From Pseudorhodoferax sp. Leaf274 (GTDB taxonomy: Bacteria > Pseudomonadota > Gammaproteobacteria > Burkholderiales > Burkholderiaceae_C): 64,000 nt of DNA. The stretch lies in NCBI RefSeq assembly GCF_001422445.1, contig NZ_LMNA01000023.1, positions 186,001-250,000 on the forward strand, in the 5' to 3' direction. The position numbers and the translations under genes were made by a program. Positions 1 to 64,000 of the stretch are shown here, piece after piece; the first letter of the stretch is position 1; the number at the start of each line of letters is the position of its first letter. A model generated the notes under the pieces. It worked only from the letters and a program-made list of their open reading frames with translations. It ran no database searches and was not told where the DNA came from.

Positions 1-688
1 CGTCGGGCAGCACGGGCGACCGCTTGGCACTGGTCACGGCCAGCGCGCGCATCTTGCCGCCCTTGATGTACTGCAGCACCGAGTTGACGTTCTGGAACGA
101 CGCATCGACCTGGCCGCCCATGAGGTCGGTATGGGCCGGCGCGCCGCCCTTGTACGGCACGTGGATGCCCTTGGTGCCCACCTGCTGCCAGAACAGCTCG
201 GCCGTCAGGTGGTCGCTGGAGCCGTTGCCGGCCGAGGCGAAGGTCATCTTGCCCGGGTTGGCCTTGTTGAAGGCCACCACGTCGGCCAGGCTCTTGTGCG
301 GCGAGTTCGCGGGCACCACCAGCACGTTGGGCGACTGCACGGCAACGGTGATCGTGTCGAAGTCCTTCTGCGGGTCGAACTGCATGCCCTTGAGCAGGTG
401 CGGCACGATGACCAGCGGGCCCAGCGAGGTGACCAGGAAGGTGTAGCCGTCGGCCGGTGCGCGCTTGACGAAGGTGGCGCCGATGGTGCCCGTGGCGCCG
501 GCCTTGTTGTCCACGAGGAAGGACTGCTTGAGCTTGTCCGTCAGCAGCGGGCCGACGGCGCGGGCCACCTGATCGGTCGAGCCGCCGGGCGGGAAGGGCA
601 CGACCATGGTGACGGCCTTGCTGGGCCAGGTGTCGGCGGCGGCGGCGAAGGCCAGCGTGGCCAGGGCGGCGGCGAGAAGTTTTTTCAT
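1..688 (-). CDS. Bug-family tripartite tricarboxylate transporter receptor (C-terminus cut by window edge)
   Basis: Periplasmic solute-binding protein of the Bug (TctC-like) family, which captures carboxylates or related small molecules for tripartite tricarboxylate transporters. The protein starts with a basic-hydrophobic signal peptide (MKKLLAAALATLAFAAAADT), followed by the family hallmark of a mature N-terminus reading WPSKAVTMVVPFPPGGSTD and then a VDNKAGATGTIGA-type loop. It runs off the left edge without a stop, so about 229 codons are visible of the usual 320 or so. The start ATG (686-688 read on the minus strand) is the only one in front of a signal peptide. It is divergent from the LacI-type regulator gene and two operators lie between them, so it is probably controlled by that regulator. 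No TctA/TctB membrane genes are seen; in this group of bacteria most Bug genes are orphans. Confidence 0.93.
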   Translation of the reverse strand, partial: MKKLLAAALATLAFAAAADTWPSKAVTMVVPFPPGGSTDQVARAVGPLLTDKLKQSFLVDNKAGATGTIGATFVKRAPADGYTFLVTSLGPLVIVPHLLKGMQFDPQKDFDTITVAVQSPNVLVVPANSPHKSLADVVAFNKANPGKMTFASAGNGSSDHLTAELFWQQVGTKGIHVPYKGGAPAHTDLMGGQVDASFQNVNSVLQYIKGGKMRALAVTSAKRSPVLPD

Positions 689-714
689 GGAGTCTCCAAA
701 TCGGTCACGGGAGG

Positions 715-730
715 ATGACAACGATGTCAT
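715..730. promoter_or_regulatory. LacI-type operator 1 (ATGACAACGATGTCAT)
   Basis: This is an inverted repeat, ATGACA-acga-TGTCAT, with perfect 6-bp arms. It lies 27 bp upstream of the Bug receptor start. It matches, in the opposite orientation and at 15 of 16 positions, the second site at 807-822. LacI-family proteins normally bind 16-20 bp palindromes near their own gene, so this is a likely site for the regulator encoded just to the right. Binding itself is inferred. Confidence 0.75.
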
Positions 731-806
731 TTGCGTTGATGTCGGACGTCTGCACGCGATCTTGGTGTTTTTCTGCATGGTTGTATGACGACCTGGACGG
801 ATGCGG

Positions 807-822
807 ATGATATCGTTGTCAT
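807..822. promoter_or_regulatory. LacI-type operator 2 (ATGATATCGTTGTCAT)
   Basis: Read on the minus strand this is ATGACAACGATATCAT, one base different from operator 1. Centre-to-centre distance between the two sites is 92 bp, which would permit DNA looping by a tetrameric or paired LacI-type protein. The site lies inside the longest possible reading frame of the regulator (first ATG at 785), which argues that translation really starts at 866 and that this segment is untranslated promoter DNA. Confidence 0.72.
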
Positions 823-865
823 TTCTGCCGTCAAGCGGGATGTTTCCCTGCCTGTGTCTGCCGCC

Positions 866-1867
866 ATGCACCTGCCACCGCCCGCATCCAAGCCCGCCAC
901 GCTGCACGACGTCGCCCGTGCGGCCGGCGTGTCGCTGATCACGGCCTCGCGCGCCCTGGGCAACCCGGGCGTGGTGTCGGCCAAGACGATTGCGCGCGTG
1001 CAGCAGGCGGTGCAGGCCACGGGCTACATCCCCAACCTGCTGGCGGGCGGGCTCAAGTCCAAGCGCAGCCGCATGGTGGCCGGCATCGTCCCGGCGCTGG
1101 CCGTGGCGCAGTTCCTGCCCTCGGTGCAGACGCTGACCGAGACCCTGGCGGCCGAGGGCTACCAGGTGCTGCTGGGCCAGACCGGCTACGACCTCGCGCG
1201 CGAGGAGGTGGTGCTCAACACCATGATCAGCCGCCAGCCCGACGGCATCGTGTTCACCGGCCTGGTGCAGGATCCGGCCGTGCGCGAGCGCTTGCGCCGC
1301 ACCGGCATTCCCATCGTCGAGACCTGGGATCTGTCGGACGCGCCCGTGGACATGCTGGTCGGCTTCTCGCAGGACAGCGTGGGCCGTGCCGTGGGCAGCT
1401 TCTTCCGCGCCAAGGGCTGGCAGCGCGTGGGCATCGCCACGGCCGGCGACCCGCGCGCGCTGCTGCGCAAGGGCGGCTTCCAGGCCGCCTACGGCCGCGC
1501 CGTGCCCACGGCCACCGTGGCCGCGCCCAGCAACCTCGAGCGTGGCCGCCAGGCCCTGGCCGAGCTGCTGGCGCAGGAGCCCGGCCTGCAGGCCGTGGCC
1601 TGCAGCTCCGACCAGCTGGCCCAGGGCGTGCTGGTCGAGGCCCAGGCGCGCGGCCTGCGCGTGCCGCAGGACCTGGCCGTCTGCGGCTTCGGCAACGCCG
1701 ACTTCGCGGCCCACCTGTGGCCGTCGCTCAGCACCGTGCTCATCGACGGGCCCGCCATCGGCCGCCTCGCCGCGCAGTTGGTGCTAGCGCGCTGCCGCGG
1801 CGAGACCGTGGCGCAGCCGGTGGTGGACGTGGGCTTTCGGATCGTGGAGCGGGCGTCGACAGGCTGA
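866..1867 (+). CDS. LacI-family transcriptional regulator
   Basis: DNA-binding repressor/activator of the LacI/GalR family, 333 residues. The helix-turn-helix spans about residues 12-33 (TLHDVARAAGVSLITASRAL) and is followed by the hinge region and a periplasmic-binding-protein-like effector domain. The closest family resemblance is to GntR (gluconate) type LacI regulators. These are common next to Bug receptor genes in Burkholderiales. An upstream ATG at 785 would add 27 residues, but those would be encoded across operator 2 and lack family similarity, so I chose the ATG at 866, whose Met is followed by a short proline-rich leader before the HTH. The gene is divergent from the Bug receptor; autoregulation and control of that receptor are inferred from the two operators. 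Confidence 0.92.
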   Translation: MHLPPPASKPATLHDVARAAGVSLITASRALGNPGVVSAKTIARVQQAVQATGYIPNLLAGGLKSKRSRMVAGIVPALAVAQFLPSVQTLTETLAAEGYQVLLGQTGYDLAREEVVLNTMISRQPDGIVFTGLVQDPAVRERLRRTGIPIVETWDLSDAPVDMLVGFSQDSVGRAVGSFFRAKGWQRVGIATAGDPRALLRKGGFQAAYGRAVPTATVAAPSNLERGRQALAELLAQEPGLQAVACSSDQLAQGVLVEAQARGLRVPQDLAVCGFGNADFAAHLWPSLSTVLIDGPAIGRLAAQLVLARCRGETVAQPVVDVGFRIVERASTG

Positions 1868-1886
1868 GCGGGCTGGTCGGGCGCGC

Positions 1887-2633
1887 TCAGCGCCGCATGC
1901 GCATCGAGACCGCGAAGCGGTCGGCCGGGTGCACCGTCACCGTGGCCTCGAACAGCGCGCCGTCGTCGTCCAGGTAACGCCGCACGATGTTCAGCCCCGG
2001 CGTGCCCGGCGCCACCTGCAGCGCGCGGGCCAGGGCCGCGTCGTCGATCGCGAAGGCGCGGATGTCCTGGTGGATCTCGGCGATCTGCCGGCCGTAGCGC
2101 TCCTCGATGAGCGTGCTCGCCAGCGTGTCGGGCTCGGTGCGCATCTGCTCGGCGATGTCGGCATACGCGGGGTCGATGTAGACATCCGTCCAGCCGATCG
2201 GCGGCGCATCGGTACCGCCCACCCGCCGCAGGCTGGAGACGCAGAGCCACGGCGTGCCCTCGGCGCAGCCCAGCTCCGCGGCCAGGCTGGCCGAGGCCTC
2301 GACCCGCGCCACGCGCTGCACCTGGCGCAGGTGCTCCGCGCCGAACTGCACCAGGTCGTCGACCGAACCCAGCGTGGGCTTGAAGCTGCTGCGCGGCCGG
2401 GCCGACAGCACGCGCGTGCCCACGTTCTTCTTGCGCAGCACCAGCCCCGCCTGCTCCAGTTCGGCCAACGCCGCGCGCACCGTGTGCCGGCTGGTGCCGT
2501 AGTGCTTGCACAGCTCCAGCTCGGTGGGCAGCAGCGCGCCCACGGCGAAGTGGCCGCTGGTGATGGCCTCCGTCAGGTGCCGCGCGATGTTCGTGAAGTT
2601 CGGCTTGGGTGCCGTTGCGTCGTTCATGGCCAT
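1887..2633 (-). CDS. GntR-family regulator with UTRA ligand-binding domain (HutC-like)
   Basis: A transcriptional regulator of 248 residues. A winged helix-turn-helix occupies roughly residues 10-75 (GALLPTELELCKHYGTSRHT, then the wing-containing LVLRKKNVGTRV). A UTRA domain fills the rest and ends in ADRFAVSMRMRR; UTRA domains bind small effectors such as carboxylates. Two in-frame ATGs (2633 and 2627) are possible; neither has a clear Shine-Dalgarno sequence, and a perfect stem-loop lies just upstream. The gene is divergent from the lyase-Bug pair, and two ATATGTTCGAACATAT-type palindromes sit between them. This indicates that it represses or activates that pair and itself. Its effector is probably the transported acid or a derivative, which is inference. 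Confidence 0.92.
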   Translation of the reverse strand: MAMNDATAPKPNFTNIARHLTEAITSGHFAVGALLPTELELCKHYGTSRHTVRAALAELEQAGLVLRKKNVGTRVLSARPRSSFKPTLGSVDDLVQFGAEHLRQVQRVARVEASASLAAELGCAEGTPWLCVSSLRRVGGTDAPPIGWTDVYIDPAYADIAEQMRTEPDTLASTLIEERYGRQIAEIHQDIRAFAIDDAALARALQVAPGTPGLNIVRRYLDDDGALFEATVTVHPADRFAVSMRMRR

Positions 2634-2639
2634 GCGTTG

Positions 2640-2657
2640 CCCAGGGAAAACCCTGGG
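2640..2657 (-). other. Perfect stem-loop in the leader of the GntR/UTRA gene
   Basis: CCCAGGG and CCCTGGG form a perfect 7-bp stem around an AAAA (TTTT on the gene's strand) loop, ending 6 bp before the upper start codon of the regulator. There is no T-run after it on the minus strand, so it is not a typical intrinsic terminator. It could lower translation initiation, or be a third protein-binding repeat next to the operators. Confidence 0.5.
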
Positions 2658-2662
2658 TGTGG

Positions 2663-2678
2663 ATATGTTCGAACATAT
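2663..2678. promoter_or_regulatory. GntR/HutC-type operator 1 (ATATGTTCGAACATAT)
   Basis: This is a fully self-complementary 16-bp palindrome in the short gap between the GntR/UTRA regulator and the lyase gene. AT-rich palindromes of this kind are typical binding sites for the HutC subfamily of GntR regulators. A second, one-mismatch copy lies 24 bp away. Confidence 0.82.
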
Positions 2679-2686
2679 TAAAGTCC

Positions 2687-2702
2687 ATATGTCCGAACAT
2701 AT
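2687..2702. promoter_or_regulatory. GntR/HutC-type operator 2 (ATATGTCCGAACATAT)
   Basis: Second copy of the palindrome, with a single departure from symmetry (T to C at position 7). It ends 32 bp before the lyase start codon, so binding would cover the promoter of the lyase-Bug unit. The pair of sites is a strong sign of a genuine control region. Confidence 0.8.
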
Positions 2703-2734
2703 TGTTCGTTGTTCTCCATCCGATCCGAGGTCCC

Positions 2735-4111
2735 ATGCCGTTTTCCGCAGCAAGCCCATCCAGCACGGTGGTCGATTCCATCCTGTTCCGCGACGCCTTC
2801 GGCACCCAGAAGATGCGCGGCATTTTCTCCGACCACGCCCTGGTGCAGCGCTACATCGATGCCGAGGTCGCGCTGGCCAAGGCTGAGGCGCGCGTCGGCG
2901 TGATCCCCGAGGAAGCGGCCGCCGTCATCGCCCGCGAATCCAGGCTCGAGCGCATCGACTTCGACCACATGCGCGAGGAGACCGACATCGTCGGCTACCC
3001 CATCCTGCCGCTGGTCCACCAGCTGGTGGCCATGTGCGGCGATGCCGGCCGCTACGTGCACTGGGGCGCCACCACGCAAGACATCATGGACACGGCCGTG
3101 GCCCTGCAGGTGCGCGATGCACTCGACAGCATCGGCGAGGACATTGCCGCGCTGCGCCGCATCCTGGCCGACCTGGCGAAGAAGCACCGCGACACGCCCA
3201 TGGCCGGCCGCACCCATCTGCAGCAGGCGCTGCCGGTGACCTTCGGCTACAAGGTGGCGATCTGGCTGGCCATGTTCGACCGCCACCAGCAGCGCCTGTC
3301 CGAGCTGCGCCCACGTGTGGCCGTGGTGCAGTTCGCCGGCGCCGCCGGCACGCTGGCCTCGCTGGGCGACAAGGGTCTGGCGGTGCAGAAGGCGATGGCA
3401 CAGGAGCTGGGCCTGGGCGTGCCCGCCACCACTTGGCACGTGGCGCGCGACGGCTTCGCCGAAGCCGTGAACCTGCTGGCGCTGGTGACGGGCTCGCTCG
3501 GCAAGATCGCGCTGGACATCATGATCATGGCGTCCACCGAGTTCGCCGAGGTGTACGAGCCCTTCGTCAAGGGCCGCGGTGCCAGCAGCACCATGCCGCA
3601 AAAACGGAACCCGATCTCCAGCGAACTCATGCTGGCCGCCTCCAAGGCCGTGCGCCAGCATGCCGGCCTCATGGTCGACGCCATGGTGCAGGACTTCGAG
3701 CGCGCCACCGGCCCCTGGCATGCGGAGTGGATCGCCATTCCCGAGAGCTTCATCCTGAGCGCGGGCGCGCTGCACCAGGCCAAGTTCGCGCTGGGCGGCC
3801 TCATCGTCGACGAGGCGCGCATGGCGCAGAACCTGGGCATCACCAAGGGCCTGATCGTGGCCGAGGCCGTGATGATGGGCATGGCGCCGCACATCGGCCG
3901 CCAACAGGCGCACGACGTGGTCTACGACGCGTGCCGCACCGTCAACGAGAAGGGCGGCACGCTGGCCGAGGCCCTGGCGGCGCTGCCCGAGGTCACGCGC
4001 CACTTCGACCGCGCCACCATCGACCGCCTGACCGACCCGGCCAACTACCTGGGCCTGGCGCCGCAGATGGTGGACCAGGCGCTGGCGCTGTCGGCCAGCG
4101 TCCGGGCCTGA
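2735..4111 (+). CDS. Adenylosuccinate lyase / 3-carboxy-cis,cis-muconate cycloisomerase-like enzyme
   Basis: A member of the fumarase/aspartase superfamily, 458 residues, normally a cytosolic homotetramer catalysing beta-elimination or, in carboxymuconate cycloisomerase (CMLE), lactonisation. The three superfamily regions are visible: HWGATTQDIMDT (about residue 109), GRTHLQQALP (about 156) and the signature SSTMPQKRNP (about 284). The HWGAT-type first region favours CMLE or a related lyase over purine adenylosuccinate lyase. The start ATG at 2735 is chosen because a longer frame starting with GTG at 2609 would run through both operators. It is followed after 38 bp by a Bug receptor, suggesting that the receptor's cargo, perhaps a di- or tricarboxylate, is the enzyme's substrate. 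Exact substrate unknown. Confidence 0.88.
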   Translation: MPFSAASPSSTVVDSILFRDAFGTQKMRGIFSDHALVQRYIDAEVALAKAEARVGVIPEEAAAVIARESRLERIDFDHMREETDIVGYPILPLVHQLVAMCGDAGRYVHWGATTQDIMDTAVALQVRDALDSIGEDIAALRRILADLAKKHRDTPMAGRTHLQQALPVTFGYKVAIWLAMFDRHQQRLSELRPRVAVVQFAGAAGTLASLGDKGLAVQKAMAQELGLGVPATTWHVARDGFAEAVNLLALVTGSLGKIALDIMIMASTEFAEVYEPFVKGRGASSTMPQKRNPISSELMLAASKAVRQHAGLMVDAMVQDFERATGPWHAEWIAIPESFILSAGALHQAKFALGGLIVDEARMAQNLGITKGLIVAEAVMMGMAPHIGRQQAHDVVYDACRTVNEKGGTLAEALAALPEVTRHFDRATIDRLTDPANYLGLAPQMVDQALALSASVRA

Positions 4112-4149
4112 GCGGCCGCACCCATTCCCATCACTTGCACGGAGACCCC

Positions 4150-5124
4150 ATGAACACCAAGCGCATGCTGGGCGCGGTCGCGCTCGCCCTGTTCGCCTGC
4201 CAGGCACTGGCCCAGGCCTACCCGGCCAAGCCGGTCACCTGGATCGTGCCGTTTGCCGCCGGCGGCCCCACCGACGCACTGGCGCGCAGCATCGCCGAGC
4301 GGGTGGGGCGCGAGATCGGCCAGCCCATCATCATCGAGAACGCGCCCGGCGCCGGCGGCACCGTGGGGGCGGCCAAGGCCGCGCGCGCCACGCCCGATGG
4401 CTACACCATGCTGGTCGGCCACATGGGCTACATGGGCGCGGCGCCCGCGCTGTACAAGAAGCTGGCCTACGACCCGGTGGCCGACTTCGCGCCGGTGTTC
4501 CGGTTTCCCGACACGCCGCTGGTGCTGATGGTGCGCAACGAACACCCGGCCAAGGACATCCAGGCGCTGGTGGCGTTCGGCAAGGCCAACCCCGACAAGC
4601 TGTTCATCAGCAACGCCGGCATGGGTTCCAGTTCGCACCTGATCGCCGCGTTGATGGCCACGGCCGTGGGCATGAAGGTCACGCTGGTGCCCTACAAGGG
4701 CGCCGGCCCGGCGCTGGTGGACGTGATCGGCGGGCAGGTCGACGGCATGCTCGACCAGACCAACACCGCGTTGCCGCAGATCAAGGAAAGCAAGGTGCGC
4801 GCGCTGGCCGTCACCTCAAGGGTGCGGCTGCCGCAGCTCAAGGACGTGCCCACGCTGGCCGAGACGGTGCTGCCGAACTTCGAGGCCTCCACCTGGTACG
4901 GCATCTACGCGCCCAAGGGCACGCCGCCCGCGGTGCTGGCCCGGGTCGAGGTGGCCTACCTCAAGGTGATGGAAGACCGCGACTACACCGGCAAGATGGC
5001 GGCCCAGGCGATCCAGCTGCTGGCCACCGAGCAGTACAAGGGCGTGGCGCTGGGGCAGCACACGGCCGCCGAGGTGGCGCGCTGGAAGGATGTGGCGGCG
5101 AAGGCCAGGATCACCCTGGACTGA
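4150..5124 (+). CDS. Bug-family tripartite tricarboxylate transporter receptor
   Basis: Periplasmic solute receptor of 324 residues. A cleavable signal peptide (MNTKRMLGAVALALFACQALAQ) is followed by the Bug hallmarks: YPAKPVTWIVPFAAGGPTDA, an IIIENAPGAGGTVGA loop, and the VPYKGAGPALVDVIGGQVDG region that contributes to ligand binding. A GGAGA ribosome site precedes the ATG. It is probably co-transcribed with the upstream lyase (38 bp apart) and would then be under GntR/UTRA control. The ligand is likely a carboxylate that the lyase or its pathway consumes; that link rests on context only. No membrane partners are nearby. Confidence 0.94.
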   Translation: MNTKRMLGAVALALFACQALAQAYPAKPVTWIVPFAAGGPTDALARSIAERVGREIGQPIIIENAPGAGGTVGAAKAARATPDGYTMLVGHMGYMGAAPALYKKLAYDPVADFAPVFRFPDTPLVLMVRNEHPAKDIQALVAFGKANPDKLFISNAGMGSSSHLIAALMATAVGMKVTLVPYKGAGPALVDVIGGQVDGMLDQTNTALPQIKESKVRALAVTSRVRLPQLKDVPTLAETVLPNFEASTWYGIYAPKGTPPAVLARVEVAYLKVMEDRDYTGKMAAQAIQLLATEQYKGVALGQHTAAEVARWKDVAAKARITLD

Positions 5125-5255
5125 GCGGGCGCCGGCATGCGGGCCTTCATGGCCCCATGGCCCCGGGGCCGAATGGGCCATTGGGCGCGCCGCAGGGCGC
5201 CGCTATGCTGTGGCATGGCCCTTGCACTGGGGCCTGCAAAGCCCAAAAGGACACC

Positions 5256-6917
5256 ATGAGCGCCCATCTGCACCCCCTCGCCGGCCAACCCGCACCAGCC
5301 GAGAGCCTGATCGACCTGGCCGCCCTGCGCGCCGCCTACGCGGACGACCAACCCGATCCGGGCGTGCCGGCCCAGCGCGTGGCGTTCGGCACCTCGGGCC
5401 ACCGCGGCTCGTCGCTGGACCGTTCGTTCAACGACTGGCATGTGCTGGCCATCACGCAGGCCATCTGCGACCACCGGCGCGCCCAGGGCATCACCGGCCC
5501 GCTGTTCCTGGGCGCCGACACGCATGCGCTGTCCGCACCCGCGGTGGCCAGCGCCATGCAGGTGCTGGCCGCCAACGGCGTGACGGTGCTGCTGTCCGCG
5601 AACGACGAGCCCACGCCCACGCCCGCCGTCTCGCACGCCATCCTGGTCCACAACAAGGGCCGCCAGGCCGGCGATGCGGGCCTGGCCGACGGCATCCTGG
5701 TCACGCCCTCGCACAACCCGCCGCGCGATGGCGGCTTCAAGTACAACCCGCCCAACGGCGGCCCGGCCGGCGGCGAGATCACCGGCCCCATCGAGGCCGC
5801 GGCCAACAGGTACCTGGAGGCCCGCCTGGCCGGCGTGCGCACCATGCCGCTGCGCGCCGCGCTGGACGCGCAGACCACGCAGCGGCACGACTTCCTGAAC
5901 ACCTACGTGGCCGACCTGGCCAGCGTGATCGACCTGGACCTGATCCGCGGCTCCGGCCTGCGCCTGGGCGTGGACCCGCTGGGCGGCGCCGGCGTGCACT
6001 ACTGGCGCGCGATCGCCGAGCGCTACGGCATCGACCTCACCGTGGTCAGCGAGACGGTGGACCCGCGCTTCGCGTTCATGACGCTGGACTGGGACGGCCA
6101 GATCCGCATGGACCCCTCGTCGCCGAACGCCATGCAGTCGCTGCTGGCCATGAAGGACAGGTTCGACGTGGCCTTCGCCTGCGACACCGACCACGACCGC
6201 CACGGCATCGTGACGCCCGGCACCGGCCTGCTGCCGCCCAACCACTACCTGGCGGTGTGCATCGACTACCTGTTCCGCAACCGGCCGCAGTGGAGCGCGC
6301 AGGCGGCCGTCGGCAAGACGGTCGTGTCCACCAGCGTGATCGACGGCGTGGCCGCGCGGCTGGGCCGCCGCCTGCACGAGGTGCCGGTGGGCTTCAAGTG
6401 GTTCGCCGACGGCCTGTTCGACGGGTCGCTGGGCTTCGGTGGCGAGGAGAGCGCGGGTGCCAGCTTCCTGCGCCGCGACGGCACGGTCTGGACCACCGAC
6501 AAGGACGGCATCACCGCTGCGCTGCTGGCGGCGGAGATCACGGCGCGCAGCGGGCGCGATCCGGGTGCGCTCTACGCCGGGCTCGCGGCCGACTTCGGCA
6601 ACCCGGTGTTCAGCCGCAAGGACGCACCGGCCACGCCCGCGCAGAAGAAGCTGCTGGGCAAGCTCACGCCCGAGCAGATCACCTCGTCGGAGCTGGCTGG
6701 CGAGGCCATCACCAGCGTGCAGAGCAAGGCGCCCGGCAATGGCGCGGCCATCGGCGGCATCAAGGTCAGCACGGCGGGCGGCTGGTTCGCGGCGCGGCCT
6801 TCGGGCACCGAGAACGTCTACAAGATCTACGCCGAGAGCCTCCGCGGCGAGGACCACCTGCAGCGCATCTTCGCCGAGGCCCAGGCCGTGGTGGACGGGG
6901 CCATCGCTGACGCATAG
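5256..6917 (+). CDS. pgm: Phosphoglucomutase (alpha-D-glucose phosphate-specific)
   Basis: Interconverts glucose 1-phosphate and glucose 6-phosphate in the cytosol, linking glycolysis to glycogen, trehalose and cell-surface sugar synthesis. The protein has 553 residues, normal for the bacterial Pgm type. Visible landmarks in order are GTSGHRGSS near the N-terminus, the phosphoserine loop TPSHNPPRDGGFKYNPPNGG (about residues 149-168), the metal-binding loop DTDHDRHG (about 309), the sugar-recognition GEESAGASFL, and the phosphate-binding RPSGTENVYKIYAES near the C-terminus. The start at 5256 follows an AAAAGGA ribosome site. It stands as its own unit between the Bug receptor and the split-barrel protein, and appears to be housekeeping rather than part of the catabolic region. 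Confidence 0.96.
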   Translation: MSAHLHPLAGQPAPAESLIDLAALRAAYADDQPDPGVPAQRVAFGTSGHRGSSLDRSFNDWHVLAITQAICDHRRAQGITGPLFLGADTHALSAPAVASAMQVLAANGVTVLLSANDEPTPTPAVSHAILVHNKGRQAGDAGLADGILVTPSHNPPRDGGFKYNPPNGGPAGGEITGPIEAAANRYLEARLAGVRTMPLRAALDAQTTQRHDFLNTYVADLASVIDLDLIRGSGLRLGVDPLGGAGVHYWRAIAERYGIDLTVVSETVDPRFAFMTLDWDGQIRMDPSSPNAMQSLLAMKDRFDVAFACDTDHDRHGIVTPGTGLLPPNHYLAVCIDYLFRNRPQWSAQAAVGKTVVSTSVIDGVAARLGRRLHEVPVGFKWFADGLFDGSLGFGGEESAGASFLRRDGTVWTTDKDGITAALLAAEITARSGRDPGALYAGLAADFGNPVFSRKDAPATPAQKKLLGKLTPEQITSSELAGEAITSVQSKAPGNGAAIGGIKVSTAGGWFAARPSGTENVYKIYAESLRGEDHLQRIFAEAQAVVDGAIADA

Positions 6918-7013
6918 CCGCTCCCTGCGCCGATGGGGTGGGGCCGCCAGGCCGCCTTCAATGGAGACGAGCCGCGTCCTTCGACGCGGGAGCACACCAA
7001 CGAAGGAGATCGC

Positions 7014-7523
7014 ATGAGCACACCCGAAGACCGCCAGCAGCTGTGGGAACTGATCAAGGACATCAAGTTCGCCATGTTCACCACGCGCCACCCGGACAAC
7101 GGCCACCTGCACTCGCGGCCGATGACCACCCAGAACAAGCGCCTGGACGAAGACGACAGGCTCTGGTTCTTCATGTCGCGCCGTGGCGATTCGGTCGAAG
7201 ACCTGGGGCGCGAGTCCACTGTCAACGTGAGCTATGCCGACCCCGGCAAGGACAGTTATGTCTCGGTGAGCGGCAACGCCGTTGTCAGCGAGGACAAGGC
7301 CAAGGCGCGCGAGCTGTGGAACAAGGCCACCGAGGCCTGGTTCCCGGGCGGGGTGGACGACCCTGATGTGGCCCTGGTCGAGGTGCGGATCACCCATGCG
7401 CACTACTGGGACGTCAAGGAGAACAAGCTCACGCAGTTCTTCAAGATCGCCAAGGCCGCCGCCACCGGCAAGCCCCCCAGCGGCATGGGCGAGAGCCGCG
7501 AAGTGCGCATGAACGCTTCCTGA
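7014..7523 (+). CDS. Pyridoxamine 5'-phosphate oxidase-like FMN-binding split-barrel protein (general stress protein 26 type)
   Basis: A small split-barrel protein of 169 residues resembling general stress protein 26 and the PNPOx-like family, whose members bind flavin (FMN or F420-like) cofactors. The typical opening, [30 protein letters not shown], is followed by [15 protein letters not shown] and a conserved [16 protein letters not shown] strand. A strong GAAGGAGA ribosome site ends 5 bp before the ATG at 7014, so the longer frame upstream is discarded. Substrate and physiological role are not known for most of these proteins. It sits alone between pgm and the racemase operon. Confidence 0.88.
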
Positions 7524-7588
7524 GGCGACGGGAAAACAGCCCCTGCGCCGGCCGCAACCGGCCGTCGCCGGGGCCTGCCGCCGAAAAC

Positions 7589-7633
7589 TTCGTCCGTTCC
7601 GACGATGCCGCGCCACGATGCCGGCGCCAAGAT
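7589..7633 (+). promoter_or_regulatory. Shared-box promoter of the racemase/CoA-ligase operon
   Basis: The box TTCGTCCGTTCCGACGATG (7589-7607) is followed, 19 bp later, by CCAAGAT (7627-7633) as a likely -10 element. It starts the unit that opens with the racemase gene at 7684. The same arrangement recurs at the promoters at 16829, 20001, 21075, 29148 (minus), 33317 (minus), 37621 and 46224, with a weaker version at 43019 (minus). It suggests an activator bound just upstream of RNA polymerase. Confidence 0.7.
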
Positions 7634-7683
7634 GCCCTCCATCAAAGATGGCCGGCCCATGCCGGTCCGAGGAGGCATACGAG

Positions 7684-8766
7684 ATGGCAGGACCTTTGCA
7701 GGGACTTCGGGTGGTGGAGATGGCGGGCATCGGCCCGGGGCCGTTTTGCGCGATGCTGTTCGCCGACATGGGCGCCGAGGTGCTGCGGGTCGAGCGCCCC
7801 GGCACCAGGCGCAACCCGCATGACATCCTGGCGCGCGGCCGCACCGTGCTGCCGCTGGACCTGCGGGCCGAGGGCGCGGCCGAGCAACTGCTGCAGACCA
7901 TCGCGCAGGCCGATGTGCTCATCGAGGGTTTCCGCCCGGGCGTGATGGAACGCCTGGGCCTGGGCCCGGATGCCTGCCACGGGCGCAACCCGCGCCTGGT
8001 CTACGGCCGCATGACCGGCTGGGGCCAGCACGGCCCCCTGGCCCAGGCGGCGGGGCACGACATCAACTACATCGCGATCAGCGGCGCGCTGCACGCCATC
8101 GGCCGCTCCGGCGAGACGCCGGTGCCGCCGCTCAACTACGTGGGCGATTTCGGCGGCGGCGCCATGCTGCTGGCCTTCGGCATCCTCGCGGCGCTGCACG
8201 AGGCCAAGGGCTCGGGCCAGGGCCAGGTGATCGACGCCGCCATGACCGATGGCGCGGCGCTGCTCTCGGCCATGATGTACGGCATGAAGGCCGCCGGCCA
8301 GTGGAACAACCAGCGCGGCGAGAACCTGCTCGACGGCGCCGCGCACTTCTACGACACCTACGCCTGCGCCGACGGCAAGTTCGTGGCCATCGGCGCCATC
8401 GAGCCGCAGTTCTACGCGCTGCTGCGCGAGCGCTGCGGCATCGCCGACGACCCCGCCTTCGATGCGCAGATGGACATGGCGCGCTGGCCCATGCTCAAGC
8501 TGCGTGTGGCCGACCTGTTCCGCACGCGCACACGCGACGAATGGTGCGCACTGCTCGAAGGAACCGACGCCTGCTTCGCGCCCGTGCTCGACTGGGACGA
8601 GGCGCCGGCCCATGCGCACAACCGCGCGCGCGGCACCTTCGCCGAAGCCGGCGGCCTGGTGCAGCCCGCGCCCGCGCCGCGCTTCAGCCGCACGCCTGCC
8701 GAGTTGCCGCCGGCCGTGTCGCCACACGACGCGCAAGCGCTGCTGGCGCGCTGGGCGGCGCGCTGA
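7684..8766 (+). CDS. Alpha-methylacyl-CoA racemase-like CaiB/BaiF-family protein
   Basis: Belongs to the CoA-transferase family III fold; this member most resembles alpha-methylacyl-CoA racemase, which interconverts (R)- and (S)-2-methylacyl-CoA so that beta-oxidation of methyl-branched acids can proceed. The 360-residue protein opens with the family signature [20 protein letters not shown]. The racemase acid/base pair appears to be present: His125 in GHDINYIA and Asp155 in VGDFGGG, at the positions of His126 and Asp156 in the Mycobacterium tuberculosis racemase. The start at 7684 follows a GGAGG site. It is first in a run of six genes (racemase, CoA ligase, acyl-CoA dehydrogenase, hydratase, dienoyl-CoA reductase, hydratase) with gaps of 26 bp or less. 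A true CoA-transferase role cannot be fully excluded. Confidence 0.88.
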
Positions 8767-8792
8767 GCCATTCGAAGAATAAGGAGACAAGC

Positions 8793-10349
8793 ATGCAACT
8801 GACCCAGGCCCTGCACAAGGCGCTGCGCGAGAAGCCACAGGCCCCAGCCGTCGTGTTCGGCCAGCGCCGCAGCACCTATGCGCGCTTTTGCGACCGCGTG
8901 GCGCGCATGGCCGGCGCGCTGCGCCAGCTCGGCATGGGGCCGGGCGACCGCGTGGCCATGCTGGCCATGAACTCGGACCATTACGTCGAGTACCTGTTCG
9001 GCACCTGGTGGGGCGGCGGCGCCATCAACCCCGTCAACGTGCGCTGGAGCGCGCAGGAGATCGCCTATTCGCTGGACGATTGCGACACGCGCATCCTGCT
9101 GGTCGACAAGTTCTTCGCGCAGCAGGTGGCGTCGCTGCGCGACCTGTCCAAGTCGGTCAGGACGCTCATCTACGTCGGCGATGGGCCCGTGCCCGAAGGC
9201 ATGCTGGGTTTCGAGACCCTGCTGGACGCGGCCGAGCCCGTGCAGGACCTGCGCCGCCAGGGCGATGACCTGGCCGCCGTGATGTACACGGGCGGCACCA
9301 CGGGGCGGCCCAAGGGCGTGATGCTCTCGCATGCCAACCTGTACCTCAACGCGCTGAGTTCGGTGGCGGCCGTGCCGCGCGCCTGGCCGGTGCTGGGCCT
9401 GGTCACCGCGCCCTTCTTCCATGTGGCCGGTTGCGGCCTGTCGCTGCAGCTGATCCAGCGCATGGCCACGCAGGTCATCGTGCCGTACTACGAAGAGGTG
9501 GCCGTGCTGGACGCCATCGCGCGCGAGCAGGTCAACGAGACCTTCCTCGTGCCGACCATGGTCAAGCGGCTGATCGAACACCCGCGCTTCACCGAGTTCG
9601 ACCTCAAGAGCCTGCGCATGGTGCTGTACGGTGCCGCGCCCATCGACGCCACGCTGCTGGGCCAGGCCATGGACGCGTTGCCAGGCGTGCAGTTCTGCCA
9701 GGCCTATGGCATGACCGAACTGGCGCCCACTGTCGCCGTGCTGCAGCCCGAGGACCACCTGCCCGGCCCGCACCAGGCCAAGCGCCTGCGTTCGGCCGGC
9801 AAGTCGGTGCCGATCGCCGAGATCAGCATCCGCGACCCCGAGAACAACGAACTGCCGCCGGGCCAGGTCGGCGAGATCTGCGCGCGCGGGCCGATGGTGA
9901 TGCAGGGCTACTGGAACAAGCCGGCCGAGACCGAGGCGGCGCTGCGCGGCGGCTGGATGCACACCGGCGACGGCGGCATGATGGACGAGGAGGGCTACCT
10001 CTACGTGGTCGACCGCATCAAGGACATGATCGTCAGCGGCGGCGAGAACGTGTATTCGGCCGAGGTCGAGAACGCGCTGGCGCAACTGGACGGCGTGTCC
10101 ATGTCGGCCGTGATCGGCGTGCCCGACGACCAATGGGGCGAGCGCGTGCACGCCGTCGTCGTGCTGCGCCCCGGCGCGGACGTGGACGAGGCCGCCGTGA
10201 TCGCCCATTGCAAGACGCTGATCGCCGGCTACAAGTGCCCGCGCAGCGTGGAGTTTCGCGAGCAGCTGCCTGTGTCGCCCGCCGGCAAGCTGCAGAAATT
10301 CGTGCTGCGCGAGCCGTACTGGAAAGACCGCGCCCGCAAGGTGAACTGA
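8793..10349 (+). CDS. Acyl-CoA synthetase (AMP-forming, fatty-acid CoA ligase)
   Basis: Activates a carboxylic acid with ATP and CoA to acyl-CoA plus AMP and PPi. It has 518 residues and belongs to the ANL superfamily. The ATP-binding P-loop YTGGTTGRPKGVMLS lies near residue 165, the FFHVAGCG and YGMTELAP motifs in the middle, WMHTGDGGMMDEEG with the conserved Asp later, and the C-terminal hinge and lysine region DRIKDMIVSGGENVYS followed by LPVSPAGKLQKFVLRE. An AAGGAGACAAGC leader precedes the ATG. It lies 26 bp after the racemase and 17 bp before the acyl-CoA dehydrogenase, and is expected to feed this beta-oxidation set. A second ligase at 37918 is closely similar. Chain length and branching specificity are unknown. 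Confidence 0.94.
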   Translation: MQLTQALHKALREKPQAPAVVFGQRRSTYARFCDRVARMAGALRQLGMGPGDRVAMLAMNSDHYVEYLFGTWWGGGAINPVNVRWSAQEIAYSLDDCDTRILLVDKFFAQQVASLRDLSKSVRTLIYVGDGPVPEGMLGFETLLDAAEPVQDLRRQGDDLAAVMYTGGTTGRPKGVMLSHANLYLNALSSVAAVPRAWPVLGLVTAPFFHVAGCGLSLQLIQRMATQVIVPYYEEVAVLDAIAREQVNETFLVPTMVKRLIEHPRFTEFDLKSLRMVLYGAAPIDATLLGQAMDALPGVQFCQAYGMTELAPTVAVLQPEDHLPGPHQAKRLRSAGKSVPIAEISIRDPENNELPPGQVGEICARGPMVMQGYWNKPAETEAALRGGWMHTGDGGMMDEEGYLYVVDRIKDMIVSGGENVYSAEVENALAQLDGVSMSAVIGVPDDQWGERVHAVVVLRPGADVDEAAVIAHCKTLIAGYKCPRSVEFREQLPVSPAGKLQKFVLREPYWKDRARKVN

Positions 10350-10366
10350 AAAAGAGAGAGACAAGC

Positions 10367-11515
10367 ATGACCATCGATTTCCGCCGCTCCTGGATGGACG
10401 AAGACCTGGAGCTGTTCCGCGACAACGTGGTGCGCTTCATCGAGACCGAGGTGCAGCCGCACGACGAGGCCGCGCGCAAGAACGGCCATGTGGGCCACGC
10501 GCTGTGGCGCAAGGCCGGCGAGCTCGGCCTCTTGTGCGTGGACATCCCCGAGGAATACGGCGGCGGTGGCGGCGACTTCCGCCACGAGGCCGTCATCCAC
10601 GAGGAGATGTCGCGCCGCGCGCTGTCCGGCATGAGCGTGGGCGTGCACTCCATCGTGGCGCACTACTTCCTGAACCACGGCACCGACGCACAGAAGCGCC
10701 ACTACCTGCCGCTGCTCGCGCGCGGCGAGCTCGTCGGCGCCATCGCGATGACGGAGCCCGGCGCGGGCTCCGACCTGCAGGGCGTGCGCACGCGGGCCGA
10801 CAGGGTGGAGGGCGGCTACGCGTTGCACGGCTCCAAGACCTTCATCTCCAACGGCTTCCTGGCCGGCGTGGTGCTGGTGGTGGCCAAGACCGATCCGAAC
10901 CAGGGCGCCAAGGGCACCTCGATCGTCGTCGTCGATACGGCCGACTGCCAGGGCTTCCGCGTCGGCCGCGTGCTCGACAAGATCGGCCTGAAGGCGCAGG
11001 ACACCTCCGAGCTGTTCTTCGACGACGTGCGCGTGCCCGCCAGCGCACTGCTGGGCGGCAAGGAGGGGCAGGGCTTCTTCCAGCTGATGGGCGACCTGCC
11101 GTACGAGCGGCTCATCATCGGCGTGGCGGCCCTGGCCGCGATGGAAGGGGCCTACCTGGCCACGCTGGACTACGTGCGCGAGCGCAAGGCCTTCGGCAAA
11201 CCCGTGGCCGAGTTCCAGAACACCAAGTTCAAGCTGGCCGAGATCGCCACGCAGATCAAGGTCGGCCGCGCCTTCATCGACCGCTGCGTCGAAGACCTGG
11301 TGGCCGGCAAGCTCGACACCGCCACCGCCTCCATGGCCAAGCTCTGGGGCTCGGAGGCGCAGGGCCGCGTGGTCGACGAATGCCTGCAGCTGTTCGGCGG
11401 CTACGGCTACATGAACGAATACCTGGTGGCACGCATGTACACCGACGCCCGCATCCAGCGGATCTTTGGCGGAACGAACGAGATCATGAAAGAAGTGATC
11501 TCGCGCGCACTGTGA
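10367..11515 (+). CDS. Acyl-CoA dehydrogenase
   Basis: FAD-dependent alpha,beta-dehydrogenation of an acyl-CoA, passing electrons to ETF. The protein has 382 residues, the normal size. It shows the FAD/substrate signature AIAMTEPGAGSDLQG, the SKTFISNG strand, RKAFGKPVAEFQ and the C-terminal LFGGYGYMNEY and IFGGTNEIMKE. The position occupied by the catalytic Glu376 in medium-chain enzymes is Gly here (GGT), while a Glu occurs in LPYERLI, as in isovaleryl-CoA and long-chain dehydrogenases that use a helix-G glutamate. That suggests a branched or long substrate, in line with the neighbouring racemase. The stop overlaps the GTG start of the next gene (GTGA), so the two are translationally coupled. 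Confidence 0.95.
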   Translation: MTIDFRRSWMDEDLELFRDNVVRFIETEVQPHDEAARKNGHVGHALWRKAGELGLLCVDIPEEYGGGGGDFRHEAVIHEEMSRRALSGMSVGVHSIVAHYFLNHGTDAQKRHYLPLLARGELVGAIAMTEPGAGSDLQGVRTRADRVEGGYALHGSKTFISNGFLAGVVLVVAKTDPNQGAKGTSIVVVDTADCQGFRVGRVLDKIGLKAQDTSELFFDDVRVPASALLGGKEGQGFFQLMGDLPYERLIIGVAALAAMEGAYLATLDYVRERKAFGKPVAEFQNTKFKLAEIATQIKVGRAFIDRCVEDLVAGKLDTATASMAKLWGSEAQGRVVDECLQLFGGYGYMNEYLVARMYTDARIQRIFGGTNEIMKEVISRAL

Positions 11516-12312
11516 GCACGGACGTGCTGCAGGTCGAGGAGCGCGGCGGCGTCGCCTGGCTCACGATGAACCGGCCCGAGCGCCTGAACGCGCTCGACCC
11601 GGCGCTGACCGACGCGCTGCGCCACTACTTCGAGGGCCTGAGCGCACGCAGCAGCGCCCGCGTGGTCGTGCTGCAGGGGGCGGGCCGCGCCTTTTGCGCG
11701 GGGCTGGACATCAAGGACACCACCGCGCAGGGCGGCGGCACGCGCGGCGTGGAGGAGATGCTGGACAAGCAGAAGAGCATCCGCGACATCATGCTGGCCA
11801 TGCGGCGCTGCCCGCAGCCCGTCATCAGCGTGGTGCAGGGCGCGGCCAGCGGCGGCGGCTTCGCGCTGGCGCTGGCGTCCGACATCCGCCTGGCCACGCC
11901 CGACGCGCGCATGAACGCAGCCTTCATCCGCATCGGCCTGTCGGCCTGCGACGTGGGCGTGAGCTACTTCCTGCCGCGCATGGTCGGCAGTTCGGTCGCG
12001 GCCGAATACCTGCTCACCGGCCGCTTCATGGAGGCGCAGCGCGCCTACGCGCTGGGCCTGGTCAGCCGCGTCGCGCCGCTGGCCGACCTGCAGGCCGACG
12101 CCCAGTCGCTGGCCGAGGACATGCTGCGCGCCACCCCTGTGGCGCTGCGCCTGACCAAGGACGCACTGGGCCTGGCCATCGACGCGCCCAGCATGGAGGC
12201 GGTGATCGCGCTGGAAGACCGCAACCAGGTGCTCTGCACGCAGACCGGCGACTTCCGCGAAGGCATGCAGGCCTTCCTCGAAAAACGCGCGCCCCGCTAC
12301 ACCGGGCGCTGA
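11512..12312 (+). CDS. Enoyl-CoA hydratase/isomerase (crotonase) family protein
   Basis: A crotonase of 266 residues acting on unsaturated acyl-CoA. The start is GTG at 11512, overlapping the previous stop by four bases; the frame upstream is not coding. The oxyanion-hole segments are GRAFCAGLDIKD and QGAASGGGFALALA. Aligning by eye with rat enoyl-CoA hydratase, the Glu144 position is Phe (in MNAAFIRIGL), while the Glu164 position is kept (VAAEYLLTG). Enzymes with only the second Glu are often delta3-delta2-enoyl-CoA isomerases rather than hydratases, so this gene and the true-looking hydratase at 13218 may divide the work. It is fourth in the racemase operon. Confidence 0.9.
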   Translation: MSTDVLQVEERGGVAWLTMNRPERLNALDPALTDALRHYFEGLSARSSARVVVLQGAGRAFCAGLDIKDTTAQGGGTRGVEEMLDKQKSIRDIMLAMRRCPQPVISVVQGAASGGGFALALASDIRLATPDARMNAAFIRIGLSACDVGVSYFLPRMVGSSVAAEYLLTGRFMEAQRAYALGLVSRVAPLADLQADAQSLAEDMLRATPVALRLTKDALGLAIDAPSMEAVIALEDRNQVLCTQTGDFREGMQAFLEKRAPRYTGR

Positions 12313-12325
12313 AGGAGACACCCCG

Positions 12326-13225
12326 ATGACCCTGGACGACCTCATGTACAAGCCCGGCCTGCTGGCCGGCAAGCGCTACCTGGTGACGGGCGGCGGCAGC
12401 GGCCTGGGCCGCGTGATGAGCGAGGCCCTGGTGCTGCTCGGCGCCACGGTCTACATCTGCGGCCGGCGCGAGAGCGTGCTGGAAGACACCGCGCGCGAAC
12501 TGACCGGCGCCGCCGGCCCGCAGGGCGGCCGGGCCGTGGCCGTGGCCTGCGACATCCGCAAGGAAGAGCAGATCACCGCCATGCTCGACCGCGTCTGGGC
12601 CGACGGCGGCGCCATCGACGGCCTGGTCAACAACGCGGCCGGCAACTTCGTGAGCCGCACCGAAGACCTGTCGCCGCGCGGCTTCGACGCGATCGCCAAC
12701 ATCGTCTTCCGTGGCAGCTTCATGATGACGCTGGACTGCGGCAAGCGCTGGCTGGCCGAGGGCAAGAGCGCGGCCGTGGTCTCCATCCTGACCACCTGGG
12801 TCTGGAACGGCTCGGCCTTCACCGTGCCCTCGGCCATGTCCAAGGCCGGCCTGCACGCGATGACGCAGTCGCTGGCCGTGGAATGGGCCGGCCGTGGCAT
12901 CCGCTTCAACGCCATCGCACCGGGCCTGTTCCCGACCGAGGGCATGAGCGCGCGCCTGAATCCCGGCGGCGGCGAGCACAAGACCGAGGGCAATCCCATG
13001 GACCGCAACGGCCGCATGCCCGAGCTGGCCAACCTGGCGGTGCTGCTACTCGGCCCGGGTGCCGACTACATCAATGGCCAGACCATCGCCATCGACGGCG
13101 GCCAGTACCAGGCCACGGGTGGCAACTTCTCGCGCATGCGCGCGTGGAGCGGCGAGGACTGGCAGCGCGCCCGCGAGAACATCGCCGGTCAGGATGCCAA
13201 GGACCGGAGGGCGCGCCTTGCTTGA
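12326..13225 (+). CDS. SDR oxidoreductase resembling animal-type 2,4-dienoyl-CoA reductase
   Basis: Short-chain dehydrogenase/reductase of 299 residues. The nucleotide-binding TGGGSGLGR lies near residue 22 and NNAAGNF near residue 109. In place of the usual YxxxK motif it reads PSAMSKAG, so the tyrosine position is Ser. The mitochondrial 2,4-dienoyl-CoA reductase family has the same kind of change (PSASAKAG), and the following LAVEWAGRGIRFNAIAPG also resembles it. The likely role is NADPH reduction of 2,4-dienoyl-CoA formed from unsaturated acids, which differs from the flavin/iron-sulfur FadH used by Escherichia coli. An AAGGAGA site precedes the ATG. It sits between two crotonases in the operon, as expected for an auxiliary beta-oxidation enzyme. 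Confidence 0.88.
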   Translation: MTLDDLMYKPGLLAGKRYLVTGGGSGLGRVMSEALVLLGATVYICGRRESVLEDTARELTGAAGPQGGRAVAVACDIRKEEQITAMLDRVWADGGAIDGLVNNAAGNFVSRTEDLSPRGFDAIANIVFRGSFMMTLDCGKRWLAEGKSAAVVSILTTWVWNGSAFTVPSAMSKAGLHAMTQSLAVEWAGRGIRFNAIAPGLFPTEGMSARLNPGGGEHKTEGNPMDRNGRMPELANLAVLLLGPGADYINGQTIAIDGGQYQATGGNFSRMRAWSGEDWQRARENIAGQDAKDRRARLA

Positions 13226-14045
13226 GGAACGGCTGCTGCACGGGCGCGTGGCCGTGCGCGTCGACGCCGACGGCGTCGCGCAGGTGCGGCTCGCGCGGCC
13301 GGACAAGATGAACGCGCTGGACATGGACATGTTCGACGGCCTGGTGGCCGCCACCGAGCTGCTGCAGGGCCAGCGCGGTGTGCGCGCCGTGGTGCTGCAC
13401 GCCGAGGGCCGCGCCTTCTGCGCCGGGCTGGACATGTCGCGCTTCGGCAAGATGCGCGAGGGCGCCTCGCTCGAAGGCCTGTCGGCGCTGCAGGCGCGCA
13501 CGCACGGCCCCGCCAACCGCCCGCAGCAGGTGGCCTGGGGCTGGCGTGCATTGGCCGTGCCCGTGATCGCCGCCGTGCAGGGCGTCGCCTTCGGCGGGGG
13601 CCTGCAAGTGGCGTTGGGTGCGGATGTGCGGCTGCTGGCCGCCGACGCGCGCCTGTCGGTCATGGAGATGCGCTGGGGCCTGGTACCCGACATGGCCGGC
13701 ATCGCGCTGCTGCGCGAGCTCGTGCGCGCCGACATCGCGCGCGAGCTGGTCTTCAGCGCACGCATCGTCGAGGCCGAGGAGGCCTGCCGCATCGGCCTTG
13801 CGACGCGCATGGCGGCCGACCCGCTGGCCGAAGCCCTGGCGATGGCACGCGAGATCGCCGGCCGCAACCCCGACGCCGTGCGCGCGGCCAAGCGGCTCAT
13901 GAACCAGACCGCCGACGGCGACCACGCCCAGCTGTTGCTGGCCGAGTCGGTGGAGCAGCAACGGCTGATCGGCAGCGCGAACCAGCGCGAGGCGGTGGCG
14001 GCGGCGATGGAAAAGCGCGCACCGCGCTTCACCGATCCGGACTGA
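13218..14045 (+). CDS. Enoyl-CoA hydratase
   Basis: Crotonase family, 275 residues, predicted to hydrate 2-enoyl-CoA to 3-hydroxyacyl-CoA. I place the start at TTG 13218: it has a GGAGG site 7 bp upstream, and it overlaps the end of the reductase gene by 8 bp. A longer frame starting at 13059 would lie entirely over the reductase gene and lacks family similarity. Oxyanion-hole motifs are GRAFCAGLDMSRFG and QGVAFGGGLQVALG. Both catalytic glutamates of rat hydratase appear conserved (in VMEMRWGL and in ARELVFSA). It is the last gene of the operon; its stop adjoins the end of the convergent LuxR-type regulator with no spacer. Confidence 0.9.
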   Translation: MLEERLLHGRVAVRVDADGVAQVRLARPDKMNALDMDMFDGLVAATELLQGQRGVRAVVLHAEGRAFCAGLDMSRFGKMREGASLEGLSALQARTHGPANRPQQVAWGWRALAVPVIAAVQGVAFGGGLQVALGADVRLLAADARLSVMEMRWGLVPDMAGIALLRELVRADIARELVFSARIVEAEEACRIGLATRMAADPLAEALAMAREIAGRNPDAVRAAKRLMNQTADGDHAQLLLAESVEQQRLIGSANQREAVAAAMEKRAPRFTDPD

Positions 14046-16724
14046 TCAGCGGATCACGCCCAGCTTGCGCGCGATCGCCACCGCTTGGGTGCGGCTCTTG
14101 GCATCGAGCTTCATGTTGATGTTGCGCAGGTGCGTGCGCACCGTGCTGTCCGAGACGAACAGCTTCTCGGCCATCGCGCTGTTGGAGTAGCCCTCGGCCA
14201 GCAGCTGCAGCACGCGGATCTCCTTGCGCGTGAGCGGCTCCTCGCTGCCGCCGCCGGCCAGGGCGGGGGCTTCGGGTTCGGGCGCGGCCAGCGGGCCGAT
14301 GGCGTGCAGCAGGCGCTGCAGGTGCTCGGCCTGGATCGGGTCGCCCGCGTCGGGCGCGGCCGCGGCATAGCGCTGCAGCAGCCGCCCCACGGCCGGGCCT
14401 TCGTCCAGGATCAGGCGCATGAAGCCTTCCTGGCTGGCCGTCTGCAGCACCGTGCCGATCTCGGCCACGGCGGCGGCCTGGTCGCCGGCGCGCTGCTGCG
14501 CCAGCGCCCGCAGCACCTGGAGCTTGAGCACGCGCCGGGTGCGCGCGGCCGTGGTGGCGGCGTGGATCTCGGCGTCCAGCAGCAACAGCGCTGCGCGCGC
14601 GTCGCCGAAGGCGATCTCCCAGCGCGCCTTGGCCAGGGCCAGGTAATCGAGGTCGTGCGCGGGCAGGCGCATGCGGCGCTCGCGCTCCCAGATGGCGGGG
14701 TCGTCGGCGCGCTGCAGCTCGTCGTGCGCGGCCGGGCCATTGCCCTGCAGCAGCAGCATGCGCGAGCGTTCCAGCTTGGCGCCGGCCACCACGCGCGGCA
14801 GCTGGCGCGCATGGCCCAGGTATTCCAGTTCGGTCAGCGCCTGCAGCGCGGCTTCCACATCGCCGCTGTGGAACGCGATGCGCGAGCGCATCACGTGCGA
14901 CAGGATCATGTGGTCCGGCAGCCCCACGTCGCGCGCCAGCGGCAGGTAGACGTTGAGCAGGTGCTCGGCCTTGGGCAGCTGGTTGGCCTCGTAGACCACG
15001 CCGGCATAGAGCACGCCGGCCCAGGCGTTGCCGTGGCTGTGGTTGTAGGTCACGGCATGGGTGGAGTCCACCGCGATGCGAAAGCGCGCCGTGGCCTGGC
15101 GCAGCCGGCCGGCCTGCAGGTCCAGCATGCCTTCGGAGGCCTCGGTGTACATGCGGTGGAAGTTGGCGTCGCTCTTGGCCTGGCCCTGCTTGCTGCGCGC
15201 GGTATCCAGCAGGCGCTGGGAGGCGTGCTGGTCGCCCATGACCGACAGGATGTGGGCCATGGCATTGAGCAGCGCGCTGTCGGCGAAGGCCAGGCCCGTG
15301 GGCAGGCGGTTCATGCAGGCGCGGCCGGCCTCGTAGGCTTCGTCGTAGCGGTCCTGCATGGCCCACAGCAGCGGGTACAGCGTCTGGGCGCAGGCACGGA
15401 CCTCGGGCAGCGGGCTCTGTGCGCAGTCCGAGGCTTCCAGCCGGGCCATCGCATCCCAGGGGCCGTGCGTGAAGCACTCGGCCCACAGCGCGATGAGCTG
15501 CAGCAAGGGGTGCTGGCGCAGCTGGTGCTCGGGGATCGCCGCGAACCAGCGCGCCAGCAGCCGCATGCGGCCCTGTTCGAGGAACTGCTGTGCCCAGGTG
15601 TCCAGCAGCGTCAGCGCATGCGGGTGGTCGCCGCCTTCGATGGCATGGTCGATGGCTGGCACGGGGCGCCCTTGCGATTCGTACCAGCCCGAGGCGGCCA
15701 GGTGCAGGCGGGCCAGCTCGTCCGGTTGCTCGCGCACCAGCTGCGCGCGCAGGAAGTCCGAGAACAGGCTGTGGTAGCGCCAGGCCCGGGGTTCGTCGCC
15801 GGCCTCGCTGCTGATGGGCGTGAGGAACAGGTCGGCCGCGGCCAGCTGCTCCAGGATGGCGGCGCTGTTGCCGCGCGGGATCAGGGCCTGGCAGACCGAG
15901 GGGTCGAGCTGGCGCAGGATGCTGGTGCGCAGCAGGAAGTCGCGGATGGCGCCGGGCTGGTGCGCTAGCACGTCTTCGGCCAGGTATTCGGCCACGGCCC
16001 GGTTGGAGCCCGAGAAGCGCTCGACGAAGTCGGGCGCGACGCCGGGACGCTCCAGCGCCATCGAGGCCAGCCAGATCGCCGCCACCCAGCCCTCGGTCTT
16101 GCGGTGCAGCTGGTCGAGCCGCTCGGCCGACAGCGCCGGCATGGCGCGCTGGCCAAGGAAGGCACCGGTCTCCTCCAGGCTGAAGCGCAGCCGGTCGGTG
16201 TCGATCTCCAGCAGCTGGCCGCGCGCGCGCAGCCTGCCGAGGCCCAGGTCGGGTAGGCTGCGCGAGCCGATCACGATGCGGCCGCCGCGCGGCATGTGCT
16301 CGACGATCTCGCGCACCAGGCCCAACACGGCCGGTTCGTGCACCACCTCGAATTCGTCGAGGAACAGCGCGAACGGCGCGTCGTGCGAGGCCAGCACGGC
16401 CACGGCGTCGAAGGGCGCGTTGCCGCGCGGGCCTTCCATGCCCAGGCGCAGTACCACCTCGCCCAGGCAGCTGACGAAGCGCGACATGTCGTTGTCGGCC
16501 CGGTCCAGCGTGAGCCAGGCGGTGGCGATGCCCTGCTCGTCCAGGCGCTGGCGGGCCTGCGCCATGGTGGTGGTCTTGCCGAACCCGGCCGGCGCGCGCA
16601 CCAGCACCAGGCGGGCGACGGTGCCGGCGATCTCGTCGCTGATGGCCGTGCGCAGCACCTGGGTGGGCGCGGCCGAGGGCGGGTTGAGCTTGGCTTCGAG
16701 GATGCGGGGTTGGGAGAGCGGCAT
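14046..16724 (-). CDS. MalT-like LuxR-family ATP-dependent transcriptional activator
   Basis: Large (892-residue) signal-transduction ATPase of the LAL/MalT type. A P-loop, APAGFGKTT, lies at residues 44-52; Walker B and sensor regions (FALFLDEFEVV, GSRSLPDLGL) follow; a long alpha-helical TPR-like middle section fills most of the protein; and a LuxR helix-turn-helix ends it (LTRKEIRVLQLLAEGYSNSA, then VSDSTVRTHLRNINMKLDAK). Members bind ATP plus an inducer, oligomerise, and activate promoters from sites just upstream of the -35 region. A TTG 51 bp further upstream is possible, but the ATG at 16724 starts at the conserved ILEAKLNPP segment. It faces nitronate monooxygenase across a copy of the shared palindromic box, so it is the best candidate in the window for the regulator of that box. 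The inducer is unknown, and control of the box is inference. Confidence 0.92.
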   Translation of the reverse strand: MPLSQPRILEAKLNPPSAAPTQVLRTAISDEIAGTVARLVLVRAPAGFGKTTTMAQARQRLDEQGIATAWLTLDRADNDMSRFVSCLGEVVLRLGMEGPRGNAPFDAVAVLASHDAPFALFLDEFEVVHEPAVLGLVREIVEHMPRGGRIVIGSRSLPDLGLGRLRARGQLLEIDTDRLRFSLEETGAFLGQRAMPALSAERLDQLHRKTEGWVAAIWLASMALERPGVAPDFVERFSGSNRAVAEYLAEDVLAHQPGAIRDFLLRTSILRQLDPSVCQALIPRGNSAAILEQLAAADLFLTPISSEAGDEPRAWRYHSLFSDFLRAQLVREQPDELARLHLAASGWYESQGRPVPAIDHAIEGGDHPHALTLLDTWAQQFLEQGRMRLLARWFAAIPEHQLRQHPLLQLIALWAECFTHGPWDAMARLEASDCAQSPLPEVRACAQTLYPLLWAMQDRYDEAYEAGRACMNRLPTGLAFADSALLNAMAHILSVMGDQHASQRLLDTARSKQGQAKSDANFHRMYTEASEGMLDLQAGRLRQATARFRIAVDSTHAVTYNHSHGNAWAGVLYAGVVYEANQLPKAEHLLNVYLPLARDVGLPDHMILSHVMRSRIAFHSGDVEAALQALTELEYLGHARQLPRVVAGAKLERSRMLLLQGNGPAAHDELQRADDPAIWERERRMRLPAHDLDYLALAKARWEIAFGDARAALLLLDAEIHAATTAARTRRVLKLQVLRALAQQRAGDQAAAVAEIGTVLQTASQEGFMRLILDEGPAVGRLLQRYAAAAPDAGDPIQAEHLQRLLHAIGPLAAPEPEAPALAGGGSEEPLTRKEIRVLQLLAEGYSNSAMAEKLFVSDSTVRTHLRNINMKLDAKSRTQAVAIARKLGVIR

Positions 16725-16828
16725 CGCGGGCAGAAGAGGAGGGTGCGGCAGGCGAGCAGGCAGTGTCGGCGGCAACGGACGGACGGCTTGTCTCCTAGGG
16801 CGCAGCTGGCGTGGGGGGGCATCGGCGT

Positions 16829-17983
<1,155 letters not shown>

Positions 17984-17989
17984 AGTGAA

Positions 17990-18125
17990 ACCACCCCGTT
18001 TGGATGGCGCACTTCGTGTGGCCATTCCATCCCCCTCAAGGGGCGCCGCCAGCGCCCGGGCAGAGCCCGTTGCGCGGCGTCTGCTGGCATGGCCTGCTCC
18101 GCGGCCTCTCGACCACCGGCTTGCG
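17990..18125. repeat. Intergenic palindromic, GC-rich segment (possible dispersed repeat)
   Basis: The 165-bp gap between nitronate monooxygenase and the thioesterase contains the short inverted repeat CCCCCTCAAGGGG and a run of GCCGCC/GGCGGC and GCCCGGGC palindromes. In style it resembles the short intergenic repeats common in Comamonadaceae genomes. No second full copy occurs in this window. There is no T-run, so it is not a convincing intrinsic terminator. Confidence 0.35.
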
Positions 18126-18148
18126 GGCCAGTGCAATGGACAACCGAC

Positions 18149-18979
18149 ATGAACCGCGAAGAACTGCGTAAAGAGGCCCTGCGTGCCCTGGTCGAGCAGC
18201 TGAGCCTGGAGCAGCTCGAGAAGAACCTCTTCCGCGGCACCAGCAGCGACCTGGGCGCCCCGGCGGTGTTCGGCGGCCAGGTGCTGGGCCAGGCACTGAT
18301 GGCGGCGGCCCGCACCGTGGACAACGGCCACGCGGCGCATTCGCTGCACGGCTACTTCCTGCGGCCCGGCGACAAGACGGCGCCCATCGTCTACGACGTG
18401 GACCGCATCCGCGACGGCGGCAGCTTCACCACGCGGCGGGTGGTGGCCATCCAGCACGGCGAAGCCATCTTCCACATGTCGGCCTCGTTCCACCGGCGCG
18501 AGAACGGCGTCGAGCACCAGCGCGCCATGGTGCCGGTGCCGGCGCCGGAATCCCTGCCCGAGCAGCAGCGCAACGCGCTGGCGCTGCCCATCGAGTTCCG
18601 TTTCGCAGATGGCCGGCCGCCGCTGGGCGAGGGCCGTTGGGGGCCGAGCGGGCAGACCTGGCTGCGCACCGTCGACGCGCTGCCGGACAACCCGCTGCTG
18701 CACCAGGCCATGCTGGCCTACGCCTCCGACTACAGCCTGCTGGGCGTGGCGATGCAGCCCCATGGCCTGGACTTCCGCAAGCCCGGCGTGCAGGGCGTCA
18801 GCCTGGACCACGCCATGTGGTTCCACCGCGACTTCCGCTGCGACGACTGGCTGCTGTACGAGGCCGATTCGCCCTCCGCGCATGGCGCCAGGGGTTTTTG
18901 CCGTGGTAGCCTTTACAGCCGCGACGGGCGCCTGGTGGCCTCCGTGGCGCAGGAGGGGCTCGTGCGCGTGCGGACCTGA
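18149..18979 (+). CDS. tesB: Acyl-CoA thioesterase II (TesB type)
   Basis: Double hot-dog thioesterase of 276 residues hydrolysing acyl-CoA to free acid and CoA. The opening LEKNLFRGTSSDLGAPAVFGGQVLGQAL and the C-terminal SLDHAMWFHRDFRCDDWLLY with GFCRGSLYSRDGRLVASVAQEG are typical of TesB. The Asp of SLDHAMWFH and the Gln of AQEG match two of the catalytic residues of Escherichia coli TesB; the Thr position reads Pro in DSPSAHG. The ATG at 18149 is preferred over an in-frame ATG at 18089, because the extra residues would be encoded in the repeat-like spacer. No strong ribosome site is visible. It could prevent CoA from being trapped during catabolism. Confidence 0.92.
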   Translation: MNREELRKEALRALVEQLSLEQLEKNLFRGTSSDLGAPAVFGGQVLGQALMAAARTVDNGHAAHSLHGYFLRPGDKTAPIVYDVDRIRDGGSFTTRRVVAIQHGEAIFHMSASFHRRENGVEHQRAMVPVPAPESLPEQQRNALALPIEFRFADGRPPLGEGRWGPSGQTWLRTVDALPDNPLLHQAMLAYASDYSLLGVAMQPHGLDFRKPGVQGVSLDHAMWFHRDFRCDDWLLYEADSPSAHGARGFCRGSLYSRDGRLVASVAQEGLVRVRT

Positions 18980-19082
18980 TTCCAAGGGGCCTTGTCCTGT
19001 GGGGGAATAGGGGCAGTCAGGTATTCCTCAGCTTACAGTGCGCGCCGCCGCTGGTCCGGCCCACAAAATACAACGAGGAATC

Positions 19083-19811
19083 ATGGACTTTCTGACATCT
19101 CCCGCCTTCTGGGTCGCCCTGGGGCAGATCATCATCATCGACATCCTCCTGGGGGGGGACAACGCGGTCGTGATCGCGCTGGCCTGCCGCAAGCTGCCGC
19201 CGGCGCAGCGCACCAAGGGCATCATCTGGGGCACCGCCGGTGCCATCATCCTGCGCGTGGTCCTCATCGCGTTCGCGATGACGCTGCTGAACGTGCCGTT
19301 CCTCAAGCTCGTCGGTGCCATCCTGCTGGTGTGGATCGGTGTCAAGCTGCTGGCGCCCGACGACGACGCCCATGGCGACGTGCAAGGCAGCGACAAGCTG
19401 TTCGCCGCCATCAAGACCATCATCGTGGCCGACCTGGTCATGAGCGTGGACAACGTGATCGCCATCGCAGGTGCCGCGCAGAACGCCGGCGAGCATTCCA
19501 TGCTGCTGGTGGTGCTGGGCCTGCTGATCTCCATCCCCATCATCGTCTGGGGCAGCCAACTGGTCATCAAGCTCATGGAACGCTACCCGATGATCATCAC
19601 GGCCGGCGGCATGCTGCTGGGCTGGATCGCCGGCGGCATGCTGGTCTCCGACCCGGCCCTGGCCAACCCCGACAAGTGGCAATGGATGCTGAAGGTGCCG
19701 CAGAACAGCACCGTCCACTATGGCGCGGCCGTCGCCGGTGCGCTGCTGGTGCTGGTGATCGGCAAGGCCATCGCCGGCCGCAAGAAGACCGCGGGCGGCA
19801 GCCACGCCTGA
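19083..19811 (+). CDS. TerC-family integral membrane protein
   Basis: TerC proteins are multi-span membrane proteins linked to metal (especially manganese) efflux and metalation of exported proteins. This one has 242 residues and about seven hydrophobic segments. It carries the two family motifs with intramembrane acidic residues: IIIIDILLGGDNAVVIALA near residue 16 and IIVADLVMSVDNVIAIAG near residue 115. The ATG at 19083 follows an ACGAGGA site. The roughly 100-bp upstream region was inspected for the yybP-ykoY manganese riboswitch that often precedes terC, with no convincing match. A clear intrinsic terminator follows at 19881. Confidence 0.93.
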   Translation: MDFLTSPAFWVALGQIIIIDILLGGDNAVVIALACRKLPPAQRTKGIIWGTAGAIILRVVLIAFAMTLLNVPFLKLVGAILLVWIGVKLLAPDDDAHGDVQGSDKLFAAIKTIIVADLVMSVDNVIAIAGAAQNAGEHSMLLVVLGLLISIPIIVWGSQLVIKLMERYPMIITAGGMLLGWIAGGMLVSDPALANPDKWQWMLKVPQNSTVHYGAAVAGALLVLVIGKAIAGRKKTAGGSHA

Positions 19812-19880
19812 CGGCCCGCGCGCTGGCGGGGCGACCCGCCGGTGCGTCTGTCATCCTGCCTGGCAACAGCCTGGCCACGA

Positions 19881-19911
19881 AGCCCTGCGGCACCTGCCGG
19901 CAGGGCTTTTT
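19881..19911 (+). terminator. Rho-independent terminator after terC
   Basis: AGCCCTG and CAGGGCT form a GC-rich stem, extended by a few GG/CC pairs, immediately followed by TTTTT. It lies 70 bp after the terC stop and is the clearest intrinsic terminator in the window. Confidence 0.85.
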
Positions 19912-20000
19912 GCTGCGCGCAAGGCGCCGCGGCGTGCCGGGTCGAAAGAGGGGAAGTAGGGGGAGAAAGGGGGCGGTCGCGGCCGGTTTCGCAGGGCGAA

Positions 20001-20047
20001 CTCGTCCGATCGGACGATGGTGCGGCACGGCGCCGCGCCCCTAGCAT
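20001..20047 (+). promoter_or_regulatory. Shared-box promoter of the third Bug receptor (best palindrome)
   Basis: CTCGTCCGATCGGACGATGG (20001-20020) contains TCGTCCGATCGGACGA, a perfect 16-bp palindrome. CTAGCAT follows at 20041-20047 as the -10 element. With +1 placed about 7 nt after the -10, the palindrome is centred near -44. No recognisable -35 hexamer lies at the proper spacing (GGTGCG), consistent with activator dependence. Confidence 0.75.
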
Positions 20048-20077
20048 GCGCCCGCCCCCACGCCCAGGAGACCTCCC

Positions 20078-21043
20078 ATGCCGCTGTCACGCCGCCACTT
20101 CGCCGCATTGTCCCTGGCCGCTTGCCTGCCGCTGGCCGGGCGTGCCAGCAGCTACCCCGACAAGCCCGTGCGCCTCGTCATGCCCTTCCCCGCCGGCGGC
20201 ATGGGCGACATCCTCGCGCGCCACCTCGCCACCGACCTGGCGAAGCTCTGGGGCCAGCCCGTGGTGGTCGACAACCGCGCCGGCGCCTCCGGCATGATCG
20301 GCAACGAATACGTGGCGCGCGCGGCGCCCGACGGCACGACGCTGCTGCTGGGCATCAGCCAGCTGGCGCTGGCACCCGCGCTCTACCCCAGGATGGCCTA
20401 CGACGTGGAGAAGGACTTCGTGCCGCTGGCGCGCGTGGCCGACGCCGTCTCGGTCTTCGTCACCAACGATGCGCGCATCGGCTCGGTCAAGGACTACGTG
20501 GCGCTGGCCAAAGCCATGCCCGACAAGCTCAGCTACGGCACCTACGGCGCGGGCACCTCGGCCCACATCTTTGCAGAGATCTTCAACCGCGCCAACGGCA
20601 TCCGCACCGTGCACGTGCCCTACAAGGGCGCGGCGCCGCTCATCAACGACCTGCTGGCCGGCCACGTGACGCTGTCGTTCACCGACCTGGCCTCGCCGCT
20701 GCCGCACATCCTGTCCGGCCGGCTCAAGGCCTATGCGGTCACCGGCACGCGCCGCGCGCCGCTGCTGCCCGATGTGCCCACCTTCGCGGAACTGGGCCAT
20801 GCGGGCCTGGACGTGCCGGGTTGGTATGCGCTGTTCGCGCCCGCGAAGACGCCGCCCGAGACCGTGCGCCGCATCCGCGAGGGCGTGGCCCAGGTGCTGC
20901 AGGCGCCCGAGATGCAGGCGCGGCTCACACAGCTGGGCCTGCTGCCCGTGGTCGAACAGCCGGCCACCTTCGAGCAGCGTTTGCGCGACGACATGGCGTA
21001 CTGGAAGAAGGCCATCACCGACAACAACATACGGCTGGATTGA
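20078..21043 (+). CDS. Bug-family tripartite tricarboxylate transporter receptor
   Basis: Periplasmic receptor of 321 residues. The signal peptide has a twin-arginine-like start (SRRHFAALSLAACLPLAGRAS), followed by YPDKPVRLVMPFPAGGMGDI, the VVVDNRAGASGMIGN loop and VHVPYKGAAPLINDLLAGHV. A CAGGAGA site precedes the ATG. It is driven by the best copy of the shared box and is followed 116 bp later by a second box-controlled gene, the FadB/FadJ-like enzyme. This suggests that its ligand is an acid or related compound degraded through beta-oxidation. Its last codons and stop are included in a 26-bp tandem duplication. Confidence 0.94.
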   Translation: MPLSRRHFAALSLAACLPLAGRASSYPDKPVRLVMPFPAGGMGDILARHLATDLAKLWGQPVVVDNRAGASGMIGNEYVARAAPDGTTLLLGISQLALAPALYPRMAYDVEKDFVPLARVADAVSVFVTNDARIGSVKDYVALAKAMPDKLSYGTYGAGTSAHIFAEIFNRANGIRTVHVPYKGAAPLINDLLAGHVTLSFTDLASPLPHILSGRLKAYAVTGTRRAPLLPDVPTFAELGHAGLDVPGWYALFAPAKTPPETVRRIREGVAQVLQAPEMQARLTQLGLLPVVEQPATFEQRLRDDMAYWKKAITDNNIRLD

Positions 21044-21084
21044 CCTGATTCGTCCGTTGGCTGGATTGACCTGATTCGTCCGTT
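21033..21084 (+). repeat. 26-bp tandem direct repeat across the Bug stop codon and the next promoter
   Basis: Two exact back-to-back copies (21033-21058 and 21059-21084), each starting GGCTGGATTGACC and ending ATTCGTCCGTT. Each copy includes the last codons and TGA of the receptor gene, and the left half of the shared box. Only the second copy is completed by the right arm (CGGACGATG) to make the working box at 21075. It looks like a recent replication-slippage or strand-misalignment duplication. Confidence 0.9.
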
Positions 21085-21120
21085 CGGACGATGGCCCGAC
21101 ACCACCCCTCTCCCTAGACT
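21075..21120 (+). promoter_or_regulatory. Shared-box promoter of the FadB/FadJ-like gene
   Basis: TTCGTCCGTTCGGACGATGG (21075-21094) is followed after 20 bp by CTAGACT (21114-21120). The predicted start of transcription is near 21127, with the box centred at about -42.5. The first TTG codon with a ribosome site is at 21160. The left half-box is duplicated 26 bp upstream. Confidence 0.73.
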
Positions 21121-21159
21121 TTCCCGGCACGCGGGCAGGGGCCCGCAGGGAGAGAGTTC

Positions 21160-23331
<2,172 letters not shown>

Positions 23332-23363
23332 ACAACGCACCCAACCAACCCAGGAGAGATCCC

Positions 23364-24158
23364 ATGCAACTCAATTCCAGCATTGCCGCCGTCGTCACCG
23401 GTGGCGCATCCGGCCTGGGCGCGGCCACCGCGCGCCGCCTGGCCAAGTCCGGCGTCAAGGTCGCGCTGTTCGACTTCAACGAAGAGAAGGGCGAAGCCGT
23501 GGCCAAGGAGATCGGCGGCGTGTTCTGCAAGGTCGACGTGACCAGCGAGGAGCAGGTCGACGCGGCCTTCGCCAAGGCCCGCGCCGCGCACGGCCAGGAG
23601 CGCATCCTCGTGAACTGCGCCGGCACCGGTGGCGCGGTCAAGACCGCCAGCCGCGACAAGGCCACGGGCGAGATCCGCCACTTCCCGCTGGCCAACTTCG
23701 ACCGCGTGATCCAGATCAACCTGGTCGGCACCTTCCGCTGCATCGCCAAGAGCGCGGCCGGCATGCTGACGCTGGAGCCATTGCAGGATGCCGACAACTC
23801 TGGCGAGCGTGGCGCCATCGTCAACACCGCATCGGTCGCGGCCGTGGATGGGCAGATGGGCCAGGCCAGCTACTCGGCCAGCAAGGGCGGCATCGTGGGC
23901 ATGACGCTGCCCATCGCGCGCGACCTGATGGGCGAGGGCATCCGCGTGAACACCATCCTGCCGGGCATCTTCAACACCCCGCTGCTGCAGGGCGCGCCCG
24001 AGAACGTGAAGGCCGGGCTGGCCGCGTCCGTGCCCTTCCCCAAGCGCCTGGGCAACCCCGACGAGTACGCCCAGCTGGCCGAGACCATGATCACCAACGG
24101 CTACTTCAACGGCGAGTGCGTGCGCCTGGATGGCGCGATCCGCATGGCGCCACGCTGA
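23364..24158 (+). CDS. SDR oxidoreductase, 3-hydroxyacyl-CoA dehydrogenase type II-like
   Basis: Classical short-chain dehydrogenase of 264 residues with TGGASGLG (about residues 12-19), NCAGTGG, catalytic Ser in NTASVAA, and YSASKGG (Tyr and Lys present). The long insertion with KTASRDKATGEIRHFPLANF and the ending with FNGECVRLDGAIRMAPR are typical of the HSD10 / 3-hydroxyacyl-CoA dehydrogenase type-2 group, which oxidises 2-methyl-3-hydroxyacyl-CoA and related substrates. A CAGGAGA site precedes the ATG. It follows the FadB/FadJ-like gene by 32 bp. Having this enzyme beside a racemase operon suggests handling of methyl-branched intermediates. Confidence 0.92.
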   Translation: MQLNSSIAAVVTGGASGLGAATARRLAKSGVKVALFDFNEEKGEAVAKEIGGVFCKVDVTSEEQVDAAFAKARAAHGQERILVNCAGTGGAVKTASRDKATGEIRHFPLANFDRVIQINLVGTFRCIAKSAAGMLTLEPLQDADNSGERGAIVNTASVAAVDGQMGQASYSASKGGIVGMTLPIARDLMGEGIRVNTILPGIFNTPLLQGAPENVKAGLAASVPFPKRLGNPDEYAQLAETMITNGYFNGECVRLDGAIRMAPR

Positions 24159-24259
24159 ACCTGGCGCCGCGCGGCCCACGGCACCCACCGCGCGCATGAC
24201 AGCCGATTGACAGCCCTCTCCGATAGAGTGGTCACCACCACAACTCGGAGACGTTCGCC

Positions 24260-25246
24260 ATGTACCCATCCCCCCTGGGCCGCCGGCTGTTCCTGCAGGG
24301 TGCCGTCGGCACCCTGGCCTTTCCCGCGCTCGTGTCGGCGCAGGACAAATACCCCAGCAAGCCCATCGTCTGGATCTGCCCGTACGCGGCCGGCGGCAAT
24401 GCCGACCAGCGTTCGCGCCAGGTGGCCCGGGTGATGAGCACGCTGATGGGCCAGCCCATCATCATCGACAACAAGTCGGGCGCTGGCGGCAACATCGGCA
24501 CCGAGGCCATCGCGCGCGCCAAGGCCGACGGCTACACGCTGGGCATGGGCAACTTCGCGCCGCTGTCGGTCAACCAGTCGCTGTTCAAGAAGCTCGGCTT
24601 CGACCCGTTCAAGGACCTGGTGCCGATCTTCCTGATCGAGCGCGGCCCGCTCATGCTGACCGTGCGCGCCGACGCGCCCTACAAGACCGTCAAGGACCTC
24701 GTGGCGGCGGCCAAGGCCGCGCCCGGCAAGCTGGCCTACGCCTCGGGCGGCATCGGCGGCACCCACCACCTGAGCGGCGCGCTGTTCGAGCACACCGCCG
24801 GCGTCGACCTGATCCACGCGCCCTACAAGAGCGGCTCGGCCGCCGCCACCGACCTGCTGGGCGGCCAGGTCGCGATGATGTTCGAACAGATGTACGTGGC
24901 CATGCCCTCCATCAAGGCCGGCAAGACGCGCGCGCTGGCCATCACCAGCAAGACCCGCTCCGCGCTGATGCCCGACGTGCCGACGATGGCGGAGGCCGGC
25001 TTTCCGGCGGTCGAGGTGATGAACTGGCAAGGCCTGATCGGCCCCAAGGGCCTGCCGCCCGAGCTCGTCAAGCAGCTCAACGCCATCGGCAACAAGGCGC
25101 TGCAGGACCCGGCGCTGCGCGAGCAGATCACGAGCCAGGGCAACGAGGTGATGGGCGGCACGCCCGAGGAGTTCGCGGCCCTGATCCGCGCCGAGGCCCC
25201 GCGGTGGGCCAAGGTGGTCAAGGACGCCCGCATCGAACCCGAGTGA
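24260..25246 (+). CDS. Bug-family tripartite tricarboxylate transporter receptor
   Basis: Periplasmic solute receptor of 328 residues. A signal peptide with an RRLFLQGAVGTLAFPALVSA core is followed by YPSKPIVWICPYAAGGNADQ, IIIDNKSGAGGNIGTEAIA and IHAPYKSGSAAATDLLGGQV, all hallmarks of the Bug fold. A TCGGAGA site precedes the ATG. The 101-bp gap upstream contains a possible -35 (TTGACA at 24207) but no good -10, and no shared box, so it may be read through from the SDR gene or have its own promoter. Ligand unknown. Confidence 0.94.
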   Translation: MYPSPLGRRLFLQGAVGTLAFPALVSAQDKYPSKPIVWICPYAAGGNADQRSRQVARVMSTLMGQPIIIDNKSGAGGNIGTEAIARAKADGYTLGMGNFAPLSVNQSLFKKLGFDPFKDLVPIFLIERGPLMLTVRADAPYKTVKDLVAAAKAAPGKLAYASGGIGGTHHLSGALFEHTAGVDLIHAPYKSGSAAATDLLGGQVAMMFEQMYVAMPSIKAGKTRALAITSKTRSALMPDVPTMAEAGFPAVEVMNWQGLIGPKGLPPELVKQLNAIGNKALQDPALREQITSQGNEVMGGTPEEFAALIRAEAPRWAKVVKDARIEPE

Positions 25247-25411
25247 AGCGCGGGGGCCGGCACACGCTCAGGGCGCGGCCGCGGCCCTGACCCTGCCGGA
25301 CGCCGGGCGGGCGCGAGGCGATTGTTCACAATGGGGGCCACAACGCCCCGCGCCGCCCTGCGCTTTCGACGCCATGGATGCTGCCGGTGCGCTGCCACCA
25401 GCGAAGCTTCC

Positions 25412-26605
25412 ATGGATCCAGCCACCGTCGTCACCTTGCTGGCGTTCAACCTCATCGGCATCGGCAGCGTGCTGCTGCTGATCGGGCGCCACACCACCGA
25501 TGCCGCCGGCCTGCAGGGTTTCGGCACGGGCGCGCTGGCATTCGGCGCGGGCTACCTGCTGCGCCTGGTGTTGGGCTTCAGTTCGGGCGACCTGCGGGGC
25601 GTGGGCGCCGACGTCTGCATGGTCTACGCCACGCTGTGCTTTGCCACCGGCCTGCGCCAGTTCTCGGGCGGCGCGCCGCTCGGGCGCCGCCGCGTGCTCA
25701 CCGTCACCGGGGGCTACGTGCTGCTGGCCGTGTCGGCGACCCTGCTCTGGCAGGGCGTGGGGCGGCATGCGCTGCTGAACCTGTTCCTGGGCGCGGCCTA
25801 CCTGTTGCTGGCCTATCTGGCCGTGGTGGGCGCGCGGCGCGAAAAGCCGGCGCTGCGCCTGCCGATGCGCGTGTTGGCCGGCACGCTGGTGTTGATCGGC
25901 CTGGCCACCGTCGCGCGCGGCGTGCTGGTGCCGTGGGTCGGCCTGGCGCCGCTGTTCACCGGCCCGGCGGCGCAGGCCTACTACACCTATTCGGTGGTGT
26001 TCAGCACGGTGCTGGGCCCCAGCCTGCTGTGGATGGTGTTCCTGCGCCTGAGCGGCCGGCTGCAGGAGCTTGCCACGCACGATGCGCTGACGGGCGTGCT
26101 CAACCGCAACGGCCTGCAGGAAGCCATGCGGCGCCACTTCGGCGGCCGGCCGGCTGCGCCCGTGGCGCTGATGGCGGTGGACGTGGACCACTTCAAGCGC
26201 ATCAACGACGGCCATGGCCACGGCGTGGGCGACATGGTGCTGCGCGGCGTGGCGCAGGCGCTGCAGGCCGGCTTGCGCGGCGGCGACACCGTGGCGCGCT
26301 GGGGCGGCGAGGAATTCATGGTCTGCTGCCATGGCGCCGACGGTGCCCTGGCGTTGGCCGAACGCCTGCGCCAGGGCATCGAAGCCGTGCGCCACCCGTT
26401 GCCCGGCGGCGGCAGCCTGGGCTGCACGGTGAGCATCGGCGTGTCGCTGCCGTTCGACCGGGCCACGGACTGGGAGTCGGCGGCGCGCGGCGCCGACCAG
26501 GCCCTGTACGAGGCCAAGCGCCTGGGCCGCAACCGGGTACAGGCCGCGCAGCCGCCCCAGCACCAGCCGGCCGCGGCGGCGCGCCTGGTCGAGGAACGCG
26601 GCTAG
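25412..26605 (+). CDS. Membrane-bound diguanylate cyclase (GGDEF domain)
   Basis: Makes cyclic di-GMP from two GTP. It has 397 residues. The first 210 or so form about six hydrophobic segments, an MHYT-unlike integral sensor domain. A GGDEF domain follows, starting ATHDALTGVLNRNGL and containing AVDVDHFKRINDGHGHGVGD, with the active-site motif GGEEF. Five residues before it lies RGGD, a probable allosteric inhibition site of the RxxD type. The end of the domain reads ADQALYEAKRLGRNRV. The ATG at 25412 is chosen because it opens the first membrane segment; a frame from 25322 would add an Arg/Cys-rich stretch. It overlaps the end of the convergent esterase gene by 4 bp. Its partner in turnover may be the HD-GYP enzyme at 55806. 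Confidence 0.93.
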   Translation: MDPATVVTLLAFNLIGIGSVLLLIGRHTTDAAGLQGFGTGALAFGAGYLLRLVLGFSSGDLRGVGADVCMVYATLCFATGLRQFSGGAPLGRRRVLTVTGGYVLLAVSATLLWQGVGRHALLNLFLGAAYLLLAYLAVVGARREKPALRLPMRVLAGTLVLIGLATVARGVLVPWVGLAPLFTGPAAQAYYTYSVVFSTVLGPSLLWMVFLRLSGRLQELATHDALTGVLNRNGLQEAMRRHFGGRPAAPVALMAVDVDHFKRINDGHGHGVGDMVLRGVAQALQAGLRGGDTVARWGGEEFMVCCHGADGALALAERLRQGIEAVRHPLPGGGSLGCTVSIGVSLPFDRATDWESAARGADQALYEAKRLGRNRVQAAQPPQHQPAAAARLVEERG

Positions 26606-27555
26606 CCGCCCGCCGGCCGACCGCGCAGCACCTCGCCGAAACGCCCGATGCTGCGCTGGACGATGGCCTGCGCGCCGGGCGACCAGCGTCCCATGTCGAA
26701 GAAGCCGTGCACCATGCCGGGCCCGGGGATCTCGTCGACCTGGCCGCCCGCGTCCCGCAGTGCCTGGGCATAGGCCGCGCCGCTGTCGCGCAGCGGGTCG
26801 AACTCGGCGGTCACCACCACGGCCGGCGGCAGCCGCGCGAGGTCTGGGCTCTGCAGCGGCGCCAGGCGCGGGTCCAGCGGGTCGGCGATGGCGCCCGCGT
26901 AGTGGTCGTAGAACCAGGCCATGGTGGCCGTTTCCAGGAAGTAGCCCTTGGCGTTCTGCGCCAGGCTGGGGTACTCGGCCCGGGCGTGGTCCACCGCCGG
27001 GTAGATCAGGAACTGCGCGGCCAGCGCCGTGCCCGCATCGCGCAGCTGCTGGGCCACCACGGCGGCGAAGTTGCCGCCCGCGCTGTCGCCGGCCACGCCC
27101 ACCGTGGCATTGCCGCCAAGCGCGTGCGCATGGGCGACCACCCATTTCGCTGCAGCGATGGCGTCCTCGATGCCGGCGGGGAAAGGATGCTCGGGCGCCA
27201 GCCGGTAGTCCACCGCCACCACCACGGCCTGCGCGCCACGGCAGATGTCGCGGCACATGTTGTCGTGCGTGTCCAGGTCGCCGATGACCCAGCCGCCGCC
27301 GTGGAAGTAGGCCACCGTGGGAAAGGGGCCGTCGCCCCCGGGGCGGTAGATGCGGGCCCGCAAGGGGCCGGCGGCGCCATCGACCGTGGTGTCCTGCACG
27401 CTGGCCACGGGCACGACGTCTTCGGGCTTGCGCGTGCCGACGGTCAGTGCCAGGTAGCCGGCGCGGCCCTCGGCCGGCGTGCCTTCGGCGGTGGGCTTGC
27501 GGCCTGCGGCAGCCATCATCTGCAGGACGCCGGCGAGGTGGGGATTGAGGGGCAT
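26602..27555 (-). CDS. Alpha/beta hydrolase (hormone-sensitive-lipase family esterase)
   Basis: Carboxylesterase of 317 residues. The HGGGW oxyanion-hole motif lies around residue 86, with the nucleophile elbow GDSAGG near 159, the acid Asp in AEFDPLRD and the His in GMVHGF near the C-terminus. The pattern is that of the HSL family of esterases. The ATG at 27555 sits 20 bp after the monooxygenase stop, so the two are most likely co-transcribed. A Baeyer-Villiger enzyme followed by an esterase is the classic pairing for cutting a ketone: the monooxygenase makes an ester or lactone and the hydrolase opens it. That function is inferred from this order. Confidence 0.93.
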   Translation of the reverse strand: MPLNPHLAGVLQMMAAAGRKPTAEGTPAEGRAGYLALTVGTRKPEDVVPVASVQDTTVDGAAGPLRARIYRPGGDGPFPTVAYFHGGGWVIGDLDTHDNMCRDICRGAQAVVVAVDYRLAPEHPFPAGIEDAIAAAKWVVAHAHALGGNATVGVAGDSAGGNFAAVVAQQLRDAGTALAAQFLIYPAVDHARAEYPSLAQNAKGYFLETATMAWFYDHYAGAIADPLDPRLAPLQSPDLARLPPAVVVTAEFDPLRDSGAAYAQALRDAGGQVDEIPGPGMVHGFFDMGRWSPGAQAIVQRSIGRFGEVLRGRPAGG

Positions 27556-27574
27556 GGTGTGCGGTTCCTTGGGG

Positions 27575-29065
27575 TCAGCGGTAGGCGAGGGCGTTCTCGT
27601 CGGGGCGCACGGCGGGCAGCGCGCTGCGCTCTTCCTGGTATTCCAGGTTGTGCCGCCAGGGGTCGCGGTCGCCCTGGCGGAACATGCGGTGCTGCGCGCG
27701 CAGGATGTAGCCCGCGTTGAAGTTCTGCGGGTCCATCCAGGGCAGGCGCGGCATGCCGGCGTCCTCGCCGCGCAGCGTGGGCACCACCACCGCATGGCCC
27801 TGGTCCTGCATGTGCTGCAGCACGCGGCACACCAGGTCGCAGACCAGGTCCAGCCGCAGCGTCCAGCTCGAGCGGAAATAGCCCATCACGTAGGCCAGGT
27901 TGGGCAGGCCTTCGAGCATCACGCCGCGCCAGGTCACGCGCTGCGTGAAGTCCACGGGCACACCGTCGACGCCGAACGGCACGCCGCCCAGCACCTGCAG
28001 GTCGAAGCCCGTGGCCGTGACGACCACGTCGGCCGGCAGGTGCGCGCCGCTGGACAGCCGGATGCCGGTGGCGTCGAAGCATTCGATGCCATCGGTCACC
28101 ACCGAGGCCTTGCCGCTGCGGATGGCGGCGAACAGGTCGCCGTCGGGCACCACGGCCACACGCTGCTGCCAGGGGCGGTAGCGTGGGTTGAAGTGCTTGT
28201 CCACGTCGAAGCCCTCGGGCAGCTGGGCGCGTGCCTGCTCCATGAGGTTGGCGCGCAGGTCTTCCGGCCGCTCGAAGGACATGCGCACCACCTCGCCGTT
28301 GCGCGCGATGTGGGCGCGGCGCAGGATCTCGTGCGTCCAGTCGGCCGGCAGGTCCAGCGCGCGCAGCGGGGCTTCGAGCGGATGGGCCCGTGGCAGTGCC
28401 GAGAAGAAGGTCGGCGAGCGCTGCAGCATGGTCACGTGCGCCACCTGCTCGGCCAGCGCCGGGATCAGCGTGGCGGCCGTGGCGCCCGAGCCGATGACCA
28501 CCACGCGCCGGCCCGTGCAATCGAGATCCTGCGGCCAGTGCTGCGGGTGGACCACGCGGCCCTGGAAGCTGTCCATGCCGGGCCAGGTGGGCGTGTAGGG
28601 CTGGCCGTGGTCGTAATAGCCGGCGCACATCCAGAGAAAGCCCGTGGTCAGCGTGAGCACCGCGTCGCTGTCCTTGCGCGCGATGCGCAGCGTCCAGCGG
28701 CTGTCCTGCGACGACCAGTCGGCCGACAGCACGCGGTGGCCGTAGCGGATGTGCGGCGCCAGGCCGTTCTCTTCGATGGTCTCGGCCAGGTAGCGGCGGA
28801 TCTCGTCGGCCGTGGCGATCGCGCTGCCCATCCAGGGCTTGAAGGCGTAGCCGTAGGTGTGCAGGTCGCTGTCGGAGCGTGCGCCGGGGTAGCGGTGCGT
28901 CCACCAGGTGCCGCCGAAGCCGTCCATGGCCTCCAGCACGGCAAGGCTGCGGTCAGGCCAGCGCTGGCGCAGGTGGTGCGCGGCGCCGATGCCGGAGATG
29001 CCGGCGCCGATCACGAGGAAGTCGAAGTGCGCGCCGTCTTCCGTCTGGCTCTGGGCGGTGGCCAT
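27575..29065 (-). CDS. Flavin-containing monooxygenase, Baeyer-Villiger type
   Basis: FAD- and NADPH-dependent monooxygenase of 496 residues. The FAD motif GAGISGIGAA lies at about residues 20-29, with GGTWWTHRYPGARSDSDLHT after it. The fingerprint FQGRVVHPQHWP (FxGxxxHxxxW) defines Baeyer-Villiger and related class B enzymes, and the NADPH motif GSGATAATL follows. The ATG is preceded by AAGGAGACAAGC. A half-conserved shared box with a CTAAGAT -10 element lies upstream (29105-29148), so it may have its own promoter while also belonging to the longer thiolase-receptor-ligase unit. Conversion of a ketone to an ester is the likely reaction; the substrate is unknown. Confidence 0.94.
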   Translation of the reverse strand: MATAQSQTEDGAHFDFLVIGAGISGIGAAHHLRQRWPDRSLAVLEAMDGFGGTWWTHRYPGARSDSDLHTYGYAFKPWMGSAIATADEIRRYLAETIEENGLAPHIRYGHRVLSADWSSQDSRWTLRIARKDSDAVLTLTTGFLWMCAGYYDHGQPYTPTWPGMDSFQGRVVHPQHWPQDLDCTGRRVVVIGSGATAATLIPALAEQVAHVTMLQRSPTFFSALPRAHPLEAPLRALDLPADWTHEILRRAHIARNGEVVRMSFERPEDLRANLMEQARAQLPEGFDVDKHFNPRYRPWQQRVAVVPDGDLFAAIRSGKASVVTDGIECFDATGIRLSSGAHLPADVVVTATGFDLQVLGGVPFGVDGVPVDFTQRVTWRGVMLEGLPNLAYVMGYFRSSWTLRLDLVCDLVCRVLQHMQDQGHAVVVPTLRGEDAGMPRLPWMDPQNFNAGYILRAQHRMFRQGDRDPWRHNLEYQEERSALPAVRPDENALAYR

Positions 29066-29104
29066 GCTTGTCTCCTTCGCAGTGCACAGGGTGCCTGTGT
29101 GGCC

Positions 29105-29148
29105 ATCTTAGGCCGCATGCCGTGCGCGCCGCGTCGTCCGAGGGACAG
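29105..29148 (-). promoter_or_regulatory. Weak shared-box promoter in front of the Baeyer-Villiger-type monooxygenase
   Basis: On the minus strand the sequence CTCGGACGACG gives a good right half of the box, while the left arm is poor. CTAAGAT follows with a spacing of 20 bp (29111 down to 29105), exactly as in the better copies. The conserved spacing makes it credible despite the weak left half. Confidence 0.5.
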
Positions 29149-29154
29149 CCGGCG

Positions 29155-30699
29155 TCAACCCACCTTGCGCGCCTGCCCGTCCCAGAACGGCGCGCGCAGC
29201 ACCTTCTTGTCGATCTTGCCGAGCGCCGTGAGCGGCAGCGCGTCCACGAAGTCGATGCGCTTGGGCGCCTGCTGCGCGCCCTTGTGCTGCTTGACCAGCG
29301 CCATCAGCGCCTGCGCCTCCACCTGCATGCCGGGCCGGCACACGACCATGGCCGCCACGGCCTCGCCCCAGGTCGCGTCGGGCACGCCGATCACGGCGGC
29401 CATGGCCACGGCCGGGTGCGTGGTCAGCACGTCTTCCACCTCGCGCGGGTAGACGTTGAAAGCGCCCGAGACCACCATGTCCTTCTTGCGGTCGACGATG
29501 TAGAGGTAGCCCTCGTCGTCCTGGCGCGCGATGTCGCTGGTGTGCAGCCAGCCGCCGGCCAGCGCCTCGGCCGTGAGCTCGGGGCGGTTCCAGTACAGCG
29601 CCATGGCACTGTCGGCGCGCACGCAGATCTCGCCGGGCTCGCCAGTGGCGACTTCTTCGCCGTCGTCGCCCAGCAGGCGCACGTCGCAGCCAGCCAGCGG
29701 CATGCCGCAGGAGGCGAAGCGCTCGGGCCGGCGCGGGTCGTGGTCGGCCTTGCGCAAGAGGCTGATCGGGTAGCACTCGGTCTGGCCGTAGAGCTGCGAG
29801 AACACCGGGCCGATGCGCTCCATGCCTTCGAGCAGCCGGGTGGGCGACATCGGCGATGCGCCGTACAGCAGCAGCTCCAGCGCGCTCGTGTCGGTCCTGT
29901 CCAGGCCGGGGTGGTCCAGCAGCTTGTAGACCATGGTGGGCACGAGCAGCGTCATGTTGATGCGCTCGGCCTGCAGCGTGGCCAGAAGCTTGTCGGGGTC
30001 GAAGCCGCGCTGCAGGTGCACCGTGCCGCCGCGCAGCAGCGTGGGCAGCACCTTGGTGCCGGCCACATGGCTGATCGGCGCGGCCGCCAGGTAGCGCGGC
30101 GTGGCCGGCAGCTCGAAGTCCGCAAGGATGGCGCGCGTGATCGCGGCCTGCTGGTGCTGGTGGCGCAGCGCGGCCTTGGAGCGGCCCGTGGTGCCCCCCG
30201 TGTAGCCCAGGCTGGCCACCGTCGATGCCTGCGAGAGATCGCGCGGGCTGTGCTCGCCGGCCGCCGCCATGGCCGCGAGCAGGTCGTGCCCGTAGCCGGC
30301 CGGGCCCAGTGTCCAGACCTTGCGCAGCTGCGGGCAACCGGCGGCCAGCGCGCCGCCGCGCTCGGCGTAGGCCTCCGCGTCCACCACCAGCAGCTCGGCC
30401 TGCGCATCCTCGATCTGGAACTGCTGCTCGGGCAGCGCCGCGAGCGGGTGCAGCCAGGTCGTGCTGCCGCCCAGGGCCTGCACCGCGATCTCGGCCGCCC
30501 AGGCCTCGGCGCGGTTGGCGCTCAGCAGCGCCACGCGCGGGGCCGCAGCGCCGCCGGCCGCCAGCACGGCCTGGAGGCGGCCGATCAGCGCCAGCGTGCC
30601 CGCGTACGAGAGCTGGCGCGCGTCCTCGACGAAGGCGATGCGTTCCGGGTGGCGGCGCAGCGCGCGCAGCGCCAGGGCGGGAGCGGTGGGGCCGTGCAT
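29155..30699 (-). CDS. Acyl-CoA synthetase (AMP-forming)
   Basis: ANL-superfamily CoA ligase of 514 residues, distinct from the other two ligases in the window. Motifs are YTGGTTGRSKAALRH (ATP loop, with an unusual AAL in place of GV), ISHVAGTKVLPTLL, LYGQTECYPIS, WLHTSDIARQDDEGYLYI and DRKKDMVVSGAFNVYP, ending with LPLTALGKIDKKVLRAPFW (catalytic lysine region). It begins 10 bp after the receptor gene stop and ends 89 bp before the monooxygenase start. It probably activates the acid released by the monooxygenase-esterase pair or the acid imported via the receptor. Specificity unknown. Confidence 0.93.
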   Translation of the reverse strand: MHGPTAPALALRALRRHPERIAFVEDARQLSYAGTLALIGRLQAVLAAGGAAAPRVALLSANRAEAWAAEIAVQALGGSTTWLHPLAALPEQQFQIEDAQAELLVVDAEAYAERGGALAAGCPQLRKVWTLGPAGYGHDLLAAMAAAGEHSPRDLSQASTVASLGYTGGTTGRSKAALRHQHQQAAITRAILADFELPATPRYLAAAPISHVAGTKVLPTLLRGGTVHLQRGFDPDKLLATLQAERINMTLLVPTMVYKLLDHPGLDRTDTSALELLLYGASPMSPTRLLEGMERIGPVFSQLYGQTECYPISLLRKADHDPRRPERFASCGMPLAGCDVRLLGDDGEEVATGEPGEICVRADSAMALYWNRPELTAEALAGGWLHTSDIARQDDEGYLYIVDRKKDMVVSGAFNVYPREVEDVLTTHPAVAMAAVIGVPDATWGEAVAAMVVCRPGMQVEAQALMALVKQHKGAQQAPKRIDFVDALPLTALGKIDKKVLRAPFWDGQARKVG

Positions 30700-30709
30700 G
30701 GCGCGCCGT

Positions 30710-31924
30710 TCAGAACAGGCTGCCCACCGGCTCGTAGCGCGTGCCGTTGAAGCGGATCAGCTGCATCTTCTCGATCGGGAAGAAGTCGTCCGGCCCGGTC
30801 TTGACCTCGATGCCGGGGTACAGCATGGGCAGCGTCATCGACAGGTTCAGCGCCTGCTTCATCACGTTCTCGCGCGTGAGGTTGTCGCCGGCCTGCTTGA
30901 GCGTCTGCACCAGGGTCTGCGCGGCCGAGTAGCCGATCAGGTTCAGCGAGTCGTACGGGTCGCCCTGCGGGTAGTGCTGCTGCATGAAGGCCAGGTACTG
31001 CTTGACCTCGGGCGTGTCCTTCTGGCCCGGGTCGGACGGGTCGCGGAAGTAGGTGGCGCTGATCACGCCCTCGGCGTTCTGCAGGCCGGCGGGCTTGAGC
31101 ACCGAGCCGACCGACTGCGCCACGCTGGCCACGTAGCGCTGCGCGTTCCAGCCCATCTCGGCCGTCTTGCGGATGGCCATGGCGGCGAACTTGGGCGTGG
31201 CCAGGATGATCAGCACGTCGGCACCGGCCGCGCGGGCCGAGACGATCTGGCTGTCTACCGTGGGGTCGGTCACCTCGAAGGTCTGGGTGGAGACGATGTG
31301 CGCCTTGGCCTTGTCGCCCAGGCCGTCGAGCAGGCCCTTCTGGAAGTCCTTGCCGAAGTCGTCGTTCTGCATCAGCACGGCGATCTTGGCCTTGGGGTTG
31401 CTGGCCAGCGCGTGCGTGCCGAACACCCGGCCCTCGGTGTGGTAGGTCGGCTGCCAGCCCAGCGTCCACGGGAACTTGGTGATGTCGCCCCAGCGCGTGG
31501 CGCCCGATCCCACGAACAGCTGCGGCACCTTCTTGGCGTTCATGTAGCGCTGGATGGCCTGGTTGTGCGCCGTGCCCACGGGCAGGAACAGCGCCAGCAC
31601 CTCTTCCTGCTCGACCAGCTTGCGTGCCTGCTCCACGGTCTTGGACGGCGTGTAGGCATCGTCCAGCGACAGGTAGTCGATCTTGCGGCCGTTGATGCCG
31701 CCTTCGGCATTGACCTTGGCGAAGTAGGCGCCGGCCGATTTGCCGATGGTGCCGTAGGCCGACACGGGGCCCGAGTAGGCCACCAGGTTGCCGATCTTGA
31801 TCGTGGTGTCGCTGGCGCCGGGGTCGTACTTCTTCTGGGCCAGCACGGAGCCGGTGGCCAGGGCCGCGGCGAGTCCGGCGCTCAGTGCGATCAGGGTGGT
31901 TCTGCGGGAGGCGAAGGTGGTCAT
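30710..31924 (-). CDS. Branched-chain amino acid-type ABC transporter substrate-binding protein (LivK-like)
   Basis: Periplasmic receptor of 404 residues (type I periplasmic-binding fold). The signal peptide is MTTFASRRTTLIALSAGLAAALATGSVLA, and mature protein starts QKKYDPGASDTTIKIGNLVAYSGPVSAYG. It is clearly paralogous to the receptors at 43182 and 53749, sharing KKYDxGASDT, GRKIDYLSLDDAY(T/S)P and TDPTVDSQIV. Only one set of membrane and ATPase partners (47553-51091) is present, so this receptor may dock on that importer. It lies between thiolase and CoA ligase in a five-gene unit, so its cargo is probably a compound degraded as an acyl-CoA rather than an amino acid. Confidence 0.94.
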   Translation of the reverse strand: MTTFASRRTTLIALSAGLAAALATGSVLAQKKYDPGASDTTIKIGNLVAYSGPVSAYGTIGKSAGAYFAKVNAEGGINGRKIDYLSLDDAYTPSKTVEQARKLVEQEEVLALFLPVGTAHNQAIQRYMNAKKVPQLFVGSGATRWGDITKFPWTLGWQPTYHTEGRVFGTHALASNPKAKIAVLMQNDDFGKDFQKGLLDGLGDKAKAHIVSTQTFEVTDPTVDSQIVSARAAGADVLIILATPKFAAMAIRKTAEMGWNAQRYVASVAQSVGSVLKPAGLQNAEGVISATYFRDPSDPGQKDTPEVKQYLAFMQQHYPQGDPYDSLNLIGYSAAQTLVQTLKQAGDNLTRENVMKQALNLSMTLPMLYPGIEVKTGPDDFFPIEKMQLIRFNGTRYEPVGSLF

Positions 31925-31999
31925 GGGCGATGAGAAGGCAACAGCAGGGCCGGCCCATGGCGCGCGGCCATGGGCAGGACAGAAGGAAAGAGGAGGGGC

Positions 32000-33238
32000 T
32001 TAGACCCGCTCGATGATGATGGCCGGGGCCATGCCGCCGGCGGCGCACATGGTGACCAGGCCGCGCTTGAGGTCGCGCCGCTCCAGCTCGTCCAGCAGCG
32101 TGCCGATCAGGAGCGAGCCCGTGGCGCCGATGGGGTGGCCCAGCGCCATGGCGCCGCCGTTCACGTTGACCTTGGCGCGGTCGAGCTTCAGGTCGCGGAT
32201 GAACTTCTCGGCCACCACGGCGAAGGCCTCGTTGATCTCCCACAGGTCGATGTCATCGACCGTGAGGCCGGCCTTGGCCAGCACCTTGCGCGCGGCCGGC
32301 ACCGGTGCGTTCAGCATCAGCGTGGCGCTGTCGCCCACGTTGGCCATGGCGACGATGCGCGCGCGCGGCTTGAGGCCACGCTTCTTGGCATAGGCACCGG
32401 AGGCCAGCAGCAGCGCGCCGGCGCCGTCGACCACGCCCGAGCTGTTGCCGGCGTGGTGCACGTAGTTGATCTTGAGCTCGGGGAAGACCTGGCGGATCAG
32501 GCCGGCGTAGGTGTTGCCTTGCTCGTCGATGGGGCGCTCGGCCATCACCTCGAAGGCGGGCTTGAGCGAGGCCAGGCCCTCCAGCGTGGTCTGCGGGCGC
32601 GGGAACTCCTCGCGGTCCAGCGCCAGGCTGCCGTCTTCGCGGTACACCGGCACCAGGCTGCGCTTGAAGTGGCCGCCCTCGATGGCGGCGGCGGCGCGCT
32701 GCTGGCTCAGCAGGGCCAGTTCGTCGAGCGCGCTGCGCGGGATGCCTTCCAGCGTGGCGATGGCGTCGGCGCACACGCCCTGGTGCGATTGCGGCACGTT
32801 GCGGCGCAGCCGCAGGTTGCCGGCGTCCATCATGCTGGGGTTGGCGGGGTCGGCCAGCGATGCGGTGTAGCTCATCATCTCGCAGCCGCCGGCGATCACC
32901 AGGTCTTCGAAGCCTGCGGCCACCGTGGCGGCGGCCAGGTTCACCGAGGTGATGCCCGAGCCGCAGAAGCGGTCCAGCGTCACTCCGCTGGCCAGGTGGC
33001 TGTAGCCCGCGTCCAGCAGGGCCATGCGGGCCATGTCGTTGCCCTGCTTGCCGCGCTGGGTCGAGGTGCCCCAGATCACGTCGTCCACCTCGGCGGTGTC
33101 GAGCTGGTTGCGCTCGGCCAGCGCCTTGAGCACGGTGGCGGCCAGGTGCTGGGGATGCTGGTCGGCAAGGGCGCCCTTGCCGATCTTGCCGATGCCGCGC
33201 GGCGTGCGGCAGGTGTCGATGATGTATGCGTCGGACAT
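32000..33238 (-). CDS. Acetyl-CoA C-acyltransferase (thiolase)
   Basis: Thiolytic cleavage of 3-oxoacyl-CoA. The protein has 412 residues. The acyl-accepting Cys is in LDRFCGSGITS (about residue 92), and the other catalytic residues sit in NEAFAVVAEKF, GGAMALGHPIGATG (His) and MCAAGGMAPAIIIE (Cys). It is the first gene of a minus-strand unit of thiolase, receptor, CoA ligase, Baeyer-Villiger enzyme and esterase, with gaps of 10 to 89 bp. The promoter at 33272-33317 carries a shared box. It is more distant from the thiolase at 46305, so the two probably serve different substrates. Confidence 0.95.
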   Translation of the reverse strand: MSDAYIIDTCRTPRGIGKIGKGALADQHPQHLAATVLKALAERNQLDTAEVDDVIWGTSTQRGKQGNDMARMALLDAGYSHLASGVTLDRFCGSGITSVNLAAATVAAGFEDLVIAGGCEMMSYTASLADPANPSMMDAGNLRLRRNVPQSHQGVCADAIATLEGIPRSALDELALLSQQRAAAAIEGGHFKRSLVPVYREDGSLALDREEFPRPQTTLEGLASLKPAFEVMAERPIDEQGNTYAGLIRQVFPELKINYVHHAGNSSGVVDGAGALLLASGAYAKKRGLKPRARIVAMANVGDSATLMLNAPVPAARKVLAKAGLTVDDIDLWEINEAFAVVAEKFIRDLKLDRAKVNVNGGAMALGHPIGATGSLLIGTLLDELERRDLKRGLVTMCAAGGMAPAIIIERV

Positions 33239-33271
33239 GTGGGTGGGTGGTCAGTGCGTTGCGAGAACCGC

Positions 33272-33317
33272 AGACTAGCGGCGACTGGCGCCGCCGTCAT
33301 CGTCCGAAGCGACGAAC
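33272..33317 (-). promoter_or_regulatory. Shared-box promoter of the thiolase operon
   Basis: On the minus strand GTTCGTCGCTTCGGACGATG (33317 down to 33298) is followed after 19 bp by CTAGTCT (33278 down to 33272). The thiolase start is a further 34 bp on. Its left arm has the same CGTCGC variant as the copy at 16829. Confidence 0.7.
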
Positions 33318-33323
33318 CGGGGT

Positions 33324-34097
33324 TTACCCGGCTTGGGAGCGCCCCCGGGCCTGCACCTCTTCGCGCCGGGCGCGCAGCGCGGCGGTGTCCAGCGATTCGG
33401 CCCAGCGGCGCGACGCGGCTTTTTCCTCCACCAGCCCGTCGGCCAGCGCGCCGGCATAGCCGCCATCGATCAGCTGCTTGTAGATCTGCACCACGTCTGG
33501 CAGCGCGCTGGCCATGTCGGCGGCCAGCGCGAAGGCCTGCGGCAGCAGTTCCTCGGGCGCCACCACGCGGTTGACCAGGCCCCAGCGCTCGGCCTGCTCG
33601 GCGCCGACGAAGTTGCCGCTGAACGACATCTCCTTGGCCCGGCCGATGCCGATGAGCCGTGGCAGCTTCTGCGACAGGCCCCAGCCCGGCACCACGCCCA
33701 CGCGCGCATGGGTGTCGGCAAAGCGCGCCTGGGTCGAGGCGATCAGCAGGTCGCAGGCCAGCGCGAGTTCCAGCCCGCCCGTGACGGCCGCGCCGTTGAT
33801 GGCGCCGATGATGGGCCGCGGAAAGCGCCCCAGCGCGAGCACCGGGTCGGCCTTGGCGTTGCCCAGCGCGTTGCCGTCGATCTCGCGCAGGTCCAGCCCG
33901 GCGCAGAACGCGCGGCCGGCGCCGGTCAGCACCAGCACGCGCACCGCGGGGTCGGCGGCCAGGCGGTCGACCGTGTCGGCGATGGCCTGGCGCAGCGCGA
34001 GCGACAGCGCGTTCATGGCCTGCGGACGGTTCAGCGTGAGGCAGGCGACGCCGGGCGAAGGCGTGGACAGCTGCAGCAGTCCGGTATCGGTGCTCAT
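33324..34097 (-). CDS. Enoyl-CoA hydratase/isomerase family protein
   Basis: Crotonase of 257 residues with GRAFCAGLDLREIDG and NGAAVTGGLELALACD as the oxyanion-hole segments. By eye, the position of the first catalytic Glu of rat hydratase is His (in FADTHARVGVVP) and the second is Glu (RAKEMSFSG). It may therefore be a hydratase variant or an isomerase. Its ATG overlaps the TGA of the preceding isomerase-like gene (ATGA), giving tight coupling in a GST - isomerase - crotonase operon. Its stop lies only 7 bp from the thiolase promoter box. Confidence 0.93.
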   Translation of the reverse strand: MSTDTGLLQLSTPSPGVACLTLNRPQAMNALSLALRQAIADTVDRLAADPAVRVLVLTGAGRAFCAGLDLREIDGNALGNAKADPVLALGRFPRPIIGAINGAAVTGGLELALACDLLIASTQARFADTHARVGVVPGWGLSQKLPRLIGIGRAKEMSFSGNFVGAEQAERWGLVNRVVAPEELLPQAFALAADMASALPDVVQIYKQLIDGGYAGALADGLVEEKAASRRWAESLDTAALRARREEVQARGRSQAG

Positions 34098-34699
34098 CGC
34101 GCGCGCTCCAGTGCGGCCCGCACGAGCGGAAGGTGGTCGTTGCCAAAGTACATGTCGTCTCCCAGGAAGATGGTGGGCGAGCCGAAGCCGCCGCGTGCGA
34201 TCAGCGCCTCGGTGTTGTCGCGCAGCGCGTCCTTGACGGGCTGCTGCGCGATGGCCAGCAGCAGTGCGTCGGCGTCCACGCCCGCGCGGGCGCAGACCTC
34301 GCGCACGACCTCGTCTTGCGCGATGTCCAGGTCGTCGCGCCAGTAGGCCTCGAAGGCGGCGCGCGCGAAGGCCGGCAGCTTGCCCTCGCCGTCCAGCACC
34401 AGGCAGCCGCGCATCACCTTCACGCTGTTGACCGGGAACACCTTGGGCGGGAAGTTGACCTGCACGCCGGTCCAGCGCGCCCAGTCCGCCAGGCTCTTGC
34501 CCAGGTAGGCCTGCTTGGCCGGCACCGGCGTGCGGCGCGATTCGTAGACCGTGGGGTTCACCGTGTTGAACACGCCGCCCACCATGAAGGGGCGCCAGAT
34601 GACCTTGGCGCCGAACTCGTCGGCCAGCGGCTGGATGTTGTGGAACGCCAGGTAGGTCCAGGGGCTGGAGATGTCGAAGAAGAATTCGATGTCGGGCAT
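34094..34699 (-). CDS. 2-hydroxychromene-2-carboxylate isomerase-like (kappa-GST/DsbA-fold) protein
   Basis: Thioredoxin-fold protein of 201 residues in the HCCA isomerase / kappa glutathione transferase group. The N-terminal motif FFFDISSPWTYLAFHNIQ has Ser where DsbA would have the redox Cys pair; this is the pattern of glutathione-dependent isomerases. VKVMRGCLVL and the cis-proline segment GGFGSPTIFLGDDMYFGNDH are also typical. It is located 5 bp after a GST gene and overlaps a crotonase gene, so a glutathione-dependent isomerisation in the pathway is likely. The classical substrate, a naphthalene intermediate, is not implied by anything else here. Confidence 0.9.
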   Translation of the reverse strand: MPDIEFFFDISSPWTYLAFHNIQPLADEFGAKVIWRPFMVGGVFNTVNPTVYESRRTPVPAKQAYLGKSLADWARWTGVQVNFPPKVFPVNSVKVMRGCLVLDGEGKLPAFARAAFEAYWRDDLDIAQDEVVREVCARAGVDADALLLAIAQQPVKDALRDNTEALIARGGFGSPTIFLGDDMYFGNDHLPLVRAALERAR

Positions 34700-34704
34700 G
34701 GGGT

Positions 34705-35421
34705 TCACTCCTTGGTCGCTGCAGTGGTGGCGGCATTCGTGCCACGGAACAGGTTGCGGCGGGCCTCGTCGCTCACGGATGTGCTCGGCCGGCCCAGTTC
34801 GCGGCCCACGGCCAGGCCGGCCTGCACCTGGGGCCGTGCGCGCACCTGCGCATACCAGCGCTTGACGTGCGGGAAGTCGTCCAGCACCAGCTGTTGCGCC
34901 TTGTGCGTCATGGCCCACGGGAAGGTGGCGATGTCGGCGATGGAGTAGTCGCCCGCGATGTACGCGCCCGTCGACGCGAGCTGGCGGTCGAGCACCCCGT
35001 ACAGCCGGCGCACCTCGGCGCCGTAGCGGTCGATGGCGTAGGGGATCTTCTCGGCCGCGTAGAGCAGGAAGTGGCCGTTCTGCCCGGCCATGGGGCCGAG
35101 CCCGCCGACCTGCCAGGCCACCCACTGCAGCACACGCCAGCGCTCGGCCGGCACCGTGGGCAGCAACTGGCCGGCCTTCTCGGCCAGGTACTGCAGGATG
35201 GCGCCGCTCTCGAACAAGGCCAGCGGTGCGCCGCCACCCAACGGTTCGTGGTCGACGATGGCCGGGATGCGGTTGTTCGGGCTGATGGCCAGGAACTCGG
35301 GCGTGAACTGCGCGCCGGCGGCGATGTCCACCGGCAGCACGCGGTAGGGCAGGCCGCATTCCTCCAGCAGGATGCTGATCTTCCAGCCGTTGGGCGTCGG
35401 CCAGTAGTACAGGTCGATCAT
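34705..35421 (-). CDS. Glutathione S-transferase
   Basis: GST of 238 residues resembling the nu-class/YghU-like enzymes. The thioredoxin-like domain reads YYWPTPNGWKISILLEECGL, with LAISPNNRIPAIVD (cis-Pro) and the glutathione-binding ESGAILQYLAEK. An all-helical C-terminal domain follows, including IADIATFPWA. The AGGAGACAAGCC ribosome site precedes the ATG at 35421, ruling out a longer frame. It is first in the three-gene operon with the HCCA isomerase-like protein and a crotonase. No shared box is visible in the 100-bp gap to the ArsR gene. Confidence 0.93.
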   Translation of the reverse strand: MIDLYYWPTPNGWKISILLEECGLPYRVLPVDIAAGAQFTPEFLAISPNNRIPAIVDHEPLGGGAPLALFESGAILQYLAEKAGQLLPTVPAERWRVLQWVAWQVGGLGPMAGQNGHFLLYAAEKIPYAIDRYGAEVRRLYGVLDRQLASTGAYIAGDYSIADIATFPWAMTHKAQQLVLDDFPHVKRWYAQVRARPQVQAGLAVGRELGRPSTSVSDEARRNLFRGTNAATTAATKE

Positions 35422-35521
35422 GAAAGGCTTGTCTCCTCGCGCCGCTGTGCGCGCCGGCCTTTGTAGCGGCAATCGCGCCGCCGTGCTGTCCCGCAGGTGC
35501 CGCGCCGGCCGCCGGCACCGG

Positions 35522-36241
35522 TCAGGCAGGGCCCGTGACGCGGTCCCACGCCTGCAGGCCCAGCAGGTCGCGCAATCGCGCCGCGCCGGCGCCGGAGATC
35601 GTCAGCGCACGGGTGTCCGGCTTCCTGACCAGCCAGCCCTGGGCCAGGCAATGCGCGCAGATCATCGCGCCCAGCCTGCCGGCCACATGGCTGCGGCGTT
35701 CGCTCCAGTCCAGGCAGGGCCGGCAGTACGGCCGGCCGCGGCCCGGTGCCTGCGCCTGCAGATCCAGCGGCAGGCCCCAGCGCTGCAGCACGGGGCCGGC
35801 ACGGTCCGTGACATGGCCGCTGTCGCCGTCGAACGCGATCGCCCGCTCGGCCAGCAGGCCGTCGGCAATGGCCAGGCCCAGCCGTCCGGCGATGTGGTCG
35901 TAGCACAGGCGCGCCGCGCGCAGCCTGGCGTCGCGCGGGCCGACCACGACACGGCGCCGCTCCGGCGCCTGGCCCGCCAGCTGCATGATGCTTTCGAGCA
36001 GCCGGGCCACCTCGCCGGACGCCAGCCGGTGGTAGCGGTGCCGCCCGCGCGGCTCCATGTGCAGCAGGCCGGCCTCGACCAGCTGGGCCAGGTGGCGGCT
36101 GGCGGTGGGGGCCGACACGTTGGCGGCACGGGCCAGTTCATGGGCGGTCAGCGCGCGGCCGTCCATCAGTTCGAGCAGCATCGCGGCGCGGGCCGGTTCT
36201 CCGACCAGGGCGGCGATGCGGGCAATGCGGTTGGTGTTCAT
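35522..36241 (-). CDS. ArsR-family winged-helix regulator
   Basis: Regulator of 239 residues. The N-terminal winged helix has ALVGEPARAAMLLELMDGRALTA and VSAPTASRHLAQLVEAGLL, followed by a longer C-terminal domain with PYCRPCLDWSERRSHVAGRLG, a conserved segment in a subfamily of long ArsR proteins that often govern a divergent MFS exporter. It does not have an obvious metal site in the recognition helix. The ATG at 36241 is preferred because longer frames pass through the operator. The divergent MFS gene and the perfect palindrome between them strongly suggest autorepression and control of the transporter. The ligand is unknown. Confidence 0.92.
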   Translation of the reverse strand: MNTNRIARIAALVGEPARAAMLLELMDGRALTAHELARAANVSAPTASRHLAQLVEAGLLHMEPRGRHRYHRLASGEVARLLESIMQLAGQAPERRRVVVGPRDARLRAARLCYDHIAGRLGLAIADGLLAERAIAFDGDSGHVTDRAGPVLQRWGLPLDLQAQAPGRGRPYCRPCLDWSERRSHVAGRLGAMICAHCLAQGWLVRKPDTRALTISGAGAARLRDLLGLQAWDRVTGPA

Positions 36242-36283
36242 GGGGGGCCTGGGCGCCAGCTTACGGCACGCGGCCAGGCCGAT

Positions 36284-36303
36284 GCTTCGCTGCGCAGCGA
36301 AGC
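36284..36303. promoter_or_regulatory. ArsR-type operator (GCTTCGCTGCGCAGCGAAGC)
   Basis: Perfect 20-bp palindrome in the middle of the 127-bp divergent region between the ArsR-type regulator and the MFS transporter. Sites with TTCG...CGAA arms are usual for ArsR-family proteins in proteobacteria. Control of both genes is inferred. Confidence 0.78.
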
Positions 36304-36368
36304 GTTCGGCCGCTGGCGTGGCCACCATCGCTGCACCGCGGCGCAGGCCGCTTGCAGCGAGTGCTTCC

Positions 36369-37778
36369 ATGCCTTCTTCTTGCATTGCCCCTCCCGCCGC
36401 GTGCGACGGCCACGGTGTCGTGCGCGCTGCCTTCGTGCTGGCCCTGTTCGGCTGGGGCGTGGGTTTCTACGGGCCGCCGGTGTTCCTGCATGCGGTGGTG
36501 GCGCGCACCGGCTGGCCGCTGCCGCTGGTGTCGGCGGCGGTGAGCCTGCACTTCCTGTTCGGCGCCGGTGTCGTCGCCTGCCTGCCCAGGCTGCACCGCC
36601 GCTTCGGCGTGCCGGCCACGACGCTGGGCGGCGCGCTGGCGCTGGCATTCGGCGTGCTGGGCTGGGCGGCAGCGGCCAAACCCTGGCAGCTGTTCCTGGC
36701 GGCGCTGTGCACGGGCGCGGGCTGGGTGCCGCTGGGCGCCGCCGGCATCCACGCCATCGTGTCGCCCTGGTTCACCGTGCAGCAGCCGATGGCGCTGGCG
36801 AAGGCCTACAACGGCGCCAGCGTGGGTGGCATGGTCTTCGTGCCGCTGTGGGCGGCCTTGATCGACAGGGTGGGCTTTCCGGCCGCGGCGATGCTGGTCG
36901 GTCTGGCGATGGTCGTGGCCGTGCTGTCGATCGCCTCGCGCGAGCTGGCGTGCAGGCCCGTGGACCGTGAAGCTGCTCCTGGCCCTGGCCCTGGCCCTGG
37001 CGCTGGCGCTGGCGCTGCGCCGGTGCCCGCCACGCCCTGGTGCAGCCGTGCCTTCGTGACGCTCGCGGCCGCGATGGCCCTGGGCCTGTTCGCCCAGATC
37101 GGGCTGATCGCCCAGTTGTTCTCTTTGTTGGTGCCCGGCATGGGCCCGCAGATGGCCGGCTGGACCATGGCCCTGGCCACCGCTTGCGGCATGGGCGGCC
37201 GCGTGCTCGTGGCCCGGGGGCTGGGCACGCAGCGGGACCGGCGCCGGGTCGCCGCTGCCAGCTATGCGGTGCAGGCCGCCGGCACGCTGCTGCTGTGGAT
37301 GGCAGGCCCCGAACCCGGCTGGCCCACCGTGCTGGGCGTGGCGCTGTTCGGGCTGGGCATCGGCAACGCGACCTCGTTGCCGCCACTGATCGCACAGGCC
37401 GAATTCGCGCCCGCCCAGGTGACGCGCGTGGTGGCGCGCTGCGTGGCACTGGCCCAGGCGCTCTATGCGTTCGCGCCGGCCGCGTTCGCCGCGCTGCTGG
37501 TGGCGGGCGGCCCTGGCGGGCCCACGCTGGGTGTGGGTACGCAGGGCTTCTTCGCCGCCATCGCCGTGGTGCAGGGCCTGGCCATCGCCTGCATGCTGGC
37601 CGGCCGGCGCGGGGCGAAATTCATCGTTTCGGACGATGGGCAGGCCGGGCCTCCCACCCAAGACTGCTGCTCCGGACGCGGCCGGGGCCGGCAAGCCCTG
37701 GGCGCGTTGCGGACCACACCGCGGAACCGGGGCCTCCAGGCCCTGCACGACACGCAGCACCAGGAGACAAGCAGATGA
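36369..37778 (+). CDS. MFS transporter
   Basis: Major facilitator superfamily permease, 469 residues, about 12 membrane segments. It begins with VVRAAFVLALFGWGVGFYGP and contains typical glycine-rich segments such as AYNGASVGGMVFVPLWAALI, found in the MFS group that includes oxalate/formate-like and monocarboxylate carriers. The central cytoplasmic loop holds a run of Gly-Pro/Gly-Ala pairs encoded by a hexanucleotide repeat. The last 50 or so residues after AGRRGAKF are hydrophilic and are encoded across a shared-box promoter, so the functional protein might once have been shorter. Regulation by the divergent ArsR-type protein is likely. Substrate unknown. Confidence 0.9.
   Translation: MPSSCIAPPAACDGHGVVRAAFVLALFGWGVGFYGPPVFLHAVVARTGWPLPLVSAAVSLHFLFGAGVVACLPRLHRRFGVPATTLGGALALAFGVLGWAAAAKPWQLFLAALCTGAGWVPLGAAGIHAIVSPWFTVQQPMALAKAYNGASVGGMVFVPLWAALIDRVGFPAAAMLVGLAMVVAVLSIASRELACRPVDREAAPGPGPGPGAGAGAAPVPATPWCSRAFVTLAAAMALGLFAQIGLIAQLFSLLVPGMGPQMAGWTMALATACGMGGRVLVARGLGTQRDRRRVAAASYAVQAAGTLLLWMAGPEPGWPTVLGVALFGLGIGNATSLPPLIAQAEFAPAQVTRVVARCVALAQALYAFAPAAFAALLVAGGPGGPTLGVGTQGFFAAIAVVQGLAIACMLAGRRGAKFIVSDDGQAGPPTQDCCSGRGRGRQALGALRTTPRNRGLQALHDTQHQETSR
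36979..37014 (+). repeat. Hexanucleotide tandem repeat in the MFS loop
   Basis: Three units of CTGGCC followed by three of CTGGCG, in perfect register. Because the unit is 6 bp, changes in copy number would add or remove whole Gly-Pro or Gly-Ala pairs without breaking the frame. The encoded stretch lies in the loop between the two six-helix halves of the transporter. Confidence 0.85.
37621..37665 (+). promoter_or_regulatory. Shared-box promoter inside the 3' end of the MFS gene
   Basis: TCATCGTTTCGGACGATGG (37621-37639) has a strong right arm and a shorter left arm (a CATCG/CGATG outer match). CAAGACT follows after 20 bp (37659-37665). It would drive the receptor remnant at 37775 and the CoA ligase at 37918. 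Confidence 0.6.
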
Positions 37779-37918
37779 ATTCGGATTGCAACAAGATCCC
37801 GCGACGCGCCGTTCTGGCCATGGGCATGGGTGCCGCACTGCCCGCATCCGCACGGAAGCCGTACGGCCCCGTCCGCATGACGCCACCCACCGAACGCCAG
37901 TCTCCAAGGAGCCGCTGA
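37775..37918 (+). pseudogene. Remnant of a Bug receptor gene (47 codons)
   Basis: A short frame reading MNSDCNKIPRRAVLAMGMGA followed by ALPASARKPYGPVRM and a stop. It has a good AGGAGACAAGC ribosome site, a twin-arginine-like signal peptide ending in AxA, and a KPYGPVRM piece that resembles the KPVRxxVP mature start of Bug receptors. The remaining 270 or so residues of a receptor are missing, and what follows the match is not receptor-like. The simplest reading is an internal deletion that left the start of the gene in place. Alternatively, it is a tiny exported peptide or leader. It overlaps the MFS stop (ATGA) and the next ligase start (TGATG). Confidence 0.55.
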
Positions 37919-39480
37919 TGCGCCTGCGCCAGACCCAATCCCTGCACCGCGCCGTGCAGCAGTACCCCGACCGCGTGGCCACCGTCTACAACGGCCGCCG
38001 CCAGACCTTCCGCCAGCTGCACGACCGCGTGGCCCGGCTCGCCGGCGCGCTGCAGGCCCTGGGCATGCGCGCGGGCGACCGCGTGGGCATGCTCGCGCTC
38101 AACTCCGACCGCACGCTGGAGTTCTACCTGGCCGTCTGGTGGGCCGGCGGCGTGGTCAACCCGGCCAACACGCGCTGGAGCGCGGCCGAGATCGCCTTCT
38201 CGCTGCAGGATTGCGAGACCGCCATCCTGTTCGTGGACGACAGCTTCGTGCCCATGGTCCCCGAACTGCAGGCCCAGGCACCCTGCCTCAAGACGCTGCT
38301 CTACGTGGGCGACAAGCCGGCCCCGGCCGGCTTGCTGGACACCGAGCAACTGCTCGCCGCAGCCCGGCCCGTGGCGGACGCGCTGCGCAGCGGCGACGAC
38401 CTGGCCGGCGTGTTCTACACCGGCGGCACCACCGGCCGGCCCAAGGGCGTGATGCTGAGCCAGGAGGCGCTGGCCGCGAACTCCGTGCTCTCGCTGATCG
38501 CCTCGCCGCTCGATGGCGATGCAGTGCTGCTGCACAGTGCGCCGCTGTTCCACCTCGGCGGCCTGTCCGCGCTGATGCGCAGCCTGGTCGTGGGCACGAC
38601 GAACGTGTTCCTGCCGGGCTTCACGCCGGGCGGTGTGCTCCAGGCCATCGCCGAGCACCGCATCACCAGCCTCATGCTGATCCCGGTGATGCTGCAGTTC
38701 CTGCTCGACGACCCGGCCGCGCGTGGTGCCGATCTGTCCAGCGTGCGCGTGGTGGGCTATGGCGCATCGCCCATCTCCGAAGCCTTGCTGGAGCGCGCCT
38801 TCGCGCTGCTGCCGCAGGCCGATCTCGTGCAGGGCTACGGCATGACCGAACTGGCCGCCGGCGTGACCTACCTGACGGCGGAGTACCACGCGCCGCAAGG
38901 CCGCAAGCTGGGCAAGCTCAACTCCGCCGGCCGCGCGCTCAACGGCATCGACCTGCGCATCGTGGACGTGGAAGGCCGCGAAGTGCCGCGTGGCCAAGTC
39001 GGCGAGATCGCGGTGCGCAGCCCCTGCGCGATGTCGGGCTACTGGAACCTGCCCGACACCACCGCCCAGGCGCTGCGCGACGGCTGGATGTTCACGGGCG
39101 ACGCGGCGCGCATGGACGAGGACGGCTTCGTCTTCATCGTCGACCGCTTCAAGGACATGGTGGTCTCGGGCGGCGAGAACGTGTACTGCGGCGAGGTCGA
39201 GGCCGCGCTCGCGCGCCACCCTGCGGTGGCGGCCGCCGCCGTGATCGGCGTGCCGCACGCGCAATGGGGCGAGGCCGTGCACGCGGTGCTGGTGCTGCGG
39301 CCGGGCGTGGAGGCCACGGCCGAGGACATCCAGGCCCACTGCAAGGCGCTGATCGCGGGCTACAAGTGCCCGCGCAGCGTGGAGTTCGTGGCGGCGCTGC
39401 CGATCAGCGGGGCGGGCAAGGTGATGAAGTACAAGCTGCGCGAGCCGCACTGGAAGGGGCGCGAGCGGGCTGTGGGCTAA
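37918..39480 (+). CDS. Acyl-CoA synthetase (AMP-forming, fatty-acid CoA ligase)
   Basis: ANL-superfamily ligase of 520 residues, close in sequence to the ligase at 8793 (for example NTRWSAAEIAFSLQDCETAIL against NVRWSAQEIAYSLDDCDTRIL). Motifs are YTGGTTGRPKGVMLS, YGMTELAAGVTYL, WMFTGDAARMDEDGFVFI, DRFKDMVVSGGENVY and the C-terminal LPISGAGKVMKYKLRE. The start overlaps the stop of the small upstream frame (TGATG), so translation may be coupled to it. It stands alone at the end of the plus-strand segment, convergent with the acyl-CoA dehydrogenase at 39514. Substrate unknown. Confidence 0.94.
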   Translation: MRLRQTQSLHRAVQQYPDRVATVYNGRRQTFRQLHDRVARLAGALQALGMRAGDRVGMLALNSDRTLEFYLAVWWAGGVVNPANTRWSAAEIAFSLQDCETAILFVDDSFVPMVPELQAQAPCLKTLLYVGDKPAPAGLLDTEQLLAAARPVADALRSGDDLAGVFYTGGTTGRPKGVMLSQEALAANSVLSLIASPLDGDAVLLHSAPLFHLGGLSALMRSLVVGTTNVFLPGFTPGGVLQAIAEHRITSLMLIPVMLQFLLDDPAARGADLSSVRVVGYGASPISEALLERAFALLPQADLVQGYGMTELAAGVTYLTAEYHAPQGRKLGKLNSAGRALNGIDLRIVDVEGREVPRGQVGEIAVRSPCAMSGYWNLPDTTAQALRDGWMFTGDAARMDEDGFVFIVDRFKDMVVSGGENVYCGEVEAALARHPAVAAAAVIGVPHAQWGEAVHAVLVLRPGVEATAEDIQAHCKALIAGYKCPRSVEFVAALPISGAGKVMKYKLREPHWKGRERAVG

Positions 39481-39513
39481 GGTCCCAGCCGGGCCGGCGG
39501 GCCCTGCCCTGGC

Positions 39514-40662
39514 TCACAGCTTGCGCGCAATCAGATCCCGCTGCACCTCGCTCGTCCCCCCGTAGATCCGGTTCACCCGCATGTCCACGAACGCCCGGGC
39601 CACCGGGTACTCCAGCATGTAGCCGTAGCCGCCGTGCAGCTGCACCATGGTGTCCAGCGCGCTGCCCAGCGTCTCGGTGGCGAACAGCTTGGCGACGGCG
39701 GCTTCCTCCAGCGTGATGCGCCGGCGCATGTGCTCGCCCAGGTAGTGGTCGATCAGCGTGCGCACGGCCAGTGACTGGGCCTTGATGTCCGCGAGCTTGA
39801 AGCGCGTGTTCTGGAAGTCCCAGACCGTGTGGCCGAAGGCCTGGCGGTCCTTCACGTAGGCGATGGTGTGGGCCAGGCAGGTCTCCAGCGCCGTTGCGGC
39901 GGCCAGGGCGATCAGAAAGCGCTCCTGCGGCAGCTCCTGCATCAGCGCGTACATGCCCTTGCCTTCCTCGCCCAGCAGGTTGCTGGCCGGCACGCGCACG
40001 TCGTCGAAGAACAGCTCGGCCGTGTCGGCGGCATGCTGGCCCACCTTGTCGAGCTTGCGGCCGCGGCGGAACCCGGGCCGGTCGGTCTCCATCAGGACCA
40101 GGCCCATGGCCTTGGAGCCCGAGCCCTGCGGGTCGGTCTTGGCCACGACCACCACCAGGTCCGACAGCAGGCCGTTGCTGATGAAGGTCTTGGCGCCGTT
40201 GATGACGTATTCGTCGCCCTCGCGCCGTGCCGTGGTGCGGATGTTCTTGAGGTCGCTGCCGGTGCCGGGCTCGGTCATCGCGATGGCGGTGATGACTTCG
40301 CCCGCGGCACAGCGCGGCAGCCATTTGTCCTTCTGCGCCTCGGTGCCCAGCCGGTGCAGGTAGGGCACGATGATGTCGGAATGCAGGCCGAAGTTGATGC
40401 CGTTCAGGCCGCGCGCGGCCATCTCCTCGGCCAGCACCGCCGAATGGCCGAAATCGCCGCCGCCGCCACCGTACTCGGTGGGCAGCGTGGGGCACAGCAG
40501 GCCTTCGCGGCCGGCCTTGGCCCAGACCGCGCGGTCGATCTGGCCGGCGGCGTTCCAGGCTGCCATGTGGGGCACGCATTCGCGGTCCAGGAAGCGCTGG
40601 ACGGTGGTGCGGAACTGTTCGTGGTCTTCGCGGTAGACGGTGCGTTGGATGTCCATGGTCAT
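39514..40662 (-). CDS. Acyl-CoA dehydrogenase
   Basis: FAD enzyme of 382 residues with AIAMTEPGTGSDLKN, AKTFISNG, RQAFGHTVWDFQN, QLHGGYGYMLEYPVAR and the ending YGGTSEVQRDLIARKL. As in the enzyme at 10367, the medium-chain catalytic Glu position is Gly, and a Glu lies in the LPQERFLIAL helix, as in isovaleryl-CoA/long-chain types. The ATG at 40662 begins 1 bp after the alcohol dehydrogenase stop (an in-frame ATG at 40656 is also possible). It is the last gene of the receptor - alcohol dehydrogenase - acyl-CoA dehydrogenase operon. Confidence 0.94.
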   Translation of the reverse strand: MTMDIQRTVYREDHEQFRTTVQRFLDRECVPHMAAWNAAGQIDRAVWAKAGREGLLCPTLPTEYGGGGGDFGHSAVLAEEMAARGLNGINFGLHSDIIVPYLHRLGTEAQKDKWLPRCAAGEVITAIAMTEPGTGSDLKNIRTTARREGDEYVINGAKTFISNGLLSDLVVVVAKTDPQGSGSKAMGLVLMETDRPGFRRGRKLDKVGQHAADTAELFFDDVRVPASNLLGEEGKGMYALMQELPQERFLIALAAATALETCLAHTIAYVKDRQAFGHTVWDFQNTRFKLADIKAQSLAVRTLIDHYLGEHMRRRITLEEAAVAKLFATETLGSALDTMVQLHGGYGYMLEYPVARAFVDMRVNRIYGGTSEVQRDLIARKL

Positions 40663-40663
40663 C

Positions 40664-41722
40664 TCAGTTCGGTCTCAGCATCACGCGGCCGACGACCTTG
40701 CCGGCCTCCAGGTCTTGCAGCGCAGCCTCGGCCTGGTCCAAGGGCCGTGCGTCGATGGGCAGCGGCACCAGCTGGCCGGCCTTGGCCAGGTCGATCAGCG
40801 CGCGCAGCTGGCCCAGGTTGCCCACGTAGGAGCCCTGGTAGCTCATGGCGCGCATGGGCATGGAGGGCGTGGAGATCTCGATCTTGCCGCCGAACAGGCC
40901 CACCTGCACCAGCTGGCCGCCCTTGGTCAGCAGGGCCATGCCGGTGCCCACGGTCTGCTCGGTGCCCACGCAGTCCAGCGCCGCCCAGACGGCGCCGCCA
41001 GCCGCCTTCCTGGCCTGTTCGGCCACGTCGGGCGCGGCACTGTCGATCGCGTGCGCGGCGCCGGCCTTGAGGGCGGCTGCGCGCTTGGCGGCGTCGGGCT
41101 CGACCACGATGGCGCCCGGGTTGCCGAGTGCCTTGAGCAGGCCCACGGCCATCAGGCCCAGGCCGCCGGCGCCGAACACCACGACATGCTCGTCCTTCAG
41201 CACCGCCGGGTCGATCTTGCCGATGGCGCTGTACATGGTCAGGCCCGAGCAGGCGCAGGGCGCGGCCTGTTCGGGCGCCAGGTTGCCGATGTCGACCAGG
41301 TAGCGCGCATGCGGCACGACGATGTGGTCGGCGTAGCCGCCCGGCGCGAACACGCCCAGCGCCTTGCCGGCCATGCACAGGTTCTCCTGCCCGCGCGCGC
41401 AGACCTTGCATTGACCGCAGCCCAGCCAGGGGTAGACCACCACGCGCTGGCCGATCTGCACATCCTGCGCATCGGGGCCGGCGGCGACGATCTCGCCGGC
41501 CGTCTCGTGGCCCATGGTCAGCGGCAGCGCGGCGCCACGGTCGCCCATGTTCAGGCGCTTGCCGTTGCCCATGTCGTAGTAACCGTGGCGGATGTGGATG
41601 TCGCTGTGGCACACGCCCGCGGCCAGCACGCGCACCAGCACCTCGCTGCCCTTGGGCTGGGGCGTGGGCTGCTCGTGGCGTTGCAGCGGCGCGCCGAACT
41701 GCGTGAGGTCGTAGCTGATCAT
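40664..41722 (-). CDS. Zinc-dependent NAD(P) alcohol dehydrogenase
   Basis: Medium-chain dehydrogenase of 352 residues. Catalytic zinc ligands are the Cys in VRVLAAGVCHSDIHIRHGYYD and the His in TMGHETAGEIV; the structural zinc loop is GCGQCKVCARGQENLC (four Cys). The cofactor site is VVVFGAGGLGLMA. The ATG at 41722 is 1 bp after the receptor stop. Between a solute receptor and an acyl-CoA dehydrogenase, its likely job is to oxidise an imported alcohol, or one produced by the esterase step encoded elsewhere, toward an acid. Secondary or cyclic alcohols are possible. Substrate not determinable from sequence. Confidence 0.94.
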   Translation of the reverse strand: MISYDLTQFGAPLQRHEQPTPQPKGSEVLVRVLAAGVCHSDIHIRHGYYDMGNGKRLNMGDRGAALPLTMGHETAGEIVAAGPDAQDVQIGQRVVVYPWLGCGQCKVCARGQENLCMAGKALGVFAPGGYADHIVVPHARYLVDIGNLAPEQAAPCACSGLTMYSAIGKIDPAVLKDEHVVVFGAGGLGLMAVGLLKALGNPGAIVVEPDAAKRAAALKAGAAHAIDSAAPDVAEQARKAAGGAVWAALDCVGTEQTVGTGMALLTKGGQLVQVGLFGGKIEISTPSMPMRAMSYQGSYVGNLGQLRALIDLAKAGQLVPLPIDARPLDQAEAALQDLEAGKVVGRVMLRPN

Positions 41723-41723
41723 G

Positions 41724-42944
41724 TCAGGTTCCTTTTGCCAGACGGCATTCGCTTTGGCTGAGAGGGCGGAAGGCGGTGGCGCCCGGGGTCGTGCCCACCA
41801 CCTTGTACAGGTCCCATTCGCCCTTGGATTCAGCCGGCGTCTTGACCTGGTAGAGGTGCATGTCGCGCACCACGCGGCCGTCCACGCGCAGCTGGCCACC
41901 CGCGGTCATGAAGTCGTTGATGGGCGTGGCGCGCATCTGCGCCATGACCTTGTCGCTGTCGCGCGTGCCGGCCGCCTTCACGGCGTTGAGGTAGTGCGTC
42001 ACGGCGCCGTAGGTGCCGGCCTGGGTCATGGTGGGCATCACGCCGTTGCGCTTGAAGAAGCGCTGCGACCACGCGCGCGTCTTGTCGTCCTGGTCCCAGT
42101 AGAAGGCCTCGGTCAGCAGCAGGCCCTGGGCCTGGCGCAGGCCGATGGCCTTCACGTCCGTCAGGAAGGCCAGCAGCGCGGCGATCTTCTGGCCGCCCTG
42201 CACGATGCCGAACTGGCTGGCCGCCTTGATGCTGTTGATGGTGTCGCCGCCGCCATTGGCCAGGCCGATGATCTTGGCCTTCGAACTCTGCGCCTGCAGC
42301 AGGAAGGACGCGAAGTCCGACGCGCCCAGCGGGTGCCTGGCGCTGCCCAGCACCTTGCCGCCCATCTCGTTGATGACGTCGGTGGTGTCCTTCTCCATCG
42401 CCTGTCCGAAGGCGTAGTCGGCCGACAGGAAGAACCAGGTGTCGCCGCCGGCCTTCACCGCCGCCGCGCCGGTGCTGCGCGCCAGCGCGTAGGTGTCGTA
42501 GGTCCAGTGCACGGTGTAGGGCGTGCAGCTCTTGCCGGTCAGCTCCGAGGTGGCGGCGCTGGTCACGATGACGATCTTCTTCTTCTCCTCGCCCAGCTTG
42601 CTCACGGCCAGCGCCAGGCCGGAGGAGGGCAGGTCGGTGACCATGTCCACGCCCTGGGTGTCGAACCACTCGCGCGCCTTGGAGGCGGCCACGTCGGCCT
42701 TGTTCTGCGTGTCGGCGAACACCATCTCGATGGGCGCGCCCAGCACGCTGCCGCCGAAGTCCTCGATGGCCATGCGCGTGGCATCGACCAGGCCCTTGCC
42801 GCCGATGGCGGCGTAGATCGACGTCAGGTCGGTCAGCACGCCGATCTTGACCGGTGCGGGCTTGGCCTGCGCGGCGGCACCGCCGGCCCACATGGCCAAC
42901 GCGCCGCACAGCGCCGTGGCCGCAATCCTTGCCTTGTCCTGCAT
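41724..42944 (-). CDS. Branched-chain amino acid-type ABC transporter substrate-binding protein
   Basis: Periplasmic receptor of 406 residues. The signal peptide is MQDKARIAATALCGALAMWA followed by GGAAA, and the mature start is KPAPVKIGVLTDLTSIYAAIGGKG. The protein is of a different branch from the three KKYDxGASDT receptors in this window, lacking that start and the TDPTVDSQ segment; it has TYDTYALARSTGAA and FFLSADYAFGQAME. It is the first gene of the operon with alcohol dehydrogenase and acyl-CoA dehydrogenase. A shared box lies 55 bp upstream, and a GGAGACAAG ribosome site precedes the ATG. Membrane partners are presumably the LivHMGF set at 47553-51091 or others outside the window. Confidence 0.93.
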   Translation of the reverse strand: MQDKARIAATALCGALAMWAGGAAAQAKPAPVKIGVLTDLTSIYAAIGGKGLVDATRMAIEDFGGSVLGAPIEMVFADTQNKADVAASKAREWFDTQGVDMVTDLPSSGLALAVSKLGEEKKKIVIVTSAATSELTGKSCTPYTVHWTYDTYALARSTGAAAVKAGGDTWFFLSADYAFGQAMEKDTTDVINEMGGKVLGSARHPLGASDFASFLLQAQSSKAKIIGLANGGGDTINSIKAASQFGIVQGGQKIAALLAFLTDVKAIGLRQAQGLLLTEAFYWDQDDKTRAWSQRFFKRNGVMPTMTQAGTYGAVTHYLNAVKAAGTRDSDKVMAQMRATPINDFMTAGGQLRVDGRVVRDMHLYQVKTPAESKGEWDLYKVVGTTPGATAFRPLSQSECRLAKGT

Positions 42945-42978
42945 CTTGTCTCCCCGTTCTTGGTAGAGCTGGCATCGT

Positions 42979-43019
42979 GCTCCTGCGCCGCCCGGGCGGC
43001 ATCGTCCGATCCGACGAGC
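42979..43019 (-). promoter_or_regulatory. Shared box in the divergent region between two ABC receptor genes
   Basis: On the minus strand GCTCGTCGGATCGGACGATG (43019 down to 43000) matches the box, with one change in the left arm. About 20 bp further lies CACGAT, a poor -10. It is placed to drive the receptor at 42944. Being nearly symmetrical, it could also influence the divergent receptor at 43182, but no good -10 is found on that side. Confidence 0.58.
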
Positions 43020-43181
43020 CGCGCCGCCTGCGCGACACCGGGTTTCCCCTCATGGGCGCTGGTCGTTCCAGCCAATGGCTTTGGTCGAATCGGCCATGGC
43101 CGCTGCCTGTCGCCGGCGCGATAGTGCGCAACGCCGCCGATGCCGGTCGGCGCACCCCCCCAAGAGACAGGAGACAAGACC

Positions 43182-44387
43182 ATGGCCTTCACCCGCCGCA
43201 CCGCCTTGCTGGCCGCTGCCAGCGCCCCCTGGCTGCCGCTGCCCGCCTTCGCCAAGAAGTACGACACGGGCGCCAGCGACACCGAGATCCGCATCGGCAA
43301 CACCGTGCCCTACAGCGGCCCGGCCTCGGCCTTCGGCGTGTTCGGCAAGACCGCCAACGCCTACTTCCGCAAGATCAACGAGGAGCAGGGCGGCGTGGGC
43401 GGCCGCAAGATCAACTTCCTGAGCCTGGACGACGCCTACTCGCCGCCCAAGACGGTGGAGACGACGCGCAAGCTGGTCGAGTCCGAGGGCGTGCTGCTGA
43501 TGTTCAACCAGCTCGGCACGGCGCCGAACGCGGCGATCCAGAAGTACATGAACGCCAAGAAGGTGCCGCACCTGTTCCTGTCGACCGGGGCCAGCCGCTT
43601 CATCGACCCCAAGAACGCACCCTGGAGCATGGCCTTCCTGGCCGGCTACGAGATCGAGGGCGCGGTCTATGCCACGCACATCGTCAAGACCAACCCGAAC
43701 GCCAAGATCGCCGTGCTGTCGCAGGCCGACGACTACGGGCGCGACTTCGTGCGCGGCTTCAAGGCCGGGCTGGGCAACAAGGTCGGCAACATCGTGGCCG
43801 AGGCCACCTACGAGCCGACCGACCCGACGGTGGATTCGCAGATCGTGGGCTTCAAGGCCTCGGGCGCCGACGTGTTCATGAACATCAGCCTGCCCAAGCA
43901 GGCGCTGCAGGCGATCCGCAAGTCGCACGAGCTGAACTGGAAGCCGGCCTACTACCTGATCGGCTCGGCCTCGGGCGTCAACACCACCATGGTGCCGGCC
44001 GGGCGCGAGCGGTCCACGGGCATCTTCTCGGCCACCTACTGGAAGGACCCGAGCGACCCCGGCTGGAAGGACGACGCTGGCGTGAAGGACTACCACGCCT
44101 TCATGAAGCAGTACTACCCCGACGGCGACCCGACGGACCGCGTCTGCTACAACGGCTACAGCGCCTCGCAGCTCATGGTGCACGTGCTCAAGCAGTGCGG
44201 CGACGAGCTCACGCGCGAGAACGTGATGAAGCAGGCCACCAGCCTCAAGAACGTGGAGCTGCCGCTGTTGATCCCGGGCATCCGCGTGAACACCAGCGCC
44301 GACGACTACCGCGTGATCCGCGCCATGCAGCTCACGCGCTTCGACGGCGACAAGTTCGTCAACGTGGGCGACGTGATCGGCTTCTGA
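43182..44387 (+). CDS. Branched-chain amino acid-type ABC transporter substrate-binding protein (LivK-like)
   Basis: Periplasmic receptor of 401 residues. A twin-arginine-like signal peptide (MAFTRRTALLAAASAPWLPL) is followed by the mature KKYDTGASDTEIRIGNTVPYSGPASAFG. The related receptors at 30710 and 53749 share this start and the SLDDAYSPPKTVE, MNAKKVPHLF and TDPTVDSQIV segments. The AGGAGACAAGACC site precedes the ATG at 43182. Its stop overlaps the start of the next gene (TGATG). It leads a plus-strand unit with an HCCA-isomerase-like protein and a CaiB-family protein, then the thiolase-Liv operon. Confidence 0.94.
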   Translation: MAFTRRTALLAAASAPWLPLPAFAKKYDTGASDTEIRIGNTVPYSGPASAFGVFGKTANAYFRKINEEQGGVGGRKINFLSLDDAYSPPKTVETTRKLVESEGVLLMFNQLGTAPNAAIQKYMNAKKVPHLFLSTGASRFIDPKNAPWSMAFLAGYEIEGAVYATHIVKTNPNAKIAVLSQADDYGRDFVRGFKAGLGNKVGNIVAEATYEPTDPTVDSQIVGFKASGADVFMNISLPKQALQAIRKSHELNWKPAYYLIGSASGVNTTMVPAGRERSTGIFSATYWKDPSDPGWKDDAGVKDYHAFMKQYYPDGDPTDRVCYNGYSASQLMVHVLKQCGDELTRENVMKQATSLKNVELPLLIPGIRVNTSADDYRVIRAMQLTRFDGDKFVNVGDVIGF

Positions 44388-45010
44388 TGGCCTCCACCGC
44401 CGAGCCCATCGACTTCTGGTTCGACTTCCTCTCGCCCTACGGCTACTTCGCGTCCACGCGCATCGACGCGCTGGCCGCGCAGCACGGCCGCAGCGTGCGC
44501 TGGCGCGCGTTCTACATGCGCGGGATCATGCAGGACAAGCTGGGCCAGACCCGGCCGTTCCTGGAGGTGCCGCTCAAGGGCGACTACTACAAGCGCGACG
44601 TGCCGCGCATGGCGCGCTGGTTCGGCCTGCCGTTCAAGTCCGGGGGCCTCTCGAACTTCATCAGCGCCAACGCCTGCCGCGCGTTCTGGCTCATCGATGA
44701 CCTCGATCCCGTCCTGGCCAAGCGCTTCGCGCGCGAGATCTTCGAGTGGCACCATGTGCGCGCCACGCCGCCCAACACGCCCGAGCAGATCGCGCAGGCC
44801 GCCGCCAACGTGGGGCTGGACGCTGCGCAGCTGGACATCGCCGCCGCCGTGCAGCAGGCGCCCGCCAAGGAGCGGCTGCGCGTGGAGACCGATGCAGCCG
44901 TGGCTGCAGGCGTCTGGGGCACGCCGACCTTCGTGGTCGATGGTGAAATGTTCTGGGGCGCCGACCGTTTGAATCTGGTCGATGACTGGTTGCGCCGTGG
45001 TGGCTGGTAA
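44387..45010 (+). CDS. 2-hydroxychromene-2-carboxylate isomerase-like (kappa-GST/DsbA-fold) protein
   Basis: Thioredoxin-fold protein of 207 residues in the HCCA isomerase group. The N-terminal WFDFLSPYGYFASTRID has Ser in place of the DsbA Cys, and the C-terminal cis-proline segment reads AGVWGTPTFVVDGEMFWGADRL. It differs considerably from the copy at 34094, so it is not a recent duplicate. The ATG overlaps the receptor stop. It is followed after 15 bp by a CaiB-family gene. A glutathione-dependent isomerisation step on a CoA or aromatic intermediate is possible. Confidence 0.9.
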   Translation: MASTAEPIDFWFDFLSPYGYFASTRIDALAAQHGRSVRWRAFYMRGIMQDKLGQTRPFLEVPLKGDYYKRDVPRMARWFGLPFKSGGLSNFISANACRAFWLIDDLDPVLAKRFAREIFEWHHVRATPPNTPEQIAQAAANVGLDAAQLDIAAAVQQAPAKERLRVETDAAVAAGVWGTPTFVVDGEMFWGADRLNLVDDWLRRGGW

Positions 45011-45025
45011 CACAAGGAGATGACG

Positions 45026-46252
45026 ATGGCAGGACCCCTGGAGGGCATTCGCGTTCTGGACCTGTCGGCCGTGCTGTCGGGGCCCATTGCGGCCGGCATG
45101 CTGGCCGACCAGGGCGCCGACGTGGTCAAGATCGAATCGCCGGACGGCGACACCTCGCGCCGCATCGGCCCGCGCAAGGCCGACATCTCGGCCATGTTCC
45201 TGGCCGCCAACCGCGGCAAGCGCTCGCTGGTGCTCGACCTCAAGCAAGCGGCTGCGCAGCAGATCGTGCGCGAGCTCGCGCAGCGTGCCGACGTGCTGGT
45301 CGAGAACTTCCGCCCCGGCGCCATGGACCGGCTGGGCCTGGGCCACGAAGCCCTGCTGGCGCTGAACCCGCGCCTGGTCTACCTGTCGATCAGCGGCTTC
45401 GGCCAGACCGGCCCCAACGCGGGCGAGCGCGCCTACGACGCCGTGATCCAGGCCGTCTCGGGCATCAGCGCCTCGCACCGCAACCAGGTCAGCGGCGACC
45501 CGCAGGTGCTGGCCGCCGCGCTGTGCGACAAGCTCACCGCGCTGACGGCCGCGCAGGCTATCTGCGCGGCCCTGCTGGCGCGCACGCGCACGGGCAAGGG
45601 CCAGTGGGTGGAGCTGGCCATGCTGGACGCGGCCGTGTCCTTCCAGTGGCCGGACGCCATGTACAACCACATCTGGCTCGACGACGCGCCGCCGCCTTCG
45701 CCCGAGTTCGGCGTGAGCCAGAAGCCCTGGAAGACCTCCGACGGCTACGCCGTGGCCTCGGGCCCGCAGCCCGTGGAGTTCGCGGCCGTGTGCGCAGGCT
45801 TCGGCCGGCCCGAGCTGGCCCAGGATCCGCGCTTCGCCAGCGTCGACGGGCGCTTCCGCCACGCGGCCGCGTTGCGCGAGGAACTCGACCCCAGCGCCGC
45901 CGCCATCGACACCGCCACCATGCTGCAGCGCATGCGCGCGCACAACGCGCCCGTGGGCCGCGTGAACGAGCGCCACGAGGTGCTGGCCGACCCGCAGGTG
46001 CTGCACAACGGCACGCTGGTGGAGGTGGACCACGGCGAGCTCGGCCGCGCGCGGCTGCCGCGCTCGCCCGCGCGCTTCAACGGCACGCCTGCGGCGGCAC
46101 CCGGCCCGGCACCGCACCTGGGCCAGCATGCGGCCGATGTGCTGGGCGAACTGGGCCATGATGCGGCGCAGCAGGACGCCTGGCGCGAGGCCGGCGTGCT
46201 CGGTGCGCCGGCAGCGTTTCCAAAATCGTCCGTTCCGACGACGCCCCGCTGA
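45026..46252 (+). CDS. CaiB/BaiF CoA-transferase family protein
   Basis: Family III CoA-transferase fold, 408 residues, moving CoA between carboxylic acids. It starts AGPLEGIRVLDLSAVLSGPI and contains LVLDLKQ, ENFRPGAMDRLGLG, ISGFGQTGPNAGERAYDAVIQAVSG (Asp of the typical nucleophile region in RAYDAVIQ) and GKGQWVELAMLDA. Compared with the racemase-like gene at 7684, the residues here are those of true CoA-transferases (the Asp in AYDAVIQAVSG, where the racemase has its catalytic His). Two ATGs occur, at 45020 and 45026; the AAGGAG at 45014 is correctly spaced only for 45026. Its last 10 codons overlap a shared-box promoter, so the end of the protein may be under a double constraint. Confidence 0.92.
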   Translation: MAGPLEGIRVLDLSAVLSGPIAAGMLADQGADVVKIESPDGDTSRRIGPRKADISAMFLAANRGKRSLVLDLKQAAAQQIVRELAQRADVLVENFRPGAMDRLGLGHEALLALNPRLVYLSISGFGQTGPNAGERAYDAVIQAVSGISASHRNQVSGDPQVLAAALCDKLTALTAAQAICAALLARTRTGKGQWVELAMLDAAVSFQWPDAMYNHIWLDDAPPPSPEFGVSQKPWKTSDGYAVASGPQPVEFAAVCAGFGRPELAQDPRFASVDGRFRHAAALREELDPSAAAIDTATMLQRMRAHNAPVGRVNERHEVLADPQVLHNGTLVEVDHGELGRARLPRSPARFNGTPAAAPGPAPHLGQHAADVLGELGHDAAQQDAWREAGVLGAPAAFPKSSVPTTPR

Positions 46253-46269
46253 GGCGCCGCCGCGAACAT
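46224..46269 (+). promoter_or_regulatory. Shared-box promoter of the thiolase-LivGFHM-LvaABC-like operon
   Basis: AATCGTCCGTTCCGACGACG (46224-46243) is the box, with CGAACAT (46263-46269) 19 bp downstream as a -10. It lies inside the last codons of the CaiB-family gene. It would start the transcript of the ten-gene run from 46305 to 55771. Confidence 0.65.
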
Positions 46270-46304
46270 CCCGCCAGAACCCGATCCCGAAGGAGACTTG
46301 TCCC

Positions 46305-47483
46305 ATGGCAGAAGCATTCATCGTCGCCGCCACGCGCACGGCCGGCGGCCGCCGCAACGGCCGGCTGGCCGGCTGGCACCCCGCCGATCTGGCCGCCCAG
46401 GTGCTGGACGCACTGGTGGCCCGCACCGGTGCCGACCCGGCCCTGGTCGAAGACGTGATCCTGGGCTGCGTGGGCCAGGCCGGCGAGCAATCGACCAACA
46501 TCGCGCGCAACGCCGTGCTGGCCTCCAGCCTGCCCGAGTCCGTGCCCGGCACCTCGATCGACCGCCAGTGCGGCTCCTCGCAGCAGGCGCTGCACTTCGC
46601 GGCCCAGGCCGTGATGTCGGGCAGCATGGACGTGGTGATCGCCGCTGGCGTGGAAAGCATGACGCGCGTGCCCATGGGCACCCCCGGCATCCTGGCGGCC
46701 AAGGCCGGCCTGGGCACTTACATGAGCCCTGCCATGCAGAAGCGCTATCCCGGCATCCAGTTCAGCCAGTTCACGGGCGCCGAACAGATCGCGAAGAACT
46801 ACAACCTGTCCAAGGAACAGCTCGACGCGTTCGCGCTGCTGAGCCACCAGCGCGCCATCGCGGCGACGCAGGCCGGCCACTTCAAGGACGAGATCCTGCC
46901 CGTGGCCGTGCGCATGGCCGACGGCAGCGAGCCCGGCGAGCAGCACCTGGCCGACGAAGGCATCCGCTACGAGGCCACTTTGGCAAGCATCGCCGCCGTC
47001 AAGCTGATCGCCGAAGGCGGCCGCTGCACGGCGGCCAGCGCCAGCCAGATCTGCGATGGCGCCAGCGGCGTGATGGTCGTCAACGAGCGCGGCCTGAAGG
47101 CCCTGGGCGTGCAGCCGCTGGCCCGCATCCACCACATGAGCGTGCTGGGCCACGACCCGGTCATCATGCTGGAGGCGCCGATCCCGGCCACGCAGCGCGC
47201 GCTGAAGAAGGCCGGCATGTCGATCTCCGACATCGACCTGTTCGAGGTGAACGAGGCCTTCGCGCCGATCCCGCTGGCCTGGCTGCAGGCCACCGGTGCC
47301 GACCCCGAGCGCCTGAACGTCAACGGCGGCGCCATCGCGCTGGGCCACCCGCTGGGCGCCTCGGGCACCAAGCTCATGACCACGCTCGTGCACGCGCTGG
47401 GCCAGCGCGGCAAGCGCTACGGCCTGCAGACCATGTGCGAAGGCGGCGGCATGGCCAACGTGACCATCATCGAGCGGCTCTGA
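46305..47483 (+). CDS. Acetyl-CoA C-acetyltransferase (thiolase)
   Basis: Thiolase of 392 residues. The nucleophilic Cys is in SIDRQCGSSQQALHF (about residue 87); other active-site parts are NEAFAPIPLAWL, GGAIALGHPLGASGT (His) and MCEGGGMANVTIIE (Cys). QCGSS and CEGGGMAN are typical of one branch of degradative thiolases, different from the thiolase at 32000. An AAGGAGACTTG site precedes the ATG at 46305. It is the first gene of a long operon with the Liv-type importer and the LvaABC-like enzymes. Confidence 0.95.
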   Translation: MAEAFIVAATRTAGGRRNGRLAGWHPADLAAQVLDALVARTGADPALVEDVILGCVGQAGEQSTNIARNAVLASSLPESVPGTSIDRQCGSSQQALHFAAQAVMSGSMDVVIAAGVESMTRVPMGTPGILAAKAGLGTYMSPAMQKRYPGIQFSQFTGAEQIAKNYNLSKEQLDAFALLSHQRAIAATQAGHFKDEILPVAVRMADGSEPGEQHLADEGIRYEATLASIAAVKLIAEGGRCTAASASQICDGASGVMVVNERGLKALGVQPLARIHHMSVLGHDPVIMLEAPIPATQRALKKAGMSISDIDLFEVNEAFAPIPLAWLQATGADPERLNVNGGAIALGHPLGASGTKLMTTLVHALGQRGKRYGLQTMCEGGGMANVTIIERL

Positions 47484-47552
47484 GCCACGCCTTCCCGGCG
47501 TGTGCCGCGGCAGCGCCCGCCGGGTTCCCAACCAAGAACAAAGGACCGATGC

Positions 47553-48359
47553 ATGGCACATGACCGTGATCGTGGAGACAAGCCCCTGCTGCACATCGAG
47601 GGTGTGACGGTGCGCTTCGGCGGCATCGTGGCGCTGGACGGCGTGTCGTTCGACGTCGCGCGCGGCCAGATCTGCGGCCTGATCGGGCCCAACGGCGCCG
47701 GCAAGAGCACGCTGTTCAACTGCCTGTCGCGGCTGTACACCTTCAGCAGCGGGCGCATCGAATTCGAAGGCCAGCCGCTGGCCAGCCTGCCGCGCCACAA
47801 GATGGCCGGCCTGGGCATCGGCCGCACCTTCCAGAACCTGGCGCTGTTCCGCACGATGACGGTGCTGGAGAACGTGCTCGTGGGCTGCCACAGCAAGCAC
47901 CATGCGGGCTTTTTGCGCAACGCGTTCCGGCTGCCCGGCGTGGCGCGCATCGAGGCCGAGGCACTTGCGCGTGCGCACGAGCTGATCGATTTCCTGCAGC
48001 TCGGCCCGGTGGCCGAACGCACCGTCGCCGATCTGCCGTTCGGCACGCAAAAGCGCGTGGAACTGGCGCGCGCGCTGGCGTCGGAGCCGCAGCTGCTGCT
48101 GCTCGACGAGCCGGCCTGCGGCCTGAACCACGAGGAACTGGAAAGCCTGGGCGAGCTGATCCTGGACATCCGCAACCGGCGCCACGTCACCGTGTTGCTC
48201 GTGGAGCACCACATGAGCCTGGTGATGGGCGTGTCGGACAAGGTGGTCGCGCTGAACTTCGGCAAGAAGATCGCCGAAGGCACGCCGGCCGAGGTACGCC
48301 GGCACCCCGAAGTGATCCGGGCCTACCTGGGTGAAGACGAGACGGAGACCGTGGCATGA
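47553..48359 (+). CDS. livG: Branched-chain amino acid-type ABC transporter ATPase LivG
   Basis: ATP-binding subunit of a Liv-type importer, 268 residues. Walker A is GPNGAGKST (about residues 49-57); the LivG-specific GIGRTFQNLALFRTMTVLENV follows, then the signature FGTQKRVELARAL, Walker B LLLLDEPACGLN and the H-loop VLLVEHHM. The ATG at 47553 is the plausible start. Note that GGAGACAAG, the leader sequence used by many genes here, lies inside the first codons (47574) and is correctly spaced for an in-frame CTG at 47586, which would begin LLHIEGVTVRFGG like most LivG proteins. A shorter protein starting there is a possibility. It ends overlapping a 37-codon frame. Confidence 0.93.
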   Translation: MAHDRDRGDKPLLHIEGVTVRFGGIVALDGVSFDVARGQICGLIGPNGAGKSTLFNCLSRLYTFSSGRIEFEGQPLASLPRHKMAGLGIGRTFQNLALFRTMTVLENVLVGCHSKHHAGFLRNAFRLPGVARIEAEALARAHELIDFLQLGPVAERTVADLPFGTQKRVELARALASEPQLLLLDEPACGLNHEELESLGELILDIRNRRHVTVLLVEHHMSLVMGVSDKVVALNFGKKIAEGTPAEVRRHPEVIRAYLGEDETETVA

Positions 48360-48469
48360 GCACACTTGGCGAGGGGCCCCGCTTGCGGGGATCGACACCG
48401 TGCGAATGGCGCTGGGCGCCGACCTGCGCGACGTTTGAACGACACGACGGTTCGGAGGTGACCCCATGA
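48356..48469 (+). CDS. Small coupled reading frame between livG and livF (37 codons)
   Basis: A frame of 37 codons (beginning MSTLGEGPRLRGSTPCEWRW). Its ATG overlaps the livG stop (ATGA) and its TGA overlaps the livF ATG (ATGA), so ribosomes could pass from livG to livF through it. Inside lies the perfect hairpin CCCCGCTTGCGGGG (48377-48390). I recognise no similarity. It may be a real small protein, a translational coupling device, or a chance frame in degraded sequence: livG and livF usually lie directly next to each other. Confidence 0.4.
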   Translation: MSTLGEGPRLRGSTPCEWRWAPTCATFERHDGSEVTP

Positions 48470-49182
48470 CGAAGCTTCTGGAAGTCCGCGGCCTGCATGC
48501 CGCCTACGGCCCCACGCGCGTGCTGCAGGGCATCGACATCGACGTCTCCGAAGGCGAAGTGGTCGCACTGCTGGGGGCCAACGGCGCCGGCAAGACCACC
48601 ACGCTGCGCGCGCTGTGCCAGATGATGGTCAGCACGCAGGGCACGATCACCTTGGCAGGCCAGCGCATCGACGGCCGTGCCACGGAGCAGATCGCCAAGG
48701 CCGGCGTGGGCCATGTGCCCGACGGCCGCGGCACCTTCCTGGGCCTGACGACCGAGGAGAACCTGCGCCTGGGCGCCTACGCCCGCGCAAGCCGGGCCGG
48801 CATCGAGGACGACCTGGCCAAGGTCTACGGCTACTTCCCGCGGCTGAAGGAGCGGCATGCCCAGCAGGCCGGCACGCTGTCGGGCGGCGAGCAACAGATG
48901 CTGGCCATCGGCCGCGCGCTGATGGGCAAGCCGCGCCTCTTGCTGCTGGACGAGCCCTCGTTCGGCCTGGCGCCGCTGATCGTGAAGGACATCTTCTCCA
49001 TCATGCGGCGCATCAACCAGGAGGAGCGCGTCTCCATCCTGCTGGTGGAGCAGAACGCCAAGCTGGCCCTGGAACTGGCCAGCACCGCCTACCTGATCGA
49101 GACCGGGCGCATCGTGCTGTCCGGGCCCTCGGCCGAGATCCGCAGCAACGACGCGGTGCGCCGCGCGTACTTGGGGGAATAG
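48466..49182 (+). CDS. livF: Branched-chain amino acid-type ABC transporter ATPase LivF
   Basis: Second ATPase of the Liv-type importer, 238 residues. Walker A is GANGAGKTTTLRAL, LivF-specific GRGTFLGLTTEENL follows, then the signature LSGGEQQMLAIGRAL, Walker B LLLLDEPSFGLAP and the H-loop-like VSILLVEQNA. A GGAGGTGACCCC sequence gives a very strong ribosome site. Its stop is 5 bp from livH. With LivG it forms the ATPase pair that drives LivH/LivM. Confidence 0.95.
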   Translation: MTKLLEVRGLHAAYGPTRVLQGIDIDVSEGEVVALLGANGAGKTTTLRALCQMMVSTQGTITLAGQRIDGRATEQIAKAGVGHVPDGRGTFLGLTTEENLRLGAYARASRAGIEDDLAKVYGYFPRLKERHAQQAGTLSGGEQQMLAIGRALMGKPRLLLLDEPSFGLAPLIVKDIFSIMRRINQEERVSILLVEQNAKLALELASTAYLIETGRIVLSGPSAEIRSNDAVRRAYLGE

Positions 49183-49187
49183 ACAAG

Positions 49188-50060
49188 ATGGACGCCTTCG
49201 TTCACCAACTGCTGGCGGGCCTGGCCACCGGCGGCATCTACGCCAGCGTGGCGCTGGCCCTGGTCATGATCTACCAGGCCACGCACCACATCAATTTCGC
49301 CCAGGGCGAGATGGCGATGTTCTCCACCTTCATCGCCTGGAGCCTGATGCAGGCAGGCTTCCCGTACTGGGCCGCCTTCGTGGCCACGGTGGTGCTGTCC
49401 TTCGTGCTCGCGGCGGTGGTCGAGTTCACCGTGATCCGCCCCATGCACGACAAGCCCGTGCTCTCCGTCGTGGTGGTGTTCATCGGCCTGCTGGTGATCT
49501 TCCACAGCCTGGCGGGCTGGCTGTTCGGCTACACGATCAAGCAGTTCCCCAGCCCCTTCCCGTCGGACGCCTGGTTCGCCAGCTCGCTGATGTCGGCGCA
49601 CGAGGTCGGCGCCATCTTCGTCACGCTGTGCGTGGTGGCCCTGCTGTTCAGCTTCTTCCGCTTCACGCCGCTGGGCCTGGCCATGCGCGCCGCGGCGCAG
49701 AACGCGGCGTCGTCGCGGCTGGTGGGCATCAACGTGGGCCGCATGCTGATGCTGGGCTGGGGCCTGGCCGGCGCCATCGGCGCGGTGGCCGGCATGATGG
49801 TGGCGCCCGTGGTCTTCCTCGACCCGCACATGATGAGCGGCGTGCTGCTGTACGCCTTCGCCGGTGCGCTGATCGGCGGCATCGACAACCCGGTGGGCGC
49901 CGTGCTCGGCGGCTTCATCGTGGGCGTGCTGGAGAACCTGATCGGCACCTACGTGGTGGGCACCGAGCTCAAGCTGTCGGTCGCGCTGGTGCTGATCGTC
50001 GGCGTGCTCATCGTCAAGCCTTCCGGCCTCATGGGCCGCACCATCGTCACGCGGGTCTGA
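49188..50060 (+). CDS. livH: Branched-chain amino acid-type ABC transporter permease LivH
   Basis: Inner-membrane permease of 290 residues with about eight membrane segments. The start QLLAGLATGGIYASVALALVMIYQATHHINFAQGEMAMFS is the LivH hallmark (NFAQGE). The later AMRAAAQNAASSRLVGINVGRM is the EAA-like loop touching the ATPases, and LIGGIDNPVGAVLGGFIVGVLENL ends the domain. The ATG at 49188 follows livF by 5 bp, and livM begins 5 bp after its end. Confidence 0.95.
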   Translation: MDAFVHQLLAGLATGGIYASVALALVMIYQATHHINFAQGEMAMFSTFIAWSLMQAGFPYWAAFVATVVLSFVLAAVVEFTVIRPMHDKPVLSVVVVFIGLLVIFHSLAGWLFGYTIKQFPSPFPSDAWFASSLMSAHEVGAIFVTLCVVALLFSFFRFTPLGLAMRAAAQNAASSRLVGINVGRMLMLGWGLAGAIGAVAGMMVAPVVFLDPHMMSGVLLYAFAGALIGGIDNPVGAVLGGFIVGVLENLIGTYVVGTELKLSVALVLIVGVLIVKPSGLMGRTIVTRV

Positions 50061-50065
50061 ACGCC

Positions 50066-51091
50066 ATGAACACGCAAGTCTCTTCCGTTTTGCCGATCCC
50101 GACTGCCTCCCCTGCCGGCGCCGCAGCCACCCGGCCAGCCGCGTCGCGCACGACCTTGGCCTGGGTCAGCCTGCTGGTGCTGCTGGCCATCGCGCTGACC
50201 TTCTTCCTGAAGGGCTACCAGCTGTTCCAGGCCACCATGGTGCTGTCGTACGCGATCGCGCTGCTGGGCCTGAACATCCTGACGGGCTACAACGGCCAGA
50301 TCTCGCTGGGCCACGGCGCCTTCTATGCCATCGGCGCCTACACCACGGGCATCCTGATGGAGCACGCCAGCATGCCGTACTTCCTCACGGTGCCGTCGGC
50401 GGCCGTGGTCTGCCTCATCGTCGGCTACCTGTTCGGCCGGCCGGCGCTCAAGCTCGAAGGCCTGTACCTGGCGCTGGCGACCTTCGCACTGGGCGTGGCC
50501 ATGCCCCAGCTGCTCAAGTACAAGCACCTGGAGCAGTGGACCGGCGGCGTGCAGGGCATCGTGCTCATGAAGCCGGGCGCGCCGTTCGGCCTGCCGCTCA
50601 CGGAAGACCAATGGGTCTACCTGTTCTCGCTGCTGGTCACAGTGGTCATGTTCGTGATCGCCCACAACCTGCTGCAAAGCGGCAGCGGCCGCGCCATGCG
50701 CGCGATCCGCGACCACGCCATGGCGGCCGAGGCCATGGGCGTGGACAACAACCACTACAAGGCCATGACCTTCGGCGTCTCGGCCGCGTTCACGGGCGTG
50801 GGCGGCGCGCTGTCGGCCATCGCGGTGCAGTTCGTCGCGCCCGATTCGTTCACGCTGTTCCTGTCGATCTCGCTGCTGGTGGGCATCGTGGTCGGTGGCG
50901 TGGGCACGCTGTACGGCGCGATCTTCGGCGCCATCTTCATCATGTTCGTACCGACCTTCGCCGAGAAGGTGTCCAAGGCCGCGCCCTGGGCCGTCTACGG
51001 CGTGGTGCTGATCATCTTCATGTTCGCCATGCCGGGCGGCGTGGTGGGCCTGCTGCGCAAGATCCAGGCGCGCTTCGGCCGTGCCGGATGA
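50066..51091 (+). CDS. livM: Branched-chain amino acid-type ABC transporter permease LivM
   Basis: Second permease, 341 residues, with about ten hydrophobic segments. ALLGLNILTGYNGQISLGHGAFYAIGAYTT is the typical LivM segment (GQISLGHGAF), and AMRAIRDHAMAAEAMGVDNNHYKAMTFGVSA forms the ATPase-contacting loop. The N-terminal 30 residues are Ala/Pro-rich and hydrophilic. The end overlaps the GTG start of the kinase-like gene by 11 bp, which ties the importer to the LvaABC-like enzymes in one translationally coupled transcript. Confidence 0.95.
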   Translation: MNTQVSSVLPIPTASPAGAAATRPAASRTTLAWVSLLVLLAIALTFFLKGYQLFQATMVLSYAIALLGLNILTGYNGQISLGHGAFYAIGAYTTGILMEHASMPYFLTVPSAAVVCLIVGYLFGRPALKLEGLYLALATFALGVAMPQLLKYKHLEQWTGGVQGIVLMKPGAPFGLPLTEDQWVYLFSLLVTVVMFVIAHNLLQSGSGRAMRAIRDHAMAAEAMGVDNNHYKAMTFGVSAAFTGVGGALSAIAVQFVAPDSFTLFLSISLLVGIVVGGVGTLYGAIFGAIFIMFVPTFAEKVSKAAPWAVYGVVLIIFMFAMPGGVVGLLRKIQARFGRAG

Positions 51092-52076
51092 GCGTGCGCA
51101 GCTGCTGGAGGCCCTGCAGGCACTGGCCGGTCGGCTGGTGCCGGGCGGCGGCCCGGTAGCGGACCTGCGCCGCCTGTCGGGCGGCGCGAGCCAGCAGACC
51201 TGGGCCTTCACGGTAGCCGGCACACCGCTGATCCTGCGTCGCGCGGCCACCGTGGAACACGGGCGCAACCATGGCTCCGCTGGCCTGGCCAACGAAGCGG
51301 TGCTGATCACCGCGGCGCATGGCGCCGGCGTGCCGGTGCCGGCCGTGCGCCACGTGCTGCAGCCCGACGACGGTGCCGGCGACGGCTTCGTGATGGACCG
51401 CCTGGAGGGCGAGACGCTGGGCCGGCGCATCGTGCGCGACCCGGCGCTGGCCGGTGCCCGCCGTGTGCTGGCGCAGCAGTGCGGCGCGGCCATGGCACGC
51501 ATCCACGGCCTGGCGACCGAACGATTGCCCGTGCTGCGCACGGCCTGCGCGCGCGCCGAGCTGGACTTCCAGGCCGGCCTGCACGCAAGCCATGGCACGG
51601 TGCGGCCGGTGTTCGCGCTGGCCCTGCAATGGCTGGCGCGCCACGCGCCCGCCGATGTGGACCGGCCCGTGCTGGTGCATGGCGACTTCCGCAACGGCAA
51701 CCTCATGGTCGATGCCGACGGGCTGCGTGGCGTGCTCGACTGGGAGCTGGCCCACCTGGGCGACCCGATGGAAGACCTGGGCTGGATCTGCGTGCGCTCC
51801 TGGCGCTTCGGCGGTGGCAAGGCGCTGCCGGTGGGCGGCTTCGGCACGCGCGAGGCGCTCTGCGCGGGCTACGTGGAGGCGGGCGGCCGGCTCGACGCGG
51901 GGCGGCTGCGCTGGTGGGAGATGCTGGGCACGCTCAAGTGGGGCGTCGTCTGCGAATCCATGGTGCAGTCCTGGATCGACGGCTCCGAACCCGAACTGGA
52001 GAAGGCCGCCATCGGCCGGCGCGTGTCCGAGGTGGAGTCGGACCTGCTGGCCCTGTTGGCCGAGGAGAGCCGCTGA
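51081..52076 (+). CDS. Acyl-CoA kinase-like phosphotransferase (APH family, LvaA-like)
   Basis: Aminoglycoside-phosphotransferase-fold kinase of 331 residues. The catalytic loop is VHGDFRNGNLMV (HGDxxxxN) at about residues 197-208, and the metal-binding DWELAHLGDP follows. In Pseudomonas putida the relative LvaA, with the small LvaB, phosphorylates the hydroxyl of 4-hydroxyvaleryl-CoA, so that LvaC can remove it; in animals the same domain is fused to acyl-CoA dehydrogenase (ACAD11, ACAD10). The start is GTG 51081, overlapping livM by 11 bp, because no in-frame ATG precedes the conserved LSGGASQQTWAF. It is directly followed by a DUF6285 protein and an acyl-CoA dehydrogenase, in the lvaABC order. 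Antibiotic resistance is not implied. Confidence 0.88.
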   Translation: MPDERAQLLEALQALAGRLVPGGGPVADLRRLSGGASQQTWAFTVAGTPLILRRAATVEHGRNHGSAGLANEAVLITAAHGAGVPVPAVRHVLQPDDGAGDGFVMDRLEGETLGRRIVRDPALAGARRVLAQQCGAAMARIHGLATERLPVLRTACARAELDFQAGLHASHGTVRPVFALALQWLARHAPADVDRPVLVHGDFRNGNLMVDADGLRGVLDWELAHLGDPMEDLGWICVRSWRFGGGKALPVGGFGTREALCAGYVEAGGRLDAGRLRWWEMLGTLKWGVVCESMVQSWIDGSEPELEKAAIGRRVSEVESDLLALLAEESR

Positions 52077-52438
52077 TGCAGGACCGACCGCACGCACCCG
52101 AGCTGCTGCAGGCCGTGGCGCAGTTCCTGCGTGAACGCGTGCTGCCCGCCACGGATGGCGCACTGGCCTACCAGGTGCGCGTGGCCGCCAATGCGCTGGC
52201 CATCGCGCAGCGCGAGGCGGAGCAGGGCGCGAGTGCCCAGGCCCGCGAGGCCGAGGGCTTGCGCGCGTTGCTGGGGGCAGAGACGCCAGCAGATCTGCAA
52301 GCCGCCAACCGCCTGCTGTGCGAACGCATCGCCGCGGGCGCGATGGACCTTTCCACGCCGGGCCTGCTCGCGCACCTGCAAGCCACGACGGCCGCCAGGC
52401 TCGCCATCGACCAACCCGGGTATTCCGCGGAACCATGA
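52076..52438 (+). CDS. DUF6285-type small protein (LvaB-like)
   Basis: A protein of 120 residues with ELLQAVAQFLRERVLPATDG, then YQVRVAANALAIAQRE and RLLCERIAAG. It matches what I recall of the DUF6285 family, which is regularly encoded between an APH-like kinase and an acyl-CoA dehydrogenase. In Pseudomonas putida, LvaB is the corresponding small partner required with LvaA for phosphorylation of 4-hydroxyacyl-CoA. The ATG overlaps the stop of the kinase (TGATG), and its own TGA overlaps the next ATG (ATGA), so the three proteins are likely made in fixed proportion. The function as kinase subunit is inferred from that system. Confidence 0.82.
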   Translation: MQDRPHAPELLQAVAQFLRERVLPATDGALAYQVRVAANALAIAQREAEQGASAQAREAEGLRALLGAETPADLQAANRLLCERIAAGAMDLSTPGLLAHLQATTAARLAIDQPGYSAEP

Positions 52439-53712
52439 ACTTCGACCTTCCAGCCGACCTCGTGGCCTACCTGGCCGAACTCGACGACTTCATCGTGCGC
52501 GAGATCGATCCGCTGCAGCAGCAGGACGACAACCAGCGCTTCTTCGACCACCGGCGCGAATGGGCGCGCACCGATTTCGAGAATGGCGGCCTGCCACGCC
52601 ACGAATGGGAGGCCCTGCTGGGCGAGGCGCGCCGGCGCGCCGACCGGGCCGGCCACCTGCGCTTTGCGCTGCCCAGGGAGTTCGGCGGGCAGGACGGCAG
52701 CAACCTCTGGATGGCCGTGATCCGCGAGCACCTGGCGGCCAAGGGGCTGGGCCTGCACAACGACCTGCAGAACGAGCACTCCATCGTGGCCAACAACCCC
52801 TTCGTGCTGATCCTGCGCGACTTCGGCACACCAGCCCAGCAGCAGGAGTTCACGCAGGGCATGCTGGACGAGCGCTTGAAGATCGCCTTCGGGCTCACGG
52901 AGCCCAACCACGGCTCGGACGCCACGCACATGGAGACGCGCGCCGTGCGCGAGACGCGCGGCGGCCGTGCCGGCTTTCGCATCGATGGCGAGAAGATGTG
53001 GACCACCGGCATGCACATCGCCACGCACTGCCTGGTGTTCGCGCGCACCAGCGGTGATGACGGCGCGGCCAAGGGCATCAGCGCGCTGCTGGTGCCGTCC
53101 AAGACCGAGGGTGTGAAGGTGGAGGAATACCTCTGGACCTTCAACATGCCGACCGACCACCCGCGCGTGAGCTTCACCAACGTCTGGGTGCCGGAAGACG
53201 CGCTGCTGGGCCCGCTGGACGGCGGCCTGGCCATCGCCCAGCACTTCGTGCACGAGAACCGCATCCGCCAGGCGGCATCGAGCCTGGGCGCGGCCGACTA
53301 CTGCGTGCGAGAGAGCGTGCGCTACGCGCGCGAGCGCAAGCCCTTCGGCGAGGAGCTGGCGCGCAACCAGGGCATCCAGTTCCCGCTGGTGGAGCTGGCG
53401 ACCCAGGTGGAAATGCTGCGCCTCTTGATCCGCAAGACGGCCTGGCAGATGGACCAGATGCCCAAGCCGCAGGTGGAGAAGCGGCTGTCGGACAAGGTGT
53501 CGATGTGCAACTACTGGGCCAACCGACTGGTCTGCGAGGCGGCCGACCGCGCCATGCAGGTGCACGGCGGCATGGGCTATTCGCGCCACAAGCCCTTCGA
53601 GCACATCTACCGCCACCACCGCCGCTACCGCATCACCGAAGGCTCCGAAGAGATCCAGATGCGCAAGGTGGCCGGCCACCTGTTCGGCTACATGGGGCAG
53701 GGCAAGCACTGA
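52435..53712 (+). CDS. Acyl-CoA dehydrogenase (LvaC/ACAD11-like)
   Basis: Acyl-CoA dehydrogenase of 425 residues, longer at the N-terminus than the other two in the window. It has FGLTEPNHGSDATHM, a GEKMWTTGMH strand, RKPFGEELARNQGIQFPLVE, MQVHGGMGYSRHKPFEHIYRHHRRYRITEGSEEIQMRK. These features (HRRYRI, TEGSEE) are typical of the ACAD10/11-related group. In the Lva pathway this enzyme turns 4-phosphoacyl-CoA into an enoyl-CoA by loss of phosphate; a conventional dehydrogenation is the alternative. The carboxylate at the medium-chain Glu376 position is present here (TEGS). It overlaps the DUF6285 gene by 4 bp. Confidence 0.92.
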   Translation: MNFDLPADLVAYLAELDDFIVREIDPLQQQDDNQRFFDHRREWARTDFENGGLPRHEWEALLGEARRRADRAGHLRFALPREFGGQDGSNLWMAVIREHLAAKGLGLHNDLQNEHSIVANNPFVLILRDFGTPAQQQEFTQGMLDERLKIAFGLTEPNHGSDATHMETRAVRETRGGRAGFRIDGEKMWTTGMHIATHCLVFARTSGDDGAAKGISALLVPSKTEGVKVEEYLWTFNMPTDHPRVSFTNVWVPEDALLGPLDGGLAIAQHFVHENRIRQAASSLGAADYCVRESVRYARERKPFGEELARNQGIQFPLVELATQVEMLRLLIRKTAWQMDQMPKPQVEKRLSDKVSMCNYWANRLVCEAADRAMQVHGGMGYSRHKPFEHIYRHHRRYRITEGSEEIQMRKVAGHLFGYMGQGKH

Positions 53713-53748
53713 ATCCGTTTCACCCAAGAGCGAGAAGAGGAGACAAGC

Positions 53749-54963
53749 ATGCAGATGAACAGACGACAGATCGCCCTGGCCGCCGCGGCCGTGCTGGCCG
53801 GCACCGCGCCGGGCCTGGCCCTGGCCCACAAGAAGTACGACCCCGGCGCCAGCGACACCGAGATCGTGCTGGGCATGCCGATGCCGCTGTCGGGCCCGGT
53901 CTCGGGCTACGCCATCGTCGGCAAGGTGGCCGAGGCCTACTTCAAGCAGCTCAACGAGCAGGGCGGCATCAACGGACGCAAGGTCAGGCTCTTGGTCTAC
54001 GACGACCAGTACTCGCCGCCCAAGACGGTGGAGGTGGCGCGCCGGCTGGTGGAGCAGGACGAGATCCTGGCCATGTTCGGCAATCTGGGCACGGCGCCCA
54101 ACCTGGCGATCCAGCGCTACATGAACGCCAAGAAGGTGCCCCAGCTGTTCGTGCAGAGCGGCGCCAGCCAGTTCAACGACGGCGAGAAGTTCCCGTGGAC
54201 CTCGCCCTTCCTGGGCAGCTACCAGGGCGAGGGCCGCGTGTTCGCGGCCCACATCCTGGCCAATAAGCCCGGTGCCAAGGTCGGCATCCTGATGCAGAAC
54301 GACGACCTGGGCCGCGAGATCTTCAAGGGCCTGCAGCAGGGCCTGGCCGGCAAGGGCGCGAAGATCGTGGCGCAGGCCAGCTTCGAGGTGACCGACCCGA
54401 CGGTGGACTCGCAAGTGGTGCAGCTCAAGACCGCCGGCGCCGACGTGCTGGTGCTGGCCGCCACCGCGCGCACCGTGGCGCAGGCGCTGCGCAAGGCCTC
54501 CGAGCTGGGCTGGGAGCCCGACCGCTACGTGAACCTGGCCGGCTCCTCGGTGAAGATGGCGTTCGAGCCGGCCGGGCCCGAGCGCGCCAAGGGCGCGATC
54601 ACGCTGTCGGCCTGGAAAGAGCCTGCCGCCAAGCGCTGGGCCGCCGACCCCGAGATGCAGGCCTACCTGGCCCTGCTCAAGAACCATGCGCCCGGGGTGG
54701 ACCCGAACAACTCCTCGGGCGTGTCGGGCTATGTCGTCGCGCAGCTCATGGCGCACATCCTGCGCGAGTGCGGCGACGAGCTCACGCGCGACAACGTGCG
54801 GCGCATCGCCAGCAGCCTGAAGCAACCCAAGATCGCCATGCTGCTGCCCGGCGTGAGCATCAGCACCTCCACGCAAGACCTGCACGTGTTCGCGGCGCTG
54901 CAGCCGGTGCGCTACAACGGGGTCGACCTCGACCCCATCGGTTCCGTCCTGAGTTTGAAATGA
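53749..54963 (+). CDS. Branched-chain amino acid-type ABC transporter substrate-binding protein (LivK-like)
   Basis: Periplasmic receptor of 404 residues. The signal peptide (MQMNRRQIALAAAAVLAGTA) is followed by HKKYDPGASDTEIVLGMPMPLSGPVSGYA. Like its paralogues at 30710 and 43182, it shares LVYDDQYSPPKTVE, MNAKKVPQLFV, LMQNDDLGREIFKG and TDPTVDSQVV. An AGGAGACAAGC site precedes the ATG. It is encoded in the same unit as LivGFHM and is therefore the natural receptor for that importer. The cargo is probably a hydroxy or branched carboxylic acid handled by the LvaABC-like enzymes and thiolase. Confidence 0.94.
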   Translation: MQMNRRQIALAAAAVLAGTAPGLALAHKKYDPGASDTEIVLGMPMPLSGPVSGYAIVGKVAEAYFKQLNEQGGINGRKVRLLVYDDQYSPPKTVEVARRLVEQDEILAMFGNLGTAPNLAIQRYMNAKKVPQLFVQSGASQFNDGEKFPWTSPFLGSYQGEGRVFAAHILANKPGAKVGILMQNDDLGREIFKGLQQGLAGKGAKIVAQASFEVTDPTVDSQVVQLKTAGADVLVLAATARTVAQALRKASELGWEPDRYVNLAGSSVKMAFEPAGPERAKGAITLSAWKEPAAKRWAADPEMQAYLALLKNHAPGVDPNNSSGVSGYVVAQLMAHILRECGDELTRDNVRRIASSLKQPKIAMLLPGVSISTSTQDLHVFAALQPVRYNGVDLDPIGSVLSLK

Positions 54964-54970
54964 GGCCAGC

Positions 54971-55771
54971 ATGACCATCGAAAACCCCTTGCTCGAAGAG
55001 CGCCATGGCGATGTCCTCGTCATCAGCCTGAACATCCCCGAGCGGCTGAACCCGATCGCGCGGGAGCTGCAGCACGCCCTGCGCGCGCGGCTGGCAACGC
55101 TGCGCGAAGACCGCAGCGTGGCCGCGCTGGTGCTGACCGGCGTGGGCCGGGCCTTCTGCGTGGGCGCCGACCTGTCCAGCAACATGGCCGGCAACGGCAC
55201 CTCGGTCGGCCAGAGCAGCTACGAGACCATGGAGTCGCTGTCCAACCGCATCATCGAGGACCTGCGCACGCTGCCCATGCCCGTGGTCAGTGCCGTGAAC
55301 GGCCCGGCGGCCGGCGCCGGCGTGGGCATCGCGCTGGCGGCCGACGTGGTGGTGGCCGCGCGCTCGGCCTACTTCTACCTGCCCTTCATGCCCAAGCTGG
55401 GCATCGTGCCCGACCTGGGCACGACCTGGTTCCTGGAGCGATTCGTCGGCCGTGCGCGGGCGGTCGGCATGACCATGCTCAACGAGAAGCTGTCGGCCGA
55501 GCAGGCCGCGCAGTGGGGGCTGATCTGGGCGGCCGTGGACGATGCCGACCTGCGCACCCAGGCCCTGGACGTGGCCCAGCGCCTGGCCAGGCTGCCGGCG
55601 CATGCGGCGCGCGAGGTGCGTGCGGCCTACGACTCGGCCGGCCGGGTGTCGCTCGTGGAGCAGATGCGCTATGAGGCCGAACGCCAGCGCGAGTTGCTCG
55701 ATGCGCCATCGTTCGCCGAAGGTGTGAAGGCGTTTCGCGAGAAAAGAGACCCAATCTTTCCGCGCAATTGA
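54971..55771 (+). CDS. PaaG-like enoyl-CoA isomerase/hydratase
   Basis: Crotonase of 266 residues. Oxyanion segments are GRAFCVGADLSSNM and NGPAAGAGVGIALAAD. In place of the two hydratase Glu residues it has Phe and Gly, but an Asp occurs in LGIVPDLGTTWFLERFVG, as in PaaG-type isomerases, where this Asp is the catalytic base. It therefore probably shifts a double bond or isomerises a ring-type CoA ester rather than adding water. It is the last gene of the operon, 7 bp after the receptor gene. Confidence 0.92.
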   Translation: MTIENPLLEERHGDVLVISLNIPERLNPIARELQHALRARLATLREDRSVAALVLTGVGRAFCVGADLSSNMAGNGTSVGQSSYETMESLSNRIIEDLRTLPMPVVSAVNGPAAGAGVGIALAADVVVAARSAYFYLPFMPKLGIVPDLGTTWFLERFVGRARAVGMTMLNEKLSAEQAAQWGLIWAAVDDADLRTQALDVAQRLARLPAHAAREVRAAYDSAGRVSLVEQMRYEAERQRELLDAPSFAEGVKAFREKRDPIFPRN

Positions 55772-55805
55772 TCACATAACGGACGGGTCATGCGAGTAGG
55801 CGAGA

Positions 55806-57035
55806 ATGCGCGCCGTCATGCTCAAGCGCGTTCCCGTCGCCGACCTGACCCTGGGGATGTTCCTGCACCGCTTCGACGGCGCCTGGATGGACCATCCGTT
55901 CTGGCGTCAGAACTTCCTGCTCGAATCCGCCGAGGAGTTGGGCCGCATCCGCGCTTCCGGCGTGCAGGCCGCCTGGATCGATCTGGCGCGCAGCGTGCTG
56001 CCCGACGCCGCGCTGGCGCCGCCGCCGCCCACGCCAGCGGCGGCGCCGGAGCCTGCCGCAGCCACGCCGCAGCGGCCGGCGCCGACCCGCATGGAAGACG
56101 AGCTGCGCACCGCCGTCAAGCTCTGCGGCCAGGCGCGCGAGTGCATCACCACCGTCTTCGAAGAAGCGCGCATGGGCCGCCTGACCGATTCGTCGGCCGC
56201 GCGCGGGCTGGTCGAGGACGTCTGCGATTCGGTGCTGCGCAACCCGGGCGCGCTGATCAGCCTGGCGCGCTTGAAGACGGCCGACAGCTACACCTACATG
56301 CACTCCGTGGCGGTCTGCGCGCTCATGGTGTCGCTGGCCGCCCAACTGGGCCTGGACACGCAGCAGACGCGCGATGCGGGCCTGGCCGGACTGCTGCACG
56401 ACATCGGCAAGGCCAGGGTGCCGCTGGCCGTGCTGAACAAGCCGGGAAAGCTCACGGACGATGAATTCGCGGTCGTGCGCAGCCACTCCGAGCATGGCCA
56501 CGCCATGCTGTTGGAGTGCGGCGACGTGGGCGATGCCGTGCTCGACGCCTGCCTGCACCACCACGAGAAGATGGACGGCACCGGCTATCCGGAGCGCCTG
56601 CAGGGTGCCGGCATCAGCCGCATCGCCCGCATGACGGCGATCTGCGACGTCTACGACGCGGTCACCTCCGACCGCCCCTACAAGAAGGCCTGGGATCCGG
56701 CCGAAGCCGTGCGCCGCATGGCCGAGTGGAGCGGCGGGCACTTCGACAAGTCGCTGTTCCAGGCCTTCGTCAAGAGCGTTGGCATCTACCCCGTGGGCTC
56801 GCTCGTGAAGCTCAGTTCGGGCCGGCTGGCGGTGGTGGTGGAGCAGTCGCCCGCGCTGACGACGCCCAAGGTCAAGGTGTTCTTCTCGACCAAGGCGCAG
56901 TTGCGGCTGGTGCCCGAGATCCTGGACCTGTCGCGCACCGTCAACGAGAAGATCGTCTCGCGCGAGGACTCGCAGCAATGGCACTTCAACGACCTCAACG
57001 AACTGTGGGCGGGCTTTCCCGTGCAGCCATGGTGA
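55806..57035 (+). CDS. HD-GYP domain cyclic di-GMP phosphodiesterase with DUF3391
   Basis: Hydrolyses cyclic di-GMP. It has 409 residues: an N-terminal DUF3391 domain (LKRVPVADLTLGMFLHRFDGAW), a Pro/Ala-rich linker around residues 65-95, and an HD-GYP domain with HSVAVCALMVSLA, the metal motif GLLHDIGKARVP, HSEHGHAML, and the signature HHEKMDGTGYPE followed by ICDVYDAVTSDRPYK. All expected metal-binding residues are seen. A second in-frame ATG (55818) is an alternative start. It is a likely counterpart to the diguanylate cyclase at 25412, and overlaps the next gene by 7 bp. Confidence 0.95.
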   Translation: MRAVMLKRVPVADLTLGMFLHRFDGAWMDHPFWRQNFLLESAEELGRIRASGVQAAWIDLARSVLPDAALAPPPPTPAAAPEPAAATPQRPAPTRMEDELRTAVKLCGQARECITTVFEEARMGRLTDSSAARGLVEDVCDSVLRNPGALISLARLKTADSYTYMHSVAVCALMVSLAAQLGLDTQQTRDAGLAGLLHDIGKARVPLAVLNKPGKLTDDEFAVVRSHSEHGHAMLLECGDVGDAVLDACLHHHEKMDGTGYPERLQGAGISRIARMTAICDVYDAVTSDRPYKKAWDPAEAVRRMAEWSGGHFDKSLFQAFVKSVGIYPVGSLVKLSSGRLAVVVEQSPALTTPKVKVFFSTKAQLRLVPEILDLSRTVNEKIVSREDSQQWHFNDLNELWAGFPVQPW

Positions 57036-57502
57036 ACACCGCACGCCCCGCATTGCGCACGGTGGCGCTGTTCGAGGCCGCCAAGGGCCTGCTGGCGCTG
57101 GTGGGCGCCTCCGGGCTGCTGGCGTTCGCGCACCGCGACCTGCAGGCGCTGGCGCTGCAGATGCTGGCGCACCTGCACATGAACCCGGCCGCGCACTACC
57201 CGCACATCTTCGTGCAGGCCGCCGAGCACCTGCAGGACCAGCGGCTCGCGCTGCTGGCGCTGGGCGCCGCAGGCTACGCCTTGCTGCGCCTGGGCGAGGC
57301 CTACGGCCTGTGGCGCGGCCGCGCCTGGGCCGAATGGCTGGCCGCGGGCAGCGGCGCCATCTACCTGCCGTTCGAGGTGGCCGAGCTGCTGCGCCGGCCG
57401 GGCTGGCTCAGCGCCTCGCTGCTGCTGCTCAACGCCGGCATCGTGGTGCTGATGCTGCGCGCGCTGCGCCAGCGTGGCGCGCGGCCGCGCTGGCGCGACT
57501 GA
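57029..57502 (+). CDS. DUF2127 membrane protein
   Basis: A protein of 157 residues with about four hydrophobic segments. RTVALFEAAKGLLALVGASG and ALLRLGEAYGLWRGRAWAEW are hallmarks of DUF2127, and the late IYLPFEVAELLRR stretch fits too. It overlaps the stop of the HD-GYP gene by 7 bp, so the two are probably translated together. Function unknown. Confidence 0.88.
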   Translation: MVNTARPALRTVALFEAAKGLLALVGASGLLAFAHRDLQALALQMLAHLHMNPAAHYPHIFVQAAEHLQDQRLALLALGAAGYALLRLGEAYGLWRGRAWAEWLAAGSGAIYLPFEVAELLRRPGWLSASLLLLNAGIVVLMLRALRQRGARPRWRD

Positions 57503-57579
57503 CCGGGGGCGGCGCGCCGCAGGCCTGGCTGCTGCCGGCGCCCGCATCGGGGCGGGGCGAGGCTTTTGCAGCGCCTGCC

Positions 57580-59214
57580 TCATGGTTCAGGCGAGGGCGT
57601 CCGCCGGTGCCAGTCGGTGGCGTTCTGGTAGTGGTGGCCGATGCGCAGCAGCGCACGCTCGCCGCAGGGACGGCCCACCAACTGCACGCCGTTGGGCAGT
57701 CCATTGCCGGTGCGGCCGGCGGGCAGTGCCAGCGCTGGCACGCCCAGGTAGTTGATCGCGCGTGTCCAGAACGAGAAGTGGCCGAAGCGCTGTTCGATCT
57801 CGTCGTCGCTGCCGGCCGTGGTCTCGGCGATCGTCGGCACCGCATGCGGCAGCACCGGCAGCAGCAGTGCCTGGGTGTCGCCCGGCAGGCATTGCGCGAG
57901 GAAACGCTGCAGCAGCACAGGCCGCAGCCGCAGCGCATCGACGTAGTGCGCGGCCGGGTAGAGCAGCCCGCGCTCCAGCCGGCGCCGCACCTGCTCGCCA
58001 TAGTCCTGCGGGCGCTCGGCCAGCCAGCGCCGGTGAATCGAGGCGGCCTCGGCGCCCAGCACCAGGGTGCACAGCAGGCCGAGTTCGGCCAGGTCGGGCA
58101 GCGTCACCTCGGCGATGCGCACGCCCTGGGCGCGCAGCTGCTCGACCACGGCCGCGAGCATGGCCCGCACCTCGTCGGACGCCGGTGCGTCGGCCGGCAA
58201 CCGGGGCACGGCCACCTGGATGCTGCCGTCCAGCGGCGCGCCGATGCCGGCTGCATAGTCGGCCCGCGCCACGTCCAGGCAGGCCGGATCGCGCGGGTCG
58301 GGGCCGCTGACGGCCGACAGCAACCGGGCGCACGCGTGGGCCGAGGGCGCGAGGAACCCCACGCAATCCAGGCTGGGTGCCAGCGGCATCACGCCGTGCA
58401 CGGACACCAGGTGCTGCGTGGGCTTGAGCCCCGTCACGCCGCAGATCGCGGCCGGCAGCCGCACCGAGCCGCCCGTGTCCGACCCCAGCGCCGCGCCCAC
58501 CAGCCCTGCCGCCACGGCAACGCCGCTGCCGCTGGACGAGCCGCCGGACACGTGGCTGCCCGACCACGGGTTGCGCCCGTGGCCCCAGTGGGCGTTGAAG
58601 CCGGTCGGGCTCATCGCGAACTCGGCCATGTGCAGCGCGCCGAGGTCGATGGCGCCTGCCGCGTCCAGCCGCTCCAGCACCGTGGCGGTCGCGTCCGCCA
58701 CGTGGCCGCGCAGGATGCGGCTGCCGCATTCGCTGGGCTCGCCGGCGCGGTCGAACATGTCCTTGCGCGCATAGGCCAGGCCGAGCAGCGGCCGCTGGAC
58801 GCGCCCGGCCGGCGGCAGCGCCTCCAGCGCCCGTGCCTGGGCCACCGCCGCTGCAGTGCGGGTGCGCACGAAGGCCGTGCCGGCGTGGCGCTCGGCGGCT
58901 TCGCCCTGCGCGCGCACACGGTCCGCCAGCCCTTGCGCGACCATGCCCGGCGTGTCCGGTGGGACCGGCGGGGCCGGGTTCCCCGGCGTTGGCGCCGATG
59001 CAGCCGATGCAGCGGGATACAGCGACTTGCCGAACGGGGCCAGTCCCATGTGCCAGGCCAGTTGCCGGTCGGCTGCGGCGCCCGTGGCCTGCGCCGCCCG
59101 CAGGGCGCCCTCGGCCGCGGCCACCGCGCTGCCGGGCACCGCCGCCACACCGCTCAAGCGGCCGGCCCAGGCCCAGCTGTCCTGCGCCCACTGCGCAGCG
59201 TCATCACTCTTCAT
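57580..59214 (-). CDS. Amidase (amidase-signature family)
   Basis: Hydrolyses an amide. It has 544 residues. The Ser-cisSer-Lys triad is visible: Lys in LAYARKDMFDRAG, the cis-Ser in GGSSSGSGVAV and the nucleophilic Ser in GSDTGGSVRLPA. The first 110 residues or so include a Pro/Ala-rich section. The ATG at 59214 is preferred; a longer frame would run through the AT-rich divergent promoter region. It is convergent with the DUF2127 gene and divergent from the thioesterase-like gene, with two matching palindromes between. Substrate unknown. Confidence 0.92.
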   Translation of the reverse strand: MKSDDAAQWAQDSWAWAGRLSGVAAVPGSAVAAAEGALRAAQATGAAADRQLAWHMGLAPFGKSLYPAASAASAPTPGNPAPPVPPDTPGMVAQGLADRVRAQGEAAERHAGTAFVRTRTAAAVAQARALEALPPAGRVQRPLLGLAYARKDMFDRAGEPSECGSRILRGHVADATATVLERLDAAGAIDLGALHMAEFAMSPTGFNAHWGHGRNPWSGSHVSGGSSSGSGVAVAAGLVGAALGSDTGGSVRLPAAICGVTGLKPTQHLVSVHGVMPLAPSLDCVGFLAPSAHACARLLSAVSGPDPRDPACLDVARADYAAGIGAPLDGSIQVAVPRLPADAPASDEVRAMLAAVVEQLRAQGVRIAEVTLPDLAELGLLCTLVLGAEAASIHRRWLAERPQDYGEQVRRRLERGLLYPAAHYVDALRLRPVLLQRFLAQCLPGDTQALLLPVLPHAVPTIAETTAGSDDEIEQRFGHFSFWTRAINYLGVPALALPAGRTGNGLPNGVQLVGRPCGERALLRIGHHYQNATDWHRRTPSPEP

Positions 59215-59239
59215 GGCTGGATGGAATGGAAGAAATCTC

Positions 59240-59255
59240 ATTTGTATAGACAATT
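59240..59255. promoter_or_regulatory. Inverted repeat near the amidase start (ATTTGTATAGACAATT)
   Basis: This repeat, ATTTGT-atag-ACAATT, differs by one base from a perfect inverted repeat. It is 26 bp upstream of the amidase ATG, in an unusually AT-rich patch. On the amidase strand it reads TTGTCTATACAAAT, which contains both promoter-like and operator-like elements. Confidence 0.6.
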
Positions 59256-59307
59256 GGGCGAGCGTGTCAATGACAGTGCGCGCAATCCTTGCCACGACAA
59301 GGTTTGT

Positions 59308-59323
59308 ATTTGTGCAGACAAAT
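59308..59323. promoter_or_regulatory. Inverted repeat upstream of the thioesterase-like gene (ATTTGTGCAGACAAAT)
   Basis: Perfect 6-bp arms (ATTTGT/ACAAAT) around GCAG. It shares the pattern ATTTGTNNAGACAAWT with the site 68 bp away near the amidase. The two are probably operators for one regulator, possibly the GntR/FCD protein encoded at 60860 or one outside the window. Confidence 0.62.
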
Positions 59324-59363
59324 GCAAGGATTCCCACAGCGGCCCGGCGGGCATACTCGTGCG

Positions 59364-60259
59364 ATGCTTTCCCTGGACAACCTGCAGCGCCTGTTCGTCG
59401 CGCGCACACCGCAGATGGCCGACATCGGCCTCGAAGTCACCTCGGCCGACAAGGGCCGCGCCGCCATGCGGCTGCCGGACCGGCCCGACTGGCTCGGCGA
59501 TCCCGGCCGCGCGCTGCTGCACCCCGGTCCGCTGATCGTGCTGGCCGATTCCTGCTGCGGACTGGCCGTGGGCACGGCCTTGAGCGAACGCCAGCCCATC
59601 GCCACGCTGGACCTGCGCATGGACTACCTGCGCCGCGCCGGCCCCGGCGAGGACCTGCATTGCGAGACGCACTGCTACCGCATGACGCCCAACGTGGCCT
59701 TCGTGCGCGGCGCCGTCTGGCAGGCCGACCCCGGGCAGCCCGTGGCCAGCGTGCAGGCGGCCTTCATGCTGGCCACGCCCGCGCGCCGCCAGGCCGCGCC
59801 GGCGAGCCAGGCGACGGCGGCCGACGCCGTGGCCTGGACACCGCCTGCCGCCGACGCGCCCGTGCTGCAGGGCGTGGTGATCCCCTATGCCGACTACCTC
59901 GGCATCCGCCTGGCCCAGGACGGCAGCACACCGGTCTACCGGCTGCCTACCAGCCCAAGCTGATCGGCAACCCGCAGCTGCCCGCGCTGCACGGCGGCGT
60001 GGTGGCCGGCTTCGCCGAGAGCGCCGCGACGCTGCACCTGATCGAGGCCATCGGCGGCGCCAAGTTTCCCAAGTGCATCGACTTCTCGATCGACTACCTG
60101 CGCAGCGGCCGGCCGGAGGACACCTACGCCTCCTGCGAGATCGTGCGCCTTGGCGCGCGCGTGGCGCTGGTGCAGGTGCGCTGCTGGCAGGGCAAGGGGC
60201 CGGATCAGCCCATCACCGTGGCGCGCGGCAACTTCCTGCTGACGGAGGCGAACCCATGA
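59364..60259 (+). pseudogene. Tandem hot-dog PaaI-family thioesterase split by a -1 frameshift
   Basis: Two hot-dog domains in a row. The first (from ATG 59364) reads LDNLQRLFVARTPQMADIGL to VQAAFMLATPARR. The second begins around QGVVIPYADYLGIRLAQ, but the frame breaks at about 59946-59948. In frame 1 it becomes PTSPS and stops at 59963. One base missing before TAC (59948) would continue as YQPKLIGNPQLPALHGGVVAG to LLTEANP at 60259. The downstream part is intact and has no start of its own, so the full protein would have been about 298 residues. It may be a true mutation, a sequencing error or a programmed shift. The normal role is acyl-CoA hydrolysis. Confidence 0.8.
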
Positions 60260-60801
60260 AGGCACAGGACCAGGCCCGCCTGCTGCAGCTGCTGCAGGCG
60301 CGTTTCGACAGCCACCTGCCGCGCCACGTGGGCATCGCCTGGGCCGATGTGCTGGCCAGGCTCGATGGCAACGCCGCCGCGCTGGCGGCGCTGCAGGCCA
60401 TGGAGTCGACCGGCGGCGAGCCCGACGTCGTGGGCATGGATGCGGCGAGTGGCCGCTACCTGTTCTGCGACTGCGCGGCAGAGAGTCCGGCCGGGCGCCG
60501 CAGCCTGTGCTATGACGGCGCCGCGCTCGACGCCCGCAAGGAAAACAAGCCGCAGGGCAGCGCCGTCCAGACGGCGCAGGCCATGGGCATCGCCCTGCTG
60601 ACCGAGCCGCAATACCGCGCGCTGCAGCAGCTCGGCGCGTTCGATGCCAAGACCTCCAGCTGGATCGCGACGCCGCCCGAGGTCCGCGCGCTGGGTGGCG
60701 CGCTGTTCTGCGACCGGCGCTATGGCCAGGTGTTCACGTACCACAACGGCGTGCAGTCGTACTACGCGGCGCGCGGGTTCCGCGGCATGCTGCAGGTGTA
60801 G
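60256..60801 (+). CDS. DUF4256 family protein
   Basis: A protein of 181 residues. LLQARFDSHLPRHVGIAWADV, GGEPDVVGMDAASGRYLFCDCAAESPAGRRSLCYDGAALDARKENKP and GGALFCDRRYGQVFTYHNGVQSYYAARGFRGML are what I recall of DUF4256. Its ATG overlaps the TGA of the thioesterase-like gene (ATGA), so it is likely translated after it. Its function is not known. Confidence 0.85.
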   Translation: MKAQDQARLLQLLQARFDSHLPRHVGIAWADVLARLDGNAAALAALQAMESTGGEPDVVGMDAASGRYLFCDCAAESPAGRRSLCYDGAALDARKENKPQGSAVQTAQAMGIALLTEPQYRALQQLGAFDAKTSSWIATPPEVRALGGALFCDRRYGQVFTYHNGVQSYYAARGFRGMLQV

Positions 60802-60859
60802 CGCAGCCGTCGCGGCCGCCAGGCCGCGCGCTGTGCCGCAGGCCGCACCGCGCAGGCGC

Positions 60860-61546
60860 CTAAGGCAGCGCCAGCGGCGACAAGGTCGCGCGCAGCCGGT
60901 CTGCCTGCGACAGCTCGGCCTGCTCGGTCTGCAAGGCCTCTTCCACGTTGCCGATGTGCTCCAGCATGCGCTGGCGCGCCTCGCCCATGTCGCCGCGCTC
61001 CATCGCGGCAACGATGGCGGCGTGTTCGGCGCAGGACTGGCTGGCTTCGTGGCTGGACTGGTAGAGCGTGGCGGCCAGCGTGGTGCGCGCCGTCAGGTCA
61101 CGCAGTACGTCGCACAGCAGGCGGTGGCCCATCTCCTGCGCCAGGCAGACGTGGAAATCGGCCAGCAGGAAGGCGCGCGTGGCGGCATCGGCGCCGTCGA
61201 TGGCCTGCTGCTCCTGCGCGATGTGCTGGCGCAGCGCGCGGATGGTCTGGGCCAGCGGCCGGCCCTCGGTGCCCAGGATGCCCGCTTCGACGATGCGCCG
61301 CGCCGCGAACGCATCGCGTGCTTCCTCCGCCGAGGGCTGCACCACGTACCAGCCGCGCTTGGGCTGCACCTCGACGAAGCCGCGCGCCTGCAGCTGCATC
61401 AGCGCCTCGCGCACCATGGTGCGGCTCACGCCGAACAGGTCGGCCAGTTGCTGCTCGCCGAGCCGCTCGCCCGGGGCGAGCTTCTGCGCGAGGATGGACT
61501 GGACCACGCGCTCGGCAATGGTCGTGGGGCTGACGTCGGTGGGCAT
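60860..61546 (-). CDS. GntR-family regulator with FCD domain
   Basis: FadR/FCD subgroup of GntR regulators, 228 residues. The winged helix spans about residues 10-75 (LAPGERLGEQQLADLFGVSRTMVREALMQL). The all-helical FCD ligand domain contains DFHVCLAQEMGH, with His residues that usually bind a metal and a carboxylic-acid ligand, and HAAIVAAMERGD. It starts 4 bp after the dctA stop on the same strand, so it is probably co-transcribed with that transporter. FCD proteins often sense dicarboxylates. The palindromes ahead of dctA are its likely binding sites. Confidence 0.93.
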   Translation of the reverse strand: MPTDVSPTTIAERVVQSILAQKLAPGERLGEQQLADLFGVSRTMVREALMQLQARGFVEVQPKRGWYVVQPSAEEARDAFAARRIVEAGILGTEGRPLAQTIRALRQHIAQEQQAIDGADAATRAFLLADFHVCLAQEMGHRLLCDVLRDLTARTTLAATLYQSSHEASQSCAEHAAIVAAMERGDMGEARQRMLEHIGNVEEALQTEQAELSQADRLRATLSPLALP

Positions 61547-61550
61547 CGCG

Positions 61551-62876
61551 CTAGTGTGCCGCAGCGCCCCCGGCGGGCAGGGCCGATGCTGGGTCCGTGC
61601 CCACCACCTCGTCCTCCACCGGCTCGCCGTTCAGCACCGCATGCGCCCGGGCGCGGTCGATGTCGCCCTCCCAGGCCGCCACGGCCACCGTGGCCACGCA
61701 GTTGCCGACCAGGTTGCCCAGCGCGCGTGCGATGCCCATGAACCAGTCCACCGACAGCACCAGCACCAGGCCGATGGCCGGGATCGCGGGGATGGCGTGC
61801 AGCGTGGCAGCCAGCACCACGATGGCCGAGCCCGGCACGCCGTGCGCGCCTTTGGAGGTGACCAGCGCCACGGCCAGGATGGCCAGCAGGTCGGTCATGC
61901 TCACGGGTGTGTTGGTGGCCTGGGCGATGAACACCGCCGCCAGCGTGATGTAGATCGAGAACGCGTCCAGGTTGAACGAGTAGCCCGTGGGGATCACCAG
62001 GCCCACGGTCGAATCGCGGATGCCCATGCGGCGCAGCTTGGCCATGATCTGCGGCAGCACGCTGTCCGACGAGGTGGTGGCGAACACCACGGCCAGTTCC
62101 TCGCGCAGGTAGCGCAGCAGCTTCCACAGGCTGAAGCCCGAGATGCGCATCACCGTGCCCAGCACCACGAACACGAACAGCAGCACCGCGACGTAGAACA
62201 GCGCGACCAGCATGCCCAGCTGCTTGAGCGAGCCCACGCCGTACTTGCCGACCGTGAACGCGATGGCGCCCAGCACGCCCAGCGGCGCCAGCTTGATCAG
62301 GATGCCCATGATCTTGAACAGCACCAGCGACATCGTGTCCACCAGCTGCGCCACCGGCCGGCCCACGTCGCCCAGCAGCGCCAGCGCGCAGCCGAACAGC
62401 ACCGCGAACAGCAGCACCTGCAGCACGTCGCCCGTGGCGAACGCATTGACCACGGTGGTGGGGATCAGCTTCATGAGGAAGTCCACCGTGCCGCCGCTGG
62501 TCAGCTTGTCGGCGTTGCTGGCATAGGCGGCCATGGCGGCCGGGTCCAGCGCCTTGGGGTCGACGTTCATGCCCACGCCGGGCTCGAACCAGTAACCGAG
62601 CACCAGGCCCAGGACGAGCGCCAGCGTGGTCAGCACCTCGAAGTAGATCAGCGCCTTCACGCCGACGCGGCCCACGCGCTTGAGATCGCCCGCGCCCGCG
62701 ATGCCGTGCACCACCACACAGAACACCAGCACCGGGATGATCATCTTGATCAGCTTGATGAATGCATCGCCGAGCGGCTTGAGCTTGACGGCGAAGTCGG
62801 GCACCAGAAGGCCGAGCGTGGTGCCGACCACCAGCGCGATCACGACCTGGCCGAAGAGGGAACGGAAAAAGCGCAT
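61551..62876 (-). CDS. dctA: C4-dicarboxylate/amino acid:cation symporter (DctA/GltP family)
   Basis: Imports dicarboxylates or acidic amino acids with protons or sodium. The protein has 441 residues and about eight membrane segments plus re-entrant loops. FGQVVIALVVGTTLGLLVPD opens it; FATTSSDSVLPQIM is the serine-rich loop with the substrate-binding tip, and VIPTGYSFNLDAFSIYITLAAVFIAQATNTP is the characteristic second hairpin region (NLDAFSIY where DctA usually has NLDGTxIY). The ATG at 62876 follows GACAGGAGC. It is first in an operon with the GntR/FCD gene. The exact dicarboxylate or amino acid is not certain. Confidence 0.92.
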   Translation of the reverse strand: MRFFRSLFGQVVIALVVGTTLGLLVPDFAVKLKPLGDAFIKLIKMIIPVLVFCVVVHGIAGAGDLKRVGRVGVKALIYFEVLTTLALVLGLVLGYWFEPGVGMNVDPKALDPAAMAAYASNADKLTSGGTVDFLMKLIPTTVVNAFATGDVLQVLLFAVLFGCALALLGDVGRPVAQLVDTMSLVLFKIMGILIKLAPLGVLGAIAFTVGKYGVGSLKQLGMLVALFYVAVLLFVFVVLGTVMRISGFSLWKLLRYLREELAVVFATTSSDSVLPQIMAKLRRMGIRDSTVGLVIPTGYSFNLDAFSIYITLAAVFIAQATNTPVSMTDLLAILAVALVTSKGAHGVPGSAIVVLAATLHAIPAIPAIGLVLVLSVDWFMGIARALGNLVGNCVATVAVAAWEGDIDRARAHAVLNGEPVEDEVVGTDPASALPAGGAAAH

Positions 62877-62889
62877 GGGAAGAGCTCCT

Positions 62890-62905
62890 GTCTGCATGCA
62901 AGATG
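62890..62905 (-). promoter_or_regulatory. Secondary GCATGC-centred operator of dctA
   Basis: On the minus strand ATCTTGCATGCAGAC shares TCTTGCATGCA with the perfect palindrome 23 bp upstream of it. It ends about 14 bp before the dctA start codon. Two sites at roughly two helical turns suggest cooperative binding by the GntR/FCD protein. Confidence 0.55.
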
Positions 62906-62909
62906 CGAA

Positions 62910-62929
62910 ATTTCTTGCATGCAAGAAAT
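62910..62929. promoter_or_regulatory. Perfect 20-bp palindrome upstream of dctA (ATTTCTTGCATGCAAGAAAT)
   Basis: Fully self-complementary over 20 bp, in the 190-bp region ahead of dctA. A TATATT-like -10 candidate adjoins it on the minus strand (62934 down to 62929). The site would block transcription of dctA and the GntR/FCD gene when occupied, which fits autorepression. FCD-type regulators often bind short palindromes of this type. Confidence 0.8.
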
Positions 62930-63067
62930 ATAGACAAGAGTCGTCCGCGCCAGTATGGGGTTATCCATGAGGGTTGCCGGGGGCCCGCCAGGTCCCGGCT
63001 GCCGTGCCGGAACAAGGTCGGAAGCGCACGCAGCGCAGCGGCCCCGTACGTGCCGCGGCGCAGGCGC

Positions 63068-63265
63068 CTACTTCAGCGGCTTCTCTTCGGAAGGCACGGG
63101 TGCGGCCTCGTCGGGCGCCTTCGGTGTGTCGGACGCATGGTGCTCCATGGGGGTCTTCTTGCCCGGCTGCGGCGTCGCGTCTGCGCCCGGGGCGATCTCT
63201 TCGTTGCGGTGCTTCTTGGCCTGTTGGACCTTCTTGTCGTGGGCAACGTTGCGTGGATCGGTCAT
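63068..63265 (-). CDS. Small hydrophilic protein of unknown function
   Basis: A protein of 65 residues, highly charged and without membrane segments: MTDPRNVAHDKKVQQAKKHR is followed by NEEIAPGADATPQPGKKTPM and an acidic C-terminal tail. Lys/Gln-rich in the first third and Pro/Glu/Ala-rich in the last third, it looks intrinsically disordered. There is a reasonable but weak start site. I recognise it only as resembling small conserved hypothetical proteins of Comamonadaceae. Its function is unknown. Confidence 0.6.
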   Translation of the reverse strand: MTDPRNVAHDKKVQQAKKHRNEEIAPGADATPQPGKKTPMEHHASDTPKAPDEAAPVPSEEKPLK

Positions 63266-63431
63266 CGTCTTGGTCTTTCGGTTGGTGAAAGCCCATGGTT
63301 GCGCTGGCCGGCGCGCGGCGCGGGTAGGACAAGCGGACGTTGGACCACGGCGCACGCGAGGAATTGCTGCGGTCCGGGCGGCCCGCAACACTGGCGCCAG
63401 CAGCCCGCACCCATGGGGGCCGGCGATGTCC

Positions 63432-64000
63432 TCAGGGCGGCTTGACGCCCTTGCGCAACAGGGCCACGAGCGTGTCGGCGACGATGTCCAGGTTCACCCC
63501 GTCCGGATCGAGCAGGTACTGCGACACCGCGCCGCGCAGCGTCGAGACGATCACCATCGCCAGGCCCTGGGGGTCGATGGCCTGGTCGATCTCGCCCTTG
63601 GCCATGCCGGTGCGGATCTCCTCTTCGAAGAACAGCAGCGTGCGCGCGTTGGCCGGCCGCACCTCCTTCAGCAGGCCCGGCATGGTCGAGAAGGACTCCG
63701 CCCAGATCACGTTCATGGCGCGCGAACGCTCGGGGTCCACGCGCACCAGCGCCAGGTACGAGCGGATGGTGGCGTCGATGTTCAGCAGCCCGGGCGTGAT
63801 GCGGCCCGGGATGTGCTCGCGCGCCCACGCAGTGGCCCGGGTGCGGAAGCGGCCCACGATGAAGCCGTAGACCTCCAGCAGCAGCTTTTCCTTGGTCTTG
63901 AAGTAGTAGTTGGGCAGCGAGTGGCTGTAGCCCGATTCGCGCCCCACGTCGACCAGCGAGAGCCTGGAGGCGCCATCGCGCGCGATCAGCCGGATGGCGG
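63432..64000 (-). CDS. TetR-family regulator (N-terminus cut by window edge)
   Basis: The visible 188 or so codons begin within the helix-turn-helix: IRLIARDGASRLSLVDVGRE is followed by SGYSHSLPNYYFKTKEKLLLEV, where YYFKTKEKLL is the standard TetR motif. A helical ligand-binding domain follows, with YLALVRVDPERSRAMNVIWAESF and IRTGMAKGEIDQAIDPQGLAMVIVSTLRGAV. The stop is at 63432. The start lies beyond the right edge. The target genes are not visible; the neighbour may be to the right. Confidence 0.9.
   Translation of the reverse strand, partial: AIRLIARDGASRLSLVDVGRESGYSHSLPNYYFKTKEKLLLEVYGFIVGRFRTRATAWAREHIPGRITPGLLNIDATIRSYLALVRVDPERSRAMNVIWAESFSTMPGLLKEVRPANARTLLFFEEEIRTGMAKGEIDQAIDPQGLAMVIVSTLRGAVSQYLLDPDGVNLDIVADTLVALLRKGVKPP

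Follow-up and report, generated by a model that had tools for sequence, protein, structure and literature searches.

In luxI-like class-II LuxR promoters, a palindrome of about 20 bp lies near -42.5 and overlaps the -35 element. The boxes of MalT are of the direct-repeat type, and control maltose genes. AlkS, a LuxR/MalT-family protein of Pseudomonas putida GPo1 and Alcanivorax, has been described as a large MalT-like LuxR regulator that activates a catabolic pathway, with an inverted repeat as its target upstream of the promoters (PMC8784404, PMC3664771). The FadP (TetR) and LiuR (MerR) regulons of betaproteobacteria control acyl-CoA catabolism (PMC5343134); LuxR is mentioned 0 times in the main text of that paper. 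In the accessible part of PMC12543098, LysR, IclR, and TetR regulators are described in dicarboxylate use, and LuxR likewise occurs 0 times. Here, the window (the whole stretch of 64,000 nucleotides analysed) contains eight palindromic boxes, which are very probably the operators of a large ATP-binding LuxR-type (LAL) activator encoded at 14046-16775.

Box motif and promoter layout

The palindrome core is TCGTC-N6-GACGA, 16 bp in length. The sites in the window are as follows:

7590..7605, plus strand: core TCGTCCGTTCCGACGA; -10 CAAGAT at 7628-7633; precedes a CaiB-type CoA-transferase gene (7684-8766)
16830..16845, plus strand: core CCGTCGCTTCCGACGA; -10 TAAACT at 16868-16873; precedes a nitronate-monooxygenase-like gene (17003-17983, start uncertain)
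20002..20017, plus strand: core TCGTCCGATCGGACGA; -10 TAGCAT at 20042-20047 (offset 25); precedes a Bug/TctC receptor gene (20078-21043)
21076..21091, plus strand: core TCGTCCGTTCGGACGA; -10 TAGACT at 21115-21120; precedes a FadB-type gene (21160-23331)
33300..33315, minus strand: core TCGTCGCTTCGGACGA; -10 TAGTCT at 33272-33277; precedes a thiolase gene (32000-33238)
37621..37636, plus strand: core TCATCGTTTCGGACGA; -10 AAGACT at 37660-37665; precedes an AMP-ligase gene (37918-39480), which starts 252 bases past the -10
43002..43017, minus strand: core TCGTCGGATCGGACGA; -10 CACGAT at 42974-42979; precedes a Peripla_BP_6 (LivK-type) receptor gene (41724-42944)
46226..46241, plus strand: core TCGTCCGTTCCGACGA, overlapping the 3' end of the preceding CaiB-type ORF (45020-46252); -10 GAACAT at 46264-46269; precedes a thiolase gene (46305-47483)
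29105..29139, minus strand, doubtful and uncounted: right half-site GGACGA at 29134-29139; TAAGAT at 29105-29110; precedes an FMO-like gene (27575-29065)

The training set of a box-plus-(-10) matrix comprised 108 sites at 55 loci, all outside the genus. The eight window cores (7590, 16830, 20002, 21076, 37621, and 46226 on the plus strand; 33300 and 43002 on the minus strand) score 32.4-41.8; the top control scores are 14.5 in 220 kb of other DNA from the same genome and 18.8 over eight window shuffles. The shuffled-DNA test set by the original prediction thus did not refute the arrangement, and eight of the nine sites claimed there were recovered. The ninth, at 29148, was dropped, as its left half is missing and the matrix gave it no box score. 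It has TAAGAT at offset 24. The congener G175 keeps both the GGACGA half-site and TAAGAT, and the left half is missing there too; as a true box, this site is unproven.

Searched with TCGTCCGNNCGGACGATG at up to three mismatches, the window gave 16 oriented matches at 11 places (1.52 expected), a number reached by 0 of 100 shuffled sequences. Seven of the nine originally predicted sites are included (16828 and 29148 are absent); further matches at 8097, 29516, 56847, and 60103 were excluded from the site count. Alternatively, the GC-rich genome might have produced the palindromes by chance, or they might be a short repeat or an RNA hairpin with no promoter function. Genome-wide counts agree with this, since the loose pattern (three mismatches) has 405 matches vs. 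478 for the reversed control, and the refined pattern (two mismatches) has 58 vs. 65, which is background; clustering is confined to exact and one-mismatch matches. However, the shuffles, the exact-pattern controls, the locked -10, and the cross-genus matrix contradict it, and it deserves almost no credence.

The fixed spacing between box and -10 held: a -10-like hexamer (NANNNT) starts 23, 24, or 25 bp past the core at all eight window sites. Across genomes, NANNNT starts 23-26 bp past the core at 131 of 142 non-redundant box places, vs. 8-28 of 142 for four-base control blocks clear of this stretch; NANNNT is a loose hexamer, and the stricter TANNNT occurs at 58 of 142. Offsets of 23 or 24 account for 124 of the 142 places; taking -7 as the last position of the hexamer puts the box centre at -42.5 or -43.5. 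The window offsets therefore place the box centre near -43, and the operator has the class-II LuxR-type position near -42.5 relative to the -10. Start codons had been predicted 33-50 bp past the -10 at most sites; the distance is 29-50 bases at six of the eight, and 129 and 252 bases at the other two.

The view that no -35 is present had to be given up. In 131 oriented sites, the core is followed by T in 107 and then by G in 93; in the window, TG directly follows seven of the eight cores. Together with the last A of the core, the conserved TG forms a degenerate -35 (ATGNNN) at the promoter-side edge of the box; its distance to the -10 is 17 bp at offset 23 and 18 bp at offset 24.

The LAL regulator and its association with the box

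The probable reader of the boxes, and the best candidate, was absent from the original prediction:

14046..16775, minus strand: LAL regulator gene (Walker A, TPR_MalT, C-terminal GerE); true start uncertain, with an ATG at 16724

The protein has 909 residues, with an N-terminal Walker A motif (APAGFGKTT), a TPR_MalT domain (1.6e-27), and a C-terminal GerE helix-turn-helix (HTH; 2.3e-17) in Pfam. Its size, its Walker A motif, and the TPR and GerE domains all place it in the LAL class. The N-terminal 400 residues match MalT chain 8bob (E 3.9e-40). The full protein matches the NCBIfam MalT model with 312.2 bits, under the required cut-off of 537, and was thus rejected as a MalT equivalog. The gene is divergent from the box at 16830. 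No -10 was seen in the window on the LAL side of this box; self-activation from it is thus not expected.

The association was compared in a panel of 200 family genomes, with LAL presence taken as at least 45% identity. The box plus -10 occurs in 22 of 22 genomes with such a LAL (99 matches, control 5), and in 14 of 178 genomes without one (21 matches, control 12). It occurs in none of the seven genomes that have only LALs of 31-33% identity. P values carry no correction for kinship. Exact boxes number 115 in the 22 LAL genomes; 81 of them have a LAL no more than 60 kb away, where 3 would be expected. The other 34 lie more than 60 kb from any LAL; some of these are due to chance, such as C12:450384 in the genome studied here, which lacks a -10. 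With two mismatches allowed, 35 of the 39 orthologue loci have a box no more than 250 bp upstream of the LAL match; the remaining four, L082, L093, L101, and the truncated L107, show none directly beside the LAL. The identical arrangement adjoins LALs in Cupriavidus and on the Paracoccaceae plasmid pLA6_001.

Recognition helix and box centre

Where the helix is VA[DE]TT, core position 8 is mostly A (16 A, 2 T); with VS[DE]ST or LSDST it is mostly T (61 T, 10 A). These counts omit G116 (LAL without HTH), C26 and C30 of the genome studied here, and the box at 24937 on C5 (too near the stretch end). The recognition helix and the box centre thus covary, and two origins are suggested. The tree omits L107, L109, the partial LALs of G116, G144, and G067, and six distant LALs (G046, G060, G148, G158, G172, and G318).

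A different DNA-binding protein, one that accompanies the LAL clade, could instead read the box. Other regulators exist, including LacI, GntR/UTRA, and ArsR-like genes in the window and a NarL-type response regulator 84 kb from the window start. However, the box centre changes along with the LAL's own recognition helix, and at 35 of 39 loci a box has the LAL gene as its neighbour; such a reader is highly improbable. The response regulator, the LuxR-type protein G000:C23:270620-271330, was rejected as a second reader; it has a different helix, and its nearest box is 9 kb off. Another explanation has a repressor, such as the TetR regulator FadP, using the box as its operator, with the LAL a mere neighbour. 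PMC5343134 reports that FadP controls fatty-acid degradation in Comamonadaceae, and the box-headed genes are of the same kind as the FadP targets. Nevertheless, a box near -43 with a poor -35 fits an activator; the co-occurrence, the co-localisation, and the helix-box covariation favour the LAL; and no TetR gene was found among the part of the window ORFs scanned with Pfam. This explanation is quite unlikely. Comparative evidence, namely the locked -10, co-occurrence, co-localisation, and helix-box covariation, supports reading the boxes as a regulon signal for a LuxR-type activator in the class-II arrangement. The regulon extends past the window, with 15 places seen in the genome having both box and -10.

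A paralogue of the LAL, G000:C5:20781-23546, probably controls a parallel regulon of smaller size, whose box is AT-centred. The expected boxes would be TCGTC-NNTTCN-GACGA for the LAL and TCGTCGGATRCGACGA for the paralogue. More broadly, it is a real, if tentative, possibility that one LAL governs acyl-CoA catabolic and import genes as a scattered regulon; that the switch from VS[DE]ST to VA[DE]TT arose twice, each time moving the box centre from TT to AT and insulating paralogous regulons in one cell; and that regulator, boxes, and targets travel together between classes, as on pLA6_001.

Target genes and comparison with known systems

In the comparative set (128 of 129 proteins, after removal of the duplicate L190:4897-6507), the first genes behind the boxes are mostly acyl-CoA enzymes and import receptors. 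All units in the window had been assigned to acyl-CoA catabolism, receptors, or importers; this applies to seven of the eight, and the eighth is nitronate-monooxygenase/FabK-like. The LAL may carry ATP and a metabolite of the pathway, which could be an acyl-CoA or the free acid. The loaded protein would bind the box centred near -43, and would contact RNA polymerase from the class-II position, compensating for the poor -35. CoA-ligase, CoA-transferase, dehydrogenase, hydratase, FadB, and thiolase units, together with solute receptors, might thus be switched on.

No prior description of the box or regulon was found among the matches listed in the open-licence PubMed Central literature; the "previously undescribed" status is only as good as that search. 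The analysis names a probable regulator for a large, scattered set of acyl-CoA catabolic units and import receptors of Comamonadaceae and related bacteria, together with a precise operator and a promoter layout open to testing; the fatty-acid regulator reported there is FadP, of the TetR family. Receptor genes of the Bug, LivK, and TRAP types that stand behind a box would be tied to defined catabolic units, which may make ligand assignment easier. The helix-box covariation is a natural experiment in LuxR-type DNA specificity.

FadP and LiuR belong to regulator families other than that of the LAL. The luxI-like class-II promoters have a similar operator position, but their reader is a small quorum-sensing receptor, and here it would be a LAL protein. 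MalT of Escherichia coli has a domain order in common with the LAL. AlkS responds to C5-C10 alkanes and controls alkBFGHJKL and alkST, whereas acyl-CoA units and receptors stand behind a different box here. AlkS also activates its own promoter, whereas no self-activation was seen for the LAL. By analogy with the published descriptions of AlkS, the LAL system appears to work like AlkS.

Box sequence and promoter layout

The box is a palindrome with a 16-bp core, TCGTC-N6-GACGA. In the window (C23:186001-250000, G+C 70.5%), the pattern TCGTCCGNNCGGACGATG with up to 3 mismatches gave 16 oriented matches at 11 places, compared with a mean of 1.52 and a maximum of 5 in window shuffles; it recovered seven of the nine sites listed in the original prediction and missed two. 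This loose pattern was uninformative across the 6.74-Mb own genome (405 matches versus 478 for the reversed control). The refined TCGTCNNWTYNGACGA, searched exactly, gave clustered matches in the own genome, 17 oriented at 13 places, and its reversed control gave 0. One of the 13, C12:450384 (contig C12), has no -10 and is remote from every LAL, the large MalT-like LuxR protein proposed to read the box.

The training set of a matrix covering box, spacing and -10 comprised 108 non-redundant sites at 55 loci, all outside the genus. Eight of the nine listed window sites scored 32.4-41.8, and the next-best window match 17.2. Control scores peaked at 14.5 in 220 kb from elsewhere in the own genome and at 18.8 among 8 shuffles; the box-plus-(-10) arrangement is therefore not equally frequent in shuffled DNA. 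The ninth site, a doubtful half-site at 29148 (minus), received no box score; in a congener, its right half-site and CTAAGAT are kept, and the left half is missing there too. Fifteen places scored at least 32 in the scanned own-genome DNA:

Window: eight places
C23:280127 and C23:281516: one place each
Contig C5: three places
Contig C26: one place
Contig C30: one place

The exact box-plus-(-10) arrangement, searched in the whole own genome, recovered 12 of these 15 places. It missed 16830 and 37621, which each carry one mismatch, and 20002, where the -10 starts at an offset of 25 bp from the core.

Four sources supplied box places with at most one mismatch: 39 named LAL loci, 40 stretches from relatives, stretches of the own genome, and the window itself. 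Removal of those at least 65% alike reduced 238 places to 142, and the orientation with the better -10 was taken at each. The hexamer NANNNT begins 23-26 bp past the core in 131/142 places (offset 23 in 71, 24 in 53, 25 in 6, 26 in 1), against a background of 8-28/142 in four-base blocks elsewhere, either orientation allowed; complete TANNNT occurs in 58/142. If the hexamer spans -12 to -7, 124/142 non-redundant places have a box centred at -42.5 or -43.5, which agrees with the class II-like position near -43 proposed originally. On the promoter side, the core is followed by T in 107/131 and then G in 93/131, whereas the mirror positions lack this bias (A in 50/131, C in 17/131). Because of these bases, ATGNNN occupies the -35 position; its distance to the -10 is 17 bp for offset 23 and 18 bp for offset 24. 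Thus, a poor -35 is found at the core's promoter-side edge, where no -35 hexamer had been thought apparent. The box is probably an operator whose edge overlaps this -35, and the layout would be that of an activator-dependent promoter.

About 250 bases (37666-37917) separate the -10 of box 37621 from the AMP-ligase start, far more than at most sites; the AMP-ligase start (placed at 37918) or a small gene within this stretch may have been overlooked. The box at C23:280127 (L057:10127-10142) has a correctly spaced -10-like hexamer on either side, TACGAT (+) and TAGGAT (-), and is a candidate bidirectional promoter.

The probable LAL regulator and the box-headed genes

Box 16830 sits between a nitronate-monooxygenase-like (NMO) gene and a divergent LAL gene:

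14046-16775, minus strand: 909-aa LAL with Walker A, TPR_MalT and GerE domains

This LAL shares 96% identity with its counterpart in Pseudorhodoferax soli, which points to a Comamonadaceae host, and 46% with a second own-genome LAL (C5:20781-23546). In 35/39 orthologue loci, the 250 bp upstream of the LAL match contain a box with at most 2 mismatches. A search of the orthologue loci together with the window and stretches of the own genome, 1.08 Mb in total, found 146 box places with at most one mismatch versus 2 for the reversed pattern.

LAL matches (E < 1e-80) occur in 29/200 family genomes, 22 of them with at least 45% identity. The mean number of exact boxes per genome was 5.9 in these 22 (control 0.9) versus 0.7 across the remaining 178 (control 0.6). 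The box plus -10 occurs in 22/22 LAL genomes (99 matches, control 5) and in 14/178 others (21 matches, control 12; Fisher p 3e-20 for co-occurrence, uncorrected for kinship); it gave 0 matches in seven family genomes with only 31-33% LALs. Of the 115 exact places in the 22 LAL genomes, 81 are no more than 60 kb from a LAL, with about 3 expected. In a sample of 274 genomes from the class, two LAL matches (E < 1e-100) fell outside the family, at 32-36% identity. Judged from sequence, the best-supported reading is that the window LAL would be a class-II activator in the manner of AlkS and MalT.

Four genomes (G004, G142, G128, G168) have box-plus-(-10) matches without this LAL clade, several being TCGTC-N-NTTTTGGACGA or near; these reflect either another regulator variant or chance. 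In G104 (76% complete), TCGTCCGATCGGACGA boxes with a -10 occur on two contigs and LAL was not found; its gene may lie in the missing part. A NarL-type response regulator (C23:270620-271330; L057:620-1330) has an HTH 42% like that of LAL, with a different helix, LAEGTVKNYV; by reading only, the adjacent long ORF resembles a histidine kinase.

The first genes at the 15 matrix places encode Peripla_BP_6 receptors (4), AMP-ligases (3), thiolases (2), and one each of CoA-transferase, NMO-like enzyme, Bug receptor, FadB, enoyl-CoA hydratase and acyl-CoA dehydrogenase. Among 128 first downstream genes, some wrongly assigned because they were chosen by script, Pfam families were CoA_transf_3 (18), Peripla_BP_6 (17), acyl-CoA dehydrogenase (16), thiolase (15), ECH_1 (15), short-chain dehydrogenase (12), AMP-binding (11) and 3HCDH (8); one protein can count under two families, and the tally is no enrichment test, since the loci were selected near LALs. 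One box-headed dehydrogenase is closest to the pimeloyl-CoA dehydrogenase PimC (322 bits, below the cut-off of 624); its substrate might conceivably be medium-chain or dicarboxylic. APH-family phosphotransferase genes lie near acyl-CoA genes at window 51081-52076 and L216:8152-9159; in our opinion, metabolic kinases are more likely than drug resistance.

Recognition helix, box centre and wider range

In the survey genomes, core position 8 is mostly T where the LAL helix is VS[DE]ST or LSDST (61 T, 10 A) and mostly A where it is VA[DE]TT (16 A, 2 T; Fisher p 3.5e-9, uncorrected for kinship). Adding the named loci, which partly duplicate the same genomes, gave 168 T and 29 A for the former. The own genome holds both types, the window LAL and the C5 paralogue, the latter with boxes such as TCGTCGCATGCGACGA. 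Six VA[DE]TT proteins fall into two groups of the tree, and the starred branches require at least two changes. Four form a paralogue clade (boxes 11/11 A); two (G136, G018) lie inside the main clade (boxes 5 A, 2 T). A second origin of VA[DE]TT in the main clade is likely, not certain, because the tree was made by a quick method and carries a long-branch warning at both groups.

Beyond the family survey, the Cupriavidus metallidurans CH34 record has a 55.5% LAL and four boxes, three of them exact and the fourth one mismatch away, with a -10 at 4/4; they precede two AMP-ligase-like genes, one acyl-CoA dehydrogenase and one CaiB-type gene. Plasmid pBB1 of C. necator N-1 has a 49.7% LAL and four exact boxes, each with a -10; a thiolase lies about 0.3 kb downstream of one, and the other three gave no downstream match in a small reference set. 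The alphaproteobacterial Paracoccaceae plasmid pLA6_001 (L216, CP031586.1) carries, among acyl-CoA genes, a LAL of 41.5% identity whose annotation is kinase PknK. Its three exact boxes precede thiolase, DctP receptor and AMP-ligase genes; two have a -10 at offset 23, and the third has none. The LAL helix is VSDSTVRTHLRNI in CH34 and pLA6_001. The Cupriavidus sp. EM10 record (37.5% LAL) has 0 exact boxes. One-mismatch matches to the N6-centre pattern versus its reverse were 28 vs 12 in CH34, 18 vs 6 in pBB1, 20 vs 2 in pLA6_001 and 14 vs 18 in EM10.

Comparison with known systems

The regulator class and the promoter layout are already known; no description of the operator, regulon or helix-box code was found in the open-licence literature searched. 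The TetR regulator FadP is reported (PMC5343134) as the fatty-acid regulator of Comamonadaceae, so a LAL regulon would add a further control layer. The window LAL scores under the MalT cut-off and in this respect differs from MalT. AlkS, which recognises an inverted repeat, is likewise an activator of promoters for catabolic genes (PMC8784404, PMC3664771), and the same combination is proposed here for the window LAL.
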